From the NCBI RefSeq assembly GCF_023264675.1, contig NZ_JAHFVG010000001.1:124001-188000 (forward strand): DNA of 64,000 nt, given 5' to 3'. The notes below the pieces were generated by a model that worked only from the letters and a program-made list of their open reading frames with translations, was not told the DNA's origin and did not search any database. Positions within the stretch are counted from its first letter, which is position 1, and each line of letters opens with the position of its first letter. A program made the translations under genes and the position numbers. Shown here piece after piece: positions 1 to 64,000 of this stretch. The stretch is from Rhodococcus sp. (in: high G+C Gram-positive bacteria) (GTDB lineage Bacteria; Actinomycetota; Actinomycetes; Mycobacteriales; Mycobacteriaceae).

Positions 1-194
1 TGAGTAAGCGCTGCCCTGGCGAACTCCTCGACGACCTCGGTCATACGGCTGTCTGGGTACTGCACACCAGGACGGCCGTCCTCGATGACGCCTTCGCCCA
101 GGATCTTCTCGATCGGGATGTCGAGCTTGTGGAATACATGGCCGAGGCCCGATACCACGGCGCTCCAGCTGATTTCAATCTTCTCGGTGTACAT
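1..194 (-). CDS. Hypothetical prophage protein (N-terminal part, cut by window edge)
   Basis: An open frame starts at ATG 194 and stays open to the window edge, giving 64 residues beginning MYTEKIEISW. It overlaps the end of the upstream exonuclease gene by 20 bases, the close packing used throughout this prophage. The visible part has no motif I recognise and no signal peptide. It is probably a real gene in the same leftward operon, but too little is visible to assign a function. Confidence 0.6.
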   Translation of the reverse strand, partial: MYTEKIEISWSAVVSGLGHVFHKLDIPIEKILGEGVIEDGRPGVQYPDSRMTEVVEEFARAALT

Positions 195-951
195 CTTCTA
201 CCTTCCGAATCGGCCAGTCGCCGTTCACTGTTAGGGATTTCTCTCGCGCCTCTGCCGCGTCTGCGGTGAGCTGCTCGATCTGTTCGTGCATTTTCTTGAT
301 GCGCTTCTCAGCGCTCGTGGCCTTCTTGACCAGGTACTTCTTGAAGTCTTCCTGCCGCGCGAGGTGCCACTCCCCCTGCTTGGCCATGAGTTCTTCAGCA
401 GTCAGGCCGGCCAGGTCTTCGCGCCGGCCGAACTTCCATGCGAGCCGAGCTGCTGCGAGCGCGTCGGCGTCGGCGGTGTGGGCATTCTTCAGGCTGAGCC
501 CGTAATGCTCGGCCGTGACGCCCAGTGTCCGTTTGCCTTTGCGGTACTTGTCATGCTCGCGGTCGAGGACGTACGGGTCGACGATGGGTCCGAACTCCAT
601 GGACTCCCAGCCGAGTCGCCGGCCTTCGTAGTCCATGAGGGTGAAGTCGAAGCTGGCGTTGTAGGCCGCGATGATGCGGCCCTCTTCCCAGCAGTCGGTG
701 AGGGCGTCCCTGATCGCGGCATACCCGGACTTGTAGTCCATCCCGTCTCGCTGCGCGATCTCAGTGGTGACGCCGTGGACTTCGGCTGCACCCTCCGGGA
801 TCTCAATGCCAGGATCGACCATCCAGTTCTGCTGAATAACCTCGGAGCCATCGATCTTGCCGATGAACGCAGTCACGAGCCGGCATTCGGTGGGGATTGG
901 GCCGGTTGTCTCGGTGTCGAAGCATGCAAGCGGCATCTCGGTCCAGTTCAC
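175..951 (-). CDS. DnaQ-like 3'-5' exonuclease (DEDDh family)
   Basis: 258 aa. The three exonuclease motifs are visible: ExoI DTETTG at residues 12-17 (catalytic Asp and Glu), ExoII around NASFDFTLMD near residue 98, and ExoIII HTADADA near residue 157 with the DEDDh histidine and final aspartate. The last 60 residues are a charged, probably coiled-coil tail. The family removes nucleotides from DNA or RNA 3' ends, as proofreading subunits or stand-alone nucleases; with no phage DNA polymerase in view, a stand-alone role in replication or recombination is most likely. It sits at the distal end of the nucleotide-metabolism block and overlaps both neighbours. Confidence 0.9.
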   Translation of the reverse strand: MNWTEMPLACFDTETTGPIPTECRLVTAFIGKIDGSEVIQQNWMVDPGIEIPEGAAEVHGVTTEIAQRDGMDYKSGYAAIRDALTDCWEEGRIIAAYNASFDFTLMDYEGRRLGWESMEFGPIVDPYVLDREHDKYRKGKRTLGVTAEHYGLSLKNAHTADADALAAARLAWKFGRREDLAGLTAEELMAKQGEWHLARQEDFKKYLVKKATSAEKRIKKMHEQIEQLTADAAEAREKSLTVNGDWPIRKVEDVHRED

Positions 952-1163
952 TTCTTGCCTTCGTACTTGATGTGGATGCGGTTGCCGTCTTTGTCTTTAT
1001 CCAGCCCGATCTGGTCGGCGACCTTGTGCCAGTGCGAGAGCTGCAGCGGGGTCATCTCAACGCCACCGAACGCAACAAGCGCTTTGCGGATCACTCGCCG
1101 GTCGACGGTGACGAGGTCATCCCCGGTTGCTTCACCCTCGGTTGGGTGTAATTGGAAGCCCAA
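948..1163 (-). CDS. Hypothetical protein, 71 aa
   Basis: Small basic protein ending IHIKYEGKK, with a TTG start at 1163 and a stop overlapping the exonuclease start by 4 bases (ATGA). It overlaps the upstream gene by 32 bases, so the start is uncertain, but no better in-frame start exists before a GTG about 24 codons later. Residues VTVDRRVIRKAL suggest a short helical region. No family recognised. Confidence 0.6.
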   Translation of the reverse strand: MGFQLHPTEGEATGDDLVTVDRRVIRKALVAFGGVEMTPLQLSHWHKVADQIGLDKDKDGNRIHIKYEGKK

Positions 1164-1413
1164 GGTTTCGTTCCTCGAAGTTAATCGCTGCGTGTAGTTC
1201 GTTCCAGATCTGGATCTGGTTTTTGTCCAATGTCATCGACGCCATCTCGAAGACGAGACGGTTGAGGATCGGGAACGGCAGGATGACCAGGTCGGCCTGG
1301 TCGAGGCGCTCGAATGTCGCCTCGGCCCAGGCTTCCTGCTCGTCTTCGTCGTATGCCGCCAGCTTCAGCGGCTCGACGATCTGCTCGTATCCGTGCCTAT
1401 CGGCCGCTGGCAT
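1132..1413 (-). CDS. Hypothetical protein, 93 aa
   Basis: ATG at 1413 (MPAADRHGYE) is preferred over an upstream ATG because it overlaps the preceding gene by only 17 bases. The protein is acidic in its first half (AAYDEDEQEAW) and has a hydrophobic stretch around ADLVILPFPILNRLVF, probably the core of a small helical fold. No recognisable motif. Its position among nucleotide-pool genes is the only hint to its role. Confidence 0.6.
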   Translation of the reverse strand: MPAADRHGYEQIVEPLKLAAYDEDEQEAWAEATFERLDQADLVILPFPILNRLVFEMASMTLDKNQIQIWNELHAAINFEERNLGLPITPNRG

Positions 1414-1822
1414 GGGCCTGCATCGAACGACGGTTGAGCAGTTCCGAGACGCTGCGAGCTTCCTCGACGCTCGCAATCACCTCTTTCAGCTCGACCTTGA
1501 ATCGGTCGTCGAACTCGGGGAACTCGTCCATGAAGGTGGCGAGTGCGAGTGCGTGCCAGGCGACGGCGATGATGTGCTTGCTGCCGGTCTCTTCGTCGCG
1601 GTCTTCGCCGTTCCAGAACTGCCAGAGGTGACGGTTGAGCGCGTCGAAGGACTTGCTCCACTCATACCCTTTGCGCCAGTTATCTTTTGAGTATTTCAAA
1701 CTCCCCTTGCCGTAGTGCTCTGCAATCTCCAACAGGGCACCCGAAGGGATCGCTGAGTACATCGCCAGCTTAACCCCCTTCTCAGCTCCCGTGGAGGAGA
1801 CGCTGCGTACTTCTTCTGTCAT
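1397..1822 (-). CDS. dATP/dGTP diphosphohydrolase-like protein
   Basis: 141 aa from ATG 1822 (MTEEVRSVSS). The segment GALLEIAEHYGKGSLKYSKDNWRKG followed by a helical region with NRHLWQF, NGEDRDEETGSKH and AVAWHALAL matches the all-alpha phage domain annotated as dATP/dGTP diphosphohydrolase N-terminal domain (MazG-like fold). Conserved acidic and histidine residues could bind metal. Family knowledge: such enzymes adjust phage dNTP pools. Neighbours are a deoxyribonucleotidase and a MazG-like protein, so a nucleotide-pool role is coherent; substrate is inferred. Confidence 0.75.
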   Translation of the reverse strand: MTEEVRSVSSTGAEKGVKLAMYSAIPSGALLEIAEHYGKGSLKYSKDNWRKGYEWSKSFDALNRHLWQFWNGEDRDEETGSKHIIAVAWHALALATFMDEFPEFDDRFKVELKEVIASVEEARSVSELLNRRSMQAHASGR

Positions 1823-1823
1823 C

Positions 1824-2483
1824 TCAGAGTCCTTTGAGCTTGGCTGGCAGGAGCTGCATGAGCTGCATGAACGAGGTCCGCTGGAGCTGTTCAAGCATTA
1901 CCTTGGCGAAGGCCGGGTCAGGGCTGAGTGCGTTGACGAAGTACGCAAACTCGGGCAGTGTGTTTACCCGTCCCCGCTTGACGCCTGCGGAGTCCTGGTT
2001 CCAGTTCTGGTTGAGGAGCATTGGGTAGGTGCCGGCGCGGAGAAGGTCGTCGTAGTTCTCGACCTTGTCGTCGATCATGTAATCCGTTGCGACAACTGTC
2101 TTGTCGTGCGCGTAGGTGATCGTGTCGTATTCGAGTCCGTGCTCGTCGAGCCATTCTTGAGTGTTGAGCGCGGCCATTCCGGGCTTGCCGTAGGTGCGTG
2201 CGGTGACGATGTGGATCGTGTGGCCGGCCTCGCGGAGGAGTGCGAAACCTTCGGCGGTTCCGGGATACGGATCTCCGTCACGGAAGATGACGCCTGCGTC
2301 GACACCTTCGTGGCATGCCTCCCGGAATGCTTCCCTGCTCATCCCCCATTGCTCATCGATGGCCCAGCCAATCGGGGCCGGCAGCTCCTCTGGGTTGTAG
2401 CCCCATTCGTCGACCAGGAAGGTGCGGACGGAGTTCTCGAAGTTATATACGACGCCGTCCATGTCGAGACCGATACGCGCCAT
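1824..2483 (-). CDS. 5'(3')-deoxyribonucleotidase-like HAD hydrolase
   Basis: 219 aa. The N-terminus IGLDMDGVVYNFENS carries the HAD motif DxDG with the nucleophile Asp (residue 7) and the acid/base Asp two residues on; HIVTAR near residue 92 supplies the Thr motif and DYMIDD near residue 133 the C-terminal acidic motif. This layout fits the NT5C family, which dephosphorylates deoxynucleoside monophosphates. In a phage it may recycle dNMPs or remove competing nucleotides. It lies one base from the diphosphohydrolase-like gene and touches the HNH gene stop. Confidence 0.85.
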   Translation of the reverse strand: MARIGLDMDGVVYNFENSVRTFLVDEWGYNPEELPAPIGWAIDEQWGMSREAFREACHEGVDAGVIFRDGDPYPGTAEGFALLREAGHTIHIVTARTYGKPGMAALNTQEWLDEHGLEYDTITYAHDKTVVATDYMIDDKVENYDDLLRAGTYPMLLNQNWNQDSAGVKRGRVNTLPEFAYFVNALSPDPAFAKVMLEQLQRTSFMQLMQLLPAKLKGL

Positions 2484-3007
2484 TAGATGCTCACCATTCG
2501 CTTTAATTCCTCATTCTCTCGCTCAAGGGAGGCGATTCGACGAAGCAAAGTCCTTCGTTCGATCATCTCCGCAGAGTTCTCTTGTGATGTAACTATCTGT
2601 AAGTGGTTAGGGTTCAGGCATTTTCGGTTGGCGCAAGCGTGATGCACGACCTCGTGGGGTAGAAGGAACTCATCGCCAGTCCTGTGAAATGTCCACGCGA
2701 CCAGACGATGGGTTCCAACTCGCCTCCCTAACGCATAGACGACTGGGTAGCCTAGATCTCCATTCAGCGCGTATCGCCATTCGCGACAGTCACCGACCGG
2801 ATAGGTTCCATGTTCGGCGCACCAGATGCCCAGTTCCCGGCCATCCATCCCGATCGGCCTGTAGAACCGAATCGGGCCAAATCCCCCGCCGCGTCGATGC
2901 TGCTTGTTGTGGGCGAAGCAAATGCCACCACTTGCAATATCGGTGCGCGTACATACGCCCTGCCCGTCATCCCAAGTGGCTGAGCACTGCCTAACCCTTG
3001 GGGTCAT
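2483..3007 (-). CDS. HNH homing-type endonuclease
   Basis: 174 aa using ATG 3007 (MTPRVRQCSA), which overlaps the MazG-like stop by 17 bases; an earlier in-frame ATG at 3118 would overlap that gene by far more. The C-terminal half holds the HNH core: HRLVAWTFH, then VVHHACANRKCLNPNHLQIVT and an EN motif, with metal-binding His residues and two Cys; a short coiled coil follows. Cysteines in CSATWDDGQGVC and GICFAH suggest an N-terminal zinc site. It is probably a free-standing mobile endonuclease inserted between two nucleotide-metabolism genes. Confidence 0.85.
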   Translation of the reverse strand: MTPRVRQCSATWDDGQGVCTRTDIASGGICFAHNKQHRRGGGFGPIRFYRPIGMDGRELGIWCAEHGTYPVGDCREWRYALNGDLGYPVVYALGRRVGTHRLVAWTFHRTGDEFLLPHEVVHHACANRKCLNPNHLQIVTSQENSAEMIERRTLLRRIASLERENEELKRMVSI

Positions 3008-3641
3008 GCCCTGCTGCAACAAGCACCTTGAGCACGTCAGGTGGGGTCCACCCGGCAGGCTTGAGGACTTTCCCAGTGTCGGGGTCGCGGATAACTTTTC
3101 CGTCCACCATTTTCGCAAGGTTGGACTGATGGACCTCGTCCCAGATTGCCGGGAACGGGATGTTGTAGATGTGCGCGATGTCGAGGCAGGTGTTGATGAG
3201 CTTCTGCAGCGCGGCGGCGATCCACTGGAGGTCGCTTCCGTCGAGTTCGGCCGCGATGTAGCCGTCGTAGGCCGAGTTCATGGCGTTGGTGACTGCCTCG
3301 CGCATGTTGCCGGCCTCGTAGAGCTTCGGGGTGCCGATGAGGGTCCAGTCGAAGTAGTCGCGGCCACCGGGGAGCACGATCCCGTATGCGAGGGCGGTTC
3401 CGAGCGCAAAGTAGGGGATGTCGACGAGCGCGTCTGCTACCTCTTTGAGGTCGTCGCCGGCCATTGCTTCGTTGAACTCTTCGTACTCTTCGGTGATGAA
3501 TCCGACGCGAGCCTTCTGTAGCTCTTCGCTGGGGAAGGTCGGCATGTCGGAGATGAGCTGCCCGAATGCGAGCGAGAACTCTTCGACATCGTTGTACATC
3601 TGGCCGAACAATGACGTGGTCGGCTCTGCGGTGATGGTCAC
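2991..3641 (-). CDS. MazG-like nucleotide pyrophosphohydrolase
   Basis: 216 aa from GTG 3641, overlapping the upstream stop by 4 bases. The all-alpha NTP-PPase signature is visible: ITEEYEEFNEA (EExxE metal site) near residue 50 followed by DLKEVADALVDI with the ExxD pair. A second helical repeat and the end motif DEVHQSNLAKMVDGK are typical of phage versions. The enzyme is expected to hydrolyse (d)NTPs to monophosphates; phage members can shape dNTP pools or lower ppGpp. It works beside the deoxyribonucleotidase and diphosphohydrolase-like genes. Confidence 0.82.
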   Translation of the reverse strand: MTITAEPTTSLFGQMYNDVEEFSLAFGQLISDMPTFPSEELQKARVGFITEEYEEFNEAMAGDDLKEVADALVDIPYFALGTALAYGIVLPGGRDYFDWTLIGTPKLYEAGNMREAVTNAMNSAYDGYIAAELDGSDLQWIAAALQKLINTCLDIAHIYNIPFPAIWDEVHQSNLAKMVDGKVIRDPDTGKVLKPAGWTPPDVLKVLVAAGHDPKG

Positions 3642-3772
3642 TGGGACTCCGTGTCGTGCTTGAGGAATGCTTGTAGCTCGTCTTCGATCTGGGCTTTGGT
3701 GAGTTCTTTCAGCCGTGCGAGGCCGGCCCAGAGGACGAGTGCGTAGAGCGCGCCGGCCAGGAGGTTAATCAC
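3638..3772 (-). CDS. Small membrane protein, 44 aa
   Basis: GTG at 3772 overlaps the upstream stop, and the TGA overlaps the MazG-like GTG (GTGA). The product starts INLLAGALYALVLWAGLA, one transmembrane helix, followed by a charged tail KELTKAQIEDELQAFLKHD. The double 4-base overlap supports translation. No known function; single-span miniproteins are common in actinophage early regions. Confidence 0.65.
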   Translation of the reverse strand: MINLLAGALYALVLWAGLARLKELTKAQIEDELQAFLKHDTESQ

Positions 3773-3975
3773 AGCTGGCCTGAGATGGTGTAGACGAGGT
3801 AGCTGACTCCGAGGACTGCGAGGAGTGCTACGAGGAGTACGGCTACCGATCCGAAGTATCGGATGTGGAGGGGAAGCTCGGGTCGCTTGTCTTCCGGTGT
3901 GGCGTAGTAGGTGACGATGAAGTATCCGACGACGACCACGATGCTGAGGATTGCGAGGGGAATGAGGGCGCGCAT
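3769..3975 (-). CDS. Small two-span membrane protein, 68 aa
   Basis: ATG at 3975 has a clear Shine-Dalgarno AGGAG six bases upstream. Two hydrophobic helices are separated by a short charged loop (YATPEDKRPELPLH): the first near residues 4-24, the second near 42-63. It overlaps the next small membrane gene. No family recognised. A short GGGGGT/ACCCCC stem lies between it and the lipoprotein gene at 4002-4026. Confidence 0.7.
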   Translation of the reverse strand: MRALIPLAILSIVVVVGYFIVTYYATPEDKRPELPLHIRYFGSVAVLLVALLAVLGVSYLVYTISGQL

Positions 3976-4052
3976 GTTTCTCCTGGAGGGATGAAAGCGA
4001 CGGGGGTGGAACTTATCTCGACCCCCGGCGCGATCGTCTGGTGTGCTGCTAC

Positions 4053-4874
4053 CTAGCGGGGTGCGATACTGACGCCTGCACCTGCCGGGAGCTGCATGAA
4101 CTCAACCTTGCCGGACTCGATCGCCTTCAGGAGGGCGTAGTTGTCCTTGCCGTACAAGTCGACGAGCTTCTGCTCACCGATCGCCTTGGATGCAACGACG
4201 GCGTTCTCAGCTTCCTGCTGGTCGAGGGCTGCCTTGGCGGTTTCGACGCCGAGGAGTCGGTCGGTCAGCTGCGGGGGCAGTACCGGCTTCTGGAGGGTGA
4301 GGTCGATGCCGTTGAAGAACTCGCCGCCGCCAGCCTGCTTGATGAAGTCGGGCAGCAGTTCCTTGGCTTTCTTCTCCCATGCGGCCTTGGCTGTGGGGTC
4401 CTGGTAGAGGTCACGCCAGGTGAAGCCCTGGGTGGCTTCGGTGACTGCGCGGTTGAGCGGGGTGTCGAGGTAGACGCCGAGCAGGCCCTTCCAGTTGTCC
4501 TGGTAGTTCAGGCCGATCTTCTCGTGGAACTGCTTGAGGGTCTCGGGGTCGGTGTTGAGCGCGAACCGTGCGGTGCCGGGGATGTCGAGGGTGATGCCAT
4601 CCTGGTCGGCGACACTGATGGTGGCGCGGTCAGCGCCTTCGAGGCCGGTGAATGCCCAGGTGCGCTGGCCTGCCGGGTACGGGTAGGACTCGTCGAAGGG
4701 ATCGACCCAGGCGCGGGAGCCGGGGTTGACCTGCTCCTGCCACTGGGTGGCGGCGACCGGACCCTTGTTGTAGACGACTGCGACCTCGTCGGGCTCTGTC
4801 GAGACGGAGCATGCGGTGCCCGAGAGGATGACTGCGAGTGCAGCGATGACTACGGGGATTGCCTTGCGGTTCAA
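4053..4874 (-). CDS. SPFH/band-7 domain lipoprotein
   Basis: 273 aa. The start is TTG 4874, placed six bases after AGGAG. Residues 1-22 form a lipoprotein signal with lipobox LSGTAC, so the mature protein should be lipid-anchored on the outer face of the membrane. The body matches SPFH/prohibitin proteins: EPDEVAVVYNKG start, beta-rich core with GITLDIPGTARFAL, then helical C-terminus with VETAKAALDQQEAENAVV. SPFH proteins form membrane-bound cages. In a phage this could protect the membrane or block superinfection; that is inference. Heptad motif A lies 21 bases upstream. Confidence 0.85.
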   Translation of the reverse strand: MNRKAIPVVIAALAVILSGTACSVSTEPDEVAVVYNKGPVAATQWQEQVNPGSRAWVDPFDESYPYPAGQRTWAFTGLEGADRATISVADQDGITLDIPGTARFALNTDPETLKQFHEKIGLNYQDNWKGLLGVYLDTPLNRAVTEATQGFTWRDLYQDPTAKAAWEKKAKELLPDFIKQAGGGEFFNGIDLTLQKPVLPPQLTDRLLGVETAKAALDQQEAENAVVASKAIGEQKLVDLYGKDNYALLKAIESGKVEFMQLPAGAGVSIAPR

Positions 4875-4895
4875 CTATTTCTCCTGTTGTTTGAT

Positions 4896-4916
4896 GCTTC
4901 ATGCATCATATGTCAT
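4896..4916 (-). promoter_or_regulatory. Heptad motif, copy A
   Basis: Reading leftward: ATGACAT, ATGATGC, ATGAAGC, three perfect 7-base direct repeats. TATGAT inside it resembles an actinobacterial -10 box. It stands 21 bases before the SPFH lipoprotein TTG. Confidence 0.75.
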
Positions 4917-4941
4917 TTGACAGACGGAAAGCGAACTCAGG

Positions 4942-5121
4942 TCAGAAGGACGAACATCCCGAGTCGCCACTGCTGAACGAGGAGCTGCTATCGAAGCTCG
5001 AAGTGAAGCTGCTGGAGATTGCGGCCGAGCTGGCGTAGACGGTGCTGTCGTTGTTGCGGCGACGGCGCTGAGCTTCTTCGTCCTCGCGGCGGCGGCGTTC
5101 CTGGTCTTCGCGGTATCCCAT
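4942..5121 (-). CDS. Low-complexity Ser-rich protein, 59 aa
   Basis: ATG 5121 follows AGGAG at eight-base spacing. The N-terminal half is extremely charged (MGYREDQERRRREDEE) and the C-terminal half almost all Ser, Ala, Phe and Thr, ending SGDSGCSSF. Not a folded enzyme by appearance; it could be a disordered interaction protein. It sits between an NrdH-like redoxin gene and heptad motif A. Function unknown. Confidence 0.6.
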   Translation of the reverse strand: MGYREDQERRRREDEEAQRRRRNNDSTVYASSAAISSSFTSSFDSSSSFSSGDSGCSSF

Positions 5122-5131
5122 ATCAGTTCTC

Positions 5132-5392
5132 CTAGTTCTCGACCAAGTAGTTCTTGATCGCTTTGATGCGGTCCGGGCTGAAGCCGGTCCAGGTTTCGAG
5201 GTTTTCGCCCTGCTCGACGACGACGACGGGAAGTCCGCTGTAGCCGTATTGCATGACGAGTGCGTACGCTTCGGGGTCTTGTGTGACATCCCGAGAGAGG
5301 TACTGGATTTCGAGCTTGTCCATCTCCTGCTTGGTGAACTTGCAGCCCACGCAGTCAGGCTTGGTGAGGACGGTTACTTTCAGGTCTGACAT
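5132..5392 (-). CDS. NrdH-like redoxin (glutaredoxin-like)
   Basis: 86 aa from ATG 5392 (MSDLKVTVLTKP). The redox site is CVGC at residues 14-17, then SGLPVVVV with the cis-proline, and WTGFSPDRI near the end, close to the WSGFRPD motif of NrdH proteins. NrdH reduces class Ib ribonucleotide reductase. No reductase gene is visible here, so the protein may feed a phage enzyme outside the window or the host enzyme. It lies just downstream of the polynucleotide kinase gene. Confidence 0.85.
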   Translation of the reverse strand: MSDLKVTVLTKPDCVGCKFTKQEMDKLEIQYLSRDVTQDPEAYALVMQYGYSGLPVVVVEQGENLETWTGFSPDRIKAIKNYLVEN

Positions 5393-5409
5393 TCGATCTC
5401 TCTGTGTAG

Positions 5410-6363
5410 TTAGAAGTTGCCCTCTTGCACTTGAAAGCACTTGAGGCCCAACGCTCGCCACATGTCGATTACTTGCTTGCGGTCATCGAACACGCCGAGG
5501 ATGTGGTAGTTGTTGCGGATGTGCCGGTCGAAGATGTCGTACTTGACCTTGAAGTCGGGGCGCTTGTCGTTATCGCCACGCATCAGGAGTTTGTTGTAGC
5601 CAATTCCGTTGCTCGTGAGCCATTCTTCAGTTGCTTTGTAGCAGCTGGCATCCCGCCCACTTACTACCAGAATGACGAATCCGGACTCCCAGAGCGTCTT
5701 GGCTATCTCGACTACATGCTCGTCCGGTTCGTCCAGGTGGACCTGCGTGTAGTCGTAGGGGCTACGGCGGTCGCCCATATGCGCGAGTGTGCCGTCGATG
5801 TCGAAGATGTAGGTCAACGGCTTTCCCAAGTGGGGCGTGTATGGCTCCATCGGACCGGGTGCTGTCTCGCGTGCCGCGATCGCCGGCCAGCGGTTCTGCG
5901 GGAACTGCTTGTACAGCTTACGGATTACCTCTTCGCCGACTGTCCGCTCCCCCGCGAGGCCGCGTTGACGGTCGCGCTCGATGGCGTCTTCGAGCACCAC
6001 CTTGAAATCGACTACCTCGAAACGGATTCCGAGTTCCTTCGCGATCTCGGCCCAGATTCGTGCGTATTGCGCCCGAAGGTGCATGGCGTCGACAATGACG
6101 GACTTGCCCTGCTTGAGGAGTGCCCGGACTTGCGCTCGCTCGGCTGCGGACACTGCAGCTTCTTTGTCCTGAGTGAGGACGCCGCTCGAATTGAACAGCA
6201 TCTTGCGCAGATCGTCTCGATTGACCCGCGCGTGATGCTCGGACATGCCGGTCCAGAGTTCGGCGAACGAGGACTTGCCGCTGCCGGGAATGCCGCGTGT
6301 GACGAGGAGCTTCTGCTTGTCGTCGGTCAGCGCCTCCGCGCGAGCAACCTCGATAGGCTCCAC
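5410..6363 (-). CDS. Polynucleotide 5'-kinase / 3'-phosphatase
   Basis: 317 aa if GTG 6363 is the start; a CTG overlapping the upstream stop is an alternative. N-terminal P-loop kinase: GIPGSGKSS (Walker A), VNRDDLR and VIVDAMHLR. C-terminal HAD phosphatase: IFDIDGTLAH, then VVSGRD and VFDDR. The domain order matches T4 Pnkp, which repairs RNA or DNA ends by phosphorylating 5'-OH and removing 3'-phosphate or 2',3'-cyclic phosphate. With the RNA ligase at 7167-8933 and the RlaP-type protein at 9148 it forms an RNA-repair set, probably against tRNA-cleaving defence nucleases. Confidence 0.9.
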   Translation of the reverse strand: MEPIEVARAEALTDDKQKLLVTRGIPGSGKSSFAELWTGMSEHHARVNRDDLRKMLFNSSGVLTQDKEAAVSAAERAQVRALLKQGKSVIVDAMHLRAQYARIWAEIAKELGIRFEVVDFKVVLEDAIERDRQRGLAGERTVGEEVIRKLYKQFPQNRWPAIAARETAPGPMEPYTPHLGKPLTYIFDIDGTLAHMGDRRSPYDYTQVHLDEPDEHVVEIAKTLWESGFVILVVSGRDASCYKATEEWLTSNGIGYNKLLMRGDNDKRPDFKVKYDIFDRHIRNNYHILGVFDDRKQVIDMWRALGLKCFQVQEGNF

Positions 6364-6515
6364 TCGCCTGACGCGATCTGCCACGCTATGTACAGGAAGA
6401 GCATTGTCGCTCCGTAAACCAAGGCGGGCAAGAAGATCCAAACCCATGATGTGAGTGCTCCGATGAAGTAGAGGGCGCTAAGGGCGGCGGTAGGTAGAAG
6501 TACCGCCGCCCTCAA
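6327..6515 (-). CDS. Small two-span membrane protein, 62 aa
   Basis: TTG 6515 overlaps the stop of the preceding gene (TTGA). Two hydrophobic helices are visible (AAVLLPTAALSALYFIGAL and WIFLPALVYGATMLFLYIAW), followed by a basic tail SLSRLLARRR. It overlaps the kinase-phosphatase frame at its end. No family recognised; translation is likely coupled to the 52-aa membrane protein upstream. Confidence 0.6.
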   Translation of the reverse strand: MRAAVLLPTAALSALYFIGALTSWVWIFLPALVYGATMLFLYIAWQIASGEWSLSRLLARRR

Positions 6516-6670
6516 CTTTTGACTACCTTGGCGACCACGCCGACAAGGATAAGGAGGTAGATCGCAGCCGAAACCCACAGTGGCGCAAGTACGCCCCACC
6601 AGGACCAGTCGATGACATCGGTGAGTTTCAGGACTACGAAGACGAGTGTGAGTGCTTCGAGGAATCCCAT
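6512..6670 (-). CDS. Small two-span membrane protein, 52 aa
   Basis: ATG 6670 begins MGFLEALTLVFVVLKL, with a second hydrophobic segment VLAPLWVSAAIYLLILVGVV and a Trp-rich loop DWSWW between them. It is the first gene after heptad motif B, only 10 bases away. Function unknown. Confidence 0.65.
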   Translation of the reverse strand: MGFLEALTLVFVVLKLTDVIDWSWWGVLAPLWVSAAIYLLILVGVVAKVVKS

Positions 6671-6680
6671 GTGCTACAAC

Positions 6681-6701
6681 CTACCACATTTCATATGTCA
6701 T
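6681..6701 (-). promoter_or_regulatory. Heptad motif, copy B
   Basis: Leftward ATGACAT, ATGAAAT, GTGGTAG: two good heptads and a degenerate third. Located 10 bases before the ATG at 6670, so any transcript starting here would have a very short leader. Confidence 0.7.
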
Positions 6702-6706
6702 TTGGT

Positions 6707-6904
6707 CTACGGCTGAAGCGAGATCTCCTGGTCGGGAGTGAGGGTGTACCACTTCTTGCCGAACGCGCCTGTCAGCTCGACGCGGACATGTCCACTGGCC
6801 GGCTGGACGGTGGCGATGACGCCTGTGATCGGCCGGCTCTTGACCTTGGTTTCGATGCGGAGTTGCTCGCCGACGTGGGCTTGCTGTAGGTCGAGGACGT
6901 TCAC
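6707..6904 (-). CDS. Hypothetical protein, 65 aa
   Basis: GTG 6904 overlaps the upstream stop (GTGA). The sequence alternates hydrophobic and charged residues (GEQLRIETKVKSRPITGVIATVQP), typical of a small beta-barrel such as an SH3 or OB fold. Function unknown. It is the last gene before motif B. Confidence 0.65.
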   Translation of the reverse strand: MNVLDLQQAHVGEQLRIETKVKSRPITGVIATVQPASGHVRVELTGAFGKKWYTLTPDQEISLQP

Positions 6905-7170
6905 AGGTACTCCGGGAGGCCGAGTTGATTCTGGATGTTGTAGGTCGGCGCGGCCGGCACTGGCAGACCAGGGGCCGAGAGCGCGAGGGTGGCCTGGACC
7001 TGCGCCATATTGACCAGTATCCCGACCGCAAGGAACTCGACACTGGTGACCTCATCGAGGGGGATCTGGTCGATGGTCTTGTAGATCTCGATCGCCTGTC
7101 CCATGATCTCGACAGCCTTGCCGCGATGCTCCTCGGCGGTCCAGTTCATTATTTCTGCTGGTGTGCTCAT
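6901..7170 (-). CDS. Hypothetical protein, 89 aa
   Basis: ATG 7170 (MSTPAEIMNW) overlaps the RNA-ligase stop by 4 bases. N-terminal helical region EEHRGKAVEIMGQAIEIYKTI, a central hydrophobic helix and a Pro/Ala-rich tail ending QLGLPEYL. No recognised family. Coupling to the ligase fragment suggests co-expression with the RNA-repair genes. Confidence 0.65.
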   Translation of the reverse strand: MSTPAEIMNWTAEEHRGKAVEIMGQAIEIYKTIDQIPLDEVTSVEFLAVGILVNMAQVQATLALSAPGLPVPAAPTYNIQNQLGLPEYL

Positions 7171-7781
7171 GCGTATGCTGCTTCCGCTTCGATGTCTTCT
7201 ACGTCGGCGTCGATCATCTTCGTTTCGTGCTGAAAGAAGATGGGGCTCTTGGCCTTCAGGATGGTGGGGGTGAGCCCTTCCTTGCGGATGCAGATGCCCT
7301 CGTCGACTGTGTTGGGGTCGCTGAGCGCGATGGCCTGGCGGTAGCCGAGGTCGACCCGGTAGTCCACGTCGAGGTAGTAGTCGACGCTGAGGTCCCCTGC
7401 CTTGCCGCGCCACAGCTCGGGGGTGGTGGAGAGGCCGTGGTTGCGGCAAAACTCGACGGTCTGGTCCCAGGTGAGGTCGGTCTGGACGCCCTGCGGGTTG
7501 ACTTGACTCACCCTATAGACGTACAGCTCGGCCTGGCCCACGGGGAGGTCGTAGGTGTACCCCTTCTGGATGGGTCGTCCGTCTGGAAGCCAGCCGATGA
7601 GTTCACCGAAGACGATGAAGCCATCAGGCAGGAGGCCGTCGAGGCGCTTGCCGTACTCACTCCACAGGTCAGTGCCGTAGTAGTGCGCCTGGTTAGGGTT
7701 GTTGGCGTCCTTGATGACCTTGCGGCTGCCGTAGACATTGTCGTACTCGTTACGGGCAATTCGAATCTTCGGAAACTTCAC
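7167..7781 (-). CDS. RNA ligase, C-terminal fragment of split gene
   Basis: 204 aa from GTG 7781, whose first bases overlap the endonuclease stop (GTGA) with AAGGAG nine bases upstream, so it can be translated on its own. It carries the ligase motifs missing from the upstream fragment: GFIVFGELIGW (motif III), VDEGICIRKEG (motif IV, preceded by VDYYLD) and LKAK (motif V lysines). The N-terminal fragment with the KxHG motif is at 8247-8933 in the same numerical frame. Together they make a DRB0094-type RNA ligase. Whether the parts are joined by splicing or associate as two subunits cannot be told from sequence. Confidence 0.85.
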   Translation of the reverse strand: MKFPKIRIARNEYDNVYGSRKVIKDANNPNQAHYYGTDLWSEYGKRLDGLLPDGFIVFGELIGWLPDGRPIQKGYTYDLPVGQAELYVYRVSQVNPQGVQTDLTWDQTVEFCRNHGLSTTPELWRGKAGDLSVDYYLDVDYRVDLGYRQAIALSDPNTVDEGICIRKEGLTPTILKAKSPIFFQHETKMIDADVEDIEAEAAYA

Positions 7782-8269
7782 TTTGCCTTGCTCCTTCGTA
7801 GGTCTCTTGCATATTTCGCACAAGCTGCACGGCATTCGGAGCACCGGCAACCCTTGCGATAGGCGCGGCGCGTGCCACATATCACCGGCTTGTTATAAAT
7901 GAGTGGGTTCTCTTCCGCATAGTCCAGGATCTCTTGGATGCGCTTGCTGCGACGTTCACTCATATGCGGAAGAATCGCCTGCATGACGGGAACTACATCG
8001 GCCCTCTTCGACGCCTGGAAGATGTACATCTGCTTCGCATGAGCACGCCGGGGATCTTTGCGGCGCTCTTTGTAGACGTTGCCGATACCTATCGTTCGAT
8101 GAAGTTTGTCGATAGTGTCCTCGTCCGTCATGCCGCACGTAATCTGGATCTGACGAACCTTAGGGCCTGATGTGCGTCCCCCTTCCGCGCCGAGCGTGAA
8201 ACTGCCCTCGCCTTCGAGTAGTCCAGCCACCCAGGCTGTCTCAACCTCATCCAAGCTCGGCCACCCCAA
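7778..8269 (-). CDS. LAGLIDADG homing endonuclease inside the RNA ligase gene
   Basis: 163 aa. The single LAGLIDADG motif is WVAGLLEGEGSF at about residues 13-24, so it should act as a homodimer. The middle has the usual basic strands (TIGIGNVYKERRKDPRR); the C-terminus CGTRRAYRKGCRCSECRAAC is a Cys-rich element likely to bind zinc. TTG 8269 lies within the end of the ligase N-fragment and the stop overlaps the start of the C-fragment. It is out of frame with both, so it is not an intein. The open frame fills almost the whole interruption, leaving no room for a separate intron core. Confidence 0.88.
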   Translation of the reverse strand: MGWPSLDEVETAWVAGLLEGEGSFTLGAEGGRTSGPKVRQIQITCGMTDEDTIDKLHRTIGIGNVYKERRKDPRRAHAKQMYIFQASKRADVVPVMQAILPHMSERRSKRIQEILDYAEENPLIYNKPVICGTRRAYRKGCRCSECRAACAKYARDLRRSKAK

Positions 8270-8933
8270 CCTTAAGAAGCAATCTTTCTAGCCAGTTCAG
8301 CTTGCGGCGAACGATTGTTCGCCCGACCCTCAGGCTCGTTCCGTGTAGCTTCTGCGTGCAGACGACCTGATCGTCCGGCGAGAGCAACTGGTCGGCCACG
8401 CGGCGGTACTGCAACGTGTCGAAATGTTCCGGTAAAAACTTGGCATCGACGCGGTTGAACTTCTTCGTTGTCTTCTTGTTTACGTCGCGAACGGGCGCGC
8501 GTGGCCGTTCGTACTTCCGCAGGATCTCGTGGCCGTTGATGGTGTCGAAGGTGTCGCCGTCTTCGAGCTGCTCGATGGCGATTCCCGTGTACGCGAGGCT
8601 GTCGAGCGGCAGGAACATCGCGTCGGAGCGATGCCCCCCGAGCTTGATTGCCTTGCAGCGACGGTTATCTTCGAGGTAGCCGATTGCTTCGGGGTCCTTG
8701 TTGAACTCCGCGTGACGCATGAGGCTGTTTTCGTAGGCGAACTCCTCGGACATGCGAGACTCGGCGGGGATGAAGACGCCGAGATCGCCTTCCTGCCAGC
8801 CCTTCTGGGCGATGGCCTGGTAGCCGAACAACGGCAGGCCGACGATGCGGTCCCGGCCTTTGAGTGCGACGACAGCCTTCACGGTGGTGATTACTGCGGC
8901 GTAGTTCGGGTTGACGGGCGGTTCGAACTTCAA
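8247..8933 (-). CDS. RNA ligase, N-terminal fragment of split gene
   Basis: 228 aa from TTG 8933, which has GGAG eight bases upstream; an ATG at 8954 lies inside heptad motif C and is less likely. The N-terminal region resembles the OB-type domain of DraRnl-like ligases, and TQKLHGTSLRVG holds the nucleotidyl-lysine motif KxHG. The frame ends soon after RRKLNWLERLLLKVGV with four extra residues (AELG) before TGA, exactly where the endonuclease gene begins. Family members continue here into the EYDNVYGSRK region found in the downstream fragment. Confidence 0.88.
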   Translation of the reverse strand: MKFEPPVNPNYAAVITTVKAVVALKGRDRIVGLPLFGYQAIAQKGWQEGDLGVFIPAESRMSEEFAYENSLMRHAEFNKDPEAIGYLEDNRRCKAIKLGGHRSDAMFLPLDSLAYTGIAIEQLEDGDTFDTINGHEILRKYERPRAPVRDVNKKTTKKFNRVDAKFLPEHFDTLQYRRVADQLLSPDDQVVCTQKLHGTSLRVGRTIVRRKLNWLERLLLKVGVAELG

Positions 8934-8943
8934 CTGAGTTGCT

Positions 8944-8964
8944 CCTTCAAGCATCTTGTGTCAT
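8944..8964 (-). promoter_or_regulatory. Heptad motif, copy C
   Basis: Leftward ATGACAC, AAGATGC, TTGAAGG. It overlaps an in-frame ATG that should therefore not be taken as the ligase start; the TTG at 8933 is 10 bases downstream. Confidence 0.65.
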
Positions 8965-8971
8965 TTTGAGG

Positions 8972-9151
8972 TCAGAGAGAGGTGTTGTAGAACAGGCAGG
9001 CGATGGTCACAAGGACGACGAGCGCCATCGTTGCCGCCCATTTCCTGGCGTCTTCGATATGGCCGGTGCGCTGGAATCGTGCGGCGCTGTAGATGGCCAG
9101 GGAGCCTGTTGCGACCATCAGGATCATCTCGACGGCGATGATGAGGATCAT
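8972..9151 (-). CDS. Small two-span membrane protein, 59 aa
   Basis: ATG 9151 overlaps the RlaP-like stop (ATGA). Helices MILIIAVEMILMVATGSLAI and TMALVVLVTIACLFY flank a charged loop RFQRTGHIEDARK. Function unknown. It lies between the two arms of the RNA-repair set, directly upstream of motif C. Confidence 0.65.
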   Translation of the reverse strand: MILIIAVEMILMVATGSLAIYSAARFQRTGHIEDARKWAATMALVVLVTIACLFYNTSL

Positions 9152-9837
9152 TCGGACCAGTAGCCCCTTCGGATCGTGAGTATGAGCTCGTTGATGCGGT
9201 CTTGCCGGGGCTCTTCCGGCAGCGGTGTGTCGTACAGGTCGAACGCTTCGATGGCGTGTCCGACTTGGTCGGATGCGAGCGCCACTCCCCTATCGCCTCG
9301 CGCGGCGATGTCGATGGCCATCTCTCGCATGCGGTCGGCTACGTCGGGCTCCAGTCGCACGGACAGCTCTCCGGTGCGGTGGAGTTCGATGCCCTGGTGG
9401 AGCAGTCGGAGGATGTGTCGCGCGTGCTTCTCGATGCGCTTCGGGACCTCGTCGTCGCCTCGGTGGGCGAGTTTCTTGAGCTGGTGCGAGGCGTAGCCGA
9501 GGTAGGCGTTGCGGACGTGTCGTCGGGAGAGGAAGTCCTTGCGGATCTCCAATAGCTCTTGGCCGGCCCAGTTGAGGTACTCGTAGCTGTCCAGCCAGAG
9601 GATCTCGGTCGCGGTGGGATTGCATTTCATCCACAGATGCGCGGCTTTGCCGAGTTCGTGGCTGGCGATGTCGGGGTCGGTGCCGACGATCGTTCGGCGC
9701 TTCTCGGGCAGCGGATAGAGGCCCATGAGCATGTTGGATGGTTCGGCATGGACAGCGAGGCGGTCGATGTCACTGTCTGGCGTGGCGAGCCCGTATGCGG
9801 TGGAGCCGACGATCCCTTGCAGGAGTGTGTCGGTCAC
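9148..9837 (-). CDS. RlaP-type nucleotidyltransferase (RNA repair polymerase-beta family)
   Basis: 229 aa from GTG 9837 (overlaps upstream stop, GTGA). The N-terminus GIVGSTAYGL followed by DSDID is the Pol-beta nucleotidyltransferase signature (GS motif plus two catalytic Asp). The remainder is helical with HELGKAAHLWMKCNPTATEILW and a DNA-pol-beta-like helical repeat, as in the DUF/PF10127 RlaP family. These proteins co-occur with RNA ligases and are thought to modify or extend broken RNA ends. Here it is next to a split RNA ligase and a PNKP, which supports that role. Confidence 0.85.
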   Translation of the reverse strand: MTDTLLQGIVGSTAYGLATPDSDIDRLAVHAEPSNMLMGLYPLPEKRRTIVGTDPDIASHELGKAAHLWMKCNPTATEILWLDSYEYLNWAGQELLEIRKDFLSRRHVRNAYLGYASHQLKKLAHRGDDEVPKRIEKHARHILRLLHQGIELHRTGELSVRLEPDVADRMREMAIDIAARGDRGVALASDQVGHAIEAFDLYDTPLPEEPRQDRINELILTIRRGYWSE

Positions 9838-10298
9838 TGGCTGGCCAGTACTTGCGTCGGCCGGTTGGATACGAGGGTGCCATCCTTCGGCGGCTTGGCG
9901 CTGAGGTGCCATCCACGGTGCTGAGCGCACCATCTGATGCTCTTCTCGGGGATGCGGGTGCCGGCGCGCCTACGCCGTGCCTGGGTGGTGATGAGGGCCT
10001 CTTCGGCGTCGTCTTGCTGCGAGTAGAGGACGGCCTGATTGCATTGCTGGACACTCTTACCGTCTGCGTGGAGGACTGCGATTCCGCGCTCGGTGAGGGC
10101 GACGGACTCGATGCCTGCGCCTTCACTGGTGATTGTGGCCATGCCTCGGTTGACGAGCGCTTCGGCGGTGACGCCATTGACTTCGACGCGGAAGTTGCGG
10201 ACGCCGTTCTCGCGCCATGTCAGAAACGCTTTGCCGGGTAGCGCGCTGTAGATGATGCCGAGCGCTTCACGCTGCGGCTTGGACTTGTGCTTGGTCAT
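9834..10298 (-). CDS. Hypothetical protein, 154 aa
   Basis: Starts MTKHKSKPQREALGII. The first 90 residues look like a winged-helix fold (ALVNRGMATITSEG...VALTERGIAVL), suggesting nucleic-acid binding; the C-terminus contains IRWCAQHRGWHL. Not recognised as a known family. It is coupled to the RlaP-like gene by GTGA. Confidence 0.6.
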   Translation of the reverse strand: MTKHKSKPQREALGIIYSALPGKAFLTWRENGVRNFRVEVNGVTAEALVNRGMATITSEGAGIESVALTERGIAVLHADGKSVQQCNQAVLYSQQDDAEEALITTQARRRRAGTRIPEKSIRWCAQHRGWHLSAKPPKDGTLVSNRPTQVLASQ

Positions 10299-10302
10299 TG
10301 CA

Positions 10303-10797
10303 TCATCTTTCGTAGGTAGGTACGAACAGGAATCCCTGGTCGACTCGGCGCTTCGGGAAGACGGCTCTGGCTTTCTTGTTCTTGTTGTTGTGCAGCGACA
10401 GGATCATTCCTACTGAGCCGTCCTGGTTTTCGCGGTAGTTGTCGATGCGAGCCCTGGCGACAAGGGCTCCGGGCTTGACTTGAACGTCGATCACGTCGCC
10501 GACGATCAGTGCATCGAACGGGACTATGCGCGGATCGAAGGCGCTTTCGGCGAGCTTGTCGGCTGGAGCCCTTGTGACCCGTCGCCTGCCTGGCAGTGGA
10601 CTCTTCGTCGATATGTCGTTGGTCAGAGGTTCCAGCCCTTTTTCCGCTCGCCTCCGATTGAGGTGGTGGAGGTTGTGGGCCTTGAGGCAGGGTTCGCAGT
10701 GGTCACTGACTCCCGTGCTTCTCTCTCGGCGCTTGTGCGCGTTGTAGCCCCGATGGGTTCCGTGAACGATTGGCTTGTAATCACCCTTGACGGGCAT
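10303..10797 (-). CDS. Hypothetical protein with Cys/His motif, 164 aa
   Basis: ATG 10797 is preceded by AGGAG at nine-base spacing. N-terminal HGTHRGYNAHKRRERSTG, then CEPCLKAHN, resembles the zinc-binding tail of the LAGLIDADG protein nearby and of various phage HNH proteins, so a small DNA-binding zinc module is likely. The C-terminal half is beta-rich (VIVGDVIDVQVKPGALVARARI), perhaps a small barrel. Function unknown. Confidence 0.6.
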   Translation of the reverse strand: MPVKGDYKPIVHGTHRGYNAHKRRERSTGVSDHCEPCLKAHNLHHLNRRRAEKGLEPLTNDISTKSPLPGRRRVTRAPADKLAESAFDPRIVPFDALIVGDVIDVQVKPGALVARARIDNYRENQDGSVGMILSLHNNKNKKARAVFPKRRVDQGFLFVPTYER

Positions 10798-10799
10798 TT

Positions 10800-11117
10800 T
10801 TACTCTCCTACTTGTTCTTTCGGTTCGCAGCACCCGTCGCAGAAGTGCGTTCCTCGCCCGTGCCAGCCGTTTGCTTCCCAGAAGGGGAACTGGTCAGGGT
10901 CAGGGTGGCTGAATCCGTGCTCGCATCCCCTGATAAGTGTCTTCGAGTCGTTGTCCCAGCCGATCGGCCACCAACGCTGGTCATGCCAGGTGGGGTTGTG
11001 GATGGGGCAGACTTCGTCGAGACACGCGATGGAGTCGTGAATATCGGTCAGTTCGTCGAACAGCCTTGCTTCGTGCGGAAGTTGGATGATGACATCCGAC
11101 TCATTCAGCGTAGTAAT
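10800..11117 (-). CDS. Hypothetical Cys/Trp-rich protein, non-standard start
   Basis: The frame is convincingly coding (ESDVIIQLPHEARLFDEL, CLDEVCPIHN, GRGTHFCDGCCEPKEQ) but no ATG, GTG or TTG stands at its beginning. ATT 11117 lies six bases after GGAGG; a CTG at 11108 is the alternative. About 105 aa. Two Cys/His clusters suggest zinc binding. Its stop is two bases before the ATG-gene pair junction at 10797. Function unknown. Confidence 0.5.
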   Translation of the reverse strand: MTTLNESDVIIQLPHEARLFDELTDIHDSIACLDEVCPIHNPTWHDQRWWPIGWDNDSKTLIRGCEHGFSHPDPDQFPFWEANGWHGRGTHFCDGCCEPKEQVGE

Positions 11118-11466
11118 CGGAGTCCTCCAGCTCGCGCTCCACGATGGTGAGCATGCGTTGACGCTGACGCTCGACCTGGAAGACTGCTGGCTCTGTGCCT
11201 TCGCCCACCTCGACCTTGCGGAGGCGATCGATAGCTCCGTCGAACGTGAATGGGCCTTCGCAGTCACTCGCCGTGCTGAAGCTGTCGTATGCGTAGTTAC
11301 AGGAGCATCCAGAGTCCGAGCCGAAGTAGAAGCTTCCGGTTGCTCGATGGAAGAAGAGGTCCGAGGTGCTCCACTCCCAATTCTCGGCCCAGTCGTAGAT
11401 GTTGACGACAGGCTCCAGGTCATCGAAAGGTATTACGTCACTCTTCATTACGTCTATCCCAGCCAT
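11101..11466 (-). CDS. Hypothetical protein, 121 aa
   Basis: ATG 11466 follows GAGGA; ATG 11448 is possible. The middle is rich in aromatic and Ser residues (NWEWSTSDLFFHRATGSFYFG, DSGCSCNYAYDSF) and reads like a compact beta domain; the C-terminus RLRKVEVGEG...ERQRQRMLTIVEREL is helical. No recognised family. Confidence 0.6.
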   Translation of the reverse strand: MAGIDVMKSDVIPFDDLEPVVNIYDWAENWEWSTSDLFFHRATGSFYFGSDSGCSCNYAYDSFSTASDCEGPFTFDGAIDRLRKVEVGEGTEPAVFQVERQRQRMLTIVERELEDSDYYAE

Positions 11467-11774
11467 GGCTGTACATCCTCTTCGTTGCACTGTATTTGAA
11501 TGCGCCGTTCCCACGGCGTCGGTAGTCCGCTTCGGTTCGCTTTGATAGCGAAGTGGACGTGATCGGTGTGGTCGGAGTCGGCCGGCTCAGGGCGCTTTTG
11601 CGCGAGGAGCAGGTCGAGATCGAGCCTGGACACGACAAAGCCCCGGACGGGTTCGTCGGCCCAGTTCCTCCCCTCCACGAACGGGTAGGGAATGTGTGGG
11701 TACCGGACGACTGTCCAGGGCTGATACTCGGGGTCATGCCCGAAGTACTTCTTGATCGCGTTCCACAAGCTCAT
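11454..11774 (-). CDS. Hypothetical protein, 106 aa
   Basis: ATG 11774 (MSLWNAIKKYFG) is the first gene after heptad motif D, 16 bases away. The sequence has HIPYPFVEGRNWADEPVRGFVVSRLDLD and ends near WERRIQIQCNEEDVQPWL. Not recognised. Confidence 0.6.
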   Translation of the reverse strand: MSLWNAIKKYFGHDPEYQPWTVVRYPHIPYPFVEGRNWADEPVRGFVVSRLDLDLLLAQKRPEPADSDHTDHVHFAIKANRSGLPTPWERRIQIQCNEEDVQPWLG

Positions 11775-11790
11775 GCCTGAAATGTATCAC

Positions 11791-11811
11791 GCTTCAAGTG
11801 TCATATGCCAT
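11791..11811 (-). promoter_or_regulatory. Heptad motif, copy D
   Basis: Leftward ATGGCAT, ATGACAC, TTGAAGC. Sits in the 37-base gap between the zinc-ribbon gene at 11812 and the gene starting at 11774. Confidence 0.7.
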
Positions 11812-12495
11812 TTACTCGCTGATGAGTCTCGCGAGCTGCTCAAAGAGGGCCGATGGCCAGTAGTGATGGCAGGCTGCACATGTCGCACCGTCCGCGTTCA
11901 CGGAGAGGGCTGGCGAGCGGACGCCGTCGCGCTCGACGGCAGACTCGCCGCACTCGGGGCAGGTTGCGGTGACACTGAAGCTGTGCCGATCGTTCAGGTA
12001 TGCCTCGGCCGCGTTGATGTACCCCTTGATGCGGCGGGTGATCTTCCGCAGCTCGGCCACATCTTGGGGCCTCCAGCCGTCCGTGCAGAGACGAACGAGG
12101 CGATCGGGTGTGCTTCTACCCACTGGGTGCCATTCACGCGCTTGGCGGTCCACCTCGGACACCCAGTCGATGCCGTCGAGACGGACCGGGGGGCGTGAGT
12201 GCGCCGACCCACTCCCCCCGATGCCTGTGATGATGCTGCGCGTCGGGTTGGCAATCATCTCGTCGTACAAGCTCGGCCGGACGGCGACCTGGTGATCGCC
12301 GTCTCCGAGATCGATAAGCATGGAGCCTGAGTGGGTCAGGTCATACACCGCGTCCCGGATGTCGTTCAGGGCTTGCGGGAGTTCCTGCTCCTGGCCCCAC
12401 TCGGACTTCCGATGCTGGAATAGGCCGACGCCACCTTGGGCAATCGCCGGAAGGTGCTTTATTCCCATCTCGACGAGTGGGTCAAGCGGTGCCAT
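11812..12495 (-). CDS. Hypothetical protein with C-terminal zinc ribbon
   Basis: 227 aa from ATG 12495, overlapping the upstream stop by 14 bases. The first 160 residues contain a Pro/Arg region SAHSRPPVRLDGIDWVSEVDRQAREW and a helical part; the C-terminus has CPECGESAV and CAACHHYWP, a four-Cys zinc ribbon. It looks like a nucleic-acid-binding or adaptor protein. Conserved hypothetical in character; no function recognised. Confidence 0.65.
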   Translation of the reverse strand: MAPLDPLVEMGIKHLPAIAQGGVGLFQHRKSEWGQEQELPQALNDIRDAVYDLTHSGSMLIDLGDGDHQVAVRPSLYDEMIANPTRSIITGIGGSGSAHSRPPVRLDGIDWVSEVDRQAREWHPVGRSTPDRLVRLCTDGWRPQDVAELRKITRRIKGYINAAEAYLNDRHSFSVTATCPECGESAVERDGVRSPALSVNADGATCAACHHYWPSALFEQLARLISE

Positions 12496-13036
12496 CGGGC
12501 TCCTCGGCCGGCGCGGTCAACTTCTCCAGCTCGGCGATGACCAGGCGGTGCGCTTCGAGCTTCGTCTTTCCGGCCATGGAGATCGAGGTGGGCTCGTGAA
12601 TCGCGGCGAACGTGCCATCGGCCAGCGGGTGCGTCTTGATGTCCGCGAGGTCCAGCTCTGCCGCGACCGCCTCGGCCGGCCAGGTGCCGTCCTCGTTGCG
12701 CTCGTAGAACTTGCCGCCGTCGCCGGACGAGTTCTCGCCCATGCCGGGGGTAGCGACCCAGCGTTTCGTGGCCACGCTCTCGTCGAGCCGGTATCCGAGG
12801 TCCCAGAGGGTGTCGGCGATGCGCTGCCAGCCGCCCGTGATCTCCACGGAGACGGCCGGCATGTTGCCGAATGCCGGCGCGCGCAGACGCTTCAGATTGT
12901 GATAGAACGCCTCGCGCTCAGGCTTCTCGACGACCGGGTCCACAGGATCGGGCGGGAGGTGCTGCGGCTTGCGCTTCGGGATGAACGAGATCTCCTGGAC
13001 CACTTCACCTTCGCGCTGGTAGAACTCTGCGCCCAT
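12482..13036 (-). CDS. Hypothetical phage protein, 184 aa
   Basis: ATG 13036 overlaps the upstream stop as TGATG. Sequence EISFIPKRKPQHLPPDPVDPVV then a basic helix EREAFYHNLKRLRAPAFGN and RIADTLWDLGYRLDE. The C-terminal half holds ISMAGKTKLEAHRLVIAELEKL. No enzyme motif recognised. It may be a structural or replication accessory; nothing in the sequence decides. Confidence 0.6.
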   Translation of the reverse strand: MGAEFYQREGEVVQEISFIPKRKPQHLPPDPVDPVVEKPEREAFYHNLKRLRAPAFGNMPAVSVEITGGWQRIADTLWDLGYRLDESVATKRWVATPGMGENSSGDGGKFYERNEDGTWPAEAVAAELDLADIKTHPLADGTFAAIHEPTSISMAGKTKLEAHRLVIAELEKLTAPAEEPDGTA

Positions 13037-13209
13037 CAGACTGCAGCGTCCCGGATCGAGGCGACATCGACCCACTGGGAGATGGTGGCACCGGACGCGA
13101 AGTCGTAGCGCGAGAGGTGGACCTGGCTGGTCTTGGGCTTCCAGCCGACGACCTCCCATTTGATGCCGCGCTTGTGTAGCCGGACGATCATTCCGGGTGC
13201 GAGTTTCAT
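13036..13209 (-). CDS. Hypothetical protein, 57 aa
   Basis: ATG 13209 (MKLAPGMIVRLHKRGIKW). The strand-rich sequence with EVVGWKPKTSQVHLSR looks like a small SH3-like barrel. It overlaps the upstream gene by four bases and the downstream ATG by one. Function unknown. Confidence 0.6.
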   Translation of the reverse strand: MKLAPGMIVRLHKRGIKWEVVGWKPKTSQVHLSRYDFASGATISQWVDVASIRDAAV

Positions 13210-13433
13210 TCGATAGCCCTTACGGAGTAGTGCTTCGGTGCGCAGCCGCTGGCCGGCGCGACCTGGATTTTCGGCCAGCCGTTGCGCTCGGATGTGACGG
13301 ACCAGTACGGCTGCCCTATGAGATCGGCGATGATCTCGACGATGGCCCTGCGGATTACGACGGCGTCACCCTTTTCGATGACCGTCTTGGCCCCGACAAT
13401 GTTCGTGGAGACCAGTTCGAAGATCACGGACAT
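13206..13433 (-). CDS. Hypothetical protein, 75 aa
   Basis: Starts MSVIFELVSTNIVGAKTVI, with a helical segment RRAIVEIIADLIGQPYW and a basic end HYSVRAIE. No motif recognised. Overlaps both neighbours, consistent with the operon style. Confidence 0.55.
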   Translation of the reverse strand: MSVIFELVSTNIVGAKTVIEKGDAVVIRRAIVEIIADLIGQPYWSVTSERNGWPKIQVAPASGCAPKHYSVRAIE

Positions 13434-13750
13434 GGGCGCAGGCCCTCCATGCCGTCAGCGATGCTCGCGAGCGCTCCTGCGAGGTCGTTGTCACCCTCGT
13501 CGATTGCGACCTCGACAAGCTCACGGATGACCTCGGTCGAGAAGTCGTAGGCGTGCTCCAGGTCCTCGGTGTAGACCGCGAGGTCCCCAGCGTTGTCGAG
13601 CAGCTCGACAGCCTCGGCCACGTACGGGAGGAGCTTGTTGACCTCGTCGATCAGCTCCAAGACGGCAATATCGTCGCCGACGTAGATGCCGGCCTCAATG
13701 ATGCCGTCGACCACGCCGTGATGGCGCTTGAGCAATTCCAGTCGGCTCAT
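13424..13750 (-). CDS. Hypothetical acidic helical protein, 108 aa
   Basis: Starts MSRLELLKRHHGVVDGII and is almost entirely helical and acidic (IAVLELIDEVNKLLPYVAEAVELLDN; VIRELVEVAIDEGDNDLAGALASI). No enzyme motif. Such acidic helical phage proteins are sometimes DNA mimics or inhibitors, but there is no direct evidence here. Confidence 0.55.
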   Translation of the reverse strand: MSRLELLKRHHGVVDGIIEAGIYVGDDIAVLELIDEVNKLLPYVAEAVELLDNAGDLAVYTEDLEHAYDFSTEVIRELVEVAIDEGDNDLAGALASIADGMEGLRPCP

Positions 13751-14052
13751 TTCGCTGGCTCCGGTTCCGGGTCCGTGCCAGGGCAGACCTCTTTGTGGAT
13801 GGTGCGGAGCGCCTCTTCGTCCTCGTCGGACAGGCGCTCCTTAACCTCGATCAGGCGGTCGAGGCAGGTCGAGCAGTCGTAGAAGATCGGTGCGTCGTCG
13901 CCGTCCTGGACCTGGTCGAACTCGACATCGGGCTTCTCTTCGTCGGCGTCGAGGATGCCGTCGGGCTCGTCGGTCCAGTCGGTGTACTCGTCGGAGTAAT
14001 CGACGGTGAAATCGAACAGGACGCGGCCGAGGAGCCGGAAGGTGAACTTCAC
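13747..14052 (-). CDS. Hypothetical acidic protein with CxxC motif, 101 aa
   Basis: GTG 14052 overlaps the upstream stop (GTGA). The protein is strongly acidic (DYSDEYTDWTDEPDGILDADEEKPD) and contains CSTCLDRLIEVKERL. Only one Cys pair plus a late Cys is seen, so metal binding is uncertain. Function unknown. Confidence 0.55.
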   Translation of the reverse strand: MKFTFRLLGRVLFDFTVDYSDEYTDWTDEPDGILDADEEKPDVEFDQVQDGDDAPIFYDCSTCLDRLIEVKERLSDEDEEALRTIHKEVCPGTDPEPEPAK

Positions 14053-14309
14053 TTCTCTGAATCCTTCTTGGTGAAGTCCGCGCCGATCACGGTCGCGAAC
14101 AGTGCGATGACAATGACGGCTGGCCACGCAAGAGCCGCGAATGCCGCACACAGGCCGGCGAGCGCGAGTGCCGGTGGCCCGACAGAGGGCTCATGGTTGT
14201 ACCGGGCCTCAGCCTTCTTGTTCTGCTGCGCGACGTAGTAACGCCAGCCGACACGCGCCGGCAAGAGGACTGCGACAAGCCCAATGACGTAGTAGATGAG
14301 GAAGCCCAT
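14049..14309 (-). CDS. Small membrane protein, 86 aa
   Basis: Hydrophobic segments near residues 3-20 (LIYYVIGLVAVLLPA) and near 47-75 (ALALAGLCAAFAALAW, AVIVIALFATVIGA), with a charged linker between. Likely two or three spans in the host membrane. It overlaps the downstream gene by four bases. Function unknown. Confidence 0.65.
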   Translation of the reverse strand: MGFLIYYVIGLVAVLLPARVGWRYYVAQQNKKAEARYNHEPSVGPPALALAGLCAAFAALAWPAVIVIALFATVIGADFTKKDSEK

Positions 14310-14668
14310 TACTTGTTCTCCAAAGGTGTTCCGTAGCCTGCCATTCGAAGCAGGGTGGTCATTTCGTCGAGGGGTAGGACCGCCAACCGGAGTGGGGCCT
14401 TACCGGGCCTGGACCGCTTCCACGAGATGAACCCCGTGTCAGCTTGGGCGTGGATCTTCTGGTCCGCGAGCTGATTGAGCCACTCGGTCCAGTTCGGTGT
14501 CTTCACGTCCTTGACTTGAATTACCGCGCCAGGAGAGAGGGAGATGTCCGATTTGTCGTGAAGCGTTCCAGCCCTTGTGCGCTCAGCTCCAGGGAAGCCG
14601 CGCTCACGGACAATGGCGAGCACTGCCCTTTCCTCGACATCGCCCTTGATTTTCATTCTGTTGACCAC
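14309..14668 (-). CDS. PD-(D/E)XK nuclease, Holliday-junction-resolvase-like
   Basis: 119 aa from GTG 14668. The pattern GDVEERAVLAIVRERGFPGAERTRAG, then DKSDISL and VIQVKDVK, gives the Glu, Asp and (Q)xK residues of a PD-(D/E)XK core; a Gln replaces the usual Glu in the last motif, as in some phage members. The C-terminus FISWKRSRPGKAPLRLAVL fits actinophage resolvase-like proteins. It probably cuts branched DNA during replication or recombination. Neighbours are a WhiB protein and small membrane protein genes. Confidence 0.75.
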   Translation of the reverse strand: MVNRMKIKGDVEERAVLAIVRERGFPGAERTRAGTLHDKSDISLSPGAVIQVKDVKTPNWTEWLNQLADQKIHAQADTGFISWKRSRPGKAPLRLAVLPLDEMTTLLRMAGYGTPLENK

Positions 14669-14967
14669 TACAACTCGTCCCTCGTGGGGTAGGAGGCGAT
14701 GATCTGCAGCTTGCGGGTCGCCTCGCGCTCGTATTTCGTGTTCGGCATCTCAGGGACGGGGACGCCAGCCCAGACGAGGCCAACTCGGGCCTGTGCGCCG
14801 AGACTCAGTGCGTACCGGGCGCATTCGACCGGTACGGGGCAACCGTCGCAAGCGGAGTTCGCGCTAGCGGTCTGCCCCTTGCCACGGTTGTCCGAGTCGT
14901 ACTGTTCGTATTCGGTTGTGCCCCGGCACTTGGCCTTGACCATCCAGTCGCGGGATTCGAGGCTCAT
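14668..14967 (-). CDS. WhiB-family transcriptional regulator
   Basis: 99 aa from ATG 14967, overlapping the esterase stop (ATGA). The four Fe-S cysteines are visible: AKCRGT, then ACDGCPVPVEC (Cx2Cx5C), followed by GLVWAGVPV, the G-[VI]-W-x-G turn of WhiB proteins. A basic C-terminus (KYEREATRKLQ) could contact DNA. WhiB proteins bind 4Fe-4S and work through the sigma factor; phage versions can downregulate host whiB genes. It might read the phage promoters, but no direct evidence links it to the heptad motif. Confidence 0.88.
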   Translation of the reverse strand: MSLESRDWMVKAKCRGTTEYEQYDSDNRGKGQTASANSACDGCPVPVECARYALSLGAQARVGLVWAGVPVPEMPNTKYEREATRKLQIIASYPTRDEL

Positions 14968-15734
14968 TCTCGCCCGAACTTCCAGATCAGAATGCCTGCG
15001 GCCTTGTGGATGTAGGACTTGTCGGTGCCAGGGAATGGCTGACTGTTGCTCGCGTAGATGAGGTGCCAAAATGGGTATCGGGCGAAGTCGATCGACGCCT
15101 GCTTGACTCGGCCGCGCTCGGGGATGTTCCACCAGGCTTGCAGGCTGCGTTGTGAGATCTTCGTGCCCACATTCACAGCCCAGGCGACCGGGTCGACGAT
15201 ACTGAAGCTGGAGCTGAGGTCGCCGAATGTTCGGATGATGGAGCCGCCCGAGAGGCAGCAGATCATGTCATTCGGGTGGGCGATCTCCCAGACGGGAATA
15301 CCCTCAGGCCAGGGGCCGTGCTCGCCGCTGACTCCCCAGCCTTCGCATGCAGGGTCGACCGAATGTCCGGGCGCGCGCATCGGGTTGGCGATGAGCATGA
15401 CGCCGGCAATCTCCAGGTCTTGATGCAGACCTGCCGCAATCTCCTCCAGGAGAACGGAGATGACAGAGGAGCCCTGGCTGAAGCCGACGAGGATGACGAG
15501 CCTGCTGGTGGCCCGGATTCGAGCGACCAGCGCGTCAACGCCTACACGTACCGACTTGTCGAACGAGAGCGACAGCGGGAAGGGGATGACGCCATAGGAG
15601 GCGGGGTAGTCCAGCGCCCAGCAGTCGAACTTATCCTTCGGGAGGAGGTCTGAGAGCTTCTTCAGCATCCCAATGGGACGGTGATCTGCGGCGTGCATCT
15701 CACTCGTCCCAGGGACCATGATTACGTCGTACAT
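14964..15734 (-). CDS. Alpha/beta-hydrolase, lysin-B or cutinase-like esterase
   Basis: 256 aa. Nucleophile elbow GFSQGSS (GxSxG) at about residues 94-100 after strand LVILVGF; WEIAHPNDMICCL near residue 150 can supply the Asp; a C-terminal His (PFWHLIYASN) the base. The fold resembles mycobacteriophage lysin B and PE-PPE/cutinase esterases, which cleave mycolyl esters. No signal peptide is visible. Unusually it lies among early genes rather than beside a lysin A gene, so it may modify lipids during early infection or be a displaced lysis gene. Confidence 0.75.
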   Translation of the reverse strand: MYDVIMVPGTSEMHAADHRPIGMLKKLSDLLPKDKFDCWALDYPASYGVIPFPLSLSFDKSVRVGVDALVARIRATSRLVILVGFSQGSSVISVLLEEIAAGLHQDLEIAGVMLIANPMRAPGHSVDPACEGWGVSGEHGPWPEGIPVWEIAHPNDMICCLSGGSIIRTFGDLSSSFSIVDPVAWAVNVGTKISQRSLQAWWNIPERGRVKQASIDFARYPFWHLIYASNSQPFPGTDKSYIHKAAGILIWKFGRE

Positions 15735-16237
15735 CAGCTGAAGGAGATCTTCTTCTCGCCGAGGGCTGCCAGGAGGCGATCCTTGGCTGCCTGGAATGCA
15801 AGCTGATCGTCGCGGTCGATGTAGTCGTCGTCGAAATCCATGTCTACGTCGATGTCGAGGACGGTGGTGAAGTCCTCTTCGAGCGTCGGAATCGGCGGGG
15901 GCGGCGGGTTCTTCGACTCTTCGTCCTTGAACTCGGCGATGGAGTAGGCGATCGCGGCGAGCTGCATGAAGGTCTGGAACTGCTCTTCGGTGTAGGTCAC
16001 GGTCTCGCCGGCAATCTCGACGGCATAACCCTCGGGTGCCCGGTTGACCTTCGGCTGCACGCGGTGGTGGACCAGTGTGGCCTTGGTGCGCTCGGAGATC
16101 TCCCAGGTGGCGTATGCGACCCGGTCGCCCTGCTTGTAGTTCAGGGGAATGAACGAGCCGTCGCCTCGTGGTCCGATCAGGGCGCGAACTTCGTTTTGGC
16201 CGTTGATCTTGCCGAAATGAACTGTCTGGTCAGACAT
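15734..16237 (-). CDS. Hypothetical protein, 167 aa
   Basis: ATG 16237 (MSDQTVHFGK) has AGAGAG ten bases upstream. The N-terminal half is beta-rich (VRALIGPRGDGSFIPL, GYAVEIAGETVTYTE), the middle helical, then a proline run (NPPPPPIP) and an acidic stretch LDIDVDMDFDDDYID. No recognised family. It is the first gene after the 440-base non-coding gap. Confidence 0.6.
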   Translation of the reverse strand: MSDQTVHFGKINGQNEVRALIGPRGDGSFIPLNYKQGDRVAYATWEISERTKATLVHHRVQPKVNRAPEGYAVEIAGETVTYTEEQFQTFMQLAAIAYSIAEFKDEESKNPPPPPIPTLEEDFTTVLDIDVDMDFDDDYIDRDDQLAFQAAKDRLLAALGEKKISFS

Positions 16238-16675
16238 GGTGGAGACTCTCTGAAATTGAGGAAGAAGATGGGGGTCCACCGGGCGCAGCTTGCGTCTCAT
16301 CGCCAGAAAGGTTTTGACGGTCGTGAACGCGCTTTCGCTCCCAGAGGCCGAAGTGCCCAGGTGGTGCTCACATGACGGGAGCATCCTGCTTCGGGGGTGA
16401 CGTTGACGCCACGGTGGAGGGGGTCTGTCGACGGCGGGGAATCCGGGCGAGTCAATGTGCTCTATGAGTCACACTCGCGGACTCACCCGCCGTCAGGTTG
16501 GACTTCCCGGTGTACGTCCACTGGGTGGCGCAGGGTAGCGCTGATGCCTCATTTGTGGATTTGGCCCGTGGTCGGGAAGATTTGTCTGGTCACGAGGGGG
16601 AAGTCGGGTAACTCGCATCCAATCTGGCCTTGATGCGCTACCCCTCGTCGTTACCGGCCAGTCGACCTATCGGGT
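16238..16675. other. 438-base non-coding gap with nested inverted repeats
   Basis: The only long gap in the leftward early region; I find no convincing gene on either strand. Two structured parts are visible. First, GACGGCGGG (16430-16438) pairs with CCCGCCGTC (16486-16494), with GCGAGT (16447-16452) and ACTCGC (16473-16478) nested inside. Second, GGGTAGCGC (16533-16541) pairs with GCGCTACCC (16635-16643). It lies between ssb and the downstream genes. It could be a replication origin, a structured RNA, or a long leader; nothing decides. Confidence 0.55.
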
Positions 16676-17110
16676 TCAGAAGGGCGGGTCCTCGGATGCA
16701 CCGTTGAAGTCGTCCTTGGACTGCGAGGATGCCGACTTGAACGAGCTGGTGCCGCTGCCGCCGTTGCCGTTCTTCTTGAACAGCTTGTAGGAGAGCAGGT
16801 TCAGCTGGTCGCGCGACTTCTTCTCGCCTGTGTTCTTGTCTTCCCACGACTCGGTGGAAACCTCGGCCATGAGCTGGATCGAGTCACCCTTGCGAGCTTC
16901 CTCGTTGAGGCGCTCGGCCAGTTCGTACCAGGCAACGCCGTTCGCCCAGTGCTCGGCGACCTTCTTCCAGCCGCTCTGCTCCGAGTCGTCCTTCTTGGAC
17001 TTGTCGTTGACGAGCCGAACGCGCGCCTTGGCGACGGAGTTCTGGCCGATGTACTGAAGTTCCGGGTCCGCTGCGAGGCGGTACGTCCCGGTGATGATGC
17101 TGAGTGCCAT
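16676..17110 (-). CDS. ssb: Single-stranded DNA-binding protein
   Basis: 144 aa. N-terminal OB fold starting MALSIITGTYRLAADPELQYIG, with WKKVAEHWANGVAWYELAE and SIQLMAEVSTESWEDKNTGEKKSRDQLNL, the typical SSB strand pattern. A Gly/Ser/Asn-rich linker leads to the acidic tip EDPPF, which replaces the DDIPF tail that recruits repair proteins. It should coat ssDNA during phage replication and RecT-mediated recombination. The DnaB-type helicase and initiator lie upstream in the same direction. Confidence 0.93.
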   Translation of the reverse strand: MALSIITGTYRLAADPELQYIGQNSVAKARVRLVNDKSKKDDSEQSGWKKVAEHWANGVAWYELAERLNEEARKGDSIQLMAEVSTESWEDKNTGEKKSRDQLNLLSYKLFKKNGNGGSGTSSFKSASSQSKDDFNGASEDPPF

Positions 17111-17133
17111 CTGATTCTCTCTGCTTGCGTGGC

Positions 17134-17286
17134 CTAGAGGCCGTAGGACCGCTCGCGTGCCAGGTCGAAGGCACGATCGTCGGCGTCATCTTGGTCGAAG
17201 AGGCAGTCCGCGCAGATCCCTGACTTCAGGAATCGCACTGGCATACCGCAGCTCTCGCATTCGAGAAGCATGATTCGAGGTTCCAT
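17134..17286 (-). CDS. Small zinc-binding protein, 50 aa
   Basis: ATG 17286 has AAGGAGAG at good spacing. Two Cys pairs, LECESCGMP and GICADCLF, spaced as a zinc ribbon, then a basic-acidic helix DRAFDLARERSYGL. It is the first gene after heptad motif E, whose lower edge is 46 bases upstream. Function unknown; a protein-interaction or DNA-binding zinc knuckle is likely. Confidence 0.7.
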   Translation of the reverse strand: MEPRIMLLECESCGMPVRFLKSGICADCLFDQDDADDRAFDLARERSYGL

Positions 17287-17332
17287 CGGACTCTCTCCTT
17301 GTTCCGGTTCAGCATATACGAAGTGGTGCTAT

Positions 17333-17353
17333 ATCTCAAACACCATATGTCAT
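17333..17353 (-). promoter_or_regulatory. Heptad motif, copy E
   Basis: Leftward ATGACAT, ATGGTGT, TTGAGAT. Contains TATGGT as a possible -10. Between the 29-aa membrane protein and the 50-aa zinc protein. Confidence 0.7.
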
Positions 17354-17358
17354 TTGAT

Positions 17359-17448
17359 TCAGTCGTCGTCGAGGCTTCTCGGGATGATGCACCAGGCGGC
17401 GAACGCGCCGGCAAAAATGATCGTCAGCATCCAGCCGATGTCGCTCAT
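17359..17448 (-). CDS. Single-span miniprotein, 29 aa
   Basis: ATG 17448 overlaps the upstream stop (ATGA). MSDIGWMLTIIFAGAFAAW forms one transmembrane helix and the tail is acidic (SLDDD). Too short for homology judgement; the exact 4-base overlap and clean hydrophobic profile are the support. Confidence 0.5.
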   Translation of the reverse strand: MSDIGWMLTIIFAGAFAAWCIIPRSLDDD

Positions 17449-17744
17449 TCGAGCACTCCCGACTTGACGACGGTGGCGTAGATCTTCTGGACCTCACTGC
17501 GCGCCCATTCGACATATTCGGTGCCGTCATGCCAGTCACCGAGGCCGTCAGCGGTGTCGTCGAGGTGCCGCATCAGCCGACGCAGGCTCTCCTGCGTATT
17601 CATGAGTTGCTCGCGTACGCGATCCACGGTGACACAGAGGGATTCGACGACATCCCACGCTTCGTCGTCGCCGTCGCGCATCAGTCGCGGGACTAGCTCG
17701 TCGCGGACGGCCTGTGTGCTAATGGGGTGGATCGGGCCGCTCAC
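17445..17744 (-). CDS. Hypothetical helical protein, 99 aa
   Basis: GTG 17744 overlaps the upstream stop. Helical throughout: VRDELVPRLMRDGDDEAWDVV, VDRVREQLMNTQESLRRLMRHL, then a Trp/Tyr-rich helix. It may be a coiled-coil protein. Function unknown. Confidence 0.6.
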   Translation of the reverse strand: MSGPIHPISTQAVRDELVPRLMRDGDDEAWDVVESLCVTVDRVREQLMNTQESLRRLMRHLDDTADGLGDWHDGTEYVEWARSEVQKIYATVVKSGVLE

Positions 17745-17902
17745 AGGTACCCCTCGATTGCTTCGAAGACCTGGCTGGAGAGTTCTTTGATCGTCTCGTC
17801 CCAGACCTCCCCGTCGTAGGCGTGATTGTCGTAGCCTCGCGACATGAGGACGCCCTCTGCCGCCTCGGCTATGTCCGAGGTCACGCACTCTTTCAGGTTC
17901 AT
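17741..17902 (-). CDS. Hypothetical acidic protein, 53 aa
   Basis: ATG 17902 overlaps the R67-fusion stop (ATGA) and its TGA overlaps the next GTG. Starts [19 protein letters not shown]; acidic, helical, one Cys. Function unknown. Confidence 0.55.
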
Positions 17903-18339
17903 GCCGAACCGAACCGGAAGGAGGAGAAGCAGTCATCGTCAAACTCGTCGCCGACATCGAAGCCGAGTTCGTCGAGGTCCTTGATCTCAGCTTCGGTGAA
18001 GTTGGCCGGGTCAGCCATCACCGTGAGGACATCATGCTCGCAATGGAACGGCGAAACGCTGTCCAGTCGGCCGTCCTTGCGGAAGATCTGCAGTGCGGTG
18101 GCGAAGTCTGCGGTCGCGTCATCGGTGCGCTGAATGGAGCGCCCCACAGGCTCGGACGAGATCTCTTCGAGCGCTGCTACGGGGTAGATCTGGACTGAGC
18201 CTGGTTCGCGCTCGCTCTCGACGCAGACGCCGTCCGGGGTGAGCGTGGTCGAGTAATGCCCAACGACGGTCCCCTGCCAGGATGCGCCCTTCGTCTTCCT
18301 GACTCGTGTCCCGAGTGCGTATTTCACTTTCTCTTCCAT
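17899..18339 (-). CDS. R67/DfrB-type dihydrofolate reductase domain fused to a phage domain
   Basis: 146 aa. Residues 5-60 match plasmid R67 DHFR closely: [27 protein letters not shown], and the active-site strand [12 protein letters not shown] with the conserved VQIY segment. R67 is a tetramer of SH3-like barrels that reduces dihydrofolate and is insensitive to trimethoprim. Residues 75-146 ([13 protein letters not shown]...[11 protein letters not shown]...FRFGSA) form a separate phage domain seen elsewhere as a stand-alone protein. Fold assignment is strong; enzyme activity is inferred. It lies between small genes in the early operon. Confidence 0.85.
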
Positions 18340-18494
18340 CCTTTTTCGATCATCATGGTTGCGGTTTCTTCGAGGTCGATGCAGTCATTCAGGATGATTG
18401 CGGTGAGGTCATGCTCGATGGTGACGCCGCCTTGCGCCTCGAATGAGTCGCGGAGGTCGGCGGCGAGCTGGACGGCTTCGAGGGTGGCGCTCAC
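18324..18494 (-). CDS. Hypothetical protein, 56 aa
   Basis: GTG 18494 overlaps the EF-Ts-like stop (GTGA). Starts [20 protein letters not shown]; helical with [14 protein letters not shown] in the middle and a basic end KGWKRK. Function unknown; coupled to the EF-Ts-like protein upstream. Confidence 0.6.
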
Positions 18495-18640
18495 GAGCCT
18501 GCCCGTTTCACACGCAACCGCTCGTAGGCTCGGTCCTGGTCGCCAGCTTCCGCAAGGAGCGCGTCTTTGCACGCCATCATCGGCGCGCCGGACCGCTCCC
18601 TGAGCTGACGAATCTCGGCGATGGTGAGGTCGGCACTCAC
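18491..18640 (-). CDS. EF-Ts N-terminal (UBA-like) miniprotein, 49 aa
   Basis: GTG 18640 overlaps the FDXHR stop, and the TGA overlaps the next GTG. The sequence IRQLRERSGAPMMACKDAL then EAGDQDRAYERLRVK aligns almost residue for residue with the start of bacterial EF-Ts (LRERTGAGMMDCKKAL, EANGD, A-E-x-LR). Only this three-helix module is present; the EF-Ts core that exchanges EF-Tu nucleotide is absent. It could bind EF-Tu or mimic this part of EF-Ts. Not seen: any catalytic motif. Confidence 0.8.
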   Translation of the reverse strand: MSADLTIAEIRQLRERSGAPMMACKDALLAEAGDQDRAYERLRVKRAGS

Positions 18641-18891
18641 TCGGCCTCTTCCTCGGACTTGCCGGCGATGGTGAGGGCTGGATAGGCGCGATCCGGTGCC
18701 TGCTCCAGGCCGGCGTCGGCCGGCGACTTACAGAGCCCGTGCGGATAGCGTGAGTACTCGTTGCTGCGATGCTTGTCGAAGGCGGTGATCCCTACAAATG
18801 TGAGGTGGCAGCCTGCGCAGTGGCATGTATTCGCGCCGCCCCAGATTGCGCCGCATTTCTCGCAGCCGTACTTACCCTGTGGAAGTTCCAT
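18637..18891 (-). CDS. FDXHR-family putative zinc-binding protein
   Basis: 84 aa from ATG 18891, with AAGGCGAG upstream; a GTG at 18918 lies inside motif F and is not favoured. CEKCGAIWGG, then CHCAGCHLTF and the family signature AFDKHRS, followed by CKSP. Cys and His are arranged to bind zinc. The family is widespread in actinophages; its function is unknown. It is coupled to the EF-Ts-like gene. Confidence 0.82.
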   Translation of the reverse strand: MELPQGKYGCEKCGAIWGGANTCHCAGCHLTFVGITAFDKHRSNEYSRYPHGLCKSPADAGLEQAPDRAYPALTIAGKSEEEAE

Positions 18892-18911
18892 GTCTCGCCT
18901 TCTGATGCCGT

Positions 18912-18932
18912 GTTTCACGCATCATATCGCAT
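18912..18932 (-). promoter_or_regulatory. Heptad motif, copy F
   Basis: Leftward ATGCGAT, ATGATGC, GTGAAAC, with TATGAT inside. Directly follows the DnaB-type helicase stop (18936) and lies 20 bases before the FDXHR ATG. Confidence 0.72.
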
Positions 18933-18935
18933 GTG

Positions 18936-20231
18936 TCAGCCGAACTTGGCCATGTGCGGTCGATATGGCAAGGAGATGATCGCGCCGGCCACTCCGGTTC
19001 GATTCTTGCCGAGGTGGATCTGGACTTCCCCGGTGCCAATGCCTTCGATCTCTTCGTGGTGCAGGAGCATGACTACGTCGGCGTTTTGCTCCAGCGTGCC
19101 GGACTCGCGGAGGTCTGACGGCTTCGGTACCGAATTGTCCTGTGCGGGTCCCCGATTGAGCTGCGCTGCGATGAGCACGGCGCAGTCGAGATCTTTGGCC
19201 ATGAGGGTACACATCCACGAGATATGGCTGAGCTGCTGCTCACGGCCGACTCGAGAGTTGCTGGCCCGGACTAGGCCGATGTGGTCGATGACGATCACGT
19301 CGGGACCCTTGCCGGCTTGCTTCATCTGCTTGGCGATGGCCCACATCTTCTCGATCTTGACCGAGCTGTCGTCTACGACGTAGAGGTCCAGATCGCTCGC
19401 CCGCTCGACGAACATGCCGATGCGGTTGAGGTTGAAGGAGTCGATCTCGCGCTTGGTGATCTGACCGTAATTCGCTTCAGCCTGGGCTGCGACGATGCGG
19501 GAGGTGACTTCGCGGCGCGGCATCTCCAGCGAGAAGACGAGCGCGGTGCCGCCCGTCTCGGCGACGTGCGCGGCCATATTGAGCGCGCCGATGGTCTTAC
19601 CGTGTCCAGGTCGGCCGGCCATGATGTAGGTCCTCATCGAGTGCAGCCCACCAGCCAGTCGCTCATTGAGGTCGTCCCAGGGCGTTGGGAAGACGCGGGA
19701 GTTCTCCGGGTCTTCGTTGAGCCAGTCGAGCCACTCGTCGACCATCTCCCCGAAGCGCTGCGCGGTGAGTGGCGCTCCCCCGTTCTCACTGAGCGCTCGG
19801 AGCTGTGCGTGGGCGAACTCCATCGCCTCGTCATAGGAGTCGACCTCCGTGACGGCCTGCGCGCTTCTCTTCAGCGCTTGCGTAAGACCCCTCCAGCGCG
19901 ACTTTTCGCGCACAGAAACCGCCGAGGGGTACAACTCGGCCTCGTCGACATACTGACCGTAGACACGCTCGACCAGAGCCTCACGGTTCGGCACCTCGAT
20001 CATCTCGACCAGAATCGAGCGACGACTGATGCGCTTGCCGGCATCATGGATGGACTTCGCAGCCCTCCAGATCTCCCCGTTGCCCGTCAGATAGAAGTCA
20101 TCCGGCTCGACCGCCTGGAACAGCTCAGGCAGGAGATGCTTGAAGTTCGACGACGTAGCCGCCGCCGCCAGCTGGAACTCCCCATGCTCATCCTGGAGAA
20201 GAGACTCGTCTACGTCGAACTCGGTGGTCAC
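18936..20231 (-). CDS. DnaB-type replicative helicase
   Basis: 431 aa. N-terminal helical domain (ATSSNFKHLLPELFQ), linker, then RecA-like motor: Walker A MAGRPGHGKT near residue 205, LVFSLEMPRREV, Walker B VIVIDHIGLV near residue 302, and LIAAQLNRGP with the sensor Gln. LRESGTLEQNADVVMLLH is the usual DnaB motif H4. It unwinds DNA at the phage fork, and the protein encoded just upstream may load it. The gene is coupled to that protein by a 4-base overlap. Confidence 0.93.
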   Translation of the reverse strand: MTTEFDVDESLLQDEHGEFQLAAAATSSNFKHLLPELFQAVEPDDFYLTGNGEIWRAAKSIHDAGKRISRRSILVEMIEVPNREALVERVYGQYVDEAELYPSAVSVREKSRWRGLTQALKRSAQAVTEVDSYDEAMEFAHAQLRALSENGGAPLTAQRFGEMVDEWLDWLNEDPENSRVFPTPWDDLNERLAGGLHSMRTYIMAGRPGHGKTIGALNMAAHVAETGGTALVFSLEMPRREVTSRIVAAQAEANYGQITKREIDSFNLNRIGMFVERASDLDLYVVDDSSVKIEKMWAIAKQMKQAGKGPDVIVIDHIGLVRASNSRVGREQQLSHISWMCTLMAKDLDCAVLIAAQLNRGPAQDNSVPKPSDLRESGTLEQNADVVMLLHHEEIEGIGTGEVQIHLGKNRTGVAGAIISLPYRPHMAKFG

Positions 20232-20707
20232 TGGGTCAAAGCCTTCTGTTCGATGTTCATGCCGGCATCGAGGAGATGCTCGCCGTTATTCTGAATCCAC
20301 TGCCGCAGCTCGTTGCGGTGAAACTCCCGCTCGGCGTCGACATCGCCGTGGACGCCATCCGGGGCTGGGAACGTCGGCTCCCATGCCATCCCTGTCAGCT
20401 CCTGGACGCGGCCTGAGTACGGATACTGCGACCACTTCGTGATCTCGGCAGCCAGACGCTCACGGGATGAGTTGACCGGCATCTTCCTGCAGTGATCGAT
20501 CACGTCGCCAGGCTGGATCGGGAAAGCATTCGGCTTGCGGTAGTGAGCCCGGACAGCCTCGCGAGCCTCGTCAACGAAGACCCCTTGACCTTCGAACATG
20601 AAGGCCCACGCCTGGACAGCGCCCGGATCGTAGGCCGGGATGCGGCGGTCGACCATGGCCGCGAGCGCCAAGACCCGCGTGGCCACCTCTTCGTCGTAGT
20701 TAGCCAC
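20228..20707 (-). CDS. Putative helicase-loading or replication accessory protein
   Basis: 159 aa. Helical N-terminus RVLALAAMVDRRIPAYDPGAV, then EAREAVRAHYRKPNAFPIQPGDVIDHCR, a pattern seen in small actinophage proteins encoded just before DnaB helicases. The C-terminus is Gln/Asn-rich (QWIQNNGEHLL). No ATPase motif, so it is not a DnaC-type AAA loader. The assignment rests mainly on position; it could equally be a replication regulator. Confidence 0.55.
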   Translation of the reverse strand: MANYDEEVATRVLALAAMVDRRIPAYDPGAVQAWAFMFEGQGVFVDEAREAVRAHYRKPNAFPIQPGDVIDHCRKMPVNSSRERLAAEITKWSQYPYSGRVQELTGMAWEPTFPAPDGVHGDVDAEREFHRNELRQWIQNNGEHLLDAGMNIEQKALTQ

Positions 20708-21041
20708 CGAGCACGCTCCTCAGTTTCTGCCGTAGGTCGTCATTGGTCGCCAGGACGTATCCGACGATTGACATTCCGTCGTCGAACGTCCCCTGCATGA
20801 GCAGTTCCAGCTGATCGCTCACCAGCTCGGCGTAGCGCTTTCGGTCGACGAGCACCTTCGGACCGCCGAAGCGAGTCTCGTTGTGCAGGTCGGCAATCTC
20901 CATCGCCTGCTGCATGGTGACGGTTTCGCATACCGTCGACCGCAGCTCGTCGAGGCTCAGCTCACTCGCGAGCTTGTTTACCGTGCCGACGATGTAGCCG
21001 CCGACAAGGTTGTTCTCGTTCACGTACCAGATGTCGCTCAC
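20700..21041 (-). CDS. Hypothetical protein, 113 aa
   Basis: GTG 21041 overlaps the upstream stop. Starts MSDIWYVNENNLVGGYIVG; contains TVCETVTMQQAMEIADLHNETRFGG and ends LRQKLRSVLGG. Helical, no recognised motif. It sits in the replication block. Confidence 0.6.
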   Translation of the reverse strand: MSDIWYVNENNLVGGYIVGTVNKLASELSLDELRSTVCETVTMQQAMEIADLHNETRFGGPKVLVDRKRYAELVSDQLELLMQGTFDDGMSIVGYVLATNDDLRQKLRSVLGG

Positions 21042-21223
21042 AGGCTCGCCGCCAGTTCGTCGAGAACCTTGAACGTCACGTCGTAGATTCGCTTCATGTC
21101 GTGATCGCTCCACTCCTCATCCTCAGCGCGTTCAGACTCGTAAACATCGCTGAAATCAAGGCCCTCCTGGAGGTGCTCCTGGACGAGTTCAATTGCCGCC
21201 TCGCGGACTTCCTCGCTGTTCAC
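21038..21223 (-). CDS. Hypothetical acidic protein, 61 aa
   Basis: GTG 21223 (MNSEEVREAAIELVQEH), acidic and helical, with DVYESERAEDEEWSDHDMKRI. Overlaps both neighbours by four bases. Function unknown. Confidence 0.58.
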   Translation of the reverse strand: MNSEEVREAAIELVQEHLQEGLDFSDVYESERAEDEEWSDHDMKRIYDVTFKVLDELAASL

Positions 21224-21519
21224 TTGCTGATCTCGACTTCCTGCTTGAAGGATGCTTTCGCGCCACACTTCCGGCAGGACCCGCCGTAGTCGATGGTGAC
21301 CGTCCCGGTGTCGGCCCCGTAGATCTCGTAGTACTCGGCGAAGCTGTAGTCGAGTTCGTGGATCTCATCCTCGACCGACTCGATGTCCCGGATCAGGGAG
21401 GCATACTCGGCGCGCGAGATCTGCCCGTACTCCAGGTCGGCTCGCTCCTGCAGCCTCTTGCGCTCGTCGAGTACGCGCTTAGTGCAGAACGGGCACGCGG
21501 AGTGATTGTCGGCGCTCAC
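21220..21519 (-). CDS. Zinc-ribbon protein with coiled coil, 99 aa
   Basis: GTG 21519. CPFCTKRV at residues 9-16 and CRKCGAKASF near the end could join into one zinc site, separated by a long coiled coil (DERKRLQERADLEYG, LIRDIESVEDEIHELD). A small adaptor or DNA-binding protein is likely; function unknown. Confidence 0.65.
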   Translation of the reverse strand: MSADNHSACPFCTKRVLDERKRLQERADLEYGQISRAEYASLIRDIESVEDEIHELDYSFAEYYEIYGADTGTVTIDYGGSCRKCGAKASFKQEVEISK

Positions 21520-21686
21520 TTGACCGTCCGCTTCGTCAGTGCCTCGTTGTGGAAGCGCTTCGGGTGGAGCATCTTGTGCCCCGCCTCGTTCGACTGGATG
21601 TAGTGCAATGCAGCGTTCGCGCTCACCCCAGGGAACTCGTTCATCACCTTCTGGGCGCGGCGCTTAGCTCGGGCGTTCTTCGCCAT
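21516..21686 (-). CDS. Small basic protein, 56 aa
   Basis: ATG 21686 overlaps the upstream stop as TGATG. Very basic (MAKNARAKRRAQKVMNEF; HPKRFHNEALTKRTVK), so nucleic-acid binding is likely. Function unknown. Confidence 0.58.
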   Translation of the reverse strand: MAKNARAKRRAQKVMNEFPGVSANAALHYIQSNEAGHKMLHPKRFHNEALTKRTVK

Positions 21687-21889
21687 CAGGACATCTCCAT
21701 CATCTTCTCAGCTGCGATTTCGCAGTCCCATACGTCGCATCCGCAGGTGTCGCAGAGCGTTTCTTGCTCAGTCAGGCCGCAGTAGTCGCAGCCCCCGCAG
21801 AAGCCGGCGTTGATCGTCATCGGCTCATGCGGCTCGTCGACCACCGACTCGAAGCGCACATCCAGCCTGATCTCCTGGATCGCCATCAT
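21686..21889 (-). CDS. Zinc-binding protein, 67 aa
   Basis: ATG 21889 overlaps the upstream stop (ATGA); ATG 21886 is possible. Eight Cys in CGGCDYCGL and CDTCGCDVWDC could hold one or two zinc ions. Function unknown. Confidence 0.63.
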   Translation of the reverse strand: MMAIQEIRLDVRFESVVDEPHEPMTINAGFCGGCDYCGLTEQETLCDTCGCDVWDCEIAAEKMMEMS

Positions 21890-22032
21890 TCCCCCGCCCT
21901 GCGTTCCAGATGCAGAAAGTGAACAGACGGCAGTGGGGTCACCAACAGGTAGTGCATCAGCTTCCGATGCCGCTCGATCCGTCGCTCTCTTGCGAGTCGG
22001 TCCATCACGGCACGCGCCCTGTTCTTCCTCAC
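21886..22032 (-). CDS. Small basic protein, 48 aa
   Basis: GTG 22032 overlaps the initiator stop and its TGA overlaps the next ATG. Highly basic N-terminus MRKNRARAVMDRLARERR, then a hydrophobic segment LMHYLLVTPLPSVHFL. Possibly membrane- or nucleic-acid-associated. Function unknown. Confidence 0.52.
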   Translation of the reverse strand: MRKNRARAVMDRLARERRIERHRKLMHYLLVTPLPSVHFLHLERRAGE

Positions 22033-22883
22033 GACGCCGCCTCGATGCTTAGCGGTGCGAACGGATCGATCGCGGCGGGAGGGGGGCTATTGGGGGGTGG
22101 GTTCTTTTCGAGGTGGGACATATACGCCATTCCCCGTTGCGAAGCGGTTTGAATTGAAGAGCGCTGAGGAAGAGGGGATTCGTCGAGATAGCGACCTTGG
22201 TTTAACCAAGTTGTCGGCATTGCCGTGAATTGATCCTCACGGTTTGGATCTTCGGCATATCGCTTTGCTGCTTCGATTATCAATTCGGGATCGTTATCTC
22301 GAATTGCAATCTCAAACTTGGTCTGAGCTGCTTTGCGGCCGGACTTACGAGGATAGCACACCCAGAACCGGTCGAACAGTTCTTGCCGCTGGGTGGGCGT
22401 GCGCGTCCGCGCGCGTTTAGAGAGTACGTCAGTACTCTCTTCTAACTCTTCTTCTTCTTCTGCTTGGACGACCCTTGGATTTTGCTTAAGCGGTTGCTTA
22501 GCAGGTGCTTGAGCATCTGCTTGCGCTTTCCGGGCGTTCTCGGCCCTCGTCAGACCGCCTTTTCTACCCGCTGACCTGGCCTTTTCCACCGCTTCGTCGA
22601 TCTCAGCCTTGCTCTGCTGGTGCTCCAAGTAGTCAGTAAATTGGATGCCAGGTGGCGACTCAATTACTTCGACACCTTTCAGTGATTCGATCGCAATCCT
22701 GTCGCGTTTTGTCGCCAAACCGTTCCAGACGACCTTCGAAACGAACCCGTCCGTCTTGTACTCGCGGCAGTGGCACCAGGCTTCGATGAGCACAAACTTC
22801 TGCCCCTTGGTCAGTTCTGCGTAGTTCGGGTGGCGCGGCATATCGACCGTGATGGTGATAAAAGTGCGGTTATCTTTAGGCAT
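22029..22883 (-). CDS. Phage replication initiator-like protein
   Basis: 284 aa from ATG 22883 with GGAAGA upstream. N-terminal winged-helix-like part (NYAELTKGQKFVLIEAWCHC, SKVVWNGLATKRDRIAIESL), a low-complexity linker rich in Ala, Gln, Lys and Glu, then FDRFWVCYPRKSGRKAAQTKFE and AMPTTWLNQGRYLD, the C-terminal signature of lambda-O/DnaD-like phage replication proteins. It should bind the origin and bring in the helicase. Codon use in the linker repeats GCTTG-like words but this is explained by coding. Confidence 0.78.
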   Translation of the reverse strand: MPKDNRTFITITVDMPRHPNYAELTKGQKFVLIEAWCHCREYKTDGFVSKVVWNGLATKRDRIAIESLKGVEVIESPPGIQFTDYLEHQQSKAEIDEAVEKARSAGRKGGLTRAENARKAQADAQAPAKQPLKQNPRVVQAEEEEELEESTDVLSKRARTRTPTQRQELFDRFWVCYPRKSGRKAAQTKFEIAIRDNDPELIIEAAKRYAEDPNREDQFTAMPTTWLNQGRYLDESPLPQRSSIQTASQRGMAYMSHLEKNPPPNSPPPAAIDPFAPLSIEAAS

Positions 22884-23079
22884 TTCGTCTTCCAATAGTG
22901 TCAATTTCTCGCTGCTTCTGGATTCGTTTCTCAAGCGCGATTGCCTCCTCCCAGATGTCCATTAGTTCCTCTGGGTCTTCGCATTCTTCGGCCTCATTTA
23001 TCACCGCCCAGGACTGACGAAAAAGTCCGTTAGCCTTTTCTCCCAAGCCGGGAATGTCAGTCCATTGGAGGCTGCTCAC
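22876..23079 (-). CDS. Hypothetical helical protein, 67 aa
   Basis: GTG 23079 overlaps the upstream stop (GTGA). Sequence SLQWTDIPGLGEKANGLFRQSW then an acidic helix EAEECEDPEELMDIWEEAI and basic tail. Overlaps the initiator start by eight bases. Function unknown. Confidence 0.58.
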   Translation of the reverse strand: MSSLQWTDIPGLGEKANGLFRQSWAVINEAEECEDPEELMDIWEEAIALEKRIQKQREIDTIGRRNA

Positions 23080-23249
23080 GAGATGTTCAGGGGAGTTTTC
23101 TTTCCCCCGCAGCGGCCCCTCAGGGAGGTATAGAGGGCCTCATGTTCGGCGCAGTACACCTGGCGTCCCCACTGCTTCCACTCGACCTCGACCACCGCGA
23201 CCCCCTCGCACGAGGCGAAGAGATCGCGGTGACTGCATGTCTCATGCAT
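23076..23249 (-). CDS. Small Cys/His protein, 57 aa
   Basis: ATG 23249 gives MHETCSHRDLFASCEG, then VEVEWKQWGRQVYCAEHEALY and a late Cys: a likely CHC(C) zinc site. The ATG lies inside heptad motif G; the next in-frame GTG would remove the first two Cys, so the ATG is preferred. The stop overlaps the next GTG. Function unknown. Confidence 0.6.
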   Translation of the reverse strand: MHETCSHRDLFASCEGVAVVEVEWKQWGRQVYCAEHEALYTSLRGRCGGKKTPLNIS

Positions 23250-23259
23250 CATGTGTCAT
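23239..23259 (-). promoter_or_regulatory. Heptad motif, copy G
   Basis: Leftward ATGACAC, ATGATGC, ATGAGAC, the most regular copy. It contains the start codon of the 57-aa gene, so here it cannot simply be a -10 box with a normal leader. Confidence 0.65.
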
Positions 23260-23447
23260 TTCGGACCTTGAGCATGAGCGTTGTACCACTCGATGAGATC
23301 CTCCGTCTTGATGGAGATCTTCTTCCCGAAGCGGCGCACAGGAAGTCGCATCGCCCGGATCTCGTTGGAGAGGTACCGCTCGCTGAGGCTGACGTAGTCG
23401 GCAGCGTCCTTCAGGCCCATCGCGAGGGGCACGGCAGGCTGTGTCAC
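23256..23447 (-). CDS. Excisionase/MerR-like HTH protein, 63 aa
   Basis: GTG 23447 overlaps the upstream stop. GLKDAADYVSLSERYLSNEIRAMRLP then RRFGKKISIKTEDLIEWY is the helix-turn-helix-17 (AlpA/Xis-like) fold with its recognition helix and wing. It may be an excisionase or an early regulator. Its last gene position before motif G could make it a regulator of its own block. Confidence 0.78.
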   Translation of the reverse strand: MTQPAVPLAMGLKDAADYVSLSERYLSNEIRAMRLPVRRFGKKISIKTEDLIEWYNAHAQGPK

Positions 23448-23731
23448 GAGATGTCTTCCTTTACCGCCGCTGCCGCCGCGATCCAGCCGTCCTGAGACTC
23501 CTTCGGGATTTCCGACCAGCGAGGCGGCACCGAGCAGGTAGCGACCTTCTTGGCCCATGCGTCGTAAGCCAGCTCCCCGAGGTTTTCGGTGGAGTACAGC
23601 TCGTCCTCGATCGCGGCGGTGAACTCATCGAATGCGCGCTCGACGGTCCCGCAGATCTCGATGCCGTAGCGCTCCTGGACCTCGTTGAACATGGTCTGGA
23701 ATGCGTCTGTCACGACGCTCGCGTGGCTCAC
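23444..23731 (-). CDS. Hypothetical protein, 95 aa
   Basis: GTG 23731 overlaps the RecT stop. Helical; ERYGIEICGTVERAFDEFTAAIEDEL and WAKKVATCSVPPRWSEIPKESQ. Coupling to recT suggests a role in recombination but no motif supports it. Confidence 0.58.
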   Translation of the reverse strand: MSHASVVTDAFQTMFNEVQERYGIEICGTVERAFDEFTAAIEDELYSTENLGELAYDAWAKKVATCSVPPRWSEIPKESQDGWIAAAAAVKEDIS

Positions 23732-24567
23732 AGCTCGACCGTCTCTGCATCTTCGGTGCCGGCGTCTTCTGCCGGGTACTCCTCGATAACCTCGGAGCCG
23801 GATAGGTCTGCGACGATCTCGCCGTCGAAGATCTCACCTTCAGCTTCGGCGGCTTCGGCCGACTGGCTCTCGATGGTCGGCTCCCCCACCTCGACGAGCG
23901 TCGGCGGCTGCATGTAGGCGGCGCGGTCCTCGTTGGATGTGGCGACGAACTTCTCCAGGCGGTTGACGGCCGACTTGAGGTACATCTCGGTTTCCCACTT
24001 GTTCCAGACGGGGCCACCCATGGAGCGGACCTTCTTGATGTAGCCGGCGTCGGCGACACCTACCTGGGTGGGCTTGCCGTCGTGGTGGACGGCGTAGGCG
24101 TACGACATGACGGGCTTGATGCCGCCGTTGCGTGCGATCCAGTCGATCTCGTGCGTCGGGACATCGTCGGTGTTGGGATTGAAGCTGAACTTCTCACCCT
24201 CGTAGACGACCTCGGCGACGACCTTCTGGTACCGGCCGCTGTTGAGGATGCGCTGGATGATGCCCTTGTAGCTCTCCCAGCCTTCGACGGCGTTGCCCTT
24301 GGGGACGAGGTAGAAGCGGTCGGTTCCAGGCTCGTGGCCGAGGCGCGCGCATTCCATGAGCGAGCGCATGAGGCTGGCCGGGTTGGCGGCTGCCGCTTTG
24401 CGCAGGTTGTCATTCTTGTTGACTGCCGACTGCGCGAGTCGAAGCCAGGTGTTGCCGTTGGTGTTCCACTGCGCGGGGAGGACGGTGAAGAAGTCCTCAG
24501 ATCGGCGCTGGATCAGGTTGGTCGGATCGTTGTCCTTGACCTTGGCGATCTCGTTGGTGATGCTCAT
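23728..24567 (-). CDS. RecT-family single-strand annealing protein
   Basis: 279 aa. RecT signature is clear: RRSEDFFTVLPAQWN, LRLAQSAVNKN, SLMRSLMECARLGHEPG, FYLVPKGNAVEGWESYKGIIQ, VVAEVVYEGEKFSF and PVWNKWETEMYLKSAVNRLEK. The tail is acidic and low-complexity. RecT anneals complementary ssDNA after a 5' exonuclease resects the duplex. The YqaJ exonuclease gene lies 2.3 kb upstream, so the two form a RecET-like pair. Confidence 0.93.
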   Translation of the reverse strand: MSITNEIAKVKDNDPTNLIQRRSEDFFTVLPAQWNTNGNTWLRLAQSAVNKNDNLRKAAAANPASLMRSLMECARLGHEPGTDRFYLVPKGNAVEGWESYKGIIQRILNSGRYQKVVAEVVYEGEKFSFNPNTDDVPTHEIDWIARNGGIKPVMSYAYAVHHDGKPTQVGVADAGYIKKVRSMGGPVWNKWETEMYLKSAVNRLEKFVATSNEDRAAYMQPPTLVEVGEPTIESQSAEAAEAEGEIFDGEIVADLSGSEVIEEYPAEDAGTEDAETVEL

Positions 24568-24785
24568 GCGTTGCTTCCTTTGTCGAATGTTGCTGCTGCG
24601 TCGTCGAAGCCGTCTCGGTAGCCTTCGTTGAGTCCGGCCACGTATCCCCTGTCGTGCCCTCTCGTCTCGCCGACGAGCGTGGAGCCGGCGATGAGGTTCA
24701 GGACCTCGTCGAGGCTGTAGAACGGCTTACGCTCCTTGGGATCGAGGTCGAGGAATGACCTGATGCCGACAAGGTGCTGGTCCAA
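24564..24785 (-). CDS. Hypothetical protein, 73 aa
   Basis: TTG 24785 is the first usual start; it has only a distant GGAGAG. Sequence DQHLVGIRSFLDLDPKERKPFYSLDE, then GYVAGLNEGYRDGFDDAAATF. First gene after motif H, overlapping recT by four bases. Function unknown. Confidence 0.58.
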   Translation of the reverse strand: MDQHLVGIRSFLDLDPKERKPFYSLDEVLNLIAGSTLVGETRGHDRGYVAGLNEGYRDGFDDAAATFDKGSNA

Positions 24786-24821
24786 ATCTGTTGCTGCGAT
24801 GACGCTCTCCGGTGTCTCGAT

Positions 24822-24842
24822 GGTTCATAAATCATATCGCAT
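24822..24842 (-). promoter_or_regulatory. Heptad motif, copy H
   Basis: Leftward ATGCGAT, ATGATTT, ATGAACC, with TATGAT inside. Lies 36 bases before the TTG at 24785 and just below a 26-base dyad. Confidence 0.72.
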
Positions 24843-24844
24843 TT

Positions 24845-24870
24845 CAAGCGAGTGCTTAACCACTTGCTTG
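24845..24870. other. 26-base inverted repeat between two gene blocks
   Basis: CAAGCGAGTG pairs with CACTTGCTTG (9 of 10 positions) around a 6-base loop. It begins 9 bases after the stop of the 92-aa gene and touches motif H. There is no T-run on either side, so it may be an operator rather than an intrinsic terminator. Confidence 0.6.
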
Positions 24871-24878
24871 AAGTTTGC

Positions 24879-25157
24879 TTAGGCCGGATGGTCGCCGGCC
24901 AGGTCGCCCAGTCGGTTCGTGACCAGACGTTCCTGGTGGCGGGCGATCCTGTTTGCGAGCTGCACCGCTTGCATTCGCGCGTCGTCTTCGCTCACGGAGA
25001 AGGTGTAGTGCCTCTCCTCGATCCGGCGACTCCACCAGCGGCCCCGCCTGCGAAGCTCGACGTAGACGTAGTCGATCAGACGCCTCTTCATGTAGACCCG
25101 CCAGAACTGGCCTTCGGGCAGCGCCGGCAGCTCCGGGTGGTTGGGGATGAGTTTCAC
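24879..25157 (-). CDS. Hypothetical basic protein, 92 aa
   Basis: GTG 25157 overlaps the SLOG-gene stop. Starts MKLIPNHPELPALPEGQFW, then very basic RRRGRWWSRRIEERHY and helical DARMQAVQLANRIARHQERL. Possibly nucleic-acid binding. Last gene before the dyad and motif H. Confidence 0.6.
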   Translation of the reverse strand: MKLIPNHPELPALPEGQFWRVYMKRRLIDYVYVELRRRGRWWSRRIEERHYTFSVSEDDARMQAVQLANRIARHQERLVTNRLGDLAGDHPA

Positions 25158-25540
25158 GATGCCTCCACGATCGTTACGGGTATGCCGGCAGCCTTGGCCT
25201 TGTTGATGCAGTCCCAGGTGCCTCGGGAGTCTTCGAGCGGGAACGCGATGCAGATGTCTGCGCCGCTGTCGACCATCTTCTGGTTGCGCTCGGGGCCGAG
25301 GAGCCAGCCTGGCTTGTTCGGGTCCTTCGCGGCGTAGTAGCCCTCGATCGGCATGCCGCCTTTGAGCCAGCACTCTTTCGCGAACAGGTCCGCTCCCCCG
25401 TGTTGACATTCACCCTGGATGAGCACGGTGTCGAGGCGGCTGCCGAGATCCTTCCAGTGAAACAGGAGGGCCTCGCGGACGGCGTCACGGTCGGTGTAGT
25501 CCCGGCTGCCGGTGACCAGGATGCGGGGTGGTCGACTCAC
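25154..25540 (-). CDS. SLOG-family protein (YspA/DUF2493-like)
   Basis: 128 aa. ILVTGSRDYTDRDAV at the N-terminus, GECQHGGADLFAKE and GADICIAFP give the Rossmann-like SLOG pattern with GGAD nucleotide-binding motif. SLOG proteins bind nucleotide-derived ligands and occur in defence and stress pathways as well as in phages. Coupled to neighbours by four-base overlaps. Ligand unknown. Confidence 0.8.
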   Translation of the reverse strand: MSRPPRILVTGSRDYTDRDAVREALLFHWKDLGSRLDTVLIQGECQHGGADLFAKECWLKGGMPIEGYYAAKDPNKPGWLLGPERNQKMVDSGADICIAFPLEDSRGTWDCINKAKAAGIPVTIVEAS

Positions 25541-25977
25541 AGGTCCCGAACCTTCGTCAGGGGCAGGAGGTGGTCGTACTCGCGCTGCCAGTAATCGATT
25601 TCGCGAGTCTCGGCGACCTCACTTCCATCGTGCGAAACTCGGCAGAGGCTGCTTCCGTTGCGCGTGAAGTACCAGTGGTATGAGGTGTCGTTGTCGCGCG
25701 CGAGCACCCCTTCTGGAAGCTGGGCATAGGTGGCCCACTCGGTGACTTCAGGCTTGATCTCGTCCCGCACCGCGTCGATGAGCCACTTGTACGCAGCGTT
25801 CCGGCCTTCGAGGTGGGTGGAGGAGTTGCGCTCGTAGATCTGCTCGGCCCCGGCGATCAGCTCGTGGTACGGATCTTCCATCAGCATGGCTCGTTTGTTC
25901 AGCTCGTCCGCGACGATATGGCTATCGCTGGATGCTGCTACGGCGCGGAGGATTTCGGGCGTAACGGTGATGCTCAC
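25537..25977 (-). CDS. Hypothetical protein, 146 aa
   Basis: GTG 25977 overlaps the upstream stop. Helical N-terminus (VTPEILRAVAASSDSHIVADE; HELIAGAEQIYERNSS), then a strand-rich part (YHWYFTRNGSSLCRVSHDG) ending LTKVRDL. Function unknown. Confidence 0.6.
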   Translation of the reverse strand: MSITVTPEILRAVAASSDSHIVADELNKRAMLMEDPYHELIAGAEQIYERNSSTHLEGRNAAYKWLIDAVRDEIKPEVTEWATYAQLPEGVLARDNDTSYHWYFTRNGSSLCRVSHDGSEVAETREIDYWQREYDHLLPLTKVRDL

Positions 25978-26069
25978 AGTGTTCCTATCGGTGCGGTGAA
26001 GATGAAGGGGTTGAGGCTCCAGTCGAACAGATGTTCGAGGATAACTAACAGGTCTGACAGTGCAGTCAC
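25974..26069 (-). CDS. Miniprotein, 31 aa
   Basis: GTG 26069 overlaps the upstream stop and its TGA overlaps the next GTG. MTALSDLLVILEHLFDWSL is amphipathic to hydrophobic. Support is the double overlap only. Confidence 0.42.
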   Translation of the reverse strand: MTALSDLLVILEHLFDWSLNPFIFTAPIGTL

Positions 26070-26161
26070 AGCGGACGAAACTCCTTGTAGATGCAGTATC
26101 CGAGCGCCAGCACCAGGCCGACGATCACGATGTGCGAGATTGCGAGGTCCAGGCCGGTCAT
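26066..26161 (-). CDS. Single-span miniprotein, 31 aa
   Basis: ATG 26161 overlaps the upstream stop (ATGA). DLAISHIVIVGLVLALGYC is one transmembrane helix, then KEFRPL. Function unknown. Confidence 0.5.
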   Translation of the reverse strand: MTGLDLAISHIVIVGLVLALGYCIYKEFRPL

Positions 26162-26271
26162 CTCATTCCCGACTTGATGAGTGCCCAGAACAAGATCCCG
26201 AAGCCGACGACGAAGAACACGATCGAACCGACGTTGCCGATCCACATCATGATGAACTGGAAGGTCGTCAT
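26158..26271 (-). CDS. Single-span miniprotein, 37 aa
   Basis: ATG 26271 overlaps the HNH stop (ATGA). MTTFQFIMMWIGNVGSIVFF and VVGFGILFWALI make one long or two short hydrophobic segments, ending KSGMR. Function unknown. Confidence 0.5.
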   Translation of the reverse strand: MTTFQFIMMWIGNVGSIVFFVVGFGILFWALIKSGMR

Positions 26272-26822
26272 GCTGAGACCAGCTTCTTGTAGTAGGAATC
26301 GGAAACCTGCTGGAGGTCGAGATCCAGCCGTCCGGCGATGTAACCCTGAGCTCGATGGCACGACAGGCATCCGCGACTGCCGCCCTTGGCCACGGACGCC
26401 CGAAGGTTGGGGTCAGCCAGTAAATGCCCCCTGGGGCAGTGGGTCTTTCGCGACTCATTGTGGGTGCCGCGAGCGACGTTGTCGAGAATGTTCTCGGAGC
26501 GAGTTCCCCAGCGCAAGTTGTCAACGCAGTTCACCATCGAGCCCAGTGGCCCGTGAAGAACTTCACAACCAGCTGGCTTGGGTCCCAGGAATGCGAGCGC
26601 CACAAGCTGATGGGGGTAAGCGTTCTCTTGCTCGTTGTTCTTCCATAGGGTCACATGCAGATAGCCGTTCGGCAGCCGATGTTGGCCGATCACGGTTCCG
26701 TGAGTACGCCTACGAACCCCATTCTTAAGAACGGTGATGCGATCCAGGGAGCGAACAGAACCCAGCGTCGACACCTCGTAGATCCCCTCGTAGCCAGCGA
26801 TCGGTGCCCACTTCTCGCTCAC
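26268..26822 (-). CDS. NUMOD4/HNH homing endonuclease
   Basis: 184 aa. NUMOD4 start EKWAPIAGYEGIYEVSTLG and SVRSLDR; HNH core HQLVALAFLG, EVLHGPLGSMVNCVDNLRWGT and SENILDN; then CPRGHLLADPN and CLSCHRAQG, a probable zinc finger. The family is typical of free-standing phage homing endonucleases. It lies between yqaJ and three tiny membrane genes and overlaps the exonuclease gene by four bases, so its insertion is perfectly fitted into the operon. Confidence 0.87.
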   Translation of the reverse strand: MSEKWAPIAGYEGIYEVSTLGSVRSLDRITVLKNGVRRRTHGTVIGQHRLPNGYLHVTLWKNNEQENAYPHQLVALAFLGPKPAGCEVLHGPLGSMVNCVDNLRWGTRSENILDNVARGTHNESRKTHCPRGHLLADPNLRASVAKGGSRGCLSCHRAQGYIAGRLDLDLQQVSDSYYKKLVSA

Positions 26823-27790
26823 GCCGCGACCTTCTTCTTCGGCTTGCGGATCACGGTCGACGCCTTGTCGGGGTGGACGCCGGACTTGACGAACGGCTCA
26901 CCCTTGCCGCGAGGGCGCTGGCGGTAGGCCACCTTCTGCTCGCCGGCCATGGCGATGCGCGCGAGGCCCATCTTCATTGCGATCTGGTTCTTAACCTCCA
27001 GGTGCCGCTCCTCTGCAGCCTTCAGGTCCGTCTGGACCTTCCACCAACGGTCGGCTAGTTTCGGGTCTACCTGAACCACGCGGTCCTCGATCAGGGGGTG
27101 CATCTCCTTGATGGCGTCGTACGTCGCCATGTGGCCGTCGAGGTCCGGCTGGATGTCGTTCTCCAGTGCGTGAATGAACTTGCGGCCCTCTTCGCGGAGG
27201 TACTCCAGATCCTCAGTGCTCGGCTTGATCCGGTACGTCCTCGGCTGGTTACCGGAAATGAGGCAGCGGATCAGCGCCTTATCGAGGCCAAGAACGTCGC
27301 AGTACCACGAGACCTGAGCCCTGTAGTAAATCGGGACGACATCCGACCCGTCCGGTCCCCAGAAGTCCGGCCGGCCGACGTTCTTGATCTCCAGCAGGTC
27401 GACGAGTTCGTCTCCGTGCCACATGAGCCCGTCCGGGTTGGCGATCTGCCAGGGCCGGTCGATGTGCGAGAAGGTGTGCCCCGTCGTCATACGGAGGCCC
27501 TTCTTCATGTGATTCTGGACGTATTCCTGGTAGATGACGGGCTCCATGAGGGTGCCCCATTTCATCGGCTCGGATTCGTCGATCGCTCGGAGCTTGTCCT
27601 TCTTCCGGTAGTAGAGGGAGAAGTAGGACTCCCACTCGGAGAGCGCGACGACTGCGGCGATCTCGCTGCCGCCGAGGCCAACTGCGCGCGCGGCGTGCCA
27701 TTCGGGCGAGCCGGATTCGAATTGACCAACGAGCTTGGCCTGACCGTTGACGAGGTCCGGGACGACGCTCGGGTCCATGGAGAGCTTCAC
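26819..27790 (-). CDS. YqaJ/lambda-exonuclease-type recombinase exonuclease
   Basis: 323 aa from GTG 27790 (overlaps upstream stop). SGSPEWHAARAVGLGGSEIAAVV is the family start; GTLMEPVIYQEYV, NPDGLMWHGDELVDLLEIKNV (Asp and ExK catalytic residues) and AQVSWYCDVLG complete the nuclease core. It chews 5' ends to give 3' overhangs on which RecT (23728) acts. The C-terminus is basic (RKPKKKVAA). Confidence 0.92.
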   Translation of the reverse strand: MKLSMDPSVVPDLVNGQAKLVGQFESGSPEWHAARAVGLGGSEIAAVVALSEWESYFSLYYRKKDKLRAIDESEPMKWGTLMEPVIYQEYVQNHMKKGLRMTTGHTFSHIDRPWQIANPDGLMWHGDELVDLLEIKNVGRPDFWGPDGSDVVPIYYRAQVSWYCDVLGLDKALIRCLISGNQPRTYRIKPSTEDLEYLREEGRKFIHALENDIQPDLDGHMATYDAIKEMHPLIEDRVVQVDPKLADRWWKVQTDLKAAEERHLEVKNQIAMKMGLARIAMAGEQKVAYRQRPRGKGEPFVKSGVHPDKASTVIRKPKKKVAA

Positions 27791-28209
27791 TGGCCGGCCA
27801 GCTCCTTGTTGATGTCTTCGATGGCGATCTGCGCGGCCATGCGGACGTTCATCAGATCCTCGATCGAAACCTTCTGGGCGCGCATAGCATCCAGAACCTT
27901 CTCGCACGCCTTCTCGACGCGGCGGTAGGCCATGAGGATGTTCAGCTCGCGCGCGGCCTCGATCACGACGGCATGCCCAGGCTCAACGAGGAAGTGCTCT
28001 AGGATGCCGTGCATGGTGGCGCGCATCTTGTGGTAGCCGTCGAACAGGGAGGACTGGTGGTCGGCGTAGAACGCTTCACCGGGGACGGAGAGCTTGACGT
28101 TTCCATCTTCGTCGATCTCGGTGATGTGGACGATCGTCATCGACTCGAAGCCGAAGGGTCCCTTGCGAATCAGGACGCAGGGTGCGCCCTCTTTTGCCCA
28201 GGTGCTCAT
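27787..28209 (-). CDS. Hypothetical protein, 140 aa
   Basis: ATG 28209 (MSTWAKEGAPCVLIRK) overlaps the upstream stop. N-terminal beta-rich part (SMTIVHITEIDEDGNVKLSV) then helices (ARELNILMAYRRVEKACEKVLDAMRAQ). Often encoded beside phage exonucleases by position; no function recognised. Confidence 0.6.
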   Translation of the reverse strand: MSTWAKEGAPCVLIRKGPFGFESMTIVHITEIDEDGNVKLSVPGEAFYADHQSSLFDGYHKMRATMHGILEHFLVEPGHAVVIEAARELNILMAYRRVEKACEKVLDAMRAQKVSIEDLMNVRMAAQIAIEDINKELAGQ

Positions 28210-28604
28210 CTGCTTGCCTCTGCTTCTTGCCGGCGAGCGTGGTTGACGGACCACTCGCTGCGGCCGGTGATGATGGATGCCTCACGCGCGGTGAGGTTTC
28301 GGTTGACCATGACGGCACGGATGTCGTCGGGGATCGGGGCGGCGCGGCCAGTCTTGCGGTTGGCCATCTCCTCGACTGCAGCGTGGAGGTCGGATTCCTT
28401 CACCCAGCGGACCGACCTGCCGGTGATCCGGTATTCCTTGAGGACGCCGGCCGTGATCCACTTCGTGACGGTCTGGCGGTCGCGGTCGACGATCTCCGAT
28501 GCGGTCTGGATGGTGACGTAGTCCTCACGGTTGTGAGTGATTCGCCCTACCCGTCCGAGGCTTCCGGTGACGTAGTTGCTGCGCGACTGCAGTGCGCTGG
28601 TCAT
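28206..28604 (-). CDS. MerR/excisionase-like HTH protein, 132 aa
   Basis: ATG 28604 overlaps the upstream stop. DYVTIQTASEIVDRDRQTVTKWI then RITGRSVRWVKESDLHAAVEEM is a winged helix-turn-helix with the DNA-binding turn after ITAGVLKEY. A second helix pair LTAREASIITGRSEWSVNHARR at the end resembles another HTH. Likely early regulator, possibly of the heptad-motif promoters; this is inference from position. Confidence 0.72.
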   Translation of the reverse strand: MTSALQSRSNYVTGSLGRVGRITHNREDYVTIQTASEIVDRDRQTVTKWITAGVLKEYRITGRSVRWVKESDLHAAVEEMANRKTGRAAPIPDDIRAVMVNRNLTAREASIITGRSEWSVNHARRQEAEASR

Positions 28605-28843
28605 CGGTTCTTCCCTGCGGGGTGGCGCAGCTTCGAGTTGAGGCGCTCGATCTCGGTGAGGGCTTCCTTGTGCGCTGGCACGAGTTCGTTCGACATGAAG
28701 TCGGACATGGCCAGGAGTGCGGAGAGGTCGCTCTCTTTGACGCCGGCCGTGTTCCCTGGGAGGAATGCCATGGAGAGGGAGATGAGGTGCGGGGCCAGTG
28801 CGAGCCGTAGCTCGTCCCACTGGTCCAAGGTCTGTTGTGACAC
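28601..28843 (-). CDS. Hypothetical helical protein, 80 aa
   Basis: GTG 28843 with AGGA seven bases upstream; an ATG at 28978 lies within motif I and the segment between has poor coding character. Helical protein (QQTLDQWDELRLALAPHLISL, KEALTEIERLNSKLRH). First gene of the leftward early operon. Function unknown. Confidence 0.6.
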   Translation of the reverse strand: MSQQTLDQWDELRLALAPHLISLSMAFLPGNTAGVKESDLSALLAMSDFMSNELVPAHKEALTEIERLNSKLRHPAGKNR

Positions 28844-29242
28844 TGAGAGTCCTTGCGATATGGTCCTGATTGCACCTTCTCCAGAGGCGCTGAGGCCCGT
28901 TCCCTTTCGAGGGGGCGGGCCTCTTCTCGTTCTGGGGCTCGAAGAAGATGCGATCTGCTTTCCTACTTCACAAATCATATCTCATTTGGCGCAGATGTCG
29001 AACCAGCATGAACAACTACGTAACGGCCGGTTTGAGCCGGTCCAAGCAGTCTCGATGTCTACGTGATGTAGATCACACCATTACGGGCGTTAAGTGTCAC
29101 ACGCTGCATGAATCTTGCACCATTTGGACAGTCGTCAAGAAAAAAGAGCCCTCACCAGGGCAAACCGAGTTGCCTCAACAAGTTGCGTGAGACATACTCC
29201 ATGTGTATCGCAAACAACTCGGGGAAGAGACAGGAGAACGAA
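28844..29242. promoter_or_regulatory. Divergent early/lysogeny control region
   Basis: 399 bases without a gene between the first leftward gene (28843) and the rightward HTH gene (29243). It contains a hairpin GAGGCCCG/CGGGCCTC at 28892-28923 in the leftward leader, heptad motif I (28965-28985), and element GCAGTCTCGATGTC (29046-29059) followed by the palindrome GTGATGTAGATCAC (29063-29076), a GlxR/CRP-like site. The second copy of that element is at 31087-31118. Confidence 0.65.
28965..28985 (-). promoter_or_regulatory. Heptad motif, copy I
   Basis: Leftward ATGAGAT, ATGATTT, GTGAAGT, with TATGAT inside. It heads the leftward operon; the transcript would have a leader of over 100 bases with one hairpin. 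Confidence 0.72.
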
Positions 29243-29659
29243 ATGGCACAAGGAGACATCGCACCCGATCCATGGGGGGCGCAGATGGTAAAGGTCGGAG
29301 CCACAAGCTCCCGATCGGGCAAGGCTTCGATGCGAAAGCTCGCTGAGATGTCCGGTGTCACCCCAACCACAATCAACCGAATCATCTACGGCCAGGCCGG
29401 TCGTCGCGGATTCGAGCCGGCCACGATCCGCAAGCTTGCGGAGGCGCTGAATAAGTCGCCGGCCACGATCGCTCGCTGGGCAGGCCAAGCATGGGCAGAA
29501 GGAACGCCCTGGACGGCACCCGAGGAGGTCAACCTCCTGAGCAAGCGGCAGCTGAAGGCGCTCGACGAGATCATCCGATCGATGGCCGAGGACCGCAAGC
29601 AGGTTTCCCTCGAAATTGACCGCCGCGTCAAAGAGGAACTAGCTGCACTGGCGAGCTAA
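29243..29659 (+). CDS. HTH regulator (Cro/repressor-like)
   Basis: 138 aa from ATG 29243 with CAGGAGAACGAA upstream. KASMRKLAEMSGVTPTTINRIIYG is a helix-turn-helix, and EPATIRKLAEALNKSPATIARWAG a second such segment; the C-terminus is helical (LSKRQLKALDEIIRSM). It runs opposite to the early operon and shares the 28844-29242 control region, the usual place for a Cro or repressor gene. A strong terminator follows 25 bases after the stop. Confidence 0.8.
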   Translation: MAQGDIAPDPWGAQMVKVGATSSRSGKASMRKLAEMSGVTPTTINRIIYGQAGRRGFEPATIRKLAEALNKSPATIARWAGQAWAEGTPWTAPEEVNLLSKRQLKALDEIIRSMAEDRKQVSLEIDRRVKEELAALAS

Positions 29660-29683
29660 GCGCTCAGTCCCCCGAGCACGACA

Positions 29684-29725
29684 AAGCCTGTCTCACTTCC
29701 CCAACAGAGTGAGACGGGCTTTTTG
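29684..29725 (+). terminator. Intrinsic terminator, probably bidirectional
   Basis: AAGCCTGTCTCACT pairs with AGTGAGACGGGCTT around a short loop and is followed by TTTTT on the plus strand; three T follow on the minus strand. It closes the HTH gene and may also stop the leftward gene at 29791. Confidence 0.88.
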
Positions 29726-29790
29726 CTGTCTTCCTACGGCCGAAGCCTGCGCCCCGAAGGGCGACGGCCTCTATTGCGAGTCTGAGGTAG

Positions 29791-30162
29791 CTACATCGCT
29801 TCGACGAGGTCGATTCCGTCGAACCCCTTAAAGTCCTCGGAATGGCACATCAGGGGCGCGAACACCTTGTGCGCGTTGGCGAAGCCTTCTTCGGCGACCT
29901 TACGGACCGCCTCCAGCTCAGGAAGCGCTCCATGGGTCAGGGTGAACGCATGCAGCAGCGCCCTCACGGAGGCTTCGACGAACTCCAGGAACGCGGAGGC
30001 TTCGTAATCCTGGGGCTCGTTGGCACCAGACTCGACTGTGACCATGGCTTCACCGTCGACCGACTGTCCATAGACGGACGTGATCTCATTCATGAAGCCC
30101 ATCACTGCACCGCCCGATTCGATCGAGGGGATGGTGCCAGCTGCAGGGGTTGGGGAAATCAT
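29791..30162 (-). CDS. Hypothetical protein of the lysogeny region, 123 aa
   Basis: ATG 30162; later starts at the AVMGFMNEI segment are possible and no start has a strong Shine-Dalgarno. Helical core (SAFLEFVEASVRALLHAFTL, LPELEAVRKVAEEGFANAHKVF) and one Cys/His pair. It stands alone on the minus strand between two rightward regulator genes, a typical place for a gene expressed in the lysogen. Function unknown. Confidence 0.6.
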   Translation of the reverse strand: MISPTPAAGTIPSIESGGAVMGFMNEITSVYGQSVDGEAMVTVESGANEPQDYEASAFLEFVEASVRALLHAFTLTHGALPELEAVRKVAEEGFANAHKVFAPLMCHSEDFKGFDGIDLVEAM

Positions 30163-30419
30163 TGGTTTCGGGCACTTCTTTCAGTCCGGCCTCCGGTTGC
30201 GAAGGCCACGTTTACATTTCATTCACTTTTCCGGACCCATCCATGAACTGTTCGGCTCCGATGACCGAACGTACCCGACGATTGCGCTAGCGCAAAGCCC
30301 AAACGAGACAAACCGAAAGATTGTTTTGTTTAGTACCCACCATGAATGTTTAAGCCCAGGTCAGACGACTGAATGACATCAGTTGCATTTCAGCAACGCA
30401 ACCTGAGAAAATAGCTCCT
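30163..30419. promoter_or_regulatory. Divergent promoter/operator region of the immunity repressor
   Basis: 257 bases between divergent genes. It contains the perfect palindrome TTGCGCTAGCGCAA (30282-30295), a GTTCGG/CCGAAC pair (30250-30255 and 30265-30270), and GTTGC/GCAAC flanking ATTTCA just before the repressor. The rightward repressor start lacks a clear Shine-Dalgarno. Confidence 0.6.
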
Positions 30420-30869
30420 ATGACCGTAGAAGAGTGGCTCGCCTCGATTGCTCCTGGCATCCCAAATACCCTGGTTGCCAGCGCTATCGGGAAGACGCCG
30501 TCCACTGTTACAAGGTGGAAGAACGGCGACATTCCCGTCAGCGCCGAGGACGTGATTGCGCTAGCGCGTTACTTCAAAGCGCCCGTGCTTGAATCACTGG
30601 TCAACACGGGGTTCCTGAACAAAGAGGAAGCCAGCAAGAAGGTCACCGACATCACCTTCCGCGAGATCACCAACGAGGCCATGCTCGAAGAGTTGATGCG
30701 ACGGAGTATGTCCGCCCGGTATCGACTGGAACTGCTCCATCAGAGATCCAAGGCGATGATGCAGGAGTCGCCGGACTCCGAGGCTGCCAACTTCGCTTCT
30801 GTCGTCATGGAGAACCTCTCAGGTATCAAGACCAACGCGATCGGACGGAAGGAGGGTGAGCCCTTCTAA
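30420..30869 (+). CDS. Immunity-repressor-like HTH protein
   Basis: 149 aa. TLVASAIGKTPSTVTRWKNGDIPVSAEDVIALARYF is an XRE-type helix-turn-helix; EWLASIAPGIPN before it and FREITNEAMLEELMRRSMS after it match actinophage immunity repressors in size and layout. ATG 30420 is preceded by GAGAAAATAGCTCCT, without a good Shine-Dalgarno but with a possible -10, so the message may be leaderless. A terminator follows 34 bases after the stop. Confidence 0.8.
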   Translation: MTVEEWLASIAPGIPNTLVASAIGKTPSTVTRWKNGDIPVSAEDVIALARYFKAPVLESLVNTGFLNKEEASKKVTDITFREITNEAMLEELMRRSMSARYRLELLHQRSKAMMQESPDSEAANFASVVMENLSGIKTNAIGRKEGEPF

Positions 30870-30903
30870 TGAATCCCGGCCCCACCCGGCACCGACTCCG
30901 CAC

Positions 30904-30935
30904 GCCCCCCTGGCTCGCACAGCAGGGGGGCTTTT
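30904..30935 (+). terminator. Intrinsic terminator after the repressor gene
   Basis: GCCCCCCTG pairs with CAGGGGGGC around a 10-base loop and is followed by TTTT. Plus-strand orientation fits the repressor gene. Confidence 0.88.
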
Positions 30936-31274
30936 ACGTTCACGCTTCAACTGTAAACGAGTAGACCGACAGGTTTCTAATCGATCCGGGGCGTTCGGGA
31001 AACCCAATGTTCGGCTGCCGGCCGAACTGGCGAGTAACCCGAACATAGTGCCCAAAACCGCGCTCAAGTGGGGACTCCAGCCCTGCGCAGTCTCGATGTC
31101 CATGTGACGCATGTCACATCACTTTGGCGAGAAAAAGCCCAGGTGGCGAAGTTATCGAATCGTTACCTTCGAGGCTCTTCAATGAAACGCCAGGTCAGGG
31201 CGTTATGGGGTCCCCAGGGACCGTAGTCCCCTATTTTGTTCCCCTGGGGTCAAATTCGGACCCCTGAAATGACT
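30936..31274. promoter_or_regulatory. Prophage-end region with operator-like repeats, no gene
   Basis: No gene seen. Four half-sites: GTTCGG at 30993 and 31009, CCGAAC at 31022 and 31039, nearly symmetrical. Then GCAGTCTCGATGTC (31087-31100) with TGTGACGCATGTCACA (31103-31118), the second copy of the element at 29046. CCCCAGGG (31212-31219) pairs with CCCTGGGG (31242-31249). These may be integrase arm sites, operators, or part of a small RNA ending at the terminator 31275-31313. Confidence 0.55.
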
Positions 31275-31313
31275 CAGCCCCCCACCTGTTTGTGCAGGTG
31301 AGGGGCTGTTTTT
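31275..31313 (+). terminator. Intrinsic terminator beside tRNA-Thr
   Basis: CAGCCCC-CCACCTG pairs with CAGGTGAGGGGCTG (one bulge) around TTTGTG and is followed by TTTTT. Plus-strand orientation; it faces the tRNA 3' end, so it closes whatever is transcribed rightward from the prophage end. Confidence 0.85.
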
Positions 31314-31320
31314 CACTCTG

Positions 31321-31393
31321 AGCCGCCTAAGAGAATCGAACTCTTGACCTTTTCATTACGAGTGAAATGCTCTACCGACTGAGCTAAGGCGGC
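31321..31393 (-). tRNA. tRNA-Thr (anticodon CGT)
   Basis: Reading leftward, the acceptor stem GCCGCCT pairs with AGGCGGC; D-loop TAGCTCAGTCGGTAGAGC, anticodon loop CTCGTAA in a TTTCA/TGAAA stem, and T-loop GTTCGATTC are all canonical. No CCA is encoded. The 3' end points into the prophage, so this gene is the likely integration target, its 3' part being restored by the phage att sequence. Confidence 0.95.
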
Positions 31394-31443
31394 GTGCCTT
31401 TCGGCGTTGGTGAGTCTAACGGAGCATCCCTTCGAAACTGAAA

Positions 31444-32163
31444 TCAGGCCCCGGTGGGGATGGCGAGGCCTTCGACCGGGCCCGCGAGGACGGACTTGAA
31501 ATACCTGGTCACATCGTCGGCAAGCACTTCCGTCTCACCCGAGGCGACGGCGTCGACGATGGCCTTCGCCACATCGCGCGGGTCGTTCTTCGGGACATCG
31601 AGGTCGGCGATCATGTCGGTGTCGGTGTACCCGAGGTGGACGCCGGTGACGACTGTTCCCTGCGGCTCCAGTTCGAGCCGCAACGAGTTGGTCACCGACC
31701 ACAGCGCGGCCTTCGACGCGCCGTAGCCGCCGGCACCGCTCACCCACGAGAGAACCGAGTGAACGTCGACGAGCGCTCCCCCGCCGTTGCGCGCCAGGAT
31801 CGGCGCGAATGCTTTGGCGACACCGAGGGCTCCGAACACGTTGGTCTCGAACACCTCGCGGACATCGTCGATCGAGGTGGCCAACAGCGGAGCAGCTCCG
31901 CCCGCGCCGGCGTTGTTCACCACGACGGTGACGTCATCCAGCGATTCAGCCAGTGCTGCAATGGAATTCTGATCGGTGACATCGAGCGTCTTCGCCACTA
32001 CCCGAGGATTCTCGGACTCCTTGGGTGCACGCGCCGTGGCGTAGACCTTGGCCGCCCCGCGAGCCAGAAACTCGTCGACGATCGACTTGCCCAACCCCCG
32101 TTGCCCGCCCGTAACCAAGACGACTGCTCCATCGATTGCGACCATCGGACTACCCTTCGACAT
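31444..32163 (-). CDS. Short-chain dehydrogenase/reductase
   Basis: 239 aa. NAD(P) site TGGQRGLG (residues 18-25), NNAGAGG near residue 86, catalytic YGASK near residue 152 with a Ser about 13 residues earlier. Classical SDR length. Substrate cannot be told. It diverges from a CGNR regulator gene, with an extended inverted repeat between them, so that protein probably controls it. Confidence 0.9.
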   Translation of the reverse strand: MSKGSPMVAIDGAVVLVTGGQRGLGKSIVDEFLARGAAKVYATARAPKESENPRVVAKTLDVTDQNSIAALAESLDDVTVVVNNAGAGGAAPLLATSIDDVREVFETNVFGALGVAKAFAPILARNGGGALVDVHSVLSWVSGAGGYGASKAALWSVTNSLRLELEPQGTVVTGVHLGYTDTDMIADLDVPKNDPRDVAKAIVDAVASGETEVLADDVTRYFKSVLAGPVEGLAIPTGA

Positions 32164-32175
32164 ATGTGAATTGCT

Positions 32176-32219
32176 TTTGACTATGTCAAGTAGTACTTGA
32201 TCTAACAGACATAGTCAAA
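32176..32219. promoter_or_regulatory. Extended inverted repeat between divergent genes
   Basis: TTTGACTATGTC (32176-32187) pairs with GACATAGTCAAA (32208-32219), and CAAGTA/TACTTG sits inside at 32187-32199. It occupies the whole promoter gap between the SDR and CGNR genes, so it is a strong operator candidate. Confidence 0.72.
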
Positions 32220-32231
32220 TAGCATTCAGGT

Positions 32232-32765
32232 ATGTCACAGACCCCGACGGAGAGATTTCGACTCGAACCGGCGCCCGACGGCCTGGCACGGGTTCAAGAC
32301 CTGCTCAACACCCGCGCGATCGAGGCCTACGAGCTGGCAGACCTTCTGGCCGACGGCAATGTCGCCTCGGCAACCCTGGGCCGAGAGCTGAGCGATTCCG
32401 ACGCGCGCCGACTGCGCGGCCTTCGATCCACCCTCGAAGACGTCATCGGCGGCCGACCGGTCGAACCGACGGAGACCCCGTCGACACTGACGGTCGACGA
32501 GACCGGAGTGGTCCGCCTCGAGGCGTCGGGCAGCGAGTGGCAGGGGGTTGCGTCGAAAATCTGGGCCGAGGTACTACTGGCTCAACGAACGGATACGTGG
32601 CGACGCCTCAAACGGTGCAAGAACGAGCAGTGCGGATCGGCGTTCTACGACCGCTCCCGCAACAACAGCGGCGTGTGGCACGACGTCAAAACCTGCGGGA
32701 ACCAGGCGAACCTCCGGGCGTCCCGGGCGCGCCGGAAGTCCGAATCACCCACCGCCCCGGCATGA
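32232..32765 (+). CDS. CGNR zinc-finger transcriptional regulator
   Basis: 177 aa. N-terminal ABATE-like domain (FRLEPAPDGLARVQDLLNTRAI, ELSDSDARRLRGLR), then the C-terminal CGNR finger: RCKNEQCGSAFYDRSRNNSG and VKTCGNQANLRASRARR, with two Cys pairs and the CGNQ variant of the signature. Likely binds the inverted repeat upstream and controls itself and the divergent SDR. Confidence 0.88.
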   Translation: MSQTPTERFRLEPAPDGLARVQDLLNTRAIEAYELADLLADGNVASATLGRELSDSDARRLRGLRSTLEDVIGGRPVEPTETPSTLTVDETGVVRLEASGSEWQGVASKIWAEVLLAQRTDTWRRLKRCKNEQCGSAFYDRSRNNSGVWHDVKTCGNQANLRASRARRKSESPTAPA

Positions 32766-32901
32766 ATGGACCATTGCACAGGCTAGACGGCTACGGTGGT
32801 CCATTCATTCTGTGCGCCAACCATTCCCACCCCACATGAATGGACCATTGCAGAGGCTAGACAGCTACGGTGGTCCATTCATGCTGTGCGCCAACTATTC
32901 C
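32762..32901. repeat. Two 66-bp direct repeats with palindromic ends
   Basis: Copies at 32762-32827 and 32836-32901 differ at four positions. Each begins ATGAATGGACCA and has TGGTCCATTCAT about 40 bases on, so each can fold into a 12-bp stem. They end in GCGCCAAC units and lie between convergent genes (CGNR and holB). Related shorter palindromes occur at 35355-35403. Confidence 0.88.
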
Positions 32902-32939
32902 AGCGCCAACTACTCCAGCGCCAGGATTTCAGCCGAAAC

Positions 32940-34127
32940 TCAGCGCAGAGCTGCACCCAGCTGAGCAACCATGGCATACACCGCGAACTTCGGCTTCGAG
33001 TTCAATGCGAGCGCTTCGCGGCACACGAGGATCGCCTCGATGCTCTTCAGGAGCGCCTCGGGGGACGCGCCCTTGGCCATACGCTCGATCTGCTCGGCCA
33101 TGTCGGGGTGATTGAGAACGGCCGTCGAACCATACGACCTGGCGAGTGCATCTCGATACAGTCCGGCGAGGTCGATCAACGCACGATCGAACGAATCTCG
33201 TAGATTTCGGGTGCGCCTCGACTTCTGCCGCGCCTCCAATTCCTTGATGACACCGGCAGATCCGCGTAACGCACCCGCCGCGCCCTTACCCGTGCCGCCT
33301 GCACCGAGAGCGGTACGCAACTCTTCCAGTTCGACGCCGTCGAGCGCTGCACTGATCTCGGCGGCCTCGGTCTCGGCGGCCTTCACCATCTCTTCGGCCG
33401 CCAGGTACGCCTGATTCGGCCGAGCCGCCGCGGATGCAAGCCCCAATGCACGTTTACGCCGAGCTCGCGCATCCTCGTCCTTGGCCAACCTGCGCGCGCG
33501 CCCGACGTGGCCACCGCTGATGGACGCCGCCCACTCGGCCGTCTCCTGGTCCAGCTTGTCGCGGCTCTGCAATACCTGGGCGATGGCTGCCGACGTCGGC
33601 GTCACGAGATGAACATGGCGACATCTTGACCGCAGTGTCACCGACATGTCCTCCGGGTCGGTGGACGGTGCGCACAGCAGCATGACCGTCCGCGCCGGTG
33701 GTTCTTCCACGACCTTCAGCAGCGCGTTCGCCGCAGCCTCCGACAGCCGATCGGCATCTTCGATGACGACGATCTGCCACTTCCCCGTGCTGGGCCGTCG
33801 CGCCGCGATCTGCACGATCTCGCGCATTTCCTTGACGCTGATGCTCAGACCCTGCGGGATGATGCGTCGAACATCGCCGTGGGTGCCCGCCATCGTCGTA
33901 GTGCACGCGTGACAATGACCGCACCCGGGGACGCCTTCGGTGGTGCACTGCAAGGCCGCAGCGAAACACAGTGCGGCAATGGACCTCCCGGAACCGGGGG
34001 GACCCGTGAACAGCCAGGAGTGCGTCATCGCCGAACCGGTGTCACCGGCGCGCGCACCGACGGCAGCGCCCGTCAGTTCCGCCTCGACGTCGTCTTGGCC
34101 GATCAGCCGATCGAATACTCCCGCCAT
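32940..34127 (-). CDS. holB: DNA polymerase III delta' subunit
   Basis: 395 aa from ATG 34127 (MAGVFDRLIGQDDV). Clamp-loader AAA+ core: FTGPPGSGRS (P-loop), a zinc-module cluster CTTEGVPGCGHCHAC, VVIEDADRLSEAAANALLKVVEEPP (Walker B and SRC region) and LRSRCRHV. The delta' subunit holds the clamp loader together with gamma/tau and delta. It corresponds to Rv3644c, in the same order next to topA. Confidence 0.93.
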   Translation of the reverse strand: MAGVFDRLIGQDDVEAELTGAAVGARAGDTGSAMTHSWLFTGPPGSGRSIAALCFAAALQCTTEGVPGCGHCHACTTTMAGTHGDVRRIIPQGLSISVKEMREIVQIAARRPSTGKWQIVVIEDADRLSEAAANALLKVVEEPPARTVMLLCAPSTDPEDMSVTLRSRCRHVHLVTPTSAAIAQVLQSRDKLDQETAEWAASISGGHVGRARRLAKDEDARARRKRALGLASAAARPNQAYLAAEEMVKAAETEAAEISAALDGVELEELRTALGAGGTGKGAAGALRGSAGVIKELEARQKSRRTRNLRDSFDRALIDLAGLYRDALARSYGSTAVLNHPDMAEQIERMAKGASPEALLKSIEAILVCREALALNSKPKFAVYAMVAQLGAALR

Positions 34128-34164
34128 GGGTAGGCAGCCTAGTCGCCGGGTCCGACGTGGGCAG

Positions 34165-34680
34165 TCACCGAGGGGGCGGCAGATAGGGAGCAAAGGCGAA
34201 GAAGGTGTCCCTCGATATCCGTCTGTCCGCCTCGATGCCATCGCTGTGAATGTCGATTGCGGTCAGCATGAGTGCCCCGCGTTCGGTCATGGTCTGCGTG
34301 ACACTTGTATCTTCGTCGATGATGTACAGGTAGGTCGTGTAGTCACCGAACGGAACCACCTCCAACGCCGTCACGTCCGGAAGCGATCCGACATCCTCGA
34401 TGTGCGACGTGTCCTCGACCAGCGAGACCCCGACCGCGAAGGCCTTGCCGGCCCACAGACAGCCACTCGCACCCACGATGGGTACCGGTGAAACACCGGA
34501 CAGGCCGAGAGTGCTCAGTAGTTCCTCGGGCAAGGAACACGCATCGAACTCGGCAGGCGGCGACTCCATCGGCGTAGCCGTCGACGAGCTGGGTACCGCC
34601 GCCGGTGCGCCATCGACACTGGTGGAACAGCCGGCGACGAGCAGACACGCCAGAACGGCAACGACCACCCTCGAAGGCAT
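34165..34680 (-). CDS. DUF3558-like lipoprotein
   Basis: 171 aa. Signal MPSRVVVAVLACLLVAGCS with lipobox VAGC. The mature part has FDACSLPEELLSTLGL, the DUF3558 start (a Cys followed by helix), SGCLWAG and strands thereafter. Family members are exported lipoproteins of mycolata with unknown function. It directly follows a longer paralogue, so the pair probably arose by duplication. Confidence 0.82.
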   Translation of the reverse strand: MPSRVVVAVLACLLVAGCSTSVDGAPAAVPSSSTATPMESPPAEFDACSLPEELLSTLGLSGVSPVPIVGASGCLWAGKAFAVGVSLVEDTSHIEDVGSLPDVTALEVVPFGDYTTYLYIIDEDTSVTQTMTERGALMLTAIDIHSDGIEADRRISRDTFFAFAPYLPPPR

Positions 34681-35256
34681 CTACAGATCCTCCACCAGCA
34701 GAGTTGTCGCTACCTGCGCGCCGATGCAGAACGCGCTGAAGTCTTCCTCGGTCATGGTGAACTGCACTGTCCTGCCGTCGATCTCCGGCAGCGTGATGCA
34801 GGACTCGTGCTCGAACACGAACATGGGTATCGACTGGCCGCCCGCATCGAATTCGGTCAGCCCACTGACACCGGGCGTGGTCGCCAGAGACTCCATGTAC
34901 AGACCGTCGTTGAACGCCGCGGTGAACACACGCCCGTCTCCGGTCCAGGTGCATCCGTCCCCGCCCGCCGCAGTCTTCTTCGTCTCCGGATCCACACCCA
35001 CGTAGATCGACAGCGCGATCTCGTCGAATCCGCACGGATCGAAACCGGACGGCGTGGAACTCAGGGGCTTGGAGGTCGGGGGCTTGGAACTCGGGGGCTT
35101 GGGCGACGGGGAGGGCTGCGGGGACAGCGAGGGCACAGCAGGTTTCACTCCCTGACCGTGCCAGCCGTCCTCGACGACGGCCTGGCCCTGCACCGTCTTG
35201 CTGCACCCGGCGAGCGCGATGACAGCCAAGACCACCACGGCGATTTTCTTACCCAC
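34681..35256 (-). CDS. DUF3558-like lipoprotein with proline-rich linker
   Basis: 191 aa from GTG 35256. Lipobox IALAGC at about residue 17. A Pro/Ser/Lys-rich linker (PSLSPQPSPSPKPPSSKPP) is followed by FDPCGFDEIALSIYVGVD and GCTWTGDG, the DUF3558 pattern. Adjacent to the smaller paralogue, stop to start. Function unknown. Confidence 0.82.
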   Translation of the reverse strand: MGKKIAVVVLAVIALAGCSKTVQGQAVVEDGWHGQGVKPAVPSLSPQPSPSPKPPSSKPPTSKPLSSTPSGFDPCGFDEIALSIYVGVDPETKKTAAGGDGCTWTGDGRVFTAAFNDGLYMESLATTPGVSGLTEFDAGGQSIPMFVFEHESCITLPEIDGRTVQFTMTEEDFSAFCIGAQVATTLLVEDL

Positions 35257-35354
35257 ATGAACTTGGACGCCGCCCGATGTCCGACGGTTCCCTGATTTCG
35301 GAGAAATGTCGGTCACGTCGGGGCGAATCGGTGGCTGGGGGCGGAAAACGCTCG

Positions 35355-35403
35355 CATGAATGGTCCATTCATGCTCATAGACAACATGAATGGACCATTC
35401 AAG
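35355..35403. repeat. Paired ATGAATGG palindromes
   Basis: CATGAATGGTCCATTCATG (35355-35373) is a perfect palindrome around a central T; a second, CATGAATGGACCATTCAAG, lies at 35385-35403. They belong to the same family as the 66-bp repeats at 32762 and sit between the lipoprotein and topA. Confidence 0.82.
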
Positions 35404-35420
35404 CGATCAGGAGCGTCCGC

Positions 35421-38400
35421 TCACGACTCCGCCGGCGGAGCCTTCTTCGCAGCGGCCTTCTTGGCTGGAGCCTTCTTCGCCGGCGCCTTCTTGGCTGCCG
35501 TCTTCTTCGCAGCAGCCTTCTTCGCCGGCGCCTTCTTGGTAGCGGTCTTGGTCGCCGTGGCCTTCTTGGTGGCAGCCTTCTTGGTTGCCTTCTTCTTCAC
35601 CGGACCGCGAGCACGCCTGTCGGCCAACAATTCCGACGCACGATCGTCGGTGATGGTGGCAACCTCGTCGTCCTTGCGCAGGCTGGCGTTGGTTTCACCG
35701 TCGGTGACGTACGGACCGAAGCGACCGTCCTTGATCACCATCGGGGCTTCGCTGATCGGGTCGACGCCGAGCTCACGCAGCGGCGGCTTGGCCTCGCCCT
35801 GACGTCCACGACGCTTCGGCTCGGCGTAGATCTTGAGCGCATCCTCCAGCGACACCGTGAAGAGTTGCTCCTCGTCGGTGAGCGACCGGGAGTCCGTGCC
35901 CTTCTTCAGGTACGGGCCGTAACGGCCGTTCTGCGCGGTGATCTCGTCCTTGGACTCGGGATCCACGCCGACGACGCGGGGCAGCGAGAGCAGCTTGAGC
36001 GCATCTTCGAGCGTGATGGTCGCGAGGTCCATCGACTTGAGCAGCGAACCGGTCCGAGGCTTCGGACCAGTTGCCTTCTTCGCGGCCTTCTTGGCCGGCG
36101 CCTTCTTGGCCGCAGCCTTCTTCACCGCGGTCTTGGTGGTACCACCCTCGTCGCCTGACTCACCGCCGACCGGGATCGGCACGATGTCCGGCTCGGGCGG
36201 CGTCGGAGCAGGCTCCGGCTCGGGAAGGATCTCGGTGACGTACGGACCGAATCGGCCTTCCTTGGCCACGATCTCGTGGCCGGTCAGCGGGTCGGCGCCG
36301 AGCTTGCGACCTTCCTGAGGCGTCGCGAAGAGCTTCTCGGCGAAGTCGATGGTCAATTCGTCCGGCGGGAGATCGTCGGGCAGATTGGCGCGCTGGCTGA
36401 TCGGATCGCCGTCGGGATCGTCGTCGTTCTTGACCATCCGTTCGAGGTAAGGACCGTAACGGCCGACCCGGACGTGGATCTCACGACCCTGGTCGTCGTC
36501 GAACAGACGGATCGAGTTGATGGTGCGCGCGTCGATGTCCTCGAGGTTGGTGCCGACCATCTTCTTCAGGCCACCCGAGCGCGCGACCGAGCCTTCCGCG
36601 CCGGTGTCGCCGCCGAAGTAGAAGTTCTGAAGCCAATCGCCGCGGCGCTCACGGCCACCGGCGATAGCGTCGAGATCGTCTTCCATACCGGCCGTGAAGT
36701 CGAAGTCGACGAGTCGTCCGAAGTGAGCTTCGAGCAAGGCCACTACCGAGAACGCAACCCACGACGGCACCAGAGCACTGCCACGTTTGTAGACGTAACC
36801 GCGATCGAGGATCGTCTTGATGATCGACGCGTACGTCGACGGTCGCCCGATGCCCAGCTCTTCGAGGGTCTTGATGAGCGACGCCTCGGTGTAGCGAGCG
36901 GGCGGGTTGGTGGTGTGACCGTCGGGATCGAGCTGGGTTGCCGTCACCGCGGCGCCTGCCTTCAGCGCCGGTAGACGCGACTCGGCGTCGTCGGACTGGC
37001 CGCCCGCTTCGTCGTCGACGCTCTCGACGTAGGCCTTCAGGAAGCCCGCGAACGTGATGGTTCGGCCGGATGCCGAGAACGTGCATTCTTCGCCGGTTCC
37101 TGCAGTACCGGTGATGCGCAGCGTCAGCGTCGTGCCGCGAAGATCTGCCATCTGCGAGGCGACGGTGCGCTGCCAGATGAGCTCGTACAAGCGGTACTCG
37201 TCGGTCTGGAGTGCCGAATGCAGCTGGCCGGGAGTCTGGAAGACGTCACCCGCAGGCCTGATCGCCTCGTGAGCCTCTTGGGCGTTCTTGACCTTCCTCG
37301 TGTACTGCCGAGGGGTCGGATGCACGTACTCCGGGCCGTACAGCTCCGCTGCCTGCGTCCGCGCCGCGGAGATCGCCGACTCGGACAGCGTCGTGGAGTC
37401 GGTACGCATGTAGGTGATGTAGCCGTTTTCGTACAGACGCTGCGCGACGCGCATGGTGCGCTCGGAGGAGAACCGCAGTTTGCGGCCTGCCTCCTGCTGG
37501 AGCGTCGAGGTCATGAACGGCGGGTACGGCTTGCGGGTGTACGGCTTGTCCTCGGCCGACGCGACGGTGAGGTCGACGCCTTCGAGCGCCTCCGCAAGCC
37601 GACGAGCACGCGGTTCGTCGATGACGGTCACGCCGTCGGACTTCAGCTTGCCGTCGGCACCGAAGTCGCGGCCGGCGGCGACGCGGGAGCCGTCCACGTT
37701 GACCAGACGAGCTCCGAAACTGCGGGGCGTTGCCTCGGCGCCTGCATCAAGGGTGGCCGAGATGTCCCAGTACTCGGCACTGCGGAACGCCATCCGATCG
37801 CGCTCGCGTTGAACGATGATCCTGGTCGCGACGGACTGCACACGGCCCGCCGACAACTTCGGCATGACCTTCTTCCACAGGACCGGGCTGACCTCGTAAC
37901 CGTAGAGACGGTCGAGGATGCGCCGAGTCTCCTGGGCGTCGACGAGGTCCTGATCGAGCTCACGAGTATCGGCGGCCGCCGCGAGGATGGCCGGCTTGGT
38001 GATCTCGTGGAAGACCATGCGTCGAACAGGGATCTTGGGATTCAGGGTCTCGAGGAGATGCCAGGCGATGGCCTCACCCTCGCGGTCGGGGTCAGTGGCG
38101 AGGAAGAGTTCGTCGGCGTCCTTGAGCAAGCTCTTGAGCTCGGCCACCTTGCCCTTCTTCTCGGGCGAGACGACGTAGAGGGCCTCGAAATCGTGGTCGA
38201 CGTCGACGCCGAGACGAGCCCAGGGCTCACCTTTGTACTTGGCGGGGACGTCGGCTGCGCCTCGGGGAAGGTCGCGGATGTGACCGACCGATGCCTCGAC
38301 GACGTAGTTCTTCCCGAGGTACGGGGCGATCTTCTTGGCCTTGGTCGGGGACTCGACGATGACAAGGCGGCGCGGCTCAGCGGACCCGCCGGTGGTATCC

Positions 38401-38426
38401 CCCGTGCCGTTATTCCGTGCTGCCAC
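35421..38426 (-). CDS. topA: DNA topoisomerase I (type IA)
   Basis: 1001 aa. TOPRIM start RLVIVESPTKAKKIAPYLG, acidic DxDREGEA near residue 115, active-site region NGYITYMRTDSTTLSESAI, and four C-terminal TopA repeat motifs of the type GRYGPYL. The end is a lysine/alanine-rich tail (AKKAPAKKAAAKK-like) typical of actinobacterial TopA that raises processivity. It relaxes negative supercoils. Matches Rv3646c in position. Confidence 0.96.
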   Translation of the reverse strand: MAARNNGTGDTTGGSAEPRRLVIVESPTKAKKIAPYLGKNYVVEASVGHIRDLPRGAADVPAKYKGEPWARLGVDVDHDFEALYVVSPEKKGKVAELKSLLKDADELFLATDPDREGEAIAWHLLETLNPKIPVRRMVFHEITKPAILAAAADTRELDQDLVDAQETRRILDRLYGYEVSPVLWKKVMPKLSAGRVQSVATRIIVQRERDRMAFRSAEYWDISATLDAGAEATPRSFGARLVNVDGSRVAAGRDFGADGKLKSDGVTVIDEPRARRLAEALEGVDLTVASAEDKPYTRKPYPPFMTSTLQQEAGRKLRFSSERTMRVAQRLYENGYITYMRTDSTTLSESAISAARTQAAELYGPEYVHPTPRQYTRKVKNAQEAHEAIRPAGDVFQTPGQLHSALQTDEYRLYELIWQRTVASQMADLRGTTLTLRITGTAGTGEECTFSASGRTITFAGFLKAYVESVDDEAGGQSDDAESRLPALKAGAAVTATQLDPDGHTTNPPARYTEASLIKTLEELGIGRPSTYASIIKTILDRGYVYKRGSALVPSWVAFSVVALLEAHFGRLVDFDFTAGMEDDLDAIAGGRERRGDWLQNFYFGGDTGAEGSVARSGGLKKMVGTNLEDIDARTINSIRLFDDDQGREIHVRVGRYGPYLERMVKNDDDPDGDPISQRANLPDDLPPDELTIDFAEKLFATPQEGRKLGADPLTGHEIVAKEGRFGPYVTEILPEPEPAPTPPEPDIVPIPVGGESGDEGGTTKTAVKKAAAKKAPAKKAAKKATGPKPRTGSLLKSMDLATITLEDALKLLSLPRVVGVDPESKDEITAQNGRYGPYLKKGTDSRSLTDEEQLFTVSLEDALKIYAEPKRRGRQGEAKPPLRELGVDPISEAPMVIKDGRFGPYVTDGETNASLRKDDEVATITDDRASELLADRRARGPVKKKATKKAATKKATATKTATKKAPAKKAAAKKTAAKKAPAKKAPAKKAAAKKAPPAES

Positions 38427-38573
38427 CTTGCTGCCGAACCTTCCGTCGTTGTCGTGGTCGAACTACCGCTCTGCTGGTACTTCCTACGCGGTGAATCCGA
38501 CATTTTTGCCGGTCCACTTGGTTACAGAGTGGCATATGCCGACCGAATACTTGCAGATCGATTACCGATCTTC

Positions 38574-39161
38574 TTACTCTGCAGTCGGCCAACTGGTACG
38601 TGCGTCCTCGTTTTCTGGCGCCTCTCCAACGTTCTCTACCAGGCGTAACAGCCGTCGGCGACCCGTTATTCGCAGCGCCGGAGCCGAGCCGCGGGTGCCG
38701 ATCAAAGTGGGTGCGATTCCGGCGCGCATCAGCGCCTGCGCCAACGGTGCGTGGGTTTCCGGGGCGTGTGGATCGAGGCCGAGAACATACCGCTGACCCT
38801 CCGCTTCCGGCCTACCTGCTGCGAGCACCCACGCTCGCAATTCGCGGGAGCCTGGCACCCATCCCGGCGGCATGAACTTGACCGCGCCCTTCGTCCAGAG
38901 GGACGCCAGCGCGGAGAGCTCGGGGACAGCCGCCGTCCGCACGAGCGGACGACCCTCGTCCGAGCGGCCGACATCTGCCACCAGACCGCACTCGGCGATC
39001 AGGTCCGAGATGGCCTCCGCGCGCCAGCCTTGATCGACCACCACGGAAATTCGCGCTCCCGCGGCCGAGAGCACCACCTGCCCGGTCGACGCCAGCAGTC
39101 CACTCAGGTCGGTCACCGACGGTGGCAACGACTCGGCCGAGAAAAAGGACAACTGGTTCAC
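38574..39161 (-). CDS. Conserved actinobacterial protein (Rv3647c-like)
   Basis: 195 aa from GTG 39161 (MNQLSFFSAESLPP). SVTDLSGLLASTGQVVLSA and RISVVVDQGWRAEAISDLIAECG; then ELRAWVLAAGR and ALMRAGIAPTLIGTRGSAPALRITGRRRL. Position between topA and cspA equals Rv3647c. No known function; no catalytic motif seen. Confidence 0.78.
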   Translation of the reverse strand: MNQLSFFSAESLPPSVTDLSGLLASTGQVVLSAAGARISVVVDQGWRAEAISDLIAECGLVADVGRSDEGRPLVRTAAVPELSALASLWTKGAVKFMPPGWVPGSRELRAWVLAAGRPEAEGQRYVLGLDPHAPETHAPLAQALMRAGIAPTLIGTRGSAPALRITGRRRLLRLVENVGEAPENEDARTSWPTAE

Positions 39162-39332
39162 AATGTGGACAGTAGGACATCTGAGGGCGATCGGAGGCGC
39201 GCGGCGCACGTGTTTCGATCATCCACGCCGGATACAACTCATCCCCCTCACGCCATCGAGAAGTACCCGAGTGCGAAAGGGGGATGAGGTGTGTAGCGAT
39301 TCGCTGCACCGCGAGGGTGAGCGGATCTTCGA

Positions 39333-39536
39333 TCAGACCGCGCGAACTCCGGTTGCCTGGGGACCCTTGGTGCCCTGACCGACCTCGAACTCGACGCGCT
39401 GGTTCTCCTCGAGGGTGCGGAAACCGCTGCCCTGAATCTCGGAGTAATGAACGAAAACGTCTGCGGAGCCGTCTTCTGGTGCGATGAATCCAAAGCCCTT
39501 TTCGGCGTTGAACCACTTCACAGTTCCCTGTGCCAT
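39333..39536 (-). CDS. cspA: Cold-shock protein
   Basis: 67 aa. [23 protein letters not shown] with both RNA-binding motifs (KGFGFI and [10 protein letters not shown]) and the five-strand OB fold. Single-domain CspA-type RNA chaperone. The ATG at 39536 has AAGGAACAG upstream. It is preceded by over 400 bases without a gene, so a long leader is possible. Confidence 0.96.
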
Positions 39537-39999
39537 GCTGTTCCTTCTCTTTCTAACACCGGATTCGGTGGGCAGCACTTACAGTCCACCGGGCCGGTTC
39601 CGACCGTTGTACTTCCTGAATTCCCCCTCAGGCGGAACCCAAGCCGGACAATGACTGCCGACGAAGACCCCTTCAGGAAACGCTCCAAAAGCACACCGCT
39701 CGCAACGATAGATCCTGCGGGCGTGTAAACGAACACAGAAGCTGCGACCAGCTCAAGTCAACCACGACTACGACAATTCCAACAGTCGAAAAAGGCACTT
39801 TCCGAACAAATTGTTGATCTTGACCGATCCGACAACGGTCATTGCAACGTTTCAGGCCTCTCACCAGCACCGATGCGGGGGCTCCGCCTCATGTAATCCA
39901 TTCGACCGATAGCATGAAAACCGCAGGTCGCGAGCGCGGCAATGCCGTCGTTGACATGACCGAAACAGTTTGACATGACCGAAACAACGGAGAGCATCA
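39537..39999. promoter_or_regulatory. Divergent upstream region of cspA and helicase
   Basis: 463 bases without a convincing gene. Toward cspA it is likely a long 5' untranslated region, as known for cold-shock genes. Near the helicase start, the 17-base unit TTGACATGACCGAAACA is repeated at 39951-39967 and 39970-39986. No other element seen. Confidence 0.55.
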
Positions 40000-42375
40000 G
40001 TGACCCAACCTGATCCACCGAACGCGGGTCATCCGACCAGTTTCGGCAGATCCCTGCTCGATCGTGTCCTGGCAGGCACGCCGTCGGGCGAACATCCTCT
40101 GACACACGTCGCGGAGCTCCCGGGACGAGAGGCTCAATTCGTCGACTGGCCAACGTGGTTGAAGCCCGAAGTAACGACGCTGCTGCAGTCGCGCGGAATC
40201 GCCCGCCCGTGGAGTCACCAGGCACAGGCGGCATCGCTTGCTCACGGCGGTCATCACGTTGTCTTGTCAACCGGAACTGCGTCGGGAAAGTCACTGGCAT
40301 ACCAGATGCCGATTCTCACGACTCTCCTCGGCGACGCGCGCGCGACCGCCCTCTACCTCTCGCCGACGAAGGCGCTCGGCGCCGATCAACTTCGGAACAC
40401 CCTCACCATGACCGACGAGTTACGCGGCGATGCACCGCAACTGGCCGAGGTGTTCCCGAGCTCGTACGACGGCGACACACCGATCGAGATCAGACAGTGG
40501 GCTCGCGCGAATGCGCGGTGGATCTTCACCAACCCCGACATGATCCACATCGGAATCCTCGGGGCACACGAACGGTGGGCGCGGTTCCTCCGCAATCTCA
40601 GATACGTCGTCGTCGACGAGTGCCACTACTACCGCGGTGTATTCGGCTCCAATGTGGCATTGATCCTTCGGCGCCTGCGGCGCATCTGTGCCCGTTACGG
40701 CGCGTCACCGACATTCGTGCTCGCGAGTGCAACCACCTCCAATCCAGGACTGGCCGCGTCCAGGCTCGTCGGTGAATCGTGCGCGGAGGTGACCGAGGAC
40801 GGCTCACCCCACGGCCCGCGCACCGTCGCGCTGTGGGAGCCGCCGCTGCTGAAGGAAATCACGGGTGAGAACGGAGCACCCGTTCGGCGATCCGCCGGCG
40901 CCGAGGCGTCGCGCATCATGGCCGATCTGATGGTCGAGGGCGCTCGCACGCTGACGTTCGTGCGCTCGAGGCGGGGCGCCGAGGTCACCGCCCTCGGAAC
41001 CCAGAGACTCCTGGCCGACGTCGACCGGGACCTGCCCAAGCGGGTCGCTGCCTACCGCGCCGGATACCTCGCCGAGGACCGTCGAACGCTCGAAAGAAAT
41101 CTCTCCGACGGCACCCTCCTCGGTGTCGCGACCACCAACGCGCTCGAATTGGGCGTCGACATAGCCGGTCTCGACGCCGTCGTCGTCGCAGGGTTCCCCG
41201 GTACGGTCTCGTCGTTCTGGCAGCAGGCAGGCCGGTCGGGGCGACGCGGCGAGGGGTCACTCGTCGCACTCGTCGCTCGTGACGACCCACTCGACACCTA
41301 CCTCGTGCATCATCCGGCGGCACTGTTGGACAAGCCCATCGAGGCGACGGTCACCGACCCGACAAACCCGTACCTCCTCGGACCCCAAATGCTGTGCGCA
41401 GCAGCCGAATTACCGATCACCCCGGACGAGGCAGCCGAACTGAACGCCGAGCAAGTGCTGGAGAGCCTCGCGGCCGACGGTCTCGTTCGCAAGCGCCCGC
41501 ACGGGTGGTTCATCACCCCCGAGGGCCAGAAGCACACACCTCACGCGTCGGTGAACATCCGCGGCGGCTCCGGAACCCAGGTGGCGATCGTCGACGGCGA
41601 ATCCGGGAGGATGCTGGGCACCGTCGACTCCGGAAAGGCTCCGGCCACAGTTCATCCCGGCGCGGTCCACATCCATCAGGGCGAATCGTTCGTCGTCGAC
41701 GATCTGAATCTGGAGGACGCCCTCGCACTCGTCCACGCCGAGCACCCCGACTGGCACACCTCCGCGCGCGAGACCACCGACATCGCGATCACCGCGGTGC
41801 ACTCGCAACGAATCCTCGGCGAGGTCACCATCGCGCTGGTTCAGGTGAATGTCACCCACCAGGTCGTCGGCTACCTGCGACGGCTGCACTCGGGCGAGAT
41901 CCTCGATTCCATCGAACTGGACATGCCCGAGCAAACCCTCGACACTCGCGCGGTCATGTACACCATCACACCAGAGCTATTGATGGACAAAGGAATACCT
42001 GTCGAACGCTTCCCGGGATCTTTGCATGCGGCCGAACACGCGGCGATCGGGCTGCTGCCGCTCGTCGCCACGTGCGACCGCTGGGACATCGGAGGTGTCT
42101 CGACGGCACTGCACCCCGACACCGGGCTTCCGACGGTGTTCGTCTACGACGGTTACGACGGCGGCGCCGGATTCGCCGACCGCGGCCACCGTGCGATCGT
42201 CGACTGGCTGGAGGCGACCAAGGACGCCATCTCCTCGTGCGAGTGCCCGACCGGATGTCCGTCGTGCGTGCAGTCTCCGAAATGCGGAAACGGCAACGAT
42301 CCGCTCGACAAGGCGGGTGCGGTCATCGTCCTGCACGCGGTCCTGGATGCGGCTACGCCGCCCGTGCGCGGGTAG
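40000..42375 (+). CDS. DEAD/DEAH-box helicase with DUF1998 (Rv3649-like)
   Basis: 791 aa from GTG 40000 with GGAGAG upstream. Motifs: STGTASGKSL (I), TALYLSPTKALGADQ (Ia), DECHYYRGVFG (II), ASATTSNP (III), ELGVDIAGL (V), QQAGRSGRRG (VI). The C-terminus CECPTGCPSCVQSPKCGNGN with four Cys is the DUF1998 metal site found in MrfA-type repair helicases. Likely a 3'-5' DNA helicase in damage repair. Corresponds to Rv3649. A 7-bp hairpin overlaps its stop codon (42374-42393). Confidence 0.92.
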   Translation: MTQPDPPNAGHPTSFGRSLLDRVLAGTPSGEHPLTHVAELPGREAQFVDWPTWLKPEVTTLLQSRGIARPWSHQAQAASLAHGGHHVVLSTGTASGKSLAYQMPILTTLLGDARATALYLSPTKALGADQLRNTLTMTDELRGDAPQLAEVFPSSYDGDTPIEIRQWARANARWIFTNPDMIHIGILGAHERWARFLRNLRYVVVDECHYYRGVFGSNVALILRRLRRICARYGASPTFVLASATTSNPGLAASRLVGESCAEVTEDGSPHGPRTVALWEPPLLKEITGENGAPVRRSAGAEASRIMADLMVEGARTLTFVRSRRGAEVTALGTQRLLADVDRDLPKRVAAYRAGYLAEDRRTLERNLSDGTLLGVATTNALELGVDIAGLDAVVVAGFPGTVSSFWQQAGRSGRRGEGSLVALVARDDPLDTYLVHHPAALLDKPIEATVTDPTNPYLLGPQMLCAAAELPITPDEAAELNAEQVLESLAADGLVRKRPHGWFITPEGQKHTPHASVNIRGGSGTQVAIVDGESGRMLGTVDSGKAPATVHPGAVHIHQGESFVVDDLNLEDALALVHAEHPDWHTSARETTDIAITAVHSQRILGEVTIALVQVNVTHQVVGYLRRLHSGEILDSIELDMPEQTLDTRAVMYTITPELLMDKGIPVERFPGSLHAAEHAAIGLLPLVATCDRWDIGGVSTALHPDTGLPTVFVYDGYDGGAGFADRGHRAIVDWLEATKDAISSCECPTGCPSCVQSPKCGNGNDPLDKAGAVIVLHAVLDAATPPVRG

Positions 42376-42539
42376 TCGGTCCCGAGACCGACTGTCCACA
42401 CACGGGGTGGGCGAAGTCGTGACCGAACACATCCGACCGACGGAAGATTTGGGGAAAGTCGAAACTTGATCCATCCGGGCTGCGGACCCTCGACGAAGCT
42501 GGTGGACTTGTCTCTGTCCCGCAGAGAACAGAGGTACCC

Positions 42540-43082
42540 ATGTCGACATTGTCACTCCCCGAAGCCGACCTGAATGCTCCGAACACCATCTGGGACATGG
42601 TGGGTGCCCACCACCTCGTGGGTTTCAGCTACGAGATCGGGCGCGAGAAGATAAAAGAATTCGCGCGAGCCGTGCACGACGACCACCCGGCGCACACCGA
42701 CGACGAGGCCGGCCGCGAACTGGGCCACGGCGGCATCATCGCCCCCGTCACGTTCATCAGCGTCATCGGCACCGCGGTGCTGCCCGAACTCTTCGCCAAC
42801 CTGCTGATCGGCTACGGACTCGGCGACATCCTGCATTCGGATCAACAGATCGTTCTTCATCGGCCTGTCCGCGTAGGCGACATCATCTCGAGCGACCTCT
42901 GCCTCGAATCGTTCCGCCAATCCAGCGGCAGCGACATCATGGTGACCGCCAACGAGATGAGCGACCGCTTCGGGGAGCCTGTCGCGACCACCAAGACGAC
43001 CTTCGTCGCCCGCACCGGTGGCCGCGGAGACGACGGTGGCGTCGGCGATCTGCTCGACGCCATCATGCGCCGCGGCGGGTAG
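42540..43082 (+). CDS. MaoC-like (R)-hydroxyacyl dehydratase
   Basis: 180 aa. GREKIKEFARAVHDDHPAHTD is the hot-dog entry with the dehydratase Asp/His region; IIAPVTFISVIG and QQIVLHRPVRVGDIISS follow, as in the FAS1/HadA-HadC N-terminal type. Such proteins dehydrate (3R)-hydroxyacyl thioesters, often as heterodimers. No partner gene is beside it, so it may act alone or pair with a distant subunit. The 50-bp tandem repeats start 17 bases after its stop. Confidence 0.8.
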   Translation: MSTLSLPEADLNAPNTIWDMVGAHHLVGFSYEIGREKIKEFARAVHDDHPAHTDDEAGRELGHGGIIAPVTFISVIGTAVLPELFANLLIGYGLGDILHSDQQIVLHRPVRVGDIISSDLCLESFRQSSGSDIMVTANEMSDRFGEPVATTKTTFVARTGGRGDDGGVGDLLDAIMRRGG

Positions 43083-43098
43083 CCCTTCCCGCGCAAAC

Positions 43099-43314
43099 GC
43101 ACGTGCGTTTGCGCCAGACCGTGGGACCACCACCCACCCCACACAAAAGCACGTGCGTTTGCGCCAGACCGTGGAACCACCACCCACCCCACACAAAAGC
43201 ACGTGCGTTTGCGCCAGACCGTGGGACCACCACCCACCCCACACAAACGCACGTGCGTTTGCGCCAGACCGTGGAACCACCACCCACCCCACACAAAAGC
43301 ACGTGCGTTTGCGC
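43099..43314. repeat. 50-bp tandem repeat array between convergent genes
   Basis: Four units starting at 43099, 43149, 43199 and 43249 plus a partial fifth at 43299. Each begins GCACGTGCGTTTGCG and ends with ACCCACCCCACACAAA. At the unit boundaries CGCAAACGCAC meets GTGCGTTTGCG, a perfect dyad in units 1 and 4 and imperfect in the rest. Open frames over the array are repeats of the same words in all frames, so it is not protein-coding. Confidence 0.92.
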
Positions 43315-43325
43315 GGAGAGATGGG

Positions 43326-43673
43326 TCACGCTGGACCCGCCCTCGCCGACGCCACCGCGGCGCGCTCGCCGAAGATCCCGAGCTCGGTGGTGATCGAGAC
43401 CTCGACCACCACATCCCACTCCTCGACCACGCATCCAGTCATGCTGCCGCCCATACGATTCACGATCGATGCTCCCGCGGCGCACGCGTCGTACACTCCG
43501 CGGTCGAGCGCCCCAGCCGCGGCCAGTGCGGACAGATCAGCGGCGGACTGCGCTCGGTGCCGAGTGCTCACGGCCGAACCGACGTGGACGACCGCAATCA
43601 CCACGATCAGCAGCGCCGCCAGCGCGAACGCCGCCAGTATCGTCGCGTACCCGTCGTCTTCGCGAGCGTTCAT
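43326..43673 (-). CDS. TadE-like protein (helicase/secretion neighbourhood, Rv3654c-like)
   Basis: 115 aa. MNAREDDGYATILAAFALAALLIVVIAVVHVG: short N-terminus then one transmembrane helix preceded by the Gly/Tyr/Ala motif of pseudopilin-like TadE proteins; TRHRAQSAADLSALAAAGAL follows. Corresponds to Rv3654c. Likely an exported minor pilin of the Tad system. GAs at the end overlap the next gene. Confidence 0.82.
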   Translation of the reverse strand: MNAREDDGYATILAAFALAALLIVVIAVVHVGSAVSTRHRAQSAADLSALAAAGALDRGVYDACAAGASIVNRMGGSMTGCVVEEWDVVVEVSITTELGIFGERAAVASARAGPA

Positions 43674-43957
43674 CCCGGCTCCATCGCCGCTACGGCTTCG
43701 GCACTCACGGTCAGTCCTGGCAGAGTGGTATCCGATTGCACTCTCGCCGTGACGAACCCGCCGTCCTCCGTGACCGTGACGACGGCGCCGTCGGGTATCA
43801 CCGAGTCCGATACTTCGTCGCCGCGCGCAACGGATCTCGCGGCTTCACGCGCCGCATCCACGCACTGGATGTGCGTCGACACGGCCATGATCGCACCGAT
43901 GCACGTGACGACGACCGCGACGATGGAGGCGATCGCAATCGCAGCCTCCACCGTCAC
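43670..43957 (-). CDS. TadE-family minor pilin (Rv3655c-like)
   Basis: 95 aa from GTG 43957 (MTVEAAIAIASIVAVVVTC). The TVEAA start followed by a hydrophobic helix is the TadE signature; VDAAREAARSVARGDE follows. Overlaps the downstream gene by four bases. Probably a minor pilin or anchoring subunit. Confidence 0.8.
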   Translation of the reverse strand: MTVEAAIAIASIVAVVVTCIGAIMAVSTHIQCVDAAREAARSVARGDEVSDSVIPDGAVVTVTEDGGFVTARVQSDTTLPGLTVSAEAVAAMEPG

Positions 43958-43971
43958 AGCACCGTCATCGG

Positions 43972-44175
43972 CTACACAGCGGTCTTGAGCGCTCGGTCGA
44001 TTATCCCAGTCAGTGCTCCTACGATGGAATCCCCGGTCACCACGGTATACAGAATTGCCCCGAACGCCGCGGCGGCGATGGTACCGATCGCGTACTCGGC
44101 CGTCGACATTCCGTCGTCTTCGACCGCCGCGACCATCAGCCGCGACTTCACCTGAAGAATCATGTTCTGCACCAT
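43972..44175 (-). CDS. DUF4244 Flp-pilin-like protein (Rv3656c-like)
   Basis: 67 aa from ATG 44175. VEDDGMSTAEYAIGTIAAAAFGAILYTVV: the GMSTAEYA motif followed by a hydrophobic helix is the Flp pilin start, with Glu at the fifth position after the cleavage site. Likely the major pilin of the Tad machine encoded here. Confidence 0.85.
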   Translation of the reverse strand: MVQNMILQVKSRLMVAAVEDDGMSTAEYAIGTIAAAAFGAILYTVVTGDSIVGALTGIIDRALKTAV

Positions 44176-44235
44176 CGATTTCCCCCTTTTCGTGCTCCGG
44201 GGAGGCTGGCCCTGCCCGGACATCCGATTGCGCAC

Positions 44236-44808
44236 TCACAGCAGTCCCCCGCCGAGTACGTTGCCTGCAAGACCCGCCACTACCGGCACGATGCCGAGAC
44301 ACACGAAGGCAGGCAGGAAGCACAGTCCGAGAGGGCCGCTGATGAGAACGCCCGCCCTCTCCGCGGCAGCGGCCGCCGTGTCCTCGACCCGCGATCGCTC
44401 GGTTTCGGCAAGTTCGGACACCGCGTCGGCAAGCGAAGCGCCCGAGCGTGCGGATCGTCTCGCCATTCGCGCGAGGGGTTCCAGTTCCACCGATGCCGCC
44501 ACCGGCGCCCAGGCAATCTCGGGATCAGCACCGAGCGAAAGAAGGTCTGCCGTTCTCCGAAGTGCGAACGCCGCGTCGCCCGGTGCGGCCGTCGAAACAG
44601 CGAATGCCGCTGTTCCCGTTGGCAGTCCGCCGCGCAGACATGCCGCCATCATGTCGAACGTCGTGGCCACGGCAAGCGGGTCGACGTCGTCCGCAGGTCG
44701 CGAGTTCGGTGATGCATCGCGGTCGTGCTCGAGTCGTCGGAATGCGCCCGGCCCCGAAGGGACGAGTACGAGCGCGAGTGCCGCGCACACGAACGCTTGC
44801 CACATCAT
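44236..44808 (-). CDS. Type II secretion F-family protein, TadC-like (Rv3657c-like)
   Basis: 190 aa from ATG 44808 (overlaps upstream stop). CLRGGLPTGTAAFAV, RSGASLADAVSELAE and a C-terminal pair of hydrophobic helices. Shorter than a standard TadC, typical of the actinobacterial split platform. It should form the inner-membrane platform with the TadB-like protein. Confidence 0.84.
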   Translation of the reverse strand: MMWQAFVCAALALVLVPSGPGAFRRLEHDRDASPNSRPADDVDPLAVATTFDMMAACLRGGLPTGTAAFAVSTAAPGDAAFALRRTADLLSLGADPEIAWAPVAASVELEPLARMARRSARSGASLADAVSELAETERSRVEDTAAAAAERAGVLISGPLGLCFLPAFVCLGIVPVVAGLAGNVLGGGLL

Positions 44809-45599
44809 CGACACACTCGCTCGGTGATCGCAGTGGTCCACAGCAGTCCGGCGCACACGAGTGCCGCGCCGACTACCAGCAGAATGCCGCCGATGCCGCC
44901 GCCGAGAAGAACTCCGAGAGGCGATGCTCCCATCGCCTCTCCGAGCGCGACGCCTACCGCAGGCAGACAGGCCAGCACGGTCCCCGTTGCACGCGCCCCC
45001 GCGAGCGACGCCTCGGTCCGATCTCGGAATCGCCTGCGTGCCAAGATGTCTCCTCTCGCGGCGGCGAGCAGACCGACGAGCGCGAGGCCGTGCTCGTCCG
45101 CGACCCTCCACGCGCGCGCCAGAGTCTCGAGTTCGTTGGAGACCGGTGAATCCGTCACGTGCAAACCCGCGTAGGCGTTTCCGCCCAGTCGGGCGCGCCC
45201 GGATGCACGGACGAAGGCGGTAGCAACGGTTCCCGTCGAGTCTGCGGCCGCAGCGACACACGCGAGCGCTGGGTGCGCTCCGACCCGAAGTTCTCCGATG
45301 ACCGTCTCCAATCCGGCGATCAGCGACTCGCACTCGCTGCGATGACGGCGACGACGGGCGGCTTTGCTTCTGATCGTCCACACCGTGGCGAACACCAGCG
45401 CTGCCGCGACCACCTCGTGGAGCCCGCCCAGCCATCCGACCGAGATCACTGCCGCAGCGGCAGCCGCAATCGACACTATACGGCTGTGCAAGAACAACAT
45501 TCGACTTGTGGCCTGGCGACGCAGAACAGCCAGACGTGGGCGTCTCACGGGAATCATCAGCAGAGCTGCCGCGCACAGCAGCAATGCCGCGGCGTTCAT
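44805..45599 (-). CDS. Type II secretion F-family protein, TadB-like (Rv3658c-like)
   Basis: 264 aa. N-terminal hydrophobic helices, then ECESLIAGLETVIGELRVGAHPALA (the T2SSF domain), and C-terminal helices VLLGGGIGGILLVVGAALVC. Membrane platform component paired with the TadC-like protein. Coupled to the TadA ATPase gene. Confidence 0.86.
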   Translation of the reverse strand: MNAAALLLCAAALLMIPVRRPRLAVLRRQATSRMLFLHSRIVSIAAAAAAVISVGWLGGLHEVVAAALVFATVWTIRSKAARRRRHRSECESLIAGLETVIGELRVGAHPALACVAAAADSTGTVATAFVRASGRARLGGNAYAGLHVTDSPVSNELETLARAWRVADEHGLALVGLLAAARGDILARRRFRDRTEASLAGARATGTVLACLPAVGVALGEAMGASPLGVLLGGGIGGILLVVGAALVCAGLLWTTAITERVCR

Positions 45600-46777
45600 T
45601 CGACCTCGAGTCGTGCAGCGAGCAACTCGTTCAGCCGAGCTCGCCCGGGTTGTGGTTCACCGGAGATGTTCCAGGCAGCCACTATTCGCACACGACCCGA
45701 TTCCTCGGGCATCACGACGGCGATCTCTCGCAGCCGGCGGCGACCGTCCGACGCGCGGTGGACGTGCAGCACGACGTGCACGGCTGCGGCGAGTTGACTG
45801 TGCAACGCACCGCGATCCATGCCGCCCAGAGCAGCGAGGGCTTCGAGGCGGGCGGGGACCTCGGCGGTGGAGTTGGCGTGGATGGTGCCCGCTCCACCGT
45901 CGTGGCCGGTGTTGAGCGCAGTGAGGAGATCCACCACCTCCGCGCCGCGCACCTCCCCCACCACCAGTCGATCCGGCCTCATCCGCAGCGCCTGCCGAAC
46001 CAGCTGGCGCACGGTCACTTCGCCGACGCCCTCGACATTGGGTGCCCGGGCGACCATTCGTACGACGTGCGGGTGAGCCGGTGCGAGCTCGGCGGCATCC
46101 TCGACGCAGATGATCCGCTCGCGTGGGTTCACCTCACCCAGCAACGCCGCCAACAGCGTGGTTTTCCCCGCGCCGGTCCCACCCACGACGAGGAAAGCGA
46201 GCCGGGCGGCGACGATTCTGCTCAACAGGCCGAGCGCCTCGGGCTCGACAGCACCTCGTAGGGCGAGAGCGCCGAGCCCCTGGGTCGTCGGACGCAGCAC
46301 CCGAAGGGACAAACACGTACCTCCGCGGGCCACAGGAGCGAGCACGGCATGCAACCTGACCCCGAAGGTCCCGTCGCCGACTCCGGGAAGCTGACCGTCC
46401 ACCCAGGGCTGGGCATCGTCGAGTCTGCGGCCGGCCGACAGAGCCAACCGCTGGCAGAGTCGTCGAACTGCCGCTTCGTTCGCGAATCCGATCTTCGTTC
46501 GTTCCAGGCCTGCGCCGCGATCGACCCACACTTCGTCGGGAGCGGTGACGAGTACGTCGGCGACGGTCGGGTCGCTCAGCAAGGATTCCAGAGGCCCGGC
46601 GCCGGTCAGCTCGGTCTGCAGCTCACGCAACGCTGCCAGAAGATCGGTGTCGCTGAGAACGCCACCCGCCTCGATCCTGATTGCAGCGGCAACCATCGTC
46701 GGAGTCGGTTCGTCCGCGGACTGAGACAGGCGATCGCGCACCCGGTCGAGAAGTTCGCCGGTGACCACAGCGCTCAT
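45596..46777 (-). CDS. TadA-family secretion ATPase (Rv3659c-like)
   Basis: 393 aa. Helical N-terminal domain, Walker [18 protein letters not shown] near residue 197, Asp box [14 protein letters not shown], Walker [20 protein letters not shown], and His box [15 protein letters not shown]. It powers pilus assembly. Overlaps the ssd-like gene by four bases. Confidence 0.94.
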
Positions 46778-47904
46778 GCAGCACGACTCGTCTGAGGTTT
46801 GCGGGCGAAAGTTCGAAGGATCGTCCGCGCTGCCGAGCCGAGCGGAGATCTCCGTCCGAGCCGAAGCCCTCCGCGCTCCACCTGCCTGGCCAACCCCGGC
46901 TCGGGCCTCACCGATGCCAACAGTGGCAGTTGCAGAGCGTCGGCGATCTCGGCTCCGCGAAGTCCTCCTGGCGCTGGGCCACGAACCACCAACCCGACGT
47001 TCGAGTTGCGGGAACTCAAGTATCCGGCGATGTTCTCCGCAGCCGCCACCGAGCCGAGATCTGCCTGCACCAGAAGTACGACGAGATCGGCGGCATCGTG
47101 CACGGCATCGGACAGCGGGCCGGGAAGACGCGGCACGTCGCAGATCACGAGATCACCCGATCTACGTCCGGAGTCGACGACGGCAGCGGCGGCGGTCACG
47201 GCGATTCCGCCCGTCGACGACTGGTCCCTGACTCTGGCGGCCGCCAACACCGACAACATCCCCCTCGACGGCAAGGCGCCATGGAGTGCGTCGCCGGAGA
47301 TTCTTCCTGCTTCGACGACGATGCCCGACCAACGCAGTCCTGGGTCTTCCTCCCAGCCGAGCAGTAAATCCAGACCCCCGCCGTAGGCGTCGCAGTCGAC
47401 CAGGAGAGTCCGCGCGTCCGTTGCTGCGGTCAGTGCCGTCGCCGCCGCCAGCGTCGAAGCACCGACTCCCCCGCGGGCACCGACGACCGCGATGACCCCG
47501 CCGTCACCGCGGTCCTGGTTCGCTCCGCTGGCGAGAATGCGAACCAGGGTTTCCTCGTCGTCGGGCATGCGCAGTACGTCCGCAGCGCCGATTGCCGTGG
47601 CCGCTCGCCAGTGGTCGACGGTCGGGTCTACCCGCGTGAGGATTACGACGCCTGCTCGTCGGGTCGGGCGAAGTGCGAGCATCGTGGCGGCGGTATCGAC
47701 GTCGAGCAACACCACTCCGGCGCGCTCCCAGTCGAGGCGGAGCGAGGAGGGCTCCTCAACTAACTTACCGACCGGTAGGTTGCGTTCCAGCACAACACAA
47801 TCCACTGCAGCCGCGACCCGCGCCGCATCGCCGCGCACTCCCACATCGGCCACGACCAGCAGACATGGCCGCTGTAGGTGCCCGTCGAATCCGTCGAATT
47901 CCAT
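46774..47904 (-). CDS. ssd: Septum-site-determining protein Ssd (Rv3660c-like)
   Basis: 376 aa. A receiver-like N-terminal half (LLVVADVGVRGDAARVAAA), then MinD/ParA-type deviant Walker A GARGGVGASTLAAATALTA and TLLVDCDAYGGG. Family knowledge: in M. tuberculosis Ssd inhibits septum formation; TadZ-type relatives position the Tad machine. It heads the cluster. The C-terminus ends in basic residues [11 protein letters not shown]. Confidence 0.88.
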   Translation of the reverse strand: MEFDGFDGHLQRPCLLVVADVGVRGDAARVAAAVDCVVLERNLPVGKLVEEPSSLRLDWERAGVVLLDVDTAATMLALRPTRRAGVVILTRVDPTVDHWRAATAIGAADVLRMPDDEETLVRILASGANQDRGDGGVIAVVGARGGVGASTLAAATALTAATDARTLLVDCDAYGGGLDLLLGWEEDPGLRWSGIVVEAGRISGDALHGALPSRGMLSVLAAARVRDQSSTGGIAVTAAAAVVDSGRRSGDLVICDVPRLPGPLSDAVHDAADLVVLLVQADLGSVAAAENIAGYLSSRNSNVGLVVRGPAPGGLRGAEIADALQLPLLASVRPEPGLARQVERGGLRLGRRSPLGSAARTILRTFARKPQTSRAA

Positions 47905-48224
47905 GAACAGAGCCTGCGCTCAATTCCGGTCGGCGGAAACGCCGTTCACGAAAATGTGGATGAATCGAGGGGTTGTGGATGAATTCCTGGACACCGGTAC
48001 CAGAATTTTGGTCCGGACAGAGGACGACCCTCGCCAGGGGGGGAGGAGGCGAGGGTCGTCTAGTTCAGCCCCGGGGGGTCGGGCTGAACACGTCCGAACT
48101 GAATCGGACTGCTTCGATACTACACCTGGCGCACGGCCTGTTTGCAAGTTCAACATTCGGAAATTGCAGTGTCGAACAGGTACGAGACATCGACGAGACA
48201 CGTTCGGCCTCTATTGTGAGGATC
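47905..48224. promoter_or_regulatory. Intergenic region with two tandem hairpins
   Basis: 320 bases between divergent ssd and the HAD gene. GACGACCCTCGCC (48023-48035) pairs perfectly with GGCGAGGGTCGTC (48048-48060); three bases later GTTCAGCCC (48063-48071) pairs with GGGCTGAAC (48081-48089). No T-run follows, so a leader structure or mRNA-stability element is likelier than a terminator. Confidence 0.65.
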
Positions 48225-49058
48225 GTGACCTCCAGCGCCAGCACAGACGCAGCCGAAACCGCACCGCCTACCGGAAGAATTGCAGCGTTCTTCGACCTGG
48301 ACAAAACAATTATCGCCAAGTCGAGCACGCTCGCATTCAGCAAACCGTTCTTCGATCAGGGGCTCATAAACCGCCGTGCCGTACTGAAGAGCAGCTACGC
48401 ACAGTTTCTTTTCCTGCTCTCCGGCGCCGACCACGATCAGATGGAACGAATGCGAGCACATATCGCGAGCATGTGCGCCGGTTGGGACGTCGAACAAGTC
48501 CGATCGATCGTTGCAGAAACGTTGCACGACATAGTTGATCCGCTCGTGTTCGCCGAAGCTGCCGATCTGATCGCCGACCACAAACTTCGCGGCCACGACA
48601 TCGTCGTCGTCTCCGCCTCGGGCGAGGAAATCGTCGGCCCCATCGCCGAGGCCCTCGGCGCGGACATCAGTACCGCGACGCGCATGGAGGTGGAGAACGG
48701 CCGCTACAACGGGACGGTCGCGTTCTACTGCTACGGAGAGGGCAAGGTCGAGGCCATGAATTCACTTGCCGCCTCGCACAACTACGATCTGGCGCAGTCG
48801 TACGCGTACTCCGATTCGGTGACCGATCTCCCGATGCTGCGCGCCGTCGGCCATCCGACGGCGGTGAACCCCGATCGAGCACTGCGCAAGGAAGCGGCTT
48901 CGCTCGGCTGGCCCATTCTGACGTTCTCCAATCCCGTGTCACTGAGATCGCGGCTGCAGAAGCCGTCGGGTACAACCGTAGCGGCAAGTGCCGCAGTAGG
49001 TTTGAGCGCGATTGCAGCCGGCGCAATCACCTACGGACTGCTCCGCGGAAAACGCTGA
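48225..49058 (+). CDS. HAD-IB family hydrolase (Rv3661-like)
   Basis: 277 aa from GTG 48225. FFDLDKTIIAKSS (DxDxT nucleophile), VVVSASGEEIVGPIAEALG (Ser/Thr motif) and SYAYSDSVTDLPML (acidic motif) mark a SerB-like HAD phosphatase; SAAVGLSAIAAGAITYGLL is a C-terminal membrane anchor. Substrate probably a phosphomonoester such as a lysophospholipid or phosphoserine. Same position as Rv3661, directly before the Ms1-like RNA. Confidence 0.88.
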   Translation: MTSSASTDAAETAPPTGRIAAFFDLDKTIIAKSSTLAFSKPFFDQGLINRRAVLKSSYAQFLFLLSGADHDQMERMRAHIASMCAGWDVEQVRSIVAETLHDIVDPLVFAEAADLIADHKLRGHDIVVVSASGEEIVGPIAEALGADISTATRMEVENGRYNGTVAFYCYGEGKVEAMNSLAASHNYDLAQSYAYSDSVTDLPMLRAVGHPTAVNPDRALRKEAASLGWPILTFSNPVSLRSRLQKPSGTTVAASAAVGLSAIAAGAITYGLLRGKR

Positions 49059-49068
49059 GCCCAACCCC

Positions 49069-49097
49069 TTGATGTGAGCGCCGTCACGGGGTACAAA
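49069..49097 (+). promoter_or_regulatory. SigA-type promoter of Ms1-like RNA
   Basis: TTGATG and TACAAA separated by exactly 17 bases; transcription would begin near 49104. Confidence 0.72.
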
Positions 49098-49103
49098 TGA
49101 CAT

Positions 49104-49416
49104 ACGGAAGAACGGAAGGCCAAGATCGAGCCGGAAGAGAAGGTTCGTTTCTCCCGACCAGGATTCCCAGCACGGACATCAGGCACCCACGCGGAGCGCG
49201 CCGCTGACAGGGCAGAAGCGCTGTGGGCCTGCGAGTTTCGGTAAGCAGCAGCAAGAACCCTGCACCGGTTGCAGGGATGACCTCCTACTTCACCGAAATT
49301 ACGCCGAGGCCTCGCGATCATCTCGATCGCCACAGCCCACCTTTGCACGCTTGGTAACCAGGTAGTCCGTGCTAACGGGCGGCGAAGTCGACTCACCTCG
49401 ACGACGCCGCCCTTTT
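49104..49416 (+). ncRNA. Ms1/MTS2823 RNA homologue
   Basis: About 313 bases without a gene, downstream of the Rv3661-like gene and upstream of the Rv3662c-like gene on the opposite strand, exactly where M. tuberculosis encodes MTS2823, the counterpart of M. smegmatis Ms1. It has its own promoter, a paired CCCTGCACCGGTTGCAGGG element and a strong terminator. Ms1 binds RNA polymerase core in stationary phase. Assignment rests on synteny, length and structure, not a sequence match. Confidence 0.8.
49377..49416 (+). terminator. Intrinsic terminator of the Ms1-like RNA
   Basis: GGGCGGCG pairs with CGCCGCCC, followed by TTTT, 20 bases apart. Confidence 0.88.
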
Positions 49417-49454
49417 ATGTGCCGACCACACCCTCAGGATCGATGGATACGGCT

Positions 49455-50210
49455 CTACTTCTCGGCTGCCGCAGCTTCGGCGATCGACGTTGCTTCCATT
49501 GCCCCGGCTTCGATTGCGCCGCAGCAGTAGATGACCCAGCTCCCGACACCCGATGCCGTGCCGGCCGCAAAGCCAGCCGCGCCGTCGCGATAGGCCTGGG
49601 CTCGGCGCATCCAACTGACCTCGGGCACGCCCAGATTGTGCGGATCGAGTCCGGAGGACGTCGCCACCAGTCGTGACGCGGCGCGCGCGACAATTCCGTC
49701 GGCCGTACCGAAGGGTGCGAGCGTCAAGATCTCCCCGTGCACGATCGCGGCGATGACGGGTGCGGGAGCGGCGGTTCCGCCCGTGACCAACTGAGCCAAG
49801 AAGTCGAGCCGCTCACCGATGCCCGCGTCGGGCCTCGGTCGGCCGAGGGAGGCCTCGTCGTCGACGAGATCGGCCGCGGCGAGTAGATGCAGACGTGCCA
49901 GGGCTTGGAGTGGGGCGCGCTTCCAGATCGGCACCATGTTCTGCAGTGCGTCACCGTCGAGTGCCGACGCCACGCGCAGGGAGCCGGCAAGAATCGGATC
50001 GCCGTCCTCACCCTCGCGGGGGAAGTCCATCGACCCGCCCTCGAGGGCTGACGACGACCTCGCCGCACGCACGGCGGCTTCCGCGGCCGTCGCGGGCCAC
50101 CCGCGGCGATTGGTTTTGTGGCGATGAACTGCGCCGAGAGCATCGCGTGCCCGTTCGGCCGCGTCGATGACGCCGGGCAGTTCGAGCAGGGGCGCGAGGG
50201 GGTCCGTCAC
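49455..50210 (-). CDS. Fic-fold protein without catalytic histidine (Rv3662c-like)
   Basis: 251 aa. SSSALEGGSMDF contains the Fic inhibitory motif SxxxEG, and TLAPFGTADGIVARAASRLV occupies the place of the Fic core HPFxxGNGR, but the His is Ala and the GNGR is degraded. So it keeps the fold, and probably the regulatory helix, but lacks AMPylation residues. It may be a pseudo-enzyme or bind another ligand. Corresponds in position to Rv3662c. Confidence 0.75.
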   Translation of the reverse strand: MTDPLAPLLELPGVIDAAERARDALGAVHRHKTNRRGWPATAAEAAVRAARSSSALEGGSMDFPREGEDGDPILAGSLRVASALDGDALQNMVPIWKRAPLQALARLHLLAAADLVDDEASLGRPRPDAGIGERLDFLAQLVTGGTAAPAPVIAAIVHGEILTLAPFGTADGIVARAASRLVATSSGLDPHNLGVPEVSWMRRAQAYRDGAAGFAAGTASGVGSWVIYCCGAIEAGAMEATSIAEAAAAEK

Positions 50211-50233
50211 GGTGAACGACGGTACCCCCTCGG

Positions 50234-50327
50234 GCCGGGAGCGCAGCCTGCGGAGTGACCCTGTAGCCGGGAGCGCAGCCTGCGGAGTGACCCTGTAGCC
50301 GGGAGCGCAGCCTGCGGAGTGACCCTT
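50234..50327. repeat. Three 32-bp tandem repeats
   Basis: Units at 50234, 50266 and 50298, each beginning GCCGGGAGCGCAGCCTGC and continuing with GGAGTGACCCTGTA. Intergenic, before the dppF-like gene end. Same word as the 33-bp repeats at 63765. Confidence 0.9.
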
Positions 50328-50336
50328 CGAGCAGCG

Positions 50337-52073
50337 TCAGGCTCCGAGCGGAATGGACCCACCGGGGATTGCCGAGAGCAATCGCTGGGTGTACTCCTCC
50401 TTCGGGTTCTGGAAGACCTCGTCTGTCTTCGCAGCTTCGACGATCTCTCCCGACCGCATGACGAGGACGTCGTCGGCGATCTGTCGGACGACGGCGAGGT
50501 CGTGCGTGATGAAGAGGTACGTCAATCCGAGTTCGGCCTGCAGGTCGTTGAGCAGTTCCAGAATCTGCGCCTGGACGAGAACGTCCAGCGCGGACACGGC
50601 CTCGTCGCAGATGACCATCTCGGGCTGCAATGCCAACGCGCGCGCTATGGCAACGCGCTGACGCTGTCCACCCGAGAGCTCGTTCGGGAACCGGCGCATG
50701 ACCGACGACGGGAGCGAGACCTTGTCGAGTAGATCTCTGACCCGCGCCTCACGCTCCTTCTTGGAACCGACCTTGTGGGTACGCAGCGGCTCTTCGATGG
50801 TGCGGTAGATCGAGTACATCGGGTCGAGTGAGCCGTAGGGATTCTGGAAGATCGGCTGCACTCGGCGACGGAACGCGAACGCATCCCGGTTGCTCAAACC
50901 GGCGACATCCCGGCCGTCGAACTGCACCGAGCCTTCGGTTGGTTCGAGCAATCCCAGGACCATCTGTGCCACAGTCGATTTACCGGAACCCGACTCACCG
51001 ACGATAGCGGTGGTCGTGCCACGTGCGACTGTGAAGGACACGTCCTTGACCGCCGTGAACACCGTCGATTTGAATGGGCTGCCGCCGCGCAGTTTGAATT
51101 GCTTGGTCAGCTTGTCGACGACGAGGACCGTGTCTGTCGACGGCTCGAACGCCGCATCGACCTCGGCCTCCTCCTTCACGACCTCTTCGGCGACCTCCTT
51201 GGCATGCGCGACGATCTCTTTGCGCGCCACCGACGACGTCAACCGCTGAGACGCGAGCGACGGAGCCGCCGACACCAGTTTCTTGGTGTACGGATGTTGC
51301 GGATTCTGCAGAATCTCCAGCGCAGGACCGGATTCCACGATCCTGCCCTTGCTCATCACCACCAGATGCGATGCCCGCTCTGCAGCGAGCCCGAGGTCGT
51401 GGGTGATGAGGAGAACTGCCGTGCCGAGTTCCTTCGTCAGCCCTTCGAGGTGATCGAGGATCTGCCGCTGGACGGTCACGTCGAGCGCCGTCGTCGGTTC
51501 GTCGGCGATGAGCAGCTTGGGCCGCGCAGCGAGACCGATCGCGATGAGGGCACGCTGACGCATACCGCCGGAGAACTCGTGCGGGTACTGATTAACCCGC
51601 TTCTCCGAGTCGGACAGTCCTGCCTCTTCGAGAAGTTCGACTGCGCGGGCCTTGGCACCTTTGCCCTTGGCAATTCCGTTGGCCGTCAGTGCTTCTTCGA
51701 TCTGATAGCCGATCTTCCACACCGGATTGAGGTTGGACATCGGATCCTGCGGGACCAGACCGATCTGGTTTCCGCGGATGTCGACGAATTCCTTCTCTTT
51801 CGCCTTCGCCAGATCTTTGCCGTCGAACCAGATCTCTCCCGCCGTCACCGTGCCGGTGCCGGGCAGCAAATTGATGATGGCGTGTGCCGTCGTCGATTTG
51901 CCCGATCCGGATTCGCCGACGATCGCGACCGTCTGCCCGGGGTACACGGTCAGACTGACTCCGCGAACGGCTGGTACCGGACCGGCGTTCGAGGTGAAGG
52001 ACACCTCGAGGTTCTTGATGTCGAGCAGTGGCTGCTCGACGTCGCCGAGCTCCTTGCCGGAATCGACACTCAT
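50337..52073 (-). CDS. Peptide ABC transporter, fused DppD/DppF ATPase
   Basis: 578 aa from ATG 52073, six bases after AAGGAGG; a GTG at 52100 is less likely. Two ATPase domains: GESGSGKSTTA with EFSGGMRQRA, and GESGSGKSTVA with ELSGGQRQRV. Each has Walker B and the oligopeptide C-terminal extension (QNPQHPYTKKL, QNPKEEYTQRL). It powers import of di/oligopeptides. Corresponds to Rv3663c. Confidence 0.93.
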   Translation of the reverse strand: MSVDSGKELGDVEQPLLDIKNLEVSFTSNAGPVPAVRGVSLTVYPGQTVAIVGESGSGKSTTAHAIINLLPGTGTVTAGEIWFDGKDLAKAKEKEFVDIRGNQIGLVPQDPMSNLNPVWKIGYQIEEALTANGIAKGKGAKARAVELLEEAGLSDSEKRVNQYPHEFSGGMRQRALIAIGLAARPKLLIADEPTTALDVTVQRQILDHLEGLTKELGTAVLLITHDLGLAAERASHLVVMSKGRIVESGPALEILQNPQHPYTKKLVSAAPSLASQRLTSSVARKEIVAHAKEVAEEVVKEEAEVDAAFEPSTDTVLVVDKLTKQFKLRGGSPFKSTVFTAVKDVSFTVARGTTTAIVGESGSGKSTVAQMVLGLLEPTEGSVQFDGRDVAGLSNRDAFAFRRRVQPIFQNPYGSLDPMYSIYRTIEEPLRTHKVGSKKEREARVRDLLDKVSLPSSVMRRFPNELSGGQRQRVAIARALALQPEMVICDEAVSALDVLVQAQILELLNDLQAELGLTYLFITHDLAVVRQIADDVLVMRSGEIVEAAKTDEVFQNPKEEYTQRLLSAIPGGSIPLGA

Positions 52074-52096
52074 CGCTTCCTCCTTCATGCGCTCGC

Positions 52097-53056
52097 TCAC
52101 CGCTTCCGAGCTTTGGGATCGAGGGCATCACGCAAGGCGTCGCCCATCATGATGAAGCCGAGAACGGTGATGGCCAGTGCTGCAGCGGGATAGAACAGAA
52201 TGGTCGACCCCGAACGAAGAGTCACCTGTGCGGCACTGATGTCGCCTCCCCACGAGACCTCGGTGGGCGGCAGTCCGATTCCGAGGAACGACAGCGTCGC
52301 CTCGGCGACGATGAACGTGCCGAGTGAGATGGTCGTGACGACGATGATCGGTGCCATCGAGTTCGGCAGTACGTGCCGAATCAGAGTGCGCACCTTGGAG
52401 ACTCCGAGCGCGCGCGAGGCCATCACGTAATCGTTGTTCTTGGCGGAGAGGACAGCGCCTCGGGTGATACGAGCCATCTGGGGCCAACCGAACAGAGCAA
52501 GCACCAGCACCACGGTCCAGATCGTGCGATCGGTGAAGAGCTGCATGAGGACGATGGCGGCCAGGATCAGCGGGACACCGAAGAAGATGTCGGTCAAGCG
52601 CGAGAGGAGTGAATCGGCCCAGCCGCCGTAGAACCCGGCGAATGCGCCGAAGAGCACGCCGATCACGACCACCAGGAAGGTGGTACCGACACCGGTGAGC
52701 ACCGACGCGCGCGCGCCGAAGATGGTGCGCGAGTAGATGTCACAGCCCTGACGGTCGAACCCGAAGATGTGTCCGCCGCCGGGTCCCTGCATGCTGAAAT
52801 CCAGGTTGCAGTACCGGGGATCGGTGCTGGTGAACAAGCTTGGGAACGCCGCGACGACCAGCACCGCGAGAATGATGATCGCCGAGATGATGAAGATCGG
52901 CCGAGTGCGCAGGCTGCGCCACGCATCCTTCCAGATACTGGCGGGGGCCTCGTCGATGTTCACGGCGTCGGTCTGACTGACGTCGATCACCTCGTCGGAC
53001 TCGACGAAACGCGCTTGCCGGACAGCGCGTCCGGACTTCGAAGTGGGCTCAGGCAT
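52097..53056 (-). CDS. Peptide ABC transporter permease, DppC/OppC-like
   Basis: 319 aa from ATG 53056. Cytosolic N-terminus, a periplasmic-side loop after the first helix, and the permease motif EAA (TRGAVLSAKNNDYVMASRALG). Six helices expected. Overlaps the DppB-like gene by eight bases. Confidence 0.93.
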   Translation of the reverse strand: MPEPTSKSGRAVRQARFVESDEVIDVSQTDAVNIDEAPASIWKDAWRSLRTRPIFIISAIIILAVLVVAAFPSLFTSTDPRYCNLDFSMQGPGGGHIFGFDRQGCDIYSRTIFGARASVLTGVGTTFLVVVIGVLFGAFAGFYGGWADSLLSRLTDIFFGVPLILAAIVLMQLFTDRTIWTVVLVLALFGWPQMARITRGAVLSAKNNDYVMASRALGVSKVRTLIRHVLPNSMAPIIVVTTISLGTFIVAEATLSFLGIGLPPTEVSWGGDISAAQVTLRSGSTILFYPAAALAITVLGFIMMGDALRDALDPKARKR

Positions 53057-53975
53057 AACGAATCCTTGGGTCGAGCGCTGCATAGAGGAGATCGACGACG
53101 AGGTTGGCGACCAGGTAGACCACGATCAAGACCGTCACGAAGGACACGACTGTCGGCGCCTCGCCTCGGATGACGGCCTGGTAGATGGTGCCACCGACAC
53201 CGTTGATGTTGAAGATTCCCTCGGTGATGATCGCGCCCGCCATGAGGCCGGCGAGATCGGCTCCGAGGAACGTGACGACGGGGATCAGCGAGTTACGCAG
53301 AACGTGCGCGTTCACCACTCGCTTGCGCGAGAGTCCCTTTGCCGTCGCCGTTCTGACGAAATCTGCGCTGAGGTTCTCGGCCACCGAGGTGCGGGTGAGC
53401 CTGACGATGTAGGCGAACGACACCGACGCGAGCACGAATGCAGGCAGCAGCAAATTCTTGAAACTCGTGTTGCCACCGACGGTCGGAGGAACGATGCCCC
53501 ACTTGATACCGACGAAGAACTGGGCGAGGAAGCCGATGACGAAGATCGGGATTGCGATGAGCACCAGGCTCAGCACGAGGACCGAGCTGTCGAACAGCTT
53601 TCCCTTGCGCAGTCCGGCGATGAGGCCGAAGCCGATTCCGAAGATCGCTTCGATGACGAGCGCCATCGACGCCAGCTTGATGGTGATCGGGAAGGCTTGG
53701 GCGAGCACTTCGCTGACGGGCCTGCCGGAGAACGACATTCCGAAGTCGAGGGTGAAGATGCCCTTCAGATACAGCAGGTACTGCACGATGAAGGGCTGGT
53801 CGAGGTTGTAGCGGGCACGAAGCTGATCGGCGACGGCCGGGCTGATGGCTTTGTCTCCGGCGAGCGCGGCGATGGGGTCGCCCGGCAGCAGGAAGACCAT
53901 GGCGTAGATCAAGAATGTTGCCCCGATGAAGACGGGGATCATCTGAAGTATTCGGCGTCCGATGTACCAGAGCAC
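53049..53975 (-). CDS. Peptide ABC transporter permease, DppB/OppB-like
   Basis: 308 aa. MLWYIGRRILQMIPVFIGATFLIY start, then LPGDPIAALAG and the EAA motif VRTATAKGLSRKRVV, six helices. Paired with the DppC-like permease. Confidence 0.93.
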   Translation of the reverse strand: MLWYIGRRILQMIPVFIGATFLIYAMVFLLPGDPIAALAGDKAISPAVADQLRARYNLDQPFIVQYLLYLKGIFTLDFGMSFSGRPVSEVLAQAFPITIKLASMALVIEAIFGIGFGLIAGLRKGKLFDSSVLVLSLVLIAIPIFVIGFLAQFFVGIKWGIVPPTVGGNTSFKNLLLPAFVLASVSFAYIVRLTRTSVAENLSADFVRTATAKGLSRKRVVNAHVLRNSLIPVVTFLGADLAGLMAGAIITEGIFNINGVGGTIYQAVIRGEAPTVVSFVTVLIVVYLVANLVVDLLYAALDPRIRYA

Positions 53976-54065
53976 CGGATCACCTCCTTTGGAGGAAGGT
54001 GGACATCACCGCCGCGTTGTCGATCAAGCGCAGTGGGGCGTCGAGAAAGTGGGGGGCACGCACAC

Positions 54066-54102
54066 GAGCAGGGCGGTAGGTGAAAGACCTACCGCCCTGC
54101 TC
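54066..54102. other. 16-bp perfect hairpin in dpp operon
   Basis: GAGCAGGGCGGTAGGT pairs with ACCTACCGCCCTGCTC around GAAAG, between dppA and dppB. No T-run on the transcribed strand, so it probably stabilises the dppA mRNA end or attenuates downstream expression. Confidence 0.78.
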
Positions 54103-54129
54103 GGTCTCATGAAGGTGTGACGACGAAGA

Positions 54130-55758
54130 TCAGTTCTTCTCGATCTCGTTGTAGATCGGGATTCCGTCCCAGCCGATCTTCACGTTGGTCACGTTCTCGG
54201 ACCAACCGCTGGCTGCGTTGCGGTACCAGTTCGGCACGGCGGGCAGGTCGTTGAGCAGGATTTCCTGGGCCTGGTTGACCAGATCCTGCGCTTTGTCCTT
54301 GTCCGTCTCGCCTGCAGACTCGCGAAGCAGACGGTCGAACTCGGGGTTCGAGTAGTCACCGTCGTTGGAGCTGCCACCGGTCTGGTAGTTCTGCGCGAGG
54401 AAGCCGTACTGCTGCGGGTAGTCACCCTGCCAGCCCGAGCGGAACGCGGTCTGGATGGTGCGGTTCGTCGCCTCGGTACGGAGCTGGGCGAACGTCGGGT
54501 ACGGCGCACCCTGTGCCTCGATGCCAAGGGTGTTGCGGATGCTGTTGGTGACGGCGTCGACCCATTCCTGGTGTCCACCATCGGAGTTGTACGCGATGGC
54601 GAACGTTCCGGTCCACGGCGCGATCGCGTCGGCCTTGGCCCAGAGATCCTTGGCGCCTTCGGGGTCGTACTCGACATTGGAGACGTCGGACAGATCTCCG
54701 GTCCAGCCTTCGATGGCGGGGCTGGTGTAATCCTTGGCCGGCGTACGCGTCTTGTTGAAGATCTGCTCGGTGATCTGGTCGCGGTTGATCGACTTGGAGA
54801 TCGCCTGACGACGCAGAACGCCTTCTTCGCCACCGAAGTGCGCGAGACGGGACGGGATGGTGAACGTCTCGATGCTGGCGGACGGCTGGTTGACCGTGCG
54901 TCCGGGCAGGTCGGTCTCGAAGGTGGTCACGGCCGAGGACGGGACGTTGTCGAGAACGTCGACGTTGTTCGACAGCAGATCCGTGTACGCGGTGTCGAGG
55001 TTGCTGTAGAGAATGAAGCTGACGCCGCCGTTGGCCGGCTTGCGGTTACCGTCGTAGTCCGGGTTGGTGATCAGGTCGATGCGGACGTTGTGCTGCCATG
55101 CGCCGTCCGATGCGAACTTGTACGGTCCGTTGCCGATCGGGTTCTCGCCGAACGCTGCCATGTCCGCGTAGGCGACCTCGGGCAGTGGGTAGTACGCAGC
55201 GAATCCGAGACGATCGGGGAATGCGGCTTCGGGCTGCTTGAGCTCGATGGTGAACGTCTTGTCGTCGACGACCTTCAGTCCGGACATCGTCTGGACCGTC
55301 GGGTTCTCGGCGGCGACCTCGTCGTAGCCCTGGATCGGGTCGAAGAACGAACCCTGCAGCTGTGCGTTGGTCGAGAGTGCACCGTAGTTCCACGCGTCGA
55401 CGAACGACTTGGCGGTGACGGGGGTGCCGTCGGTGAAGGTCCAGCCGTCCTTCAGTGTGATGGTGTAGTTCTGACCATCGGTCGTGTCGATCGTGTCGGC
55501 GACCTCGTTCTCCACACCGCCCTCGGGTGTGTACGAGACGAGTCCGGCGAAGACGGAGTCGACGACTCGTCCACCGGTGTTCTCGCTGGTGTTGGTAGGA
55601 ACAAGCGGATTCTGGGGCTCGCCGCTCCAGGCGTTGACGATCGCAGATCCGTCTCCGGATCCACCGCCACTGGACGAGTCGCTCGATGAGCACGCTGTGA
55701 CCAGCGCCGCTCCTACGACAACTGCTACGGCAGCCGTCGCAATGCGTGTTCTACGCAA
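54130..55758 (-). CDS. Peptide ABC transporter substrate-binding lipoprotein
   Basis: 542 aa from TTG 55758, six bases after AGAGGA; a GTG at 55785 gives 551 aa. Lipobox ALVTAC. SBP family 5 pattern: ENTGGRVVDSVFAGLVSY, FTDGTPVTAKSFVDAWNYG, and GFLAQNYQTGGSSND near the end. It captures peptides outside the membrane for the DppB/C/DF transporter. Confidence 0.92.
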   Translation of the reverse strand: MRRTRIATAAVAVVVGAALVTACSSSDSSSGGGSGDGSAIVNAWSGEPQNPLVPTNTSENTGGRVVDSVFAGLVSYTPEGGVENEVADTIDTTDGQNYTITLKDGWTFTDGTPVTAKSFVDAWNYGALSTNAQLQGSFFDPIQGYDEVAAENPTVQTMSGLKVVDDKTFTIELKQPEAAFPDRLGFAAYYPLPEVAYADMAAFGENPIGNGPYKFASDGAWQHNVRIDLITNPDYDGNRKPANGGVSFILYSNLDTAYTDLLSNNVDVLDNVPSSAVTTFETDLPGRTVNQPSASIETFTIPSRLAHFGGEEGVLRRQAISKSINRDQITEQIFNKTRTPAKDYTSPAIEGWTGDLSDVSNVEYDPEGAKDLWAKADAIAPWTGTFAIAYNSDGGHQEWVDAVTNSIRNTLGIEAQGAPYPTFAQLRTEATNRTIQTAFRSGWQGDYPQQYGFLAQNYQTGGSSNDGDYSNPEFDRLLRESAGETDKDKAQDLVNQAQEILLNDLPAVPNWYRNAASGWSENVTNVKIGWDGIPIYNEIEKN

Positions 55759-55785
55759 AACAAATCCTCTCCTCGGTTTGATCAC

Positions 55786-56221
55786 GGGTTCGCCATGATC
55801 GACCCACGGGCGTCACGCCCACGGGTTTGTGTGGGGCGACCGCCAGCCACTTCCGTTTCTGCGGGGGGTGGCAACGATCTCAATACCGAGGACTTTAGAC
55901 ACATCCTGAAACGAACATGTGAACTCCCCCAGTTTCTGCTGACTTCTCGGTAAGTACGAAACACGTTCGAAACTTTTCGGCAAGTTATTTCCCGAGGGAT
56001 GAGAACCTCCCCTTTCGGACCTGGCCGACAGAACGGCACTGAATACCGCCCACCGCGCGAAACCTACCGATCGCCGCAGATCAGAGGGTTGCACGCCGAT
56101 GCAACGGTGCGATGGCACTCACATGTGACTACCCTCACAAGGGCTGCAAGAGGGTCGCTCCGCGCGACCCGTGGTGGCATTGAAAGGCCCCACACTCACG
56201 GACGAGAGAGAGCTATTCGAG
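55786..56221. promoter_or_regulatory. Divergent dppA/acs control region
   Basis: 436 bases without a gene. Contains GTTGCA/TGCAAC (56088-56105) and the short palindrome TCACATGTGA before acs. The dppA side holds CCCACGGG twice around CGTCAC. Promoters are expected but not clear by eye. Confidence 0.45.
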
Positions 56222-58180
<1,959 letters not shown>

Positions 58181-58191
58181 CAGCACACGAG

Positions 58192-58225
58192 AAAGCCCCC
58201 GAGTCGATGTCGACTCGGGGGCTTT
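58192..58225. terminator. Bidirectional terminator between acs and MFS gene
   Basis: AAAGCCCCCGAGTCG pairs with CGACTCGGGGGCTTT around ATGT; T-runs are present on both strands. Convergent genes end on either side. Confidence 0.93.
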
Positions 58226-58238
58226 TCAGTTCGGCGAA

Positions 58239-59612
58239 CTACACGTTCTCGAGCTGCTTGTCCCGTGTTTCCTTCATGACGATCAGCGAGATCAGCGTCA
58301 GCGCAGCCGCGATCGCCAGGTACACCCCGACCCACCCGACTCCGTAGGTGCTCACCAGCCACGTCGCGATGAACGGTGCGACGGCAGCACCGAGGATCGA
58401 CGAGGTGTTGTACGAGATCCCCGATCCGGTGTAGCGCACGTTCGTCGGAAAGAGCTCGGGCAGAACAGCACTCATCGGACCGAACGTCAGACCCATCAGA
58501 CCGAGGCCGATGCACATGAACACCAGCATCCGTCCCGCGGTCGCGCTCTCGGGAGCGGCGAGCCAATTGAACGAGAGCCCGAACACGATGATCGCCGTCG
58601 TGATGACGATCAGCGTGGGGCGACGGCCGAACCGGTCGGCCAGCCAACCCGCGACCGGGATGAGGCCGGCGAAGAACAGCACCGCGATCAGCTGAAGTTC
58701 GAGGAAGTCCGTGTAGGCAATGGTGATCTTCGGGCCGTTCACGTCGGAGACCTTGCCGGTGCCGTAGCTGACCACCCACGTCGTCATGATGTAGAAGAGC
58801 GTGTACGTGGCGAGCATGACGAACGTGCCGATGATCAGCTGACGCCAACTGGTCTTGAACACCTCGGCGAGGGGCGTCTTGACCTTCTGGCCACGCTCGA
58901 CGGCGAGCTTGAAGACCGGAGTTTCTTCGAGCTTGAGGCGCACGTACAGGCCGATGATCACCATGACCGCGCTGAGCAGGAACGGAACACGCCAGCCCCA
59001 GGTCAGGAATGCGTGATCGGTGGCGGAGTTCGCGGAGTCGTAGCCGGTGATCTGAACGATGAGCAAGAAGATGCCGTTGGCGAAGAAGAAGCCGATCGGA
59101 GCGCCCAGCTGCGGGTACATCGCCGCCCAGGCACGCTTGCCCGGCTTCGCGGTTTCCGTGGCGAGGAGGGCAGCGCCACTCCACTCACCGCCGAGGCCCA
59201 CGCCCTGGGTGAAGCGCATGATCGCCAGCAGCGCAGGCGCCCACAGCCCCACCGCCGCGTACGTCGGCAGCAATCCGATGGCGAACGTGGCGATACCCAT
59301 CGTCAACAACGAACCGACGAGCGTCGCCTTCCGGCCGATGCGGTCGCCGAAGTGACCGAACAGGATCGAGCCGATGGGACGCGCGACGAACGCGAGACCG
59401 AACGTGGCGAACGAGGCGAGCAGCGCCGTCGTGTCGTTGCCTGCCGGAAAGAACAATTTGGGGAAGACGAGCACGGCGGCGGTCGCGTAGATGTAGAAGT
59501 CGAAGAACTCGATCGACGTTCCCACCATGGAGGCAACGACGATGCGGGACCGTGGTACCTCCGGGGCCGGCGCAGTGGTGCCGTCACCGGGGACGGCGGA
59601 GGTAGTACTCAC
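58239..59612 (-). CDS. MFS transporter, metabolite:H+ symporter type
   Basis: 457 aa from GTG 59612 after CAGGAG. Motif A GHFGDRIGRK between helices 2 and 3; GTSIEFFDFYIYATAAVLVFPKLFF is the MHS family start; twelve helices expected. Substrate may be a dicarboxylate, proline/betaine or shikimate. Its place next to acs suggests a carboxylate, by inference only. Confidence 0.88.
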   Translation of the reverse strand: MSTTSAVPGDGTTAPAPEVPRSRIVVASMVGTSIEFFDFYIYATAAVLVFPKLFFPAGNDTTALLASFATFGLAFVARPIGSILFGHFGDRIGRKATLVGSLLTMGIATFAIGLLPTYAAVGLWAPALLAIMRFTQGVGLGGEWSGAALLATETAKPGKRAWAAMYPQLGAPIGFFFANGIFLLIVQITGYDSANSATDHAFLTWGWRVPFLLSAVMVIIGLYVRLKLEETPVFKLAVERGQKVKTPLAEVFKTSWRQLIIGTFVMLATYTLFYIMTTWVVSYGTGKVSDVNGPKITIAYTDFLELQLIAVLFFAGLIPVAGWLADRFGRRPTLIVITTAIIVFGLSFNWLAAPESATAGRMLVFMCIGLGLMGLTFGPMSAVLPELFPTNVRYTGSGISYNTSSILGAAVAPFIATWLVSTYGVGWVGVYLAIAAALTLISLIVMKETRDKQLENV

Positions 59613-59816
59613 GGTTGTGCTCCTGCGGTTGCACTCGAAAGAAGGGGGTATGTACGACAAGGCAAGTTACCTGACGAGGACATCAGAATTTCAGTGGACG
59701 CCAGAATCGAGTCGGGCAATTCGAGGCGCACAGCACTGCCGCGGGGTTCGGCACTAGTGTTACTGCGGAGAACCGGACGAGAACTACCAGCATCAGCAAG
59801 TGGAGGGGTCGAGAAG

Positions 59817-60317
59817 TTGAGCGAGACCAATCGCGGCAATGGCACATACCCGGACGGAGTACCGAACACCATCTCGTCCATCCCGCTCTCGGACGTGGAT
59901 TACCGAGCGCCGGGCACCGGCAGCATCGGCAATCTCGTCAAGGACGCGACGGCACAGGTGTCCACTCTGGTTCGCGCCGAAGTCGAACTCGCGAAGGCCG
60001 AGGTCACCGGCGAGATCAAGAAGGGCTTGCAGGGCAGTCTGTTCTTCCTGCTGGCACTCGCCGTCCTGATCTTCAGCGCATTCTTTTTCTTCTTCTTCCT
60101 CGCCGAGACGCTCGACATCTGGCTGCCACGCTGGGCAGCGTTCCTGATCGTCTTCGCCTTCATGCTGGTCGTGGCCGGTTTGTTCGGATTCCTCGGATAT
60201 CTGCGCGTGAAGAAACTGCGCAAGCCCGAGAAAACCATCGATTCGCTGAAGCAGGCATCGACGGTGCTGCCGAACCAGCACGAGTCGACACCCGGTATCT
60301 CCGGTTACAAGCAGTAG
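59817..60317 (+). CDS. Holin-like membrane protein (Phage_holin_3_6 family, Rv3669-like)
   Basis: 166 aa from TTG 59817. N-terminal soluble segment, amphipathic region KDATAQVSTLVRAEVELAKAE, then two hydrophobic helices (SLFFLLALAVLIFSAFFF; AAFLIVFAFMLVVAGLFGFL). Despite the family name it is a chromosomal actinobacterial protein. It sits next to ephE as in Rv3669-Rv3670. Function unknown. Confidence 0.85.
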   Translation: MSETNRGNGTYPDGVPNTISSIPLSDVDYRAPGTGSIGNLVKDATAQVSTLVRAEVELAKAEVTGEIKKGLQGSLFFLLALAVLIFSAFFFFFFLAETLDIWLPRWAAFLIVFAFMLVVAGLFGFLGYLRVKKLRKPEKTIDSLKQASTVLPNQHESTPGISGYKQ

Positions 60318-60338
60318 CGCGCGTTCGTACGTTTTCCC

Positions 60339-61271
60339 ATGATCGCGCCAGATCCGTCCACCGTCCGGTTCCCCGGACCCTGGACTCACCGTGACATCCA
60401 CGCGAACGGCATTCGGTTCCACGTCGTCGAGACCTCCGACGCGCCTGCCGACGCACCGCTCGTCGTGCTGCTTCACGGTTTCGCGGACTTCTGGTGGTCG
60501 TGGCGTCATCAACTGACGGCATTGACCGAGGCCGGTTATCGAGCAGTGGCCGTCGATCTGCGCGGTTACGGAGACACCGACAAGCCGCCGCGCGGCTACG
60601 ACGGCTGGACCCTCGCCGGTGACGTCGTCGGGCTGATTCGTGCGCTCGGCTACGGCCAGGCGACACTGATCGGTCACGCCGACGGCGGTTTGGTGTGCTG
60701 GGCTACGGCCGCGCTTCATCCGCGCATGGTCCGGTCGATCGGGCTGATCGGATCTCCCCACCCGAAGGCTCTTCGCCATGCCACGTTGGCGAACAAGGCG
60801 CAGCGCCGGGCACTGCTGCCGTTCTTCCTCCGGTATCAGGTCCCACTCGTTCCCGAGCGTGCCCTGACCAAGAATGCAGGCGCCGCCGTCGAGCAGCTTC
60901 TTCGGCATCGCACCAACCCTGGTTGGCACGGAACCGAGGAATTCGCCGACACCGCACGCCAGATGCGCAGCGCAATCCGTATCGCGGGTGCCGCGCACAG
61001 CGCCCTGGAGTATCAGCGCTGGGCTTTCCGTAGTCAGCTGCGCGGCGACGGCAGGCGGTTCATGCGCGCCATGGACAAGCAGCTGAGCATCCCGGTACTT
61101 CAGATCCGCGGCGAGCTCGACCCGTACGTTCTCGCACGAACGGTGGATGCCGATATCGCCTGGGCCCCGGGAAGGCGCCTGCACACCGTGCGCGGGGCAA
61201 GCCACTACGCACATCAAGAAGCTCCACGCGAGGTAACCGAGCAGCTGCTCACCCTCTGCCGTATCGAGTAG
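60339..61271 (+). CDS. ephE: Alpha/beta-hydrolase, epoxide hydrolase-like (EphE)
   Basis: 310 aa. HGFADFWWSWRHQ gives the HGxP-type oxyanion region, GHADGGLV holds Asp as nucleophile (not Ser), and GASHYAHQEAP the His. Asp nucleophile fits epoxide hydrolase. Equivalent to Rv3670. Confidence 0.88.
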   Translation: MIAPDPSTVRFPGPWTHRDIHANGIRFHVVETSDAPADAPLVVLLHGFADFWWSWRHQLTALTEAGYRAVAVDLRGYGDTDKPPRGYDGWTLAGDVVGLIRALGYGQATLIGHADGGLVCWATAALHPRMVRSIGLIGSPHPKALRHATLANKAQRRALLPFFLRYQVPLVPERALTKNAGAAVEQLLRHRTNPGWHGTEEFADTARQMRSAIRIAGAAHSALEYQRWAFRSQLRGDGRRFMRAMDKQLSIPVLQIRGELDPYVLARTVDADIAWAPGRRLHTVRGASHYAHQEAPREVTEQLLTLCRIE

Positions 61272-61321
61272 TAGGGCGTGCAAGTAATGTGCTGCTCACC
61301 CGATCATCAGGAGAGACGCAC

Positions 61322-62500
61322 ATGGCAGAGACGGTTTTGGTCGCCGGGGCACGCACCCCCATCGGAAAGCTCGCTGGAGCACTCGCGTCGCTGAGCGCTG
61401 CCGACCTCGGCGCGCACGCCATCCGCGGCGCGCTCGAACGCGCAGGAGTCGACGCATCCGCAGTCGATTCGGTCATCATGGGCAACGTGGTCCAGGCAGG
61501 CGTCGGGCCGAATCCGGCGCGGCAGGCCGCCGCGTCCGCAGGCATCCCGCTCACCACTCCCGCCATCACGATCAACAACCTGTGTTTGTCCGGTCTGCAG
61601 GCGATCATCGATGGCGACCGGCTCATCAAGTCCGGTGACGCCGACATCGTCGTCGCCGGCGGTATGGAGTCGATGACCAACGCGCCCTACCTCGCTCGCG
61701 GCGCACGCACCGGATTCCGCTACGGCAGCGCCACTCTCGACGATTCACTCGATCGTGACGCGCTCATCTGCGCATTCGACGACGTCTCGATGGGCGAGGC
61801 GACGGATCGCTACGTCAAGGGCACCGACCTCGACCGCGCAGGTCAGGATGCGTTCGCGGCCCGGTCACACGAATTGGCAGCGGCGGCAACGGAAGCCGGA
61901 TCGTTCGGCGACGAGATCGTGCCCGTCGAGATCAAGTCCCGTAAAGGTTCCGTCACCGTGTCCGCCGACGAAGGTATTCGAGCGGGCACCACGACCGAGA
62001 GCCTCGGCAAACTCCGTCCAGCCTTTCTCGAAGACGGCACCATCACCGCCGGATCGGCGTCGCAGCTGTCCGACGGCGCGGCGGCGGTCGTGTTGATGAG
62101 CAAGACCAAGGCGCAGGAACTGGGCATCGAGTGGCTCGCCGAGCTGGGCACGTCGGCATTCGTCGCCGGGCCGGACACCTCACTGCTGCACCAGCCGGCG
62201 AACGCGATCGCGAAGGCCCTCGAGAAGGACGGCGACCTGAAGGTCGGCGACCTCGATCTGCTCGAGATCAACGAGGCCTTCGCCGGTGTCGCACTCGCGT
62301 CGGTGGCGCAGCTCGGCATCGACGCGGACAAGGTGAACATCCACGGTGGTGCGATTGCACTGGGACACCCTGTCGGAATGTCAGGAGCACGGCTGGCGCT
62401 GTCGCTGGCGCATTCACTGAAGCGACGTGGCGGCGGAGTCGGCGCTGCGGCACTCTGCGGCGGCGGCGGTCAGGGAAATGCGCTGATTCTTCGTAGCTGA
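61322..62500 (+). CDS. Acetyl-CoA acetyltransferase / thiolase
   Basis: 392 aa from ATG 61322 after AGGAGAG. NNLCLSGLQAI (nucleophile Cys near residue 88), GGAIALGHPVGMSG (His), and CGGGGQGNA (second Cys) complete the thiolase site. It condenses or cleaves acyl-CoA, in beta-oxidation or ketone-body metabolism. A 19-bp hairpin follows the stop. Confidence 0.94.
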   Translation: MAETVLVAGARTPIGKLAGALASLSAADLGAHAIRGALERAGVDASAVDSVIMGNVVQAGVGPNPARQAAASAGIPLTTPAITINNLCLSGLQAIIDGDRLIKSGDADIVVAGGMESMTNAPYLARGARTGFRYGSATLDDSLDRDALICAFDDVSMGEATDRYVKGTDLDRAGQDAFAARSHELAAAATEAGSFGDEIVPVEIKSRKGSVTVSADEGIRAGTTTESLGKLRPAFLEDGTITAGSASQLSDGAAAVVLMSKTKAQELGIEWLAELGTSAFVAGPDTSLLHQPANAIAKALEKDGDLKVGDLDLLEINEAFAGVALASVAQLGIDADKVNIHGGAIALGHPVGMSGARLALSLAHSLKRRGGGVGAAALCGGGGQGNALILRS

Positions 62501-62503
62501 CCC

Positions 62504-62547
62504 ATGTGCGTGCGAATACATAGCGGGTTATGTATTCGCACGCACAT
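62504..62547. other. 19-bp perfect hairpin between convergent genes
   Basis: ATGTGCGTGCGAATACATA pairs with TATGTATTCGCACGCACAT around GCGGGT. No T-run on either strand. Probably a factor-dependent or stabilising structure separating the thiolase and marP transcripts. Confidence 0.82.
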
Positions 62548-62561
62548 AGGCCGAAGGCGCA

Positions 62562-63752
62562 CTAGACGATGCACGCACCCGTGCCGACCGCGACAGGGCT
62601 GTCGAGGCTCCGCGTCAACTCGTCGTCGATCTCGTTCGCGGTGAGCACGAAGCCGGTATCGGGATCGTCGACGGCTGCGCCGAACACGAGACCGAGCACC
62701 TGGCCGTCCTCCGCGACGAGCGGGCCGCCGGAATTACCCTGACGGACGGTGCCGCGAACCGTGTACACCTGCCGTTCGACGGTTCCGGTTCGGTAGATGT
62801 CGGGCCCACTGAGGTTCAACATCTCGCGGATGCGAGCCGGGCTGGCCGTGTACGGGCCGCCTCCCGGGTAACCGAGGACGATCGCACTCTCCCCCGACAC
62901 CGCAGCCTGCTGCGCGAAATTCAGAACCGGGGCCTGCAGTCCGGGGACACGCAGTATGGCGACGTCTTCCTCCGGGTCGAACAGAACGACCTCGGCGTCG
63001 AGCACCGTGCCGATCGAATCCACGGTCACGCCTTCGGTTCCCGCAACCACGTGAGCGTTGGTCATCACCATTTCAGGAGCGACGACGAAGCCCGATCCTT
63101 CGAGTGCCTTCTGGCAACTCGGAGCAACGCCGCTGATCTTGAGGACGCTCTCGTGCAGCTGCTCGACGAGGGGACTCGCCTGCAACGCCGGATCGGGCGC
63201 GTCGACGTTGGCGACGGGGGTACGGCCGAACGGCCCGATGACGTCGGGAAGCCCCGAAGTGTCGAGCAGCGCGGAGAATTCTTTCGGGACCTCTCGAAGC
63301 CATTGCGGTGCAACCTCGTCGACCTTGCTGAGCACCTGCGAACCGCGCACGGCGCTGGCAACTTCGGGCTGCGACGACGATGTCAGCGGAATCGCGAGCA
63401 ACCACGCCGCGGCCAGGACCGCGACGGCCTGCAGTGCGGCGCCGATGACGCTGTCCACGGATCTTGCTCCGCGCGAATGCATTCCGCTGCGCAACGCCCG
63501 GCCGAGCACCATGCCCGAGACTTCACCGATGATCACCAGGACCACGATCAGCGCGATTCCGACGAACACCCGCAGCCTCGAACCGTCGACGTGCGTCAGC
63601 ACGTGCGGTGCGATCAGGATTCCGGCAACGGCACCGAGCACCACACCGAGAAATGCCATCGCCGACGCCACCGCGCCCTGTCGCCATCCGGATGTGGCCG
63701 CCAGCAAGGCGACCGCGACGACGCCGATGTCGACCCACGTCGAGCCGGTCAC
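62562..63752 (-). CDS. marP: Membrane serine protease MarP (Rv3671c-like)
   Basis: 396 aa from GTG 63752 (overlaps upstream stop). Four N-terminal helices (CvpA domain), then a chymotrypsin-like protease with His in MTNAHVVAG, Asp in EEDVAILRVP, Ser in RQGNSGGPL. Cys in APSCQKA and GTGACIV could form the activating disulfide. In M. tuberculosis MarP maintains pH and oxidative-stress resistance in the periplasm. Confidence 0.95.
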   Translation of the reverse strand: MTGSTWVDIGVVAVALLAATSGWRQGAVASAMAFLGVVLGAVAGILIAPHVLTHVDGSRLRVFVGIALIVVLVIIGEVSGMVLGRALRSGMHSRGARSVDSVIGAALQAVAVLAAAWLLAIPLTSSSQPEVASAVRGSQVLSKVDEVAPQWLREVPKEFSALLDTSGLPDVIGPFGRTPVANVDAPDPALQASPLVEQLHESVLKISGVAPSCQKALEGSGFVVAPEMVMTNAHVVAGTEGVTVDSIGTVLDAEVVLFDPEEDVAILRVPGLQAPVLNFAQQAAVSGESAIVLGYPGGGPYTASPARIREMLNLSGPDIYRTGTVERQVYTVRGTVRQGNSGGPLVAEDGQVLGLVFGAAVDDPDTGFVLTANEIDDELTRSLDSPVAVGTGACIV

Positions 63753-64000
63753 TGATCCCGTCCAGCGGGAGTGGAGCCTGCGGAATGACCAGAGCCGGCG
63801 GGAGTGGAGCCTGCGGAATGACCAGAGCCGGCGGGAGTGGAGCCTGCGGAATGACCAGAGTTGGCGGGAGTGGAGCCTGCGGAAGGCTCGGAAAATTCGG
63901 CTACCGCTGCCAAGCTCGCCTCCAGATCGCGAATGTCGTCGGTGTCCCACTCGGTTTCCCAGCCGGAAACCGCGAGCAGGCCTGCAAGAATACCGCCGGT
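63749..64000 (-). CDS. Probable NUDIX hydrolase, C-terminal part with repeat tail
   Basis: Open to the window edge; the visible 83 residues begin TGGILAGLLAVSGWE. The helix resembles the C-terminus of the CoA-pyrophosphatase-like NUDIX gene that precedes marP in mycobacteria (Rv3672c). The end consists of four copies of an 11-residue unit of the type SAGSTPAGSGH, encoded by the 33-bp repeats. The NUDIX box itself is outside the window. Confidence 0.6.
   Translation of the reverse strand, partial: TGGILAGLLAVSGWETEWDTDDIRDLEASLAAVAEFSEPSAGSTPANSGHSAGSTPAGSGHSAGSTPAGSGHSAGSTPAGRDQ
63765..63880. repeat. Four 33-bp tandem repeats inside a coding tail
   Basis: Units at 63765, 63798, 63831 and 63864, each GCGGGAGTGGAGCCTGCGGA followed by ATGACCAGAGCCG or a variant. 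33 is divisible by three, so the upstream reading frame is preserved. Shares its core with the 32-bp repeats at 50234. Confidence 0.9.

Follow-up and report, generated by a model that had tools for sequence, protein, structure and literature searches.

What signal is carried by a 21-bp element that recurs in front of gene blocks in a Rhodococcus prophage, and which protein reads it? We analysed the element in a window of 64,000 nucleotides (the whole stretch of DNA under study). An earlier note on this DNA had listed nine copies of one element, and all nine were present on the minus strand where it had placed them. PWM scans supported this count. In leave-one-out scans of the window, at most eight positions, which is the number of other copies, outscored the omitted copy, and a 24-column PWM gave the nine copies scores of 29.9 to 39.6, whereas 20 shuffles reached 17.6 at most. 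A degenerate pattern matched the window 8 times (0.28 expected). Seven of these matches are motif copies and one, at 2339-2356, is not; the copies at 6681 and 8944 were missed by this pattern. Five further copies lie to the left of the window, bringing the prophage total to 14.

Placement of the copies and their confinement to one prophage

Reading along the window, with every copy on the minus strand, the operator/promoter copy ATGACATATGATGCATGAAGC (4896..4916) precedes a lipoprotein gene (4874-4053, phrog_200), the copy at 6681..6701 precedes a 52-aa gene and a polynucleotide kinase/phosphatase gene (5410-6447), and the copy at 8944..8964 precedes an RNA ligase-like gene (8247-8933, phrog_968). 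The fourth copy (11791..11811) stands before 11774-11454. The fifth (17333..17353) lies 223 nt upstream of the SSB gene (16676-17110), with a doubtful 32-aa plus-strand call in between, and the sixth (18912..18932) is found immediately downstream of a DnaB-like gene (18936-20231) and precedes a zinc-binding gene (18637-18891). The copy at 23239..23259 is upstream of a replication-initiator gene (22029-22934); it overlaps not a start codon, as had been said, but the TGA stop of open reading frame 23256-23558, which lies upstream. The eighth copy (24822..24842) precedes 24785-24564 and recT (23728-24567). The last (28965..28985) lies in the divergent region adjoining the repressor gene, at a putative early-left promoter, TCGACA-N16-TATGAT; its operon includes HTH_17 and YqaJ-type recombinase genes. 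Upstream of it, on the same strand, is a weak tandem copy (29103..29123; PWM score, 15.7; local shuffle p = 0.00125).

The midpoints of all 14 copies are intergenic, while the noncoding fraction of the prophage is 0.10. A gene start was located within 150 bp downstream, in the direction of the motif, for 12/14 copies with a gene caller retrained on the prophage and for 11/14 with another gene set; in the opposite direction, this was the case for 1/14. The copies are oriented with the gene block that follows; this applies also to the one rightward copy, which precedes genes that run rightward. The description of the element as always leftward thus holds for the nine copies in the window and fails across the prophage, where 1/14 points right. 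The motif is not the sole promoter signal, since it is missing from 25 of the 36 leftward gaps that measure 35 bp or more. The next called start is 11 to 44 nt away in 8/14 copies, as might be expected of a translational signal, either associated with the start or part of a leader RNA. However, the distance is 77 to 255 nt in the other six, and a -10-like box is present in the copies (see below), which makes an RNA signal hardly credible.

All 14 copies fall within one 93.5-kb prophage with 46-bp tRNA-Thr repeats at its ends. The right attachment repeat (31320..31365) is in a tRNA-Thr gene, and the left one is outside the window (C109:61846). Among Rfam families at the gathering score, tRNA alone was found in positions 1-31500 of the window. 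When the 6.38-Mb genome was searched with the consensus at up to 3 mismatches, all 12 matches were in the prophage, and the reversed-pattern control gave 0 matches. A pattern search of viral contigs returned 11 contigs with a single match each. Using the PWM on these 11 viral loci, 10 had one match above 18 and one locus had none (L011); when the full records were searched, one match each was found in 8 of the 11. Genome contigs yielded 14 loci, again with one match each, none of them actinobacterial by title, and the consensus at 1 mismatch was absent from 100 relatives. We read the matches outside the prophage as chance matches.

Heptads and a -10-like box

The element had been described as three ATGA-N3 heptads. 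The 7-bp repeat was borne out: in the 14-copy set, 7-bp self-similarity was the best of lags 1 to 12 (column-permutation p = 0.0005). A strict ATGA in each heptad proved to be an idealisation. Among the nine window copies, exact ATGA occurs in heptad 1 of 6/9, heptad 2 of 7/9, and heptad 3 of 3/9, and in all three heptads of two copies (4896 and 23239). Reading by an oligomeric protein is plausible.

Motif positions 7 to 12 form a -10-like box, with A at the second position in 14/14 copies, NANNNT in 12/14, and TANNNT in 8/14; TATGAT or TATGGT is correctly reported for five of the window copies. The predicted +1 is a purine in 13/14 copies, and a conserved AAATG lies at a fixed spacing from the box. 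In agreement with the earlier note, there is no common -35 box. The mean best match to TTGACA was 2.71/6 versus 2.60 in shuffled sequences (P = 0.33), and a match of at least 5/6 was detected in 1/14 copies. Of the features of a sigma-A promoter, the copies therefore display a -10 box in a fixed place and lack the -35 box. A promoter for a phage-encoded sigma factor was considered and rejected, as none of the 19 Sigma70_r2 matches in the genome (the one family searched) is on the prophage contig.

The interpretation as a phage-specific promoter or operator serving as a regulon signal is supported by prophage confinement, intergenic placement, orientation, and the -10-like box, and can be narrowed to an operator over a promoter. 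With a probability of about 0.64, the sequences point to a dispersed operator regulon, in which the 21-bp operator over the -10 region is read by the HTH_3 repressor of the prophage. At no fewer than 14 prophage promoters used by the host RNA polymerase, the operator would overlap the -10 region. Binding of the repressor (29243-29659) to these sites would keep the blocks silent in the lysogen, among them those for recombination, replication, and RNA repair, a few structural-gene blocks, and the rightward cluster. Loss of the repressor would then release the blocks together. We infer the repressor as the reader, repression and not activation, a working -10 box, and the assembly of several subunits on the heptads.

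The candidate reader and related Gordonia phages

The HTH_3 (XRE) repressor is encoded on the plus strand at 29243..29659 (138 aa from the ATG at 29243; the longest open reading frame begins at 29108). We favour it as the reader because it is homologous to Gordonia phage repressors with analogous motifs adjoining their gene. The HTH proteins at 28206 and 23256 and a WhiB-like protein (14668..14967, minus strand) seem less likely readers. Homologues of the HTH_3 repressor were found in 34 Gordonia phage records, at about 30 to 42% identity (best, 42.3% among the 30 listed). A second XRE regulator, also of the HTH_3 type and close to the early region (30420..30869, plus strand, 149 aa), could read the same operators, as could another prophage DNA-binding protein. 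However, tblastn at E <= 0.01 matched the 29243 protein in 7/8 related-phage sequences (six partial) and the 30420-30869 protein in none of the same eight, and 0/23 motif matches in Bantam adjoin gp66, its other annotated repressor. Another reader is thus quite improbable.

A single-protein query of viral contigs yielded no confirmed repressor relatives, and an alignment query yielded 9. None was detected in 36 genus members; 400 family members contained 10 (33 to 39% identity). Stretches from 5 of these 10 showed no operator-like multicopy motif, with the best information content near that of shuffles except in G231 (18.8 versus 16.0) and, slightly, G118 (17.0 versus 16.4). The G231 motif was rejected as an operator, as it resembles a ribosome-binding site. 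Among PDB sequences, phmmer at E <= 1 recovered no useful relative of the HTH_3 repressor and no L5-type repressor chain. A structure model from a 6-sequence alignment (mean pLDDT, 81.7; pTM, 0.54) places helices within residues 10 to 79, a short helix at 94 to 98, and a long one at 101 to 137, so the modelled protein would be an HTH bundle with one long C-terminal helix and without a second globular domain.

De novo searches of the relatives revealed one motif per repressor type, with letters that differ between repressor groups: TGTCTAA-TGTCTAA-YGCAACA in CQ phages (LHTTTVVRLITG), TGTTGCNTGTCTCG in Bantam, Daredevil, and Mollymur (HPST[VL]SR[VL]IRG), and AACATCCAACA in Morgana (VSPTTVHRLIDG). 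VanLee encodes a homologous repressor, yet no operator-like multicopy motif was found in the half of its genome examined. A OneUp PWM gave matches above 15 in Smoothie (15), part of BrutonGaster (11), and Morgana (2), and 0 in Bantam, VanLee, and this prophage. The prophage's own motif has little sequence in common with those of its relatives.

Absence of the motif from the orthologous operons of related phages had been named as evidence against a regulon signal. In letters it is absent, the prophage's own PWM giving 0 matches above 12 in six related-phage sequences (Daredevil and Mollymur excluded). In kind it is not, as other multicopy motifs occur there, VanLee excepted, and a copy precedes recT in 5/8 motif-bearing phages: Bantam, Daredevil, Mollymur, Morgana, and the present prophage, where one small gene intervenes. 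A lag of 7 was the top lag in 5/5 motif sets (p <= 0.004), and a lag-7 peak was seen in 7/8 operator-like de novo motifs, 1/22 other motifs, and 5/20 shuffled motifs. At a score of at least 20, each of the four sequences counted (OneUp, Smoothie, Bantam, and Morgana) has 16 to 24 sites, of which 5/17, 5/16, 8/20, and 4/24, respectively, are inside genes. CQ sites also occur inverted (TGTCTAN-N7-NTAGACA).

A motif copy adjoins the repressor gene in 8/8 motif-bearing phages, the prophage included, although the OneUp copy is weak (16.5). In the prophage, TGTCTCACGCAAC (29182..29194, minus strand) contains the 11-mer TGTCTCA[CT]GCA, which also adjoins the repressor in OneUp, BrutonGaster, and Smoothie. 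The proposed operator-repressor link draws on synteny, on this single 11-13-mer held in common, and on differences between helices for which phylogeny is a confounder. The prophage shares with the proposed group, Gordonia phages with an HTH_3 repressor and dispersed operators, a homologous repressor, a multicopy motif adjoining the repressor gene, and the 7-bp repeat; binding by the repressor is putative.

Sites overlap a promoter of the form TTGACA-like-N16-19-TANNNT in 5/17 cases in OneUp (0.26 expected) and 4/16 in Smoothie (0.13 expected), and in 0/20 in Bantam and 0/24 in Morgana. Some CQ sites thus have canonical -35 boxes, unlike the prophage copies, for which an activator could therefore be needed. 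A phage activator, such as the WhiB or HTH_17 protein whose genes are present, might bind the AAATG part and recruit the host polymerase to the -10-like box. This would be a positive switch like lambda CII and T4 middle promoters. The lack of a common -35, the fixed spacing of AAATG, and the orientation of the copies with genes fit such a promoter. Nevertheless, we consider it unlikely: the copies next to the repressor gene in eight phages suit repression, as do the CQ copies that overlap complete promoters, and the putative early-left promoter, which also carries the motif, would have to act before phage activators are made.

Returning to the repressor-read operator regulon, a broader version can be put forward tentatively, with the odds against it. 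One XRE repressor family might read a modular heptad code of about three 7-bp units, direct or inverted, in the same frame. Divergence between immunity types would come from changes in the letters of the units, with the 7-bp rhythm and some operator positions fixed, and from 14 to about 30 sites in a genome would change together. For repressor-site co-evolution, a natural data set would be provided by the several immunity types, whose repressor helices and sets of sites are matched.

Comparison with known systems

Silencing of a whole prophage by many operators has already been described for cluster A mycobacteriophages and SPbeta. In the portions of the literature cited here, cluster A (L5-type) phages have many asymmetric sites in short intergenic gaps, in one orientation to transcription, with one over the early-left promoter and an HTH-type repressor (PMC9934374, PMC9283540, PMC5559632). 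The prophage is similar in its multiple intergenic sites (14/14 midpoints), oriented with the downstream block. It differs in the length of its element (21 bp, against 13 bp), in the 7-bp repeat and -10-like box within it, and in the proposed repressor, which has no detectable homology in the PDB search and is modelled without a second globular domain, unlike those of L5 and TipsytheTRex (HTH plus Stoperator domain). Strict L5-type stoperators, at which the bound repressor blocks elongating polymerase and not initiation, would fit the published description, as excerpted, in how many sites there are, in their single orientation, and in their location in short intergenic gaps (PMC9934374, PMC9283540). 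We regard them as very improbable here, as stoperators need no -10-like box, L5-type chains were absent from the PDB matches, and known consensus sequences are at chance level: at 2 mismatches, the L5/A15-type 13-bp consensus ending TGTCAAG matched the window 3 times as GGTGGMTGTCAAG (3.08 expected) and once as GGGGATTGTCAAG (1.24 expected).

In SPbeta, according to the relevant extracts, the repeated element SPBRE lies in promoter regions and is bound by the master repressor MrpR, with all ChAP-seq peaks within the prophage (PMC10516654). The present element is likewise repeated at putative promoter regions, and binding by a master repressor is proposed. In that account MrpR, which has the fold of a tyrosine recombinase, recognises a site of 15 bp, whereas the proposed reader here is an XRE protein with a 21-bp site and a 7-bp repeat. 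The 7-bp architecture is unusual for an HTH repressor. Unspaced 7-bp heptads, direct or inverted, are found over promoters bound by Omega (ParB pSM19035), which in the cited sections is a ribbon-helix-helix protein with 7 to 10 heptads per site (PMC9499535); in the prophage, the proposed reader is an HTH_3 protein and a site comprises about three units. The P2 C repressor is a phage repressor acting on direct repeats flanking the -10 box, but these are described in the source text as 8-bp repeats that occur at one switch with their centres 22 bp apart (PMC4752584), in contrast to adjacent 7-bp units at 14 loci or more.

In the open-licence literature, which was the scope of our search, we found no description of these operators, and in the cited part of PMC5559632 stoperators of Gordonia phages are described for cluster A only. 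Also similar are the operators of CQ phages and of Bantam, Daredevil, and Mollymur, which share a homologous repressor, a copy adjoining its gene, and the 7-bp lag and differ in motif letters. If our reading is true, large Gordonia-type temperate phages would hold a further solution to silencing, with no detectable kinship to cluster A or SPbeta. We propose that the prophage regulon may work like L5 stoperators or the SPBRE of SPbeta while belonging to neither.

Copies of the element within a prophage

A direct check confirmed the nine copies that an earlier note had placed at window 4896, 6681, 8944, 11791, 17333, 18912, 23239, 24822 and 28965 and described as three ATGA-N3 heptads; each lies on the minus strand. 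With a PWM derived from the nine, these copies scored 29.9 to 39.6. In leave-one-out scans, no more than 8 positions outscored the left-out copy, which equals the count of remaining copies. Scanning the 60 kb left of the window yielded five further copies, at contig (C109) positions 71546(-), 83814(-), 101092(-), 112734(+) and 122171(-). A register-shifted match 7 bp from copy 11791 arose because the motif repeats internally. A fifteenth copy, at window 29103(-), is weak (local p 0.00125). The description of the copies as always leftward therefore holds for the nine in the window and fails prophage-wide, as copy C109:112734 is rightward. We start the motif 2 bases further 5' than the earlier note did, at AA (12/14 each), and the 14-copy consensus is AAATGnCAtATGATGCrTGAA.

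All 14 copies lie inside a 93.5-kb prophage bracketed by a 46-bp direct repeat at C109:61846 and 155320, the right repeat falling inside tRNA-Thr at window 31320. This attachment repeat is the 3' part of the tRNA-Thr gene (cgt; window 31320-31393). At the right end this gene remains intact. By eye, the ORF adjoining the left repeat (C109:62024-63328) reads like a tyrosine integrase. At up to 3 mismatches, a threshold that misses copies C109:130681 and 112734(+), the consensus matched 12 sites in the 6.38-Mb genome, every one within the prophage, and the reversed pattern matched none. A 1-mismatch pattern gave 0 matches among 100 relatives. Among the matches listed, the nearest phages by terminase were DatBoi, Mollymur, SpeedDemon, Daredevil and Bantam (65-66%); by NAMPT the nearest was OneUp (62%).

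Using our own gene caller, we found the midpoints of 14/14 copies to be intergenic; some copies overlap the end of the upstream gene (e.g., the last bases at 112734 and 23239). Every copy is oriented like the block that follows it, if a questionable 32-aa ORF called on the plus strand after C109:141333 is ignored. The next called start lies 11 to 44 nt downstream in eight copies and 77 to 255 nt in six. Motif positions 7 to 12 resemble [TC]ATGAT (second place A in 14/14, last place T in 12/14), with a purine at the predicted +1 in 13/14. The absence of a shared -35, as previously claimed, was borne out: copy 28965 alone comes close, with TCGACA located 16 bp upstream. The motif occupies 11/36 leftward gaps of at least 35 bp and is absent from 25. 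Motif-headed blocks include recT, a YqaJ-type recombinase operon, the replication initiator, SSB, RNA ligase, polynucleotide kinase and, outside the window, a head-tail connector block.

Several other features were observed around the copies. A GC-rich inverted repeat (GAGGCCCG...CGGGCCTC; window ~28890-28930), possibly a leader hairpin or attenuator, separates copy 28965 from the first early gene. Two small HTH_17 (excisionase-like) proteins, below the Pfam cut-off, are encoded at window 23256-23558 and 28206-28604. Behind copy 71546 is an NAD-salvage/nucleotide block (C109:67686-70806, stretch L005) with a gene NAMPT-like by tblastn, adjoined by what by eye are PRPP-synthase-like and thymidylate-synthase-like genes. 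The sole rightward copy is directly upstream of one of ten short tRNA-like elements between genes of the rightward cluster (C109:111.9-119.2 kb; L007:7906-15186); this count excludes an eleventh T-loop match, at 105029. Each has an acceptor-like stem, a T-arm with a GGTTCGA loop and a small variable middle part, without an evident anticodon arm or encoded CCA; compensatory changes occur in 5 of 11 predicted pairs. ARAGORN found none without introns and two doubtful ones with the intron option. Rfam tRNA gave no match at E <= 1, and a sub-threshold Rfam tRNA-Sec match overlaps one element.

The proposed repressor and motifs of related phages

The proposed reader of the motif is an HTH_3 (XRE) protein (window 29243-29659(+)), whose start was taken as ATG 29243 because homology begins there. 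Matches to it were found in 34 Gordonia phage records, where the annotation is immunity repressor, transcriptional repressor, Cro, HTH protein or hypothetical. According to PMC5559632 and PMC10865867, Smoothie is assigned to CQ1, OneUp and BrutonGaster to CQ2, and Mollymur and Daredevil to DL.

We applied a home-made de novo motif finder to upstream regions. In the prophage, our motif ranked second of three (information content 22.1, 10 sites, versus 16.7-17.0 for shuffles), behind a motif of the tRNA-like elements. A scan of related phages, proposed in the earlier note, was negative for the motif itself (own PWM, nothing above 12 in six sequences) but revealed other multicopy motifs de novo. 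Against shuffles of 15.9-16.9, TGTCTAA-type sites were recovered in OneUp and half of Smoothie (21.2 each), TGTTGCNTGTCTCG in genome halves of Bantam (23.5), Daredevil (24.4) and Mollymur (21.3), and AACATCCAACA in Morgana (24.5). Part of BrutonGaster was unconvincing de novo (16.6, rank four, versus 15.4 shuffled), despite 11 matches above 15 with the OneUp PWM. Half of VanLee gave no operator-like motif, its best (18.9 versus 15.9-16.7) being coding-like. There were cross-matches (OneUp PWM, two above 15 in Morgana; Bantam PWM, one in OneUp; Morgana PWM, one in Smoothie), in scans where individual shuffles scored up to 22.8. Motif type follows the recognition-helix segment of the repressor, a correspondence confounded with phylogeny.

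Several small leftward genes of OneUp (81-93 kb, L031) are preceded by a second motif, TTGACTTCCACT, consisting of a -35-like box plus a fixed extension. By eye, an inverted GTTGGATGTT-like arm follows several of the AACATCCAAC sites in Morgana (L032/L033); the complete operator there may thus extend over a longer inverted repeat.

A motif copy adjoins the repressor gene in all eight motif-bearing phages, this prophage included, that of OneUp being weak (16.5). The sequence TGTCTCA[CT]GCA stands beside this gene in OneUp, BrutonGaster and Smoothie alike. The prophage counterpart is TGTCTCACGCAAC (window 29182-29194(-)); read on the plus strand, our copies 23239 and 18912 are TGTCTCATGCA and TGTTTCACGCA. 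A 1-mismatch scan for this type of site gave 2 other matches in the prophage. At the sequence level, this shared site is the sole direct bridge from our motif to the Gordonia-phage family. Upstream of the repressor, Bantam, DatBoi, Daredevil and Mollymur have TGAGACATGAT, by eye near to ATGAGATATGAT of copy 28965.

Seven-base periodicity

Column self-similarity was highest at lag 7 in 5/5 motif sets (own, 0.505; OneUp, 0.426; Smoothie, 0.387; Bantam, 0.457; Morgana, 0.452; permutation p 0.0005 to 0.004), which amount to four independent motifs since OneUp and Smoothie are not independent. In a control with 10 sites per motif, the peak fell at 7 in 7/8 operator-like motifs (0.297-0.514; the exception, a OneUp inverted form, peaked at lag 8), in 1/22 other real motifs (0.302) and in 5/20 shuffled motifs (0.301-0.375). 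Given the shuffled result, a peak at 7 is by itself weak evidence. Its height in each genome's best motif (0.387-0.514) exceeded all shuffled values; two secondary operator-like motifs (0.297, 0.379) were not distinct in height. At the full-promoter sites of OneUp and Smoothie (n=9), the -10 takes one of two places separated by a single heptad, motif position 5 or -2.

Function and comparison with known systems

We favor repression as the role of the motif, because a copy sits in the repressor/early divergent region, CQ copies overlap complete promoters, and copies are dispersed across early and structural blocks. Complete promoters were overlapped at 5/17 OneUp sites (0.26 expected) and 4/16 Smoothie sites (0.13 expected), and at none of the Bantam (0/20) or Morgana (0/24) sites. 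The repressor was modeled as an HTH bundle with a long C-terminal helix, from which oligomerization is possible.

L5 stoperators (PMC9934374, PMC9283540) and SPBRE (PMC10516654) work like the prophage element would. The prophage element does not agree with the former in consensus, as scanned in the window, or in detectable repressor homology, nor with the latter in the type of the proposed repressor. Being like both and a member of neither, the prophage system is therefore called a dispersed repressor-operator regulon, with putative binding by the repressor.
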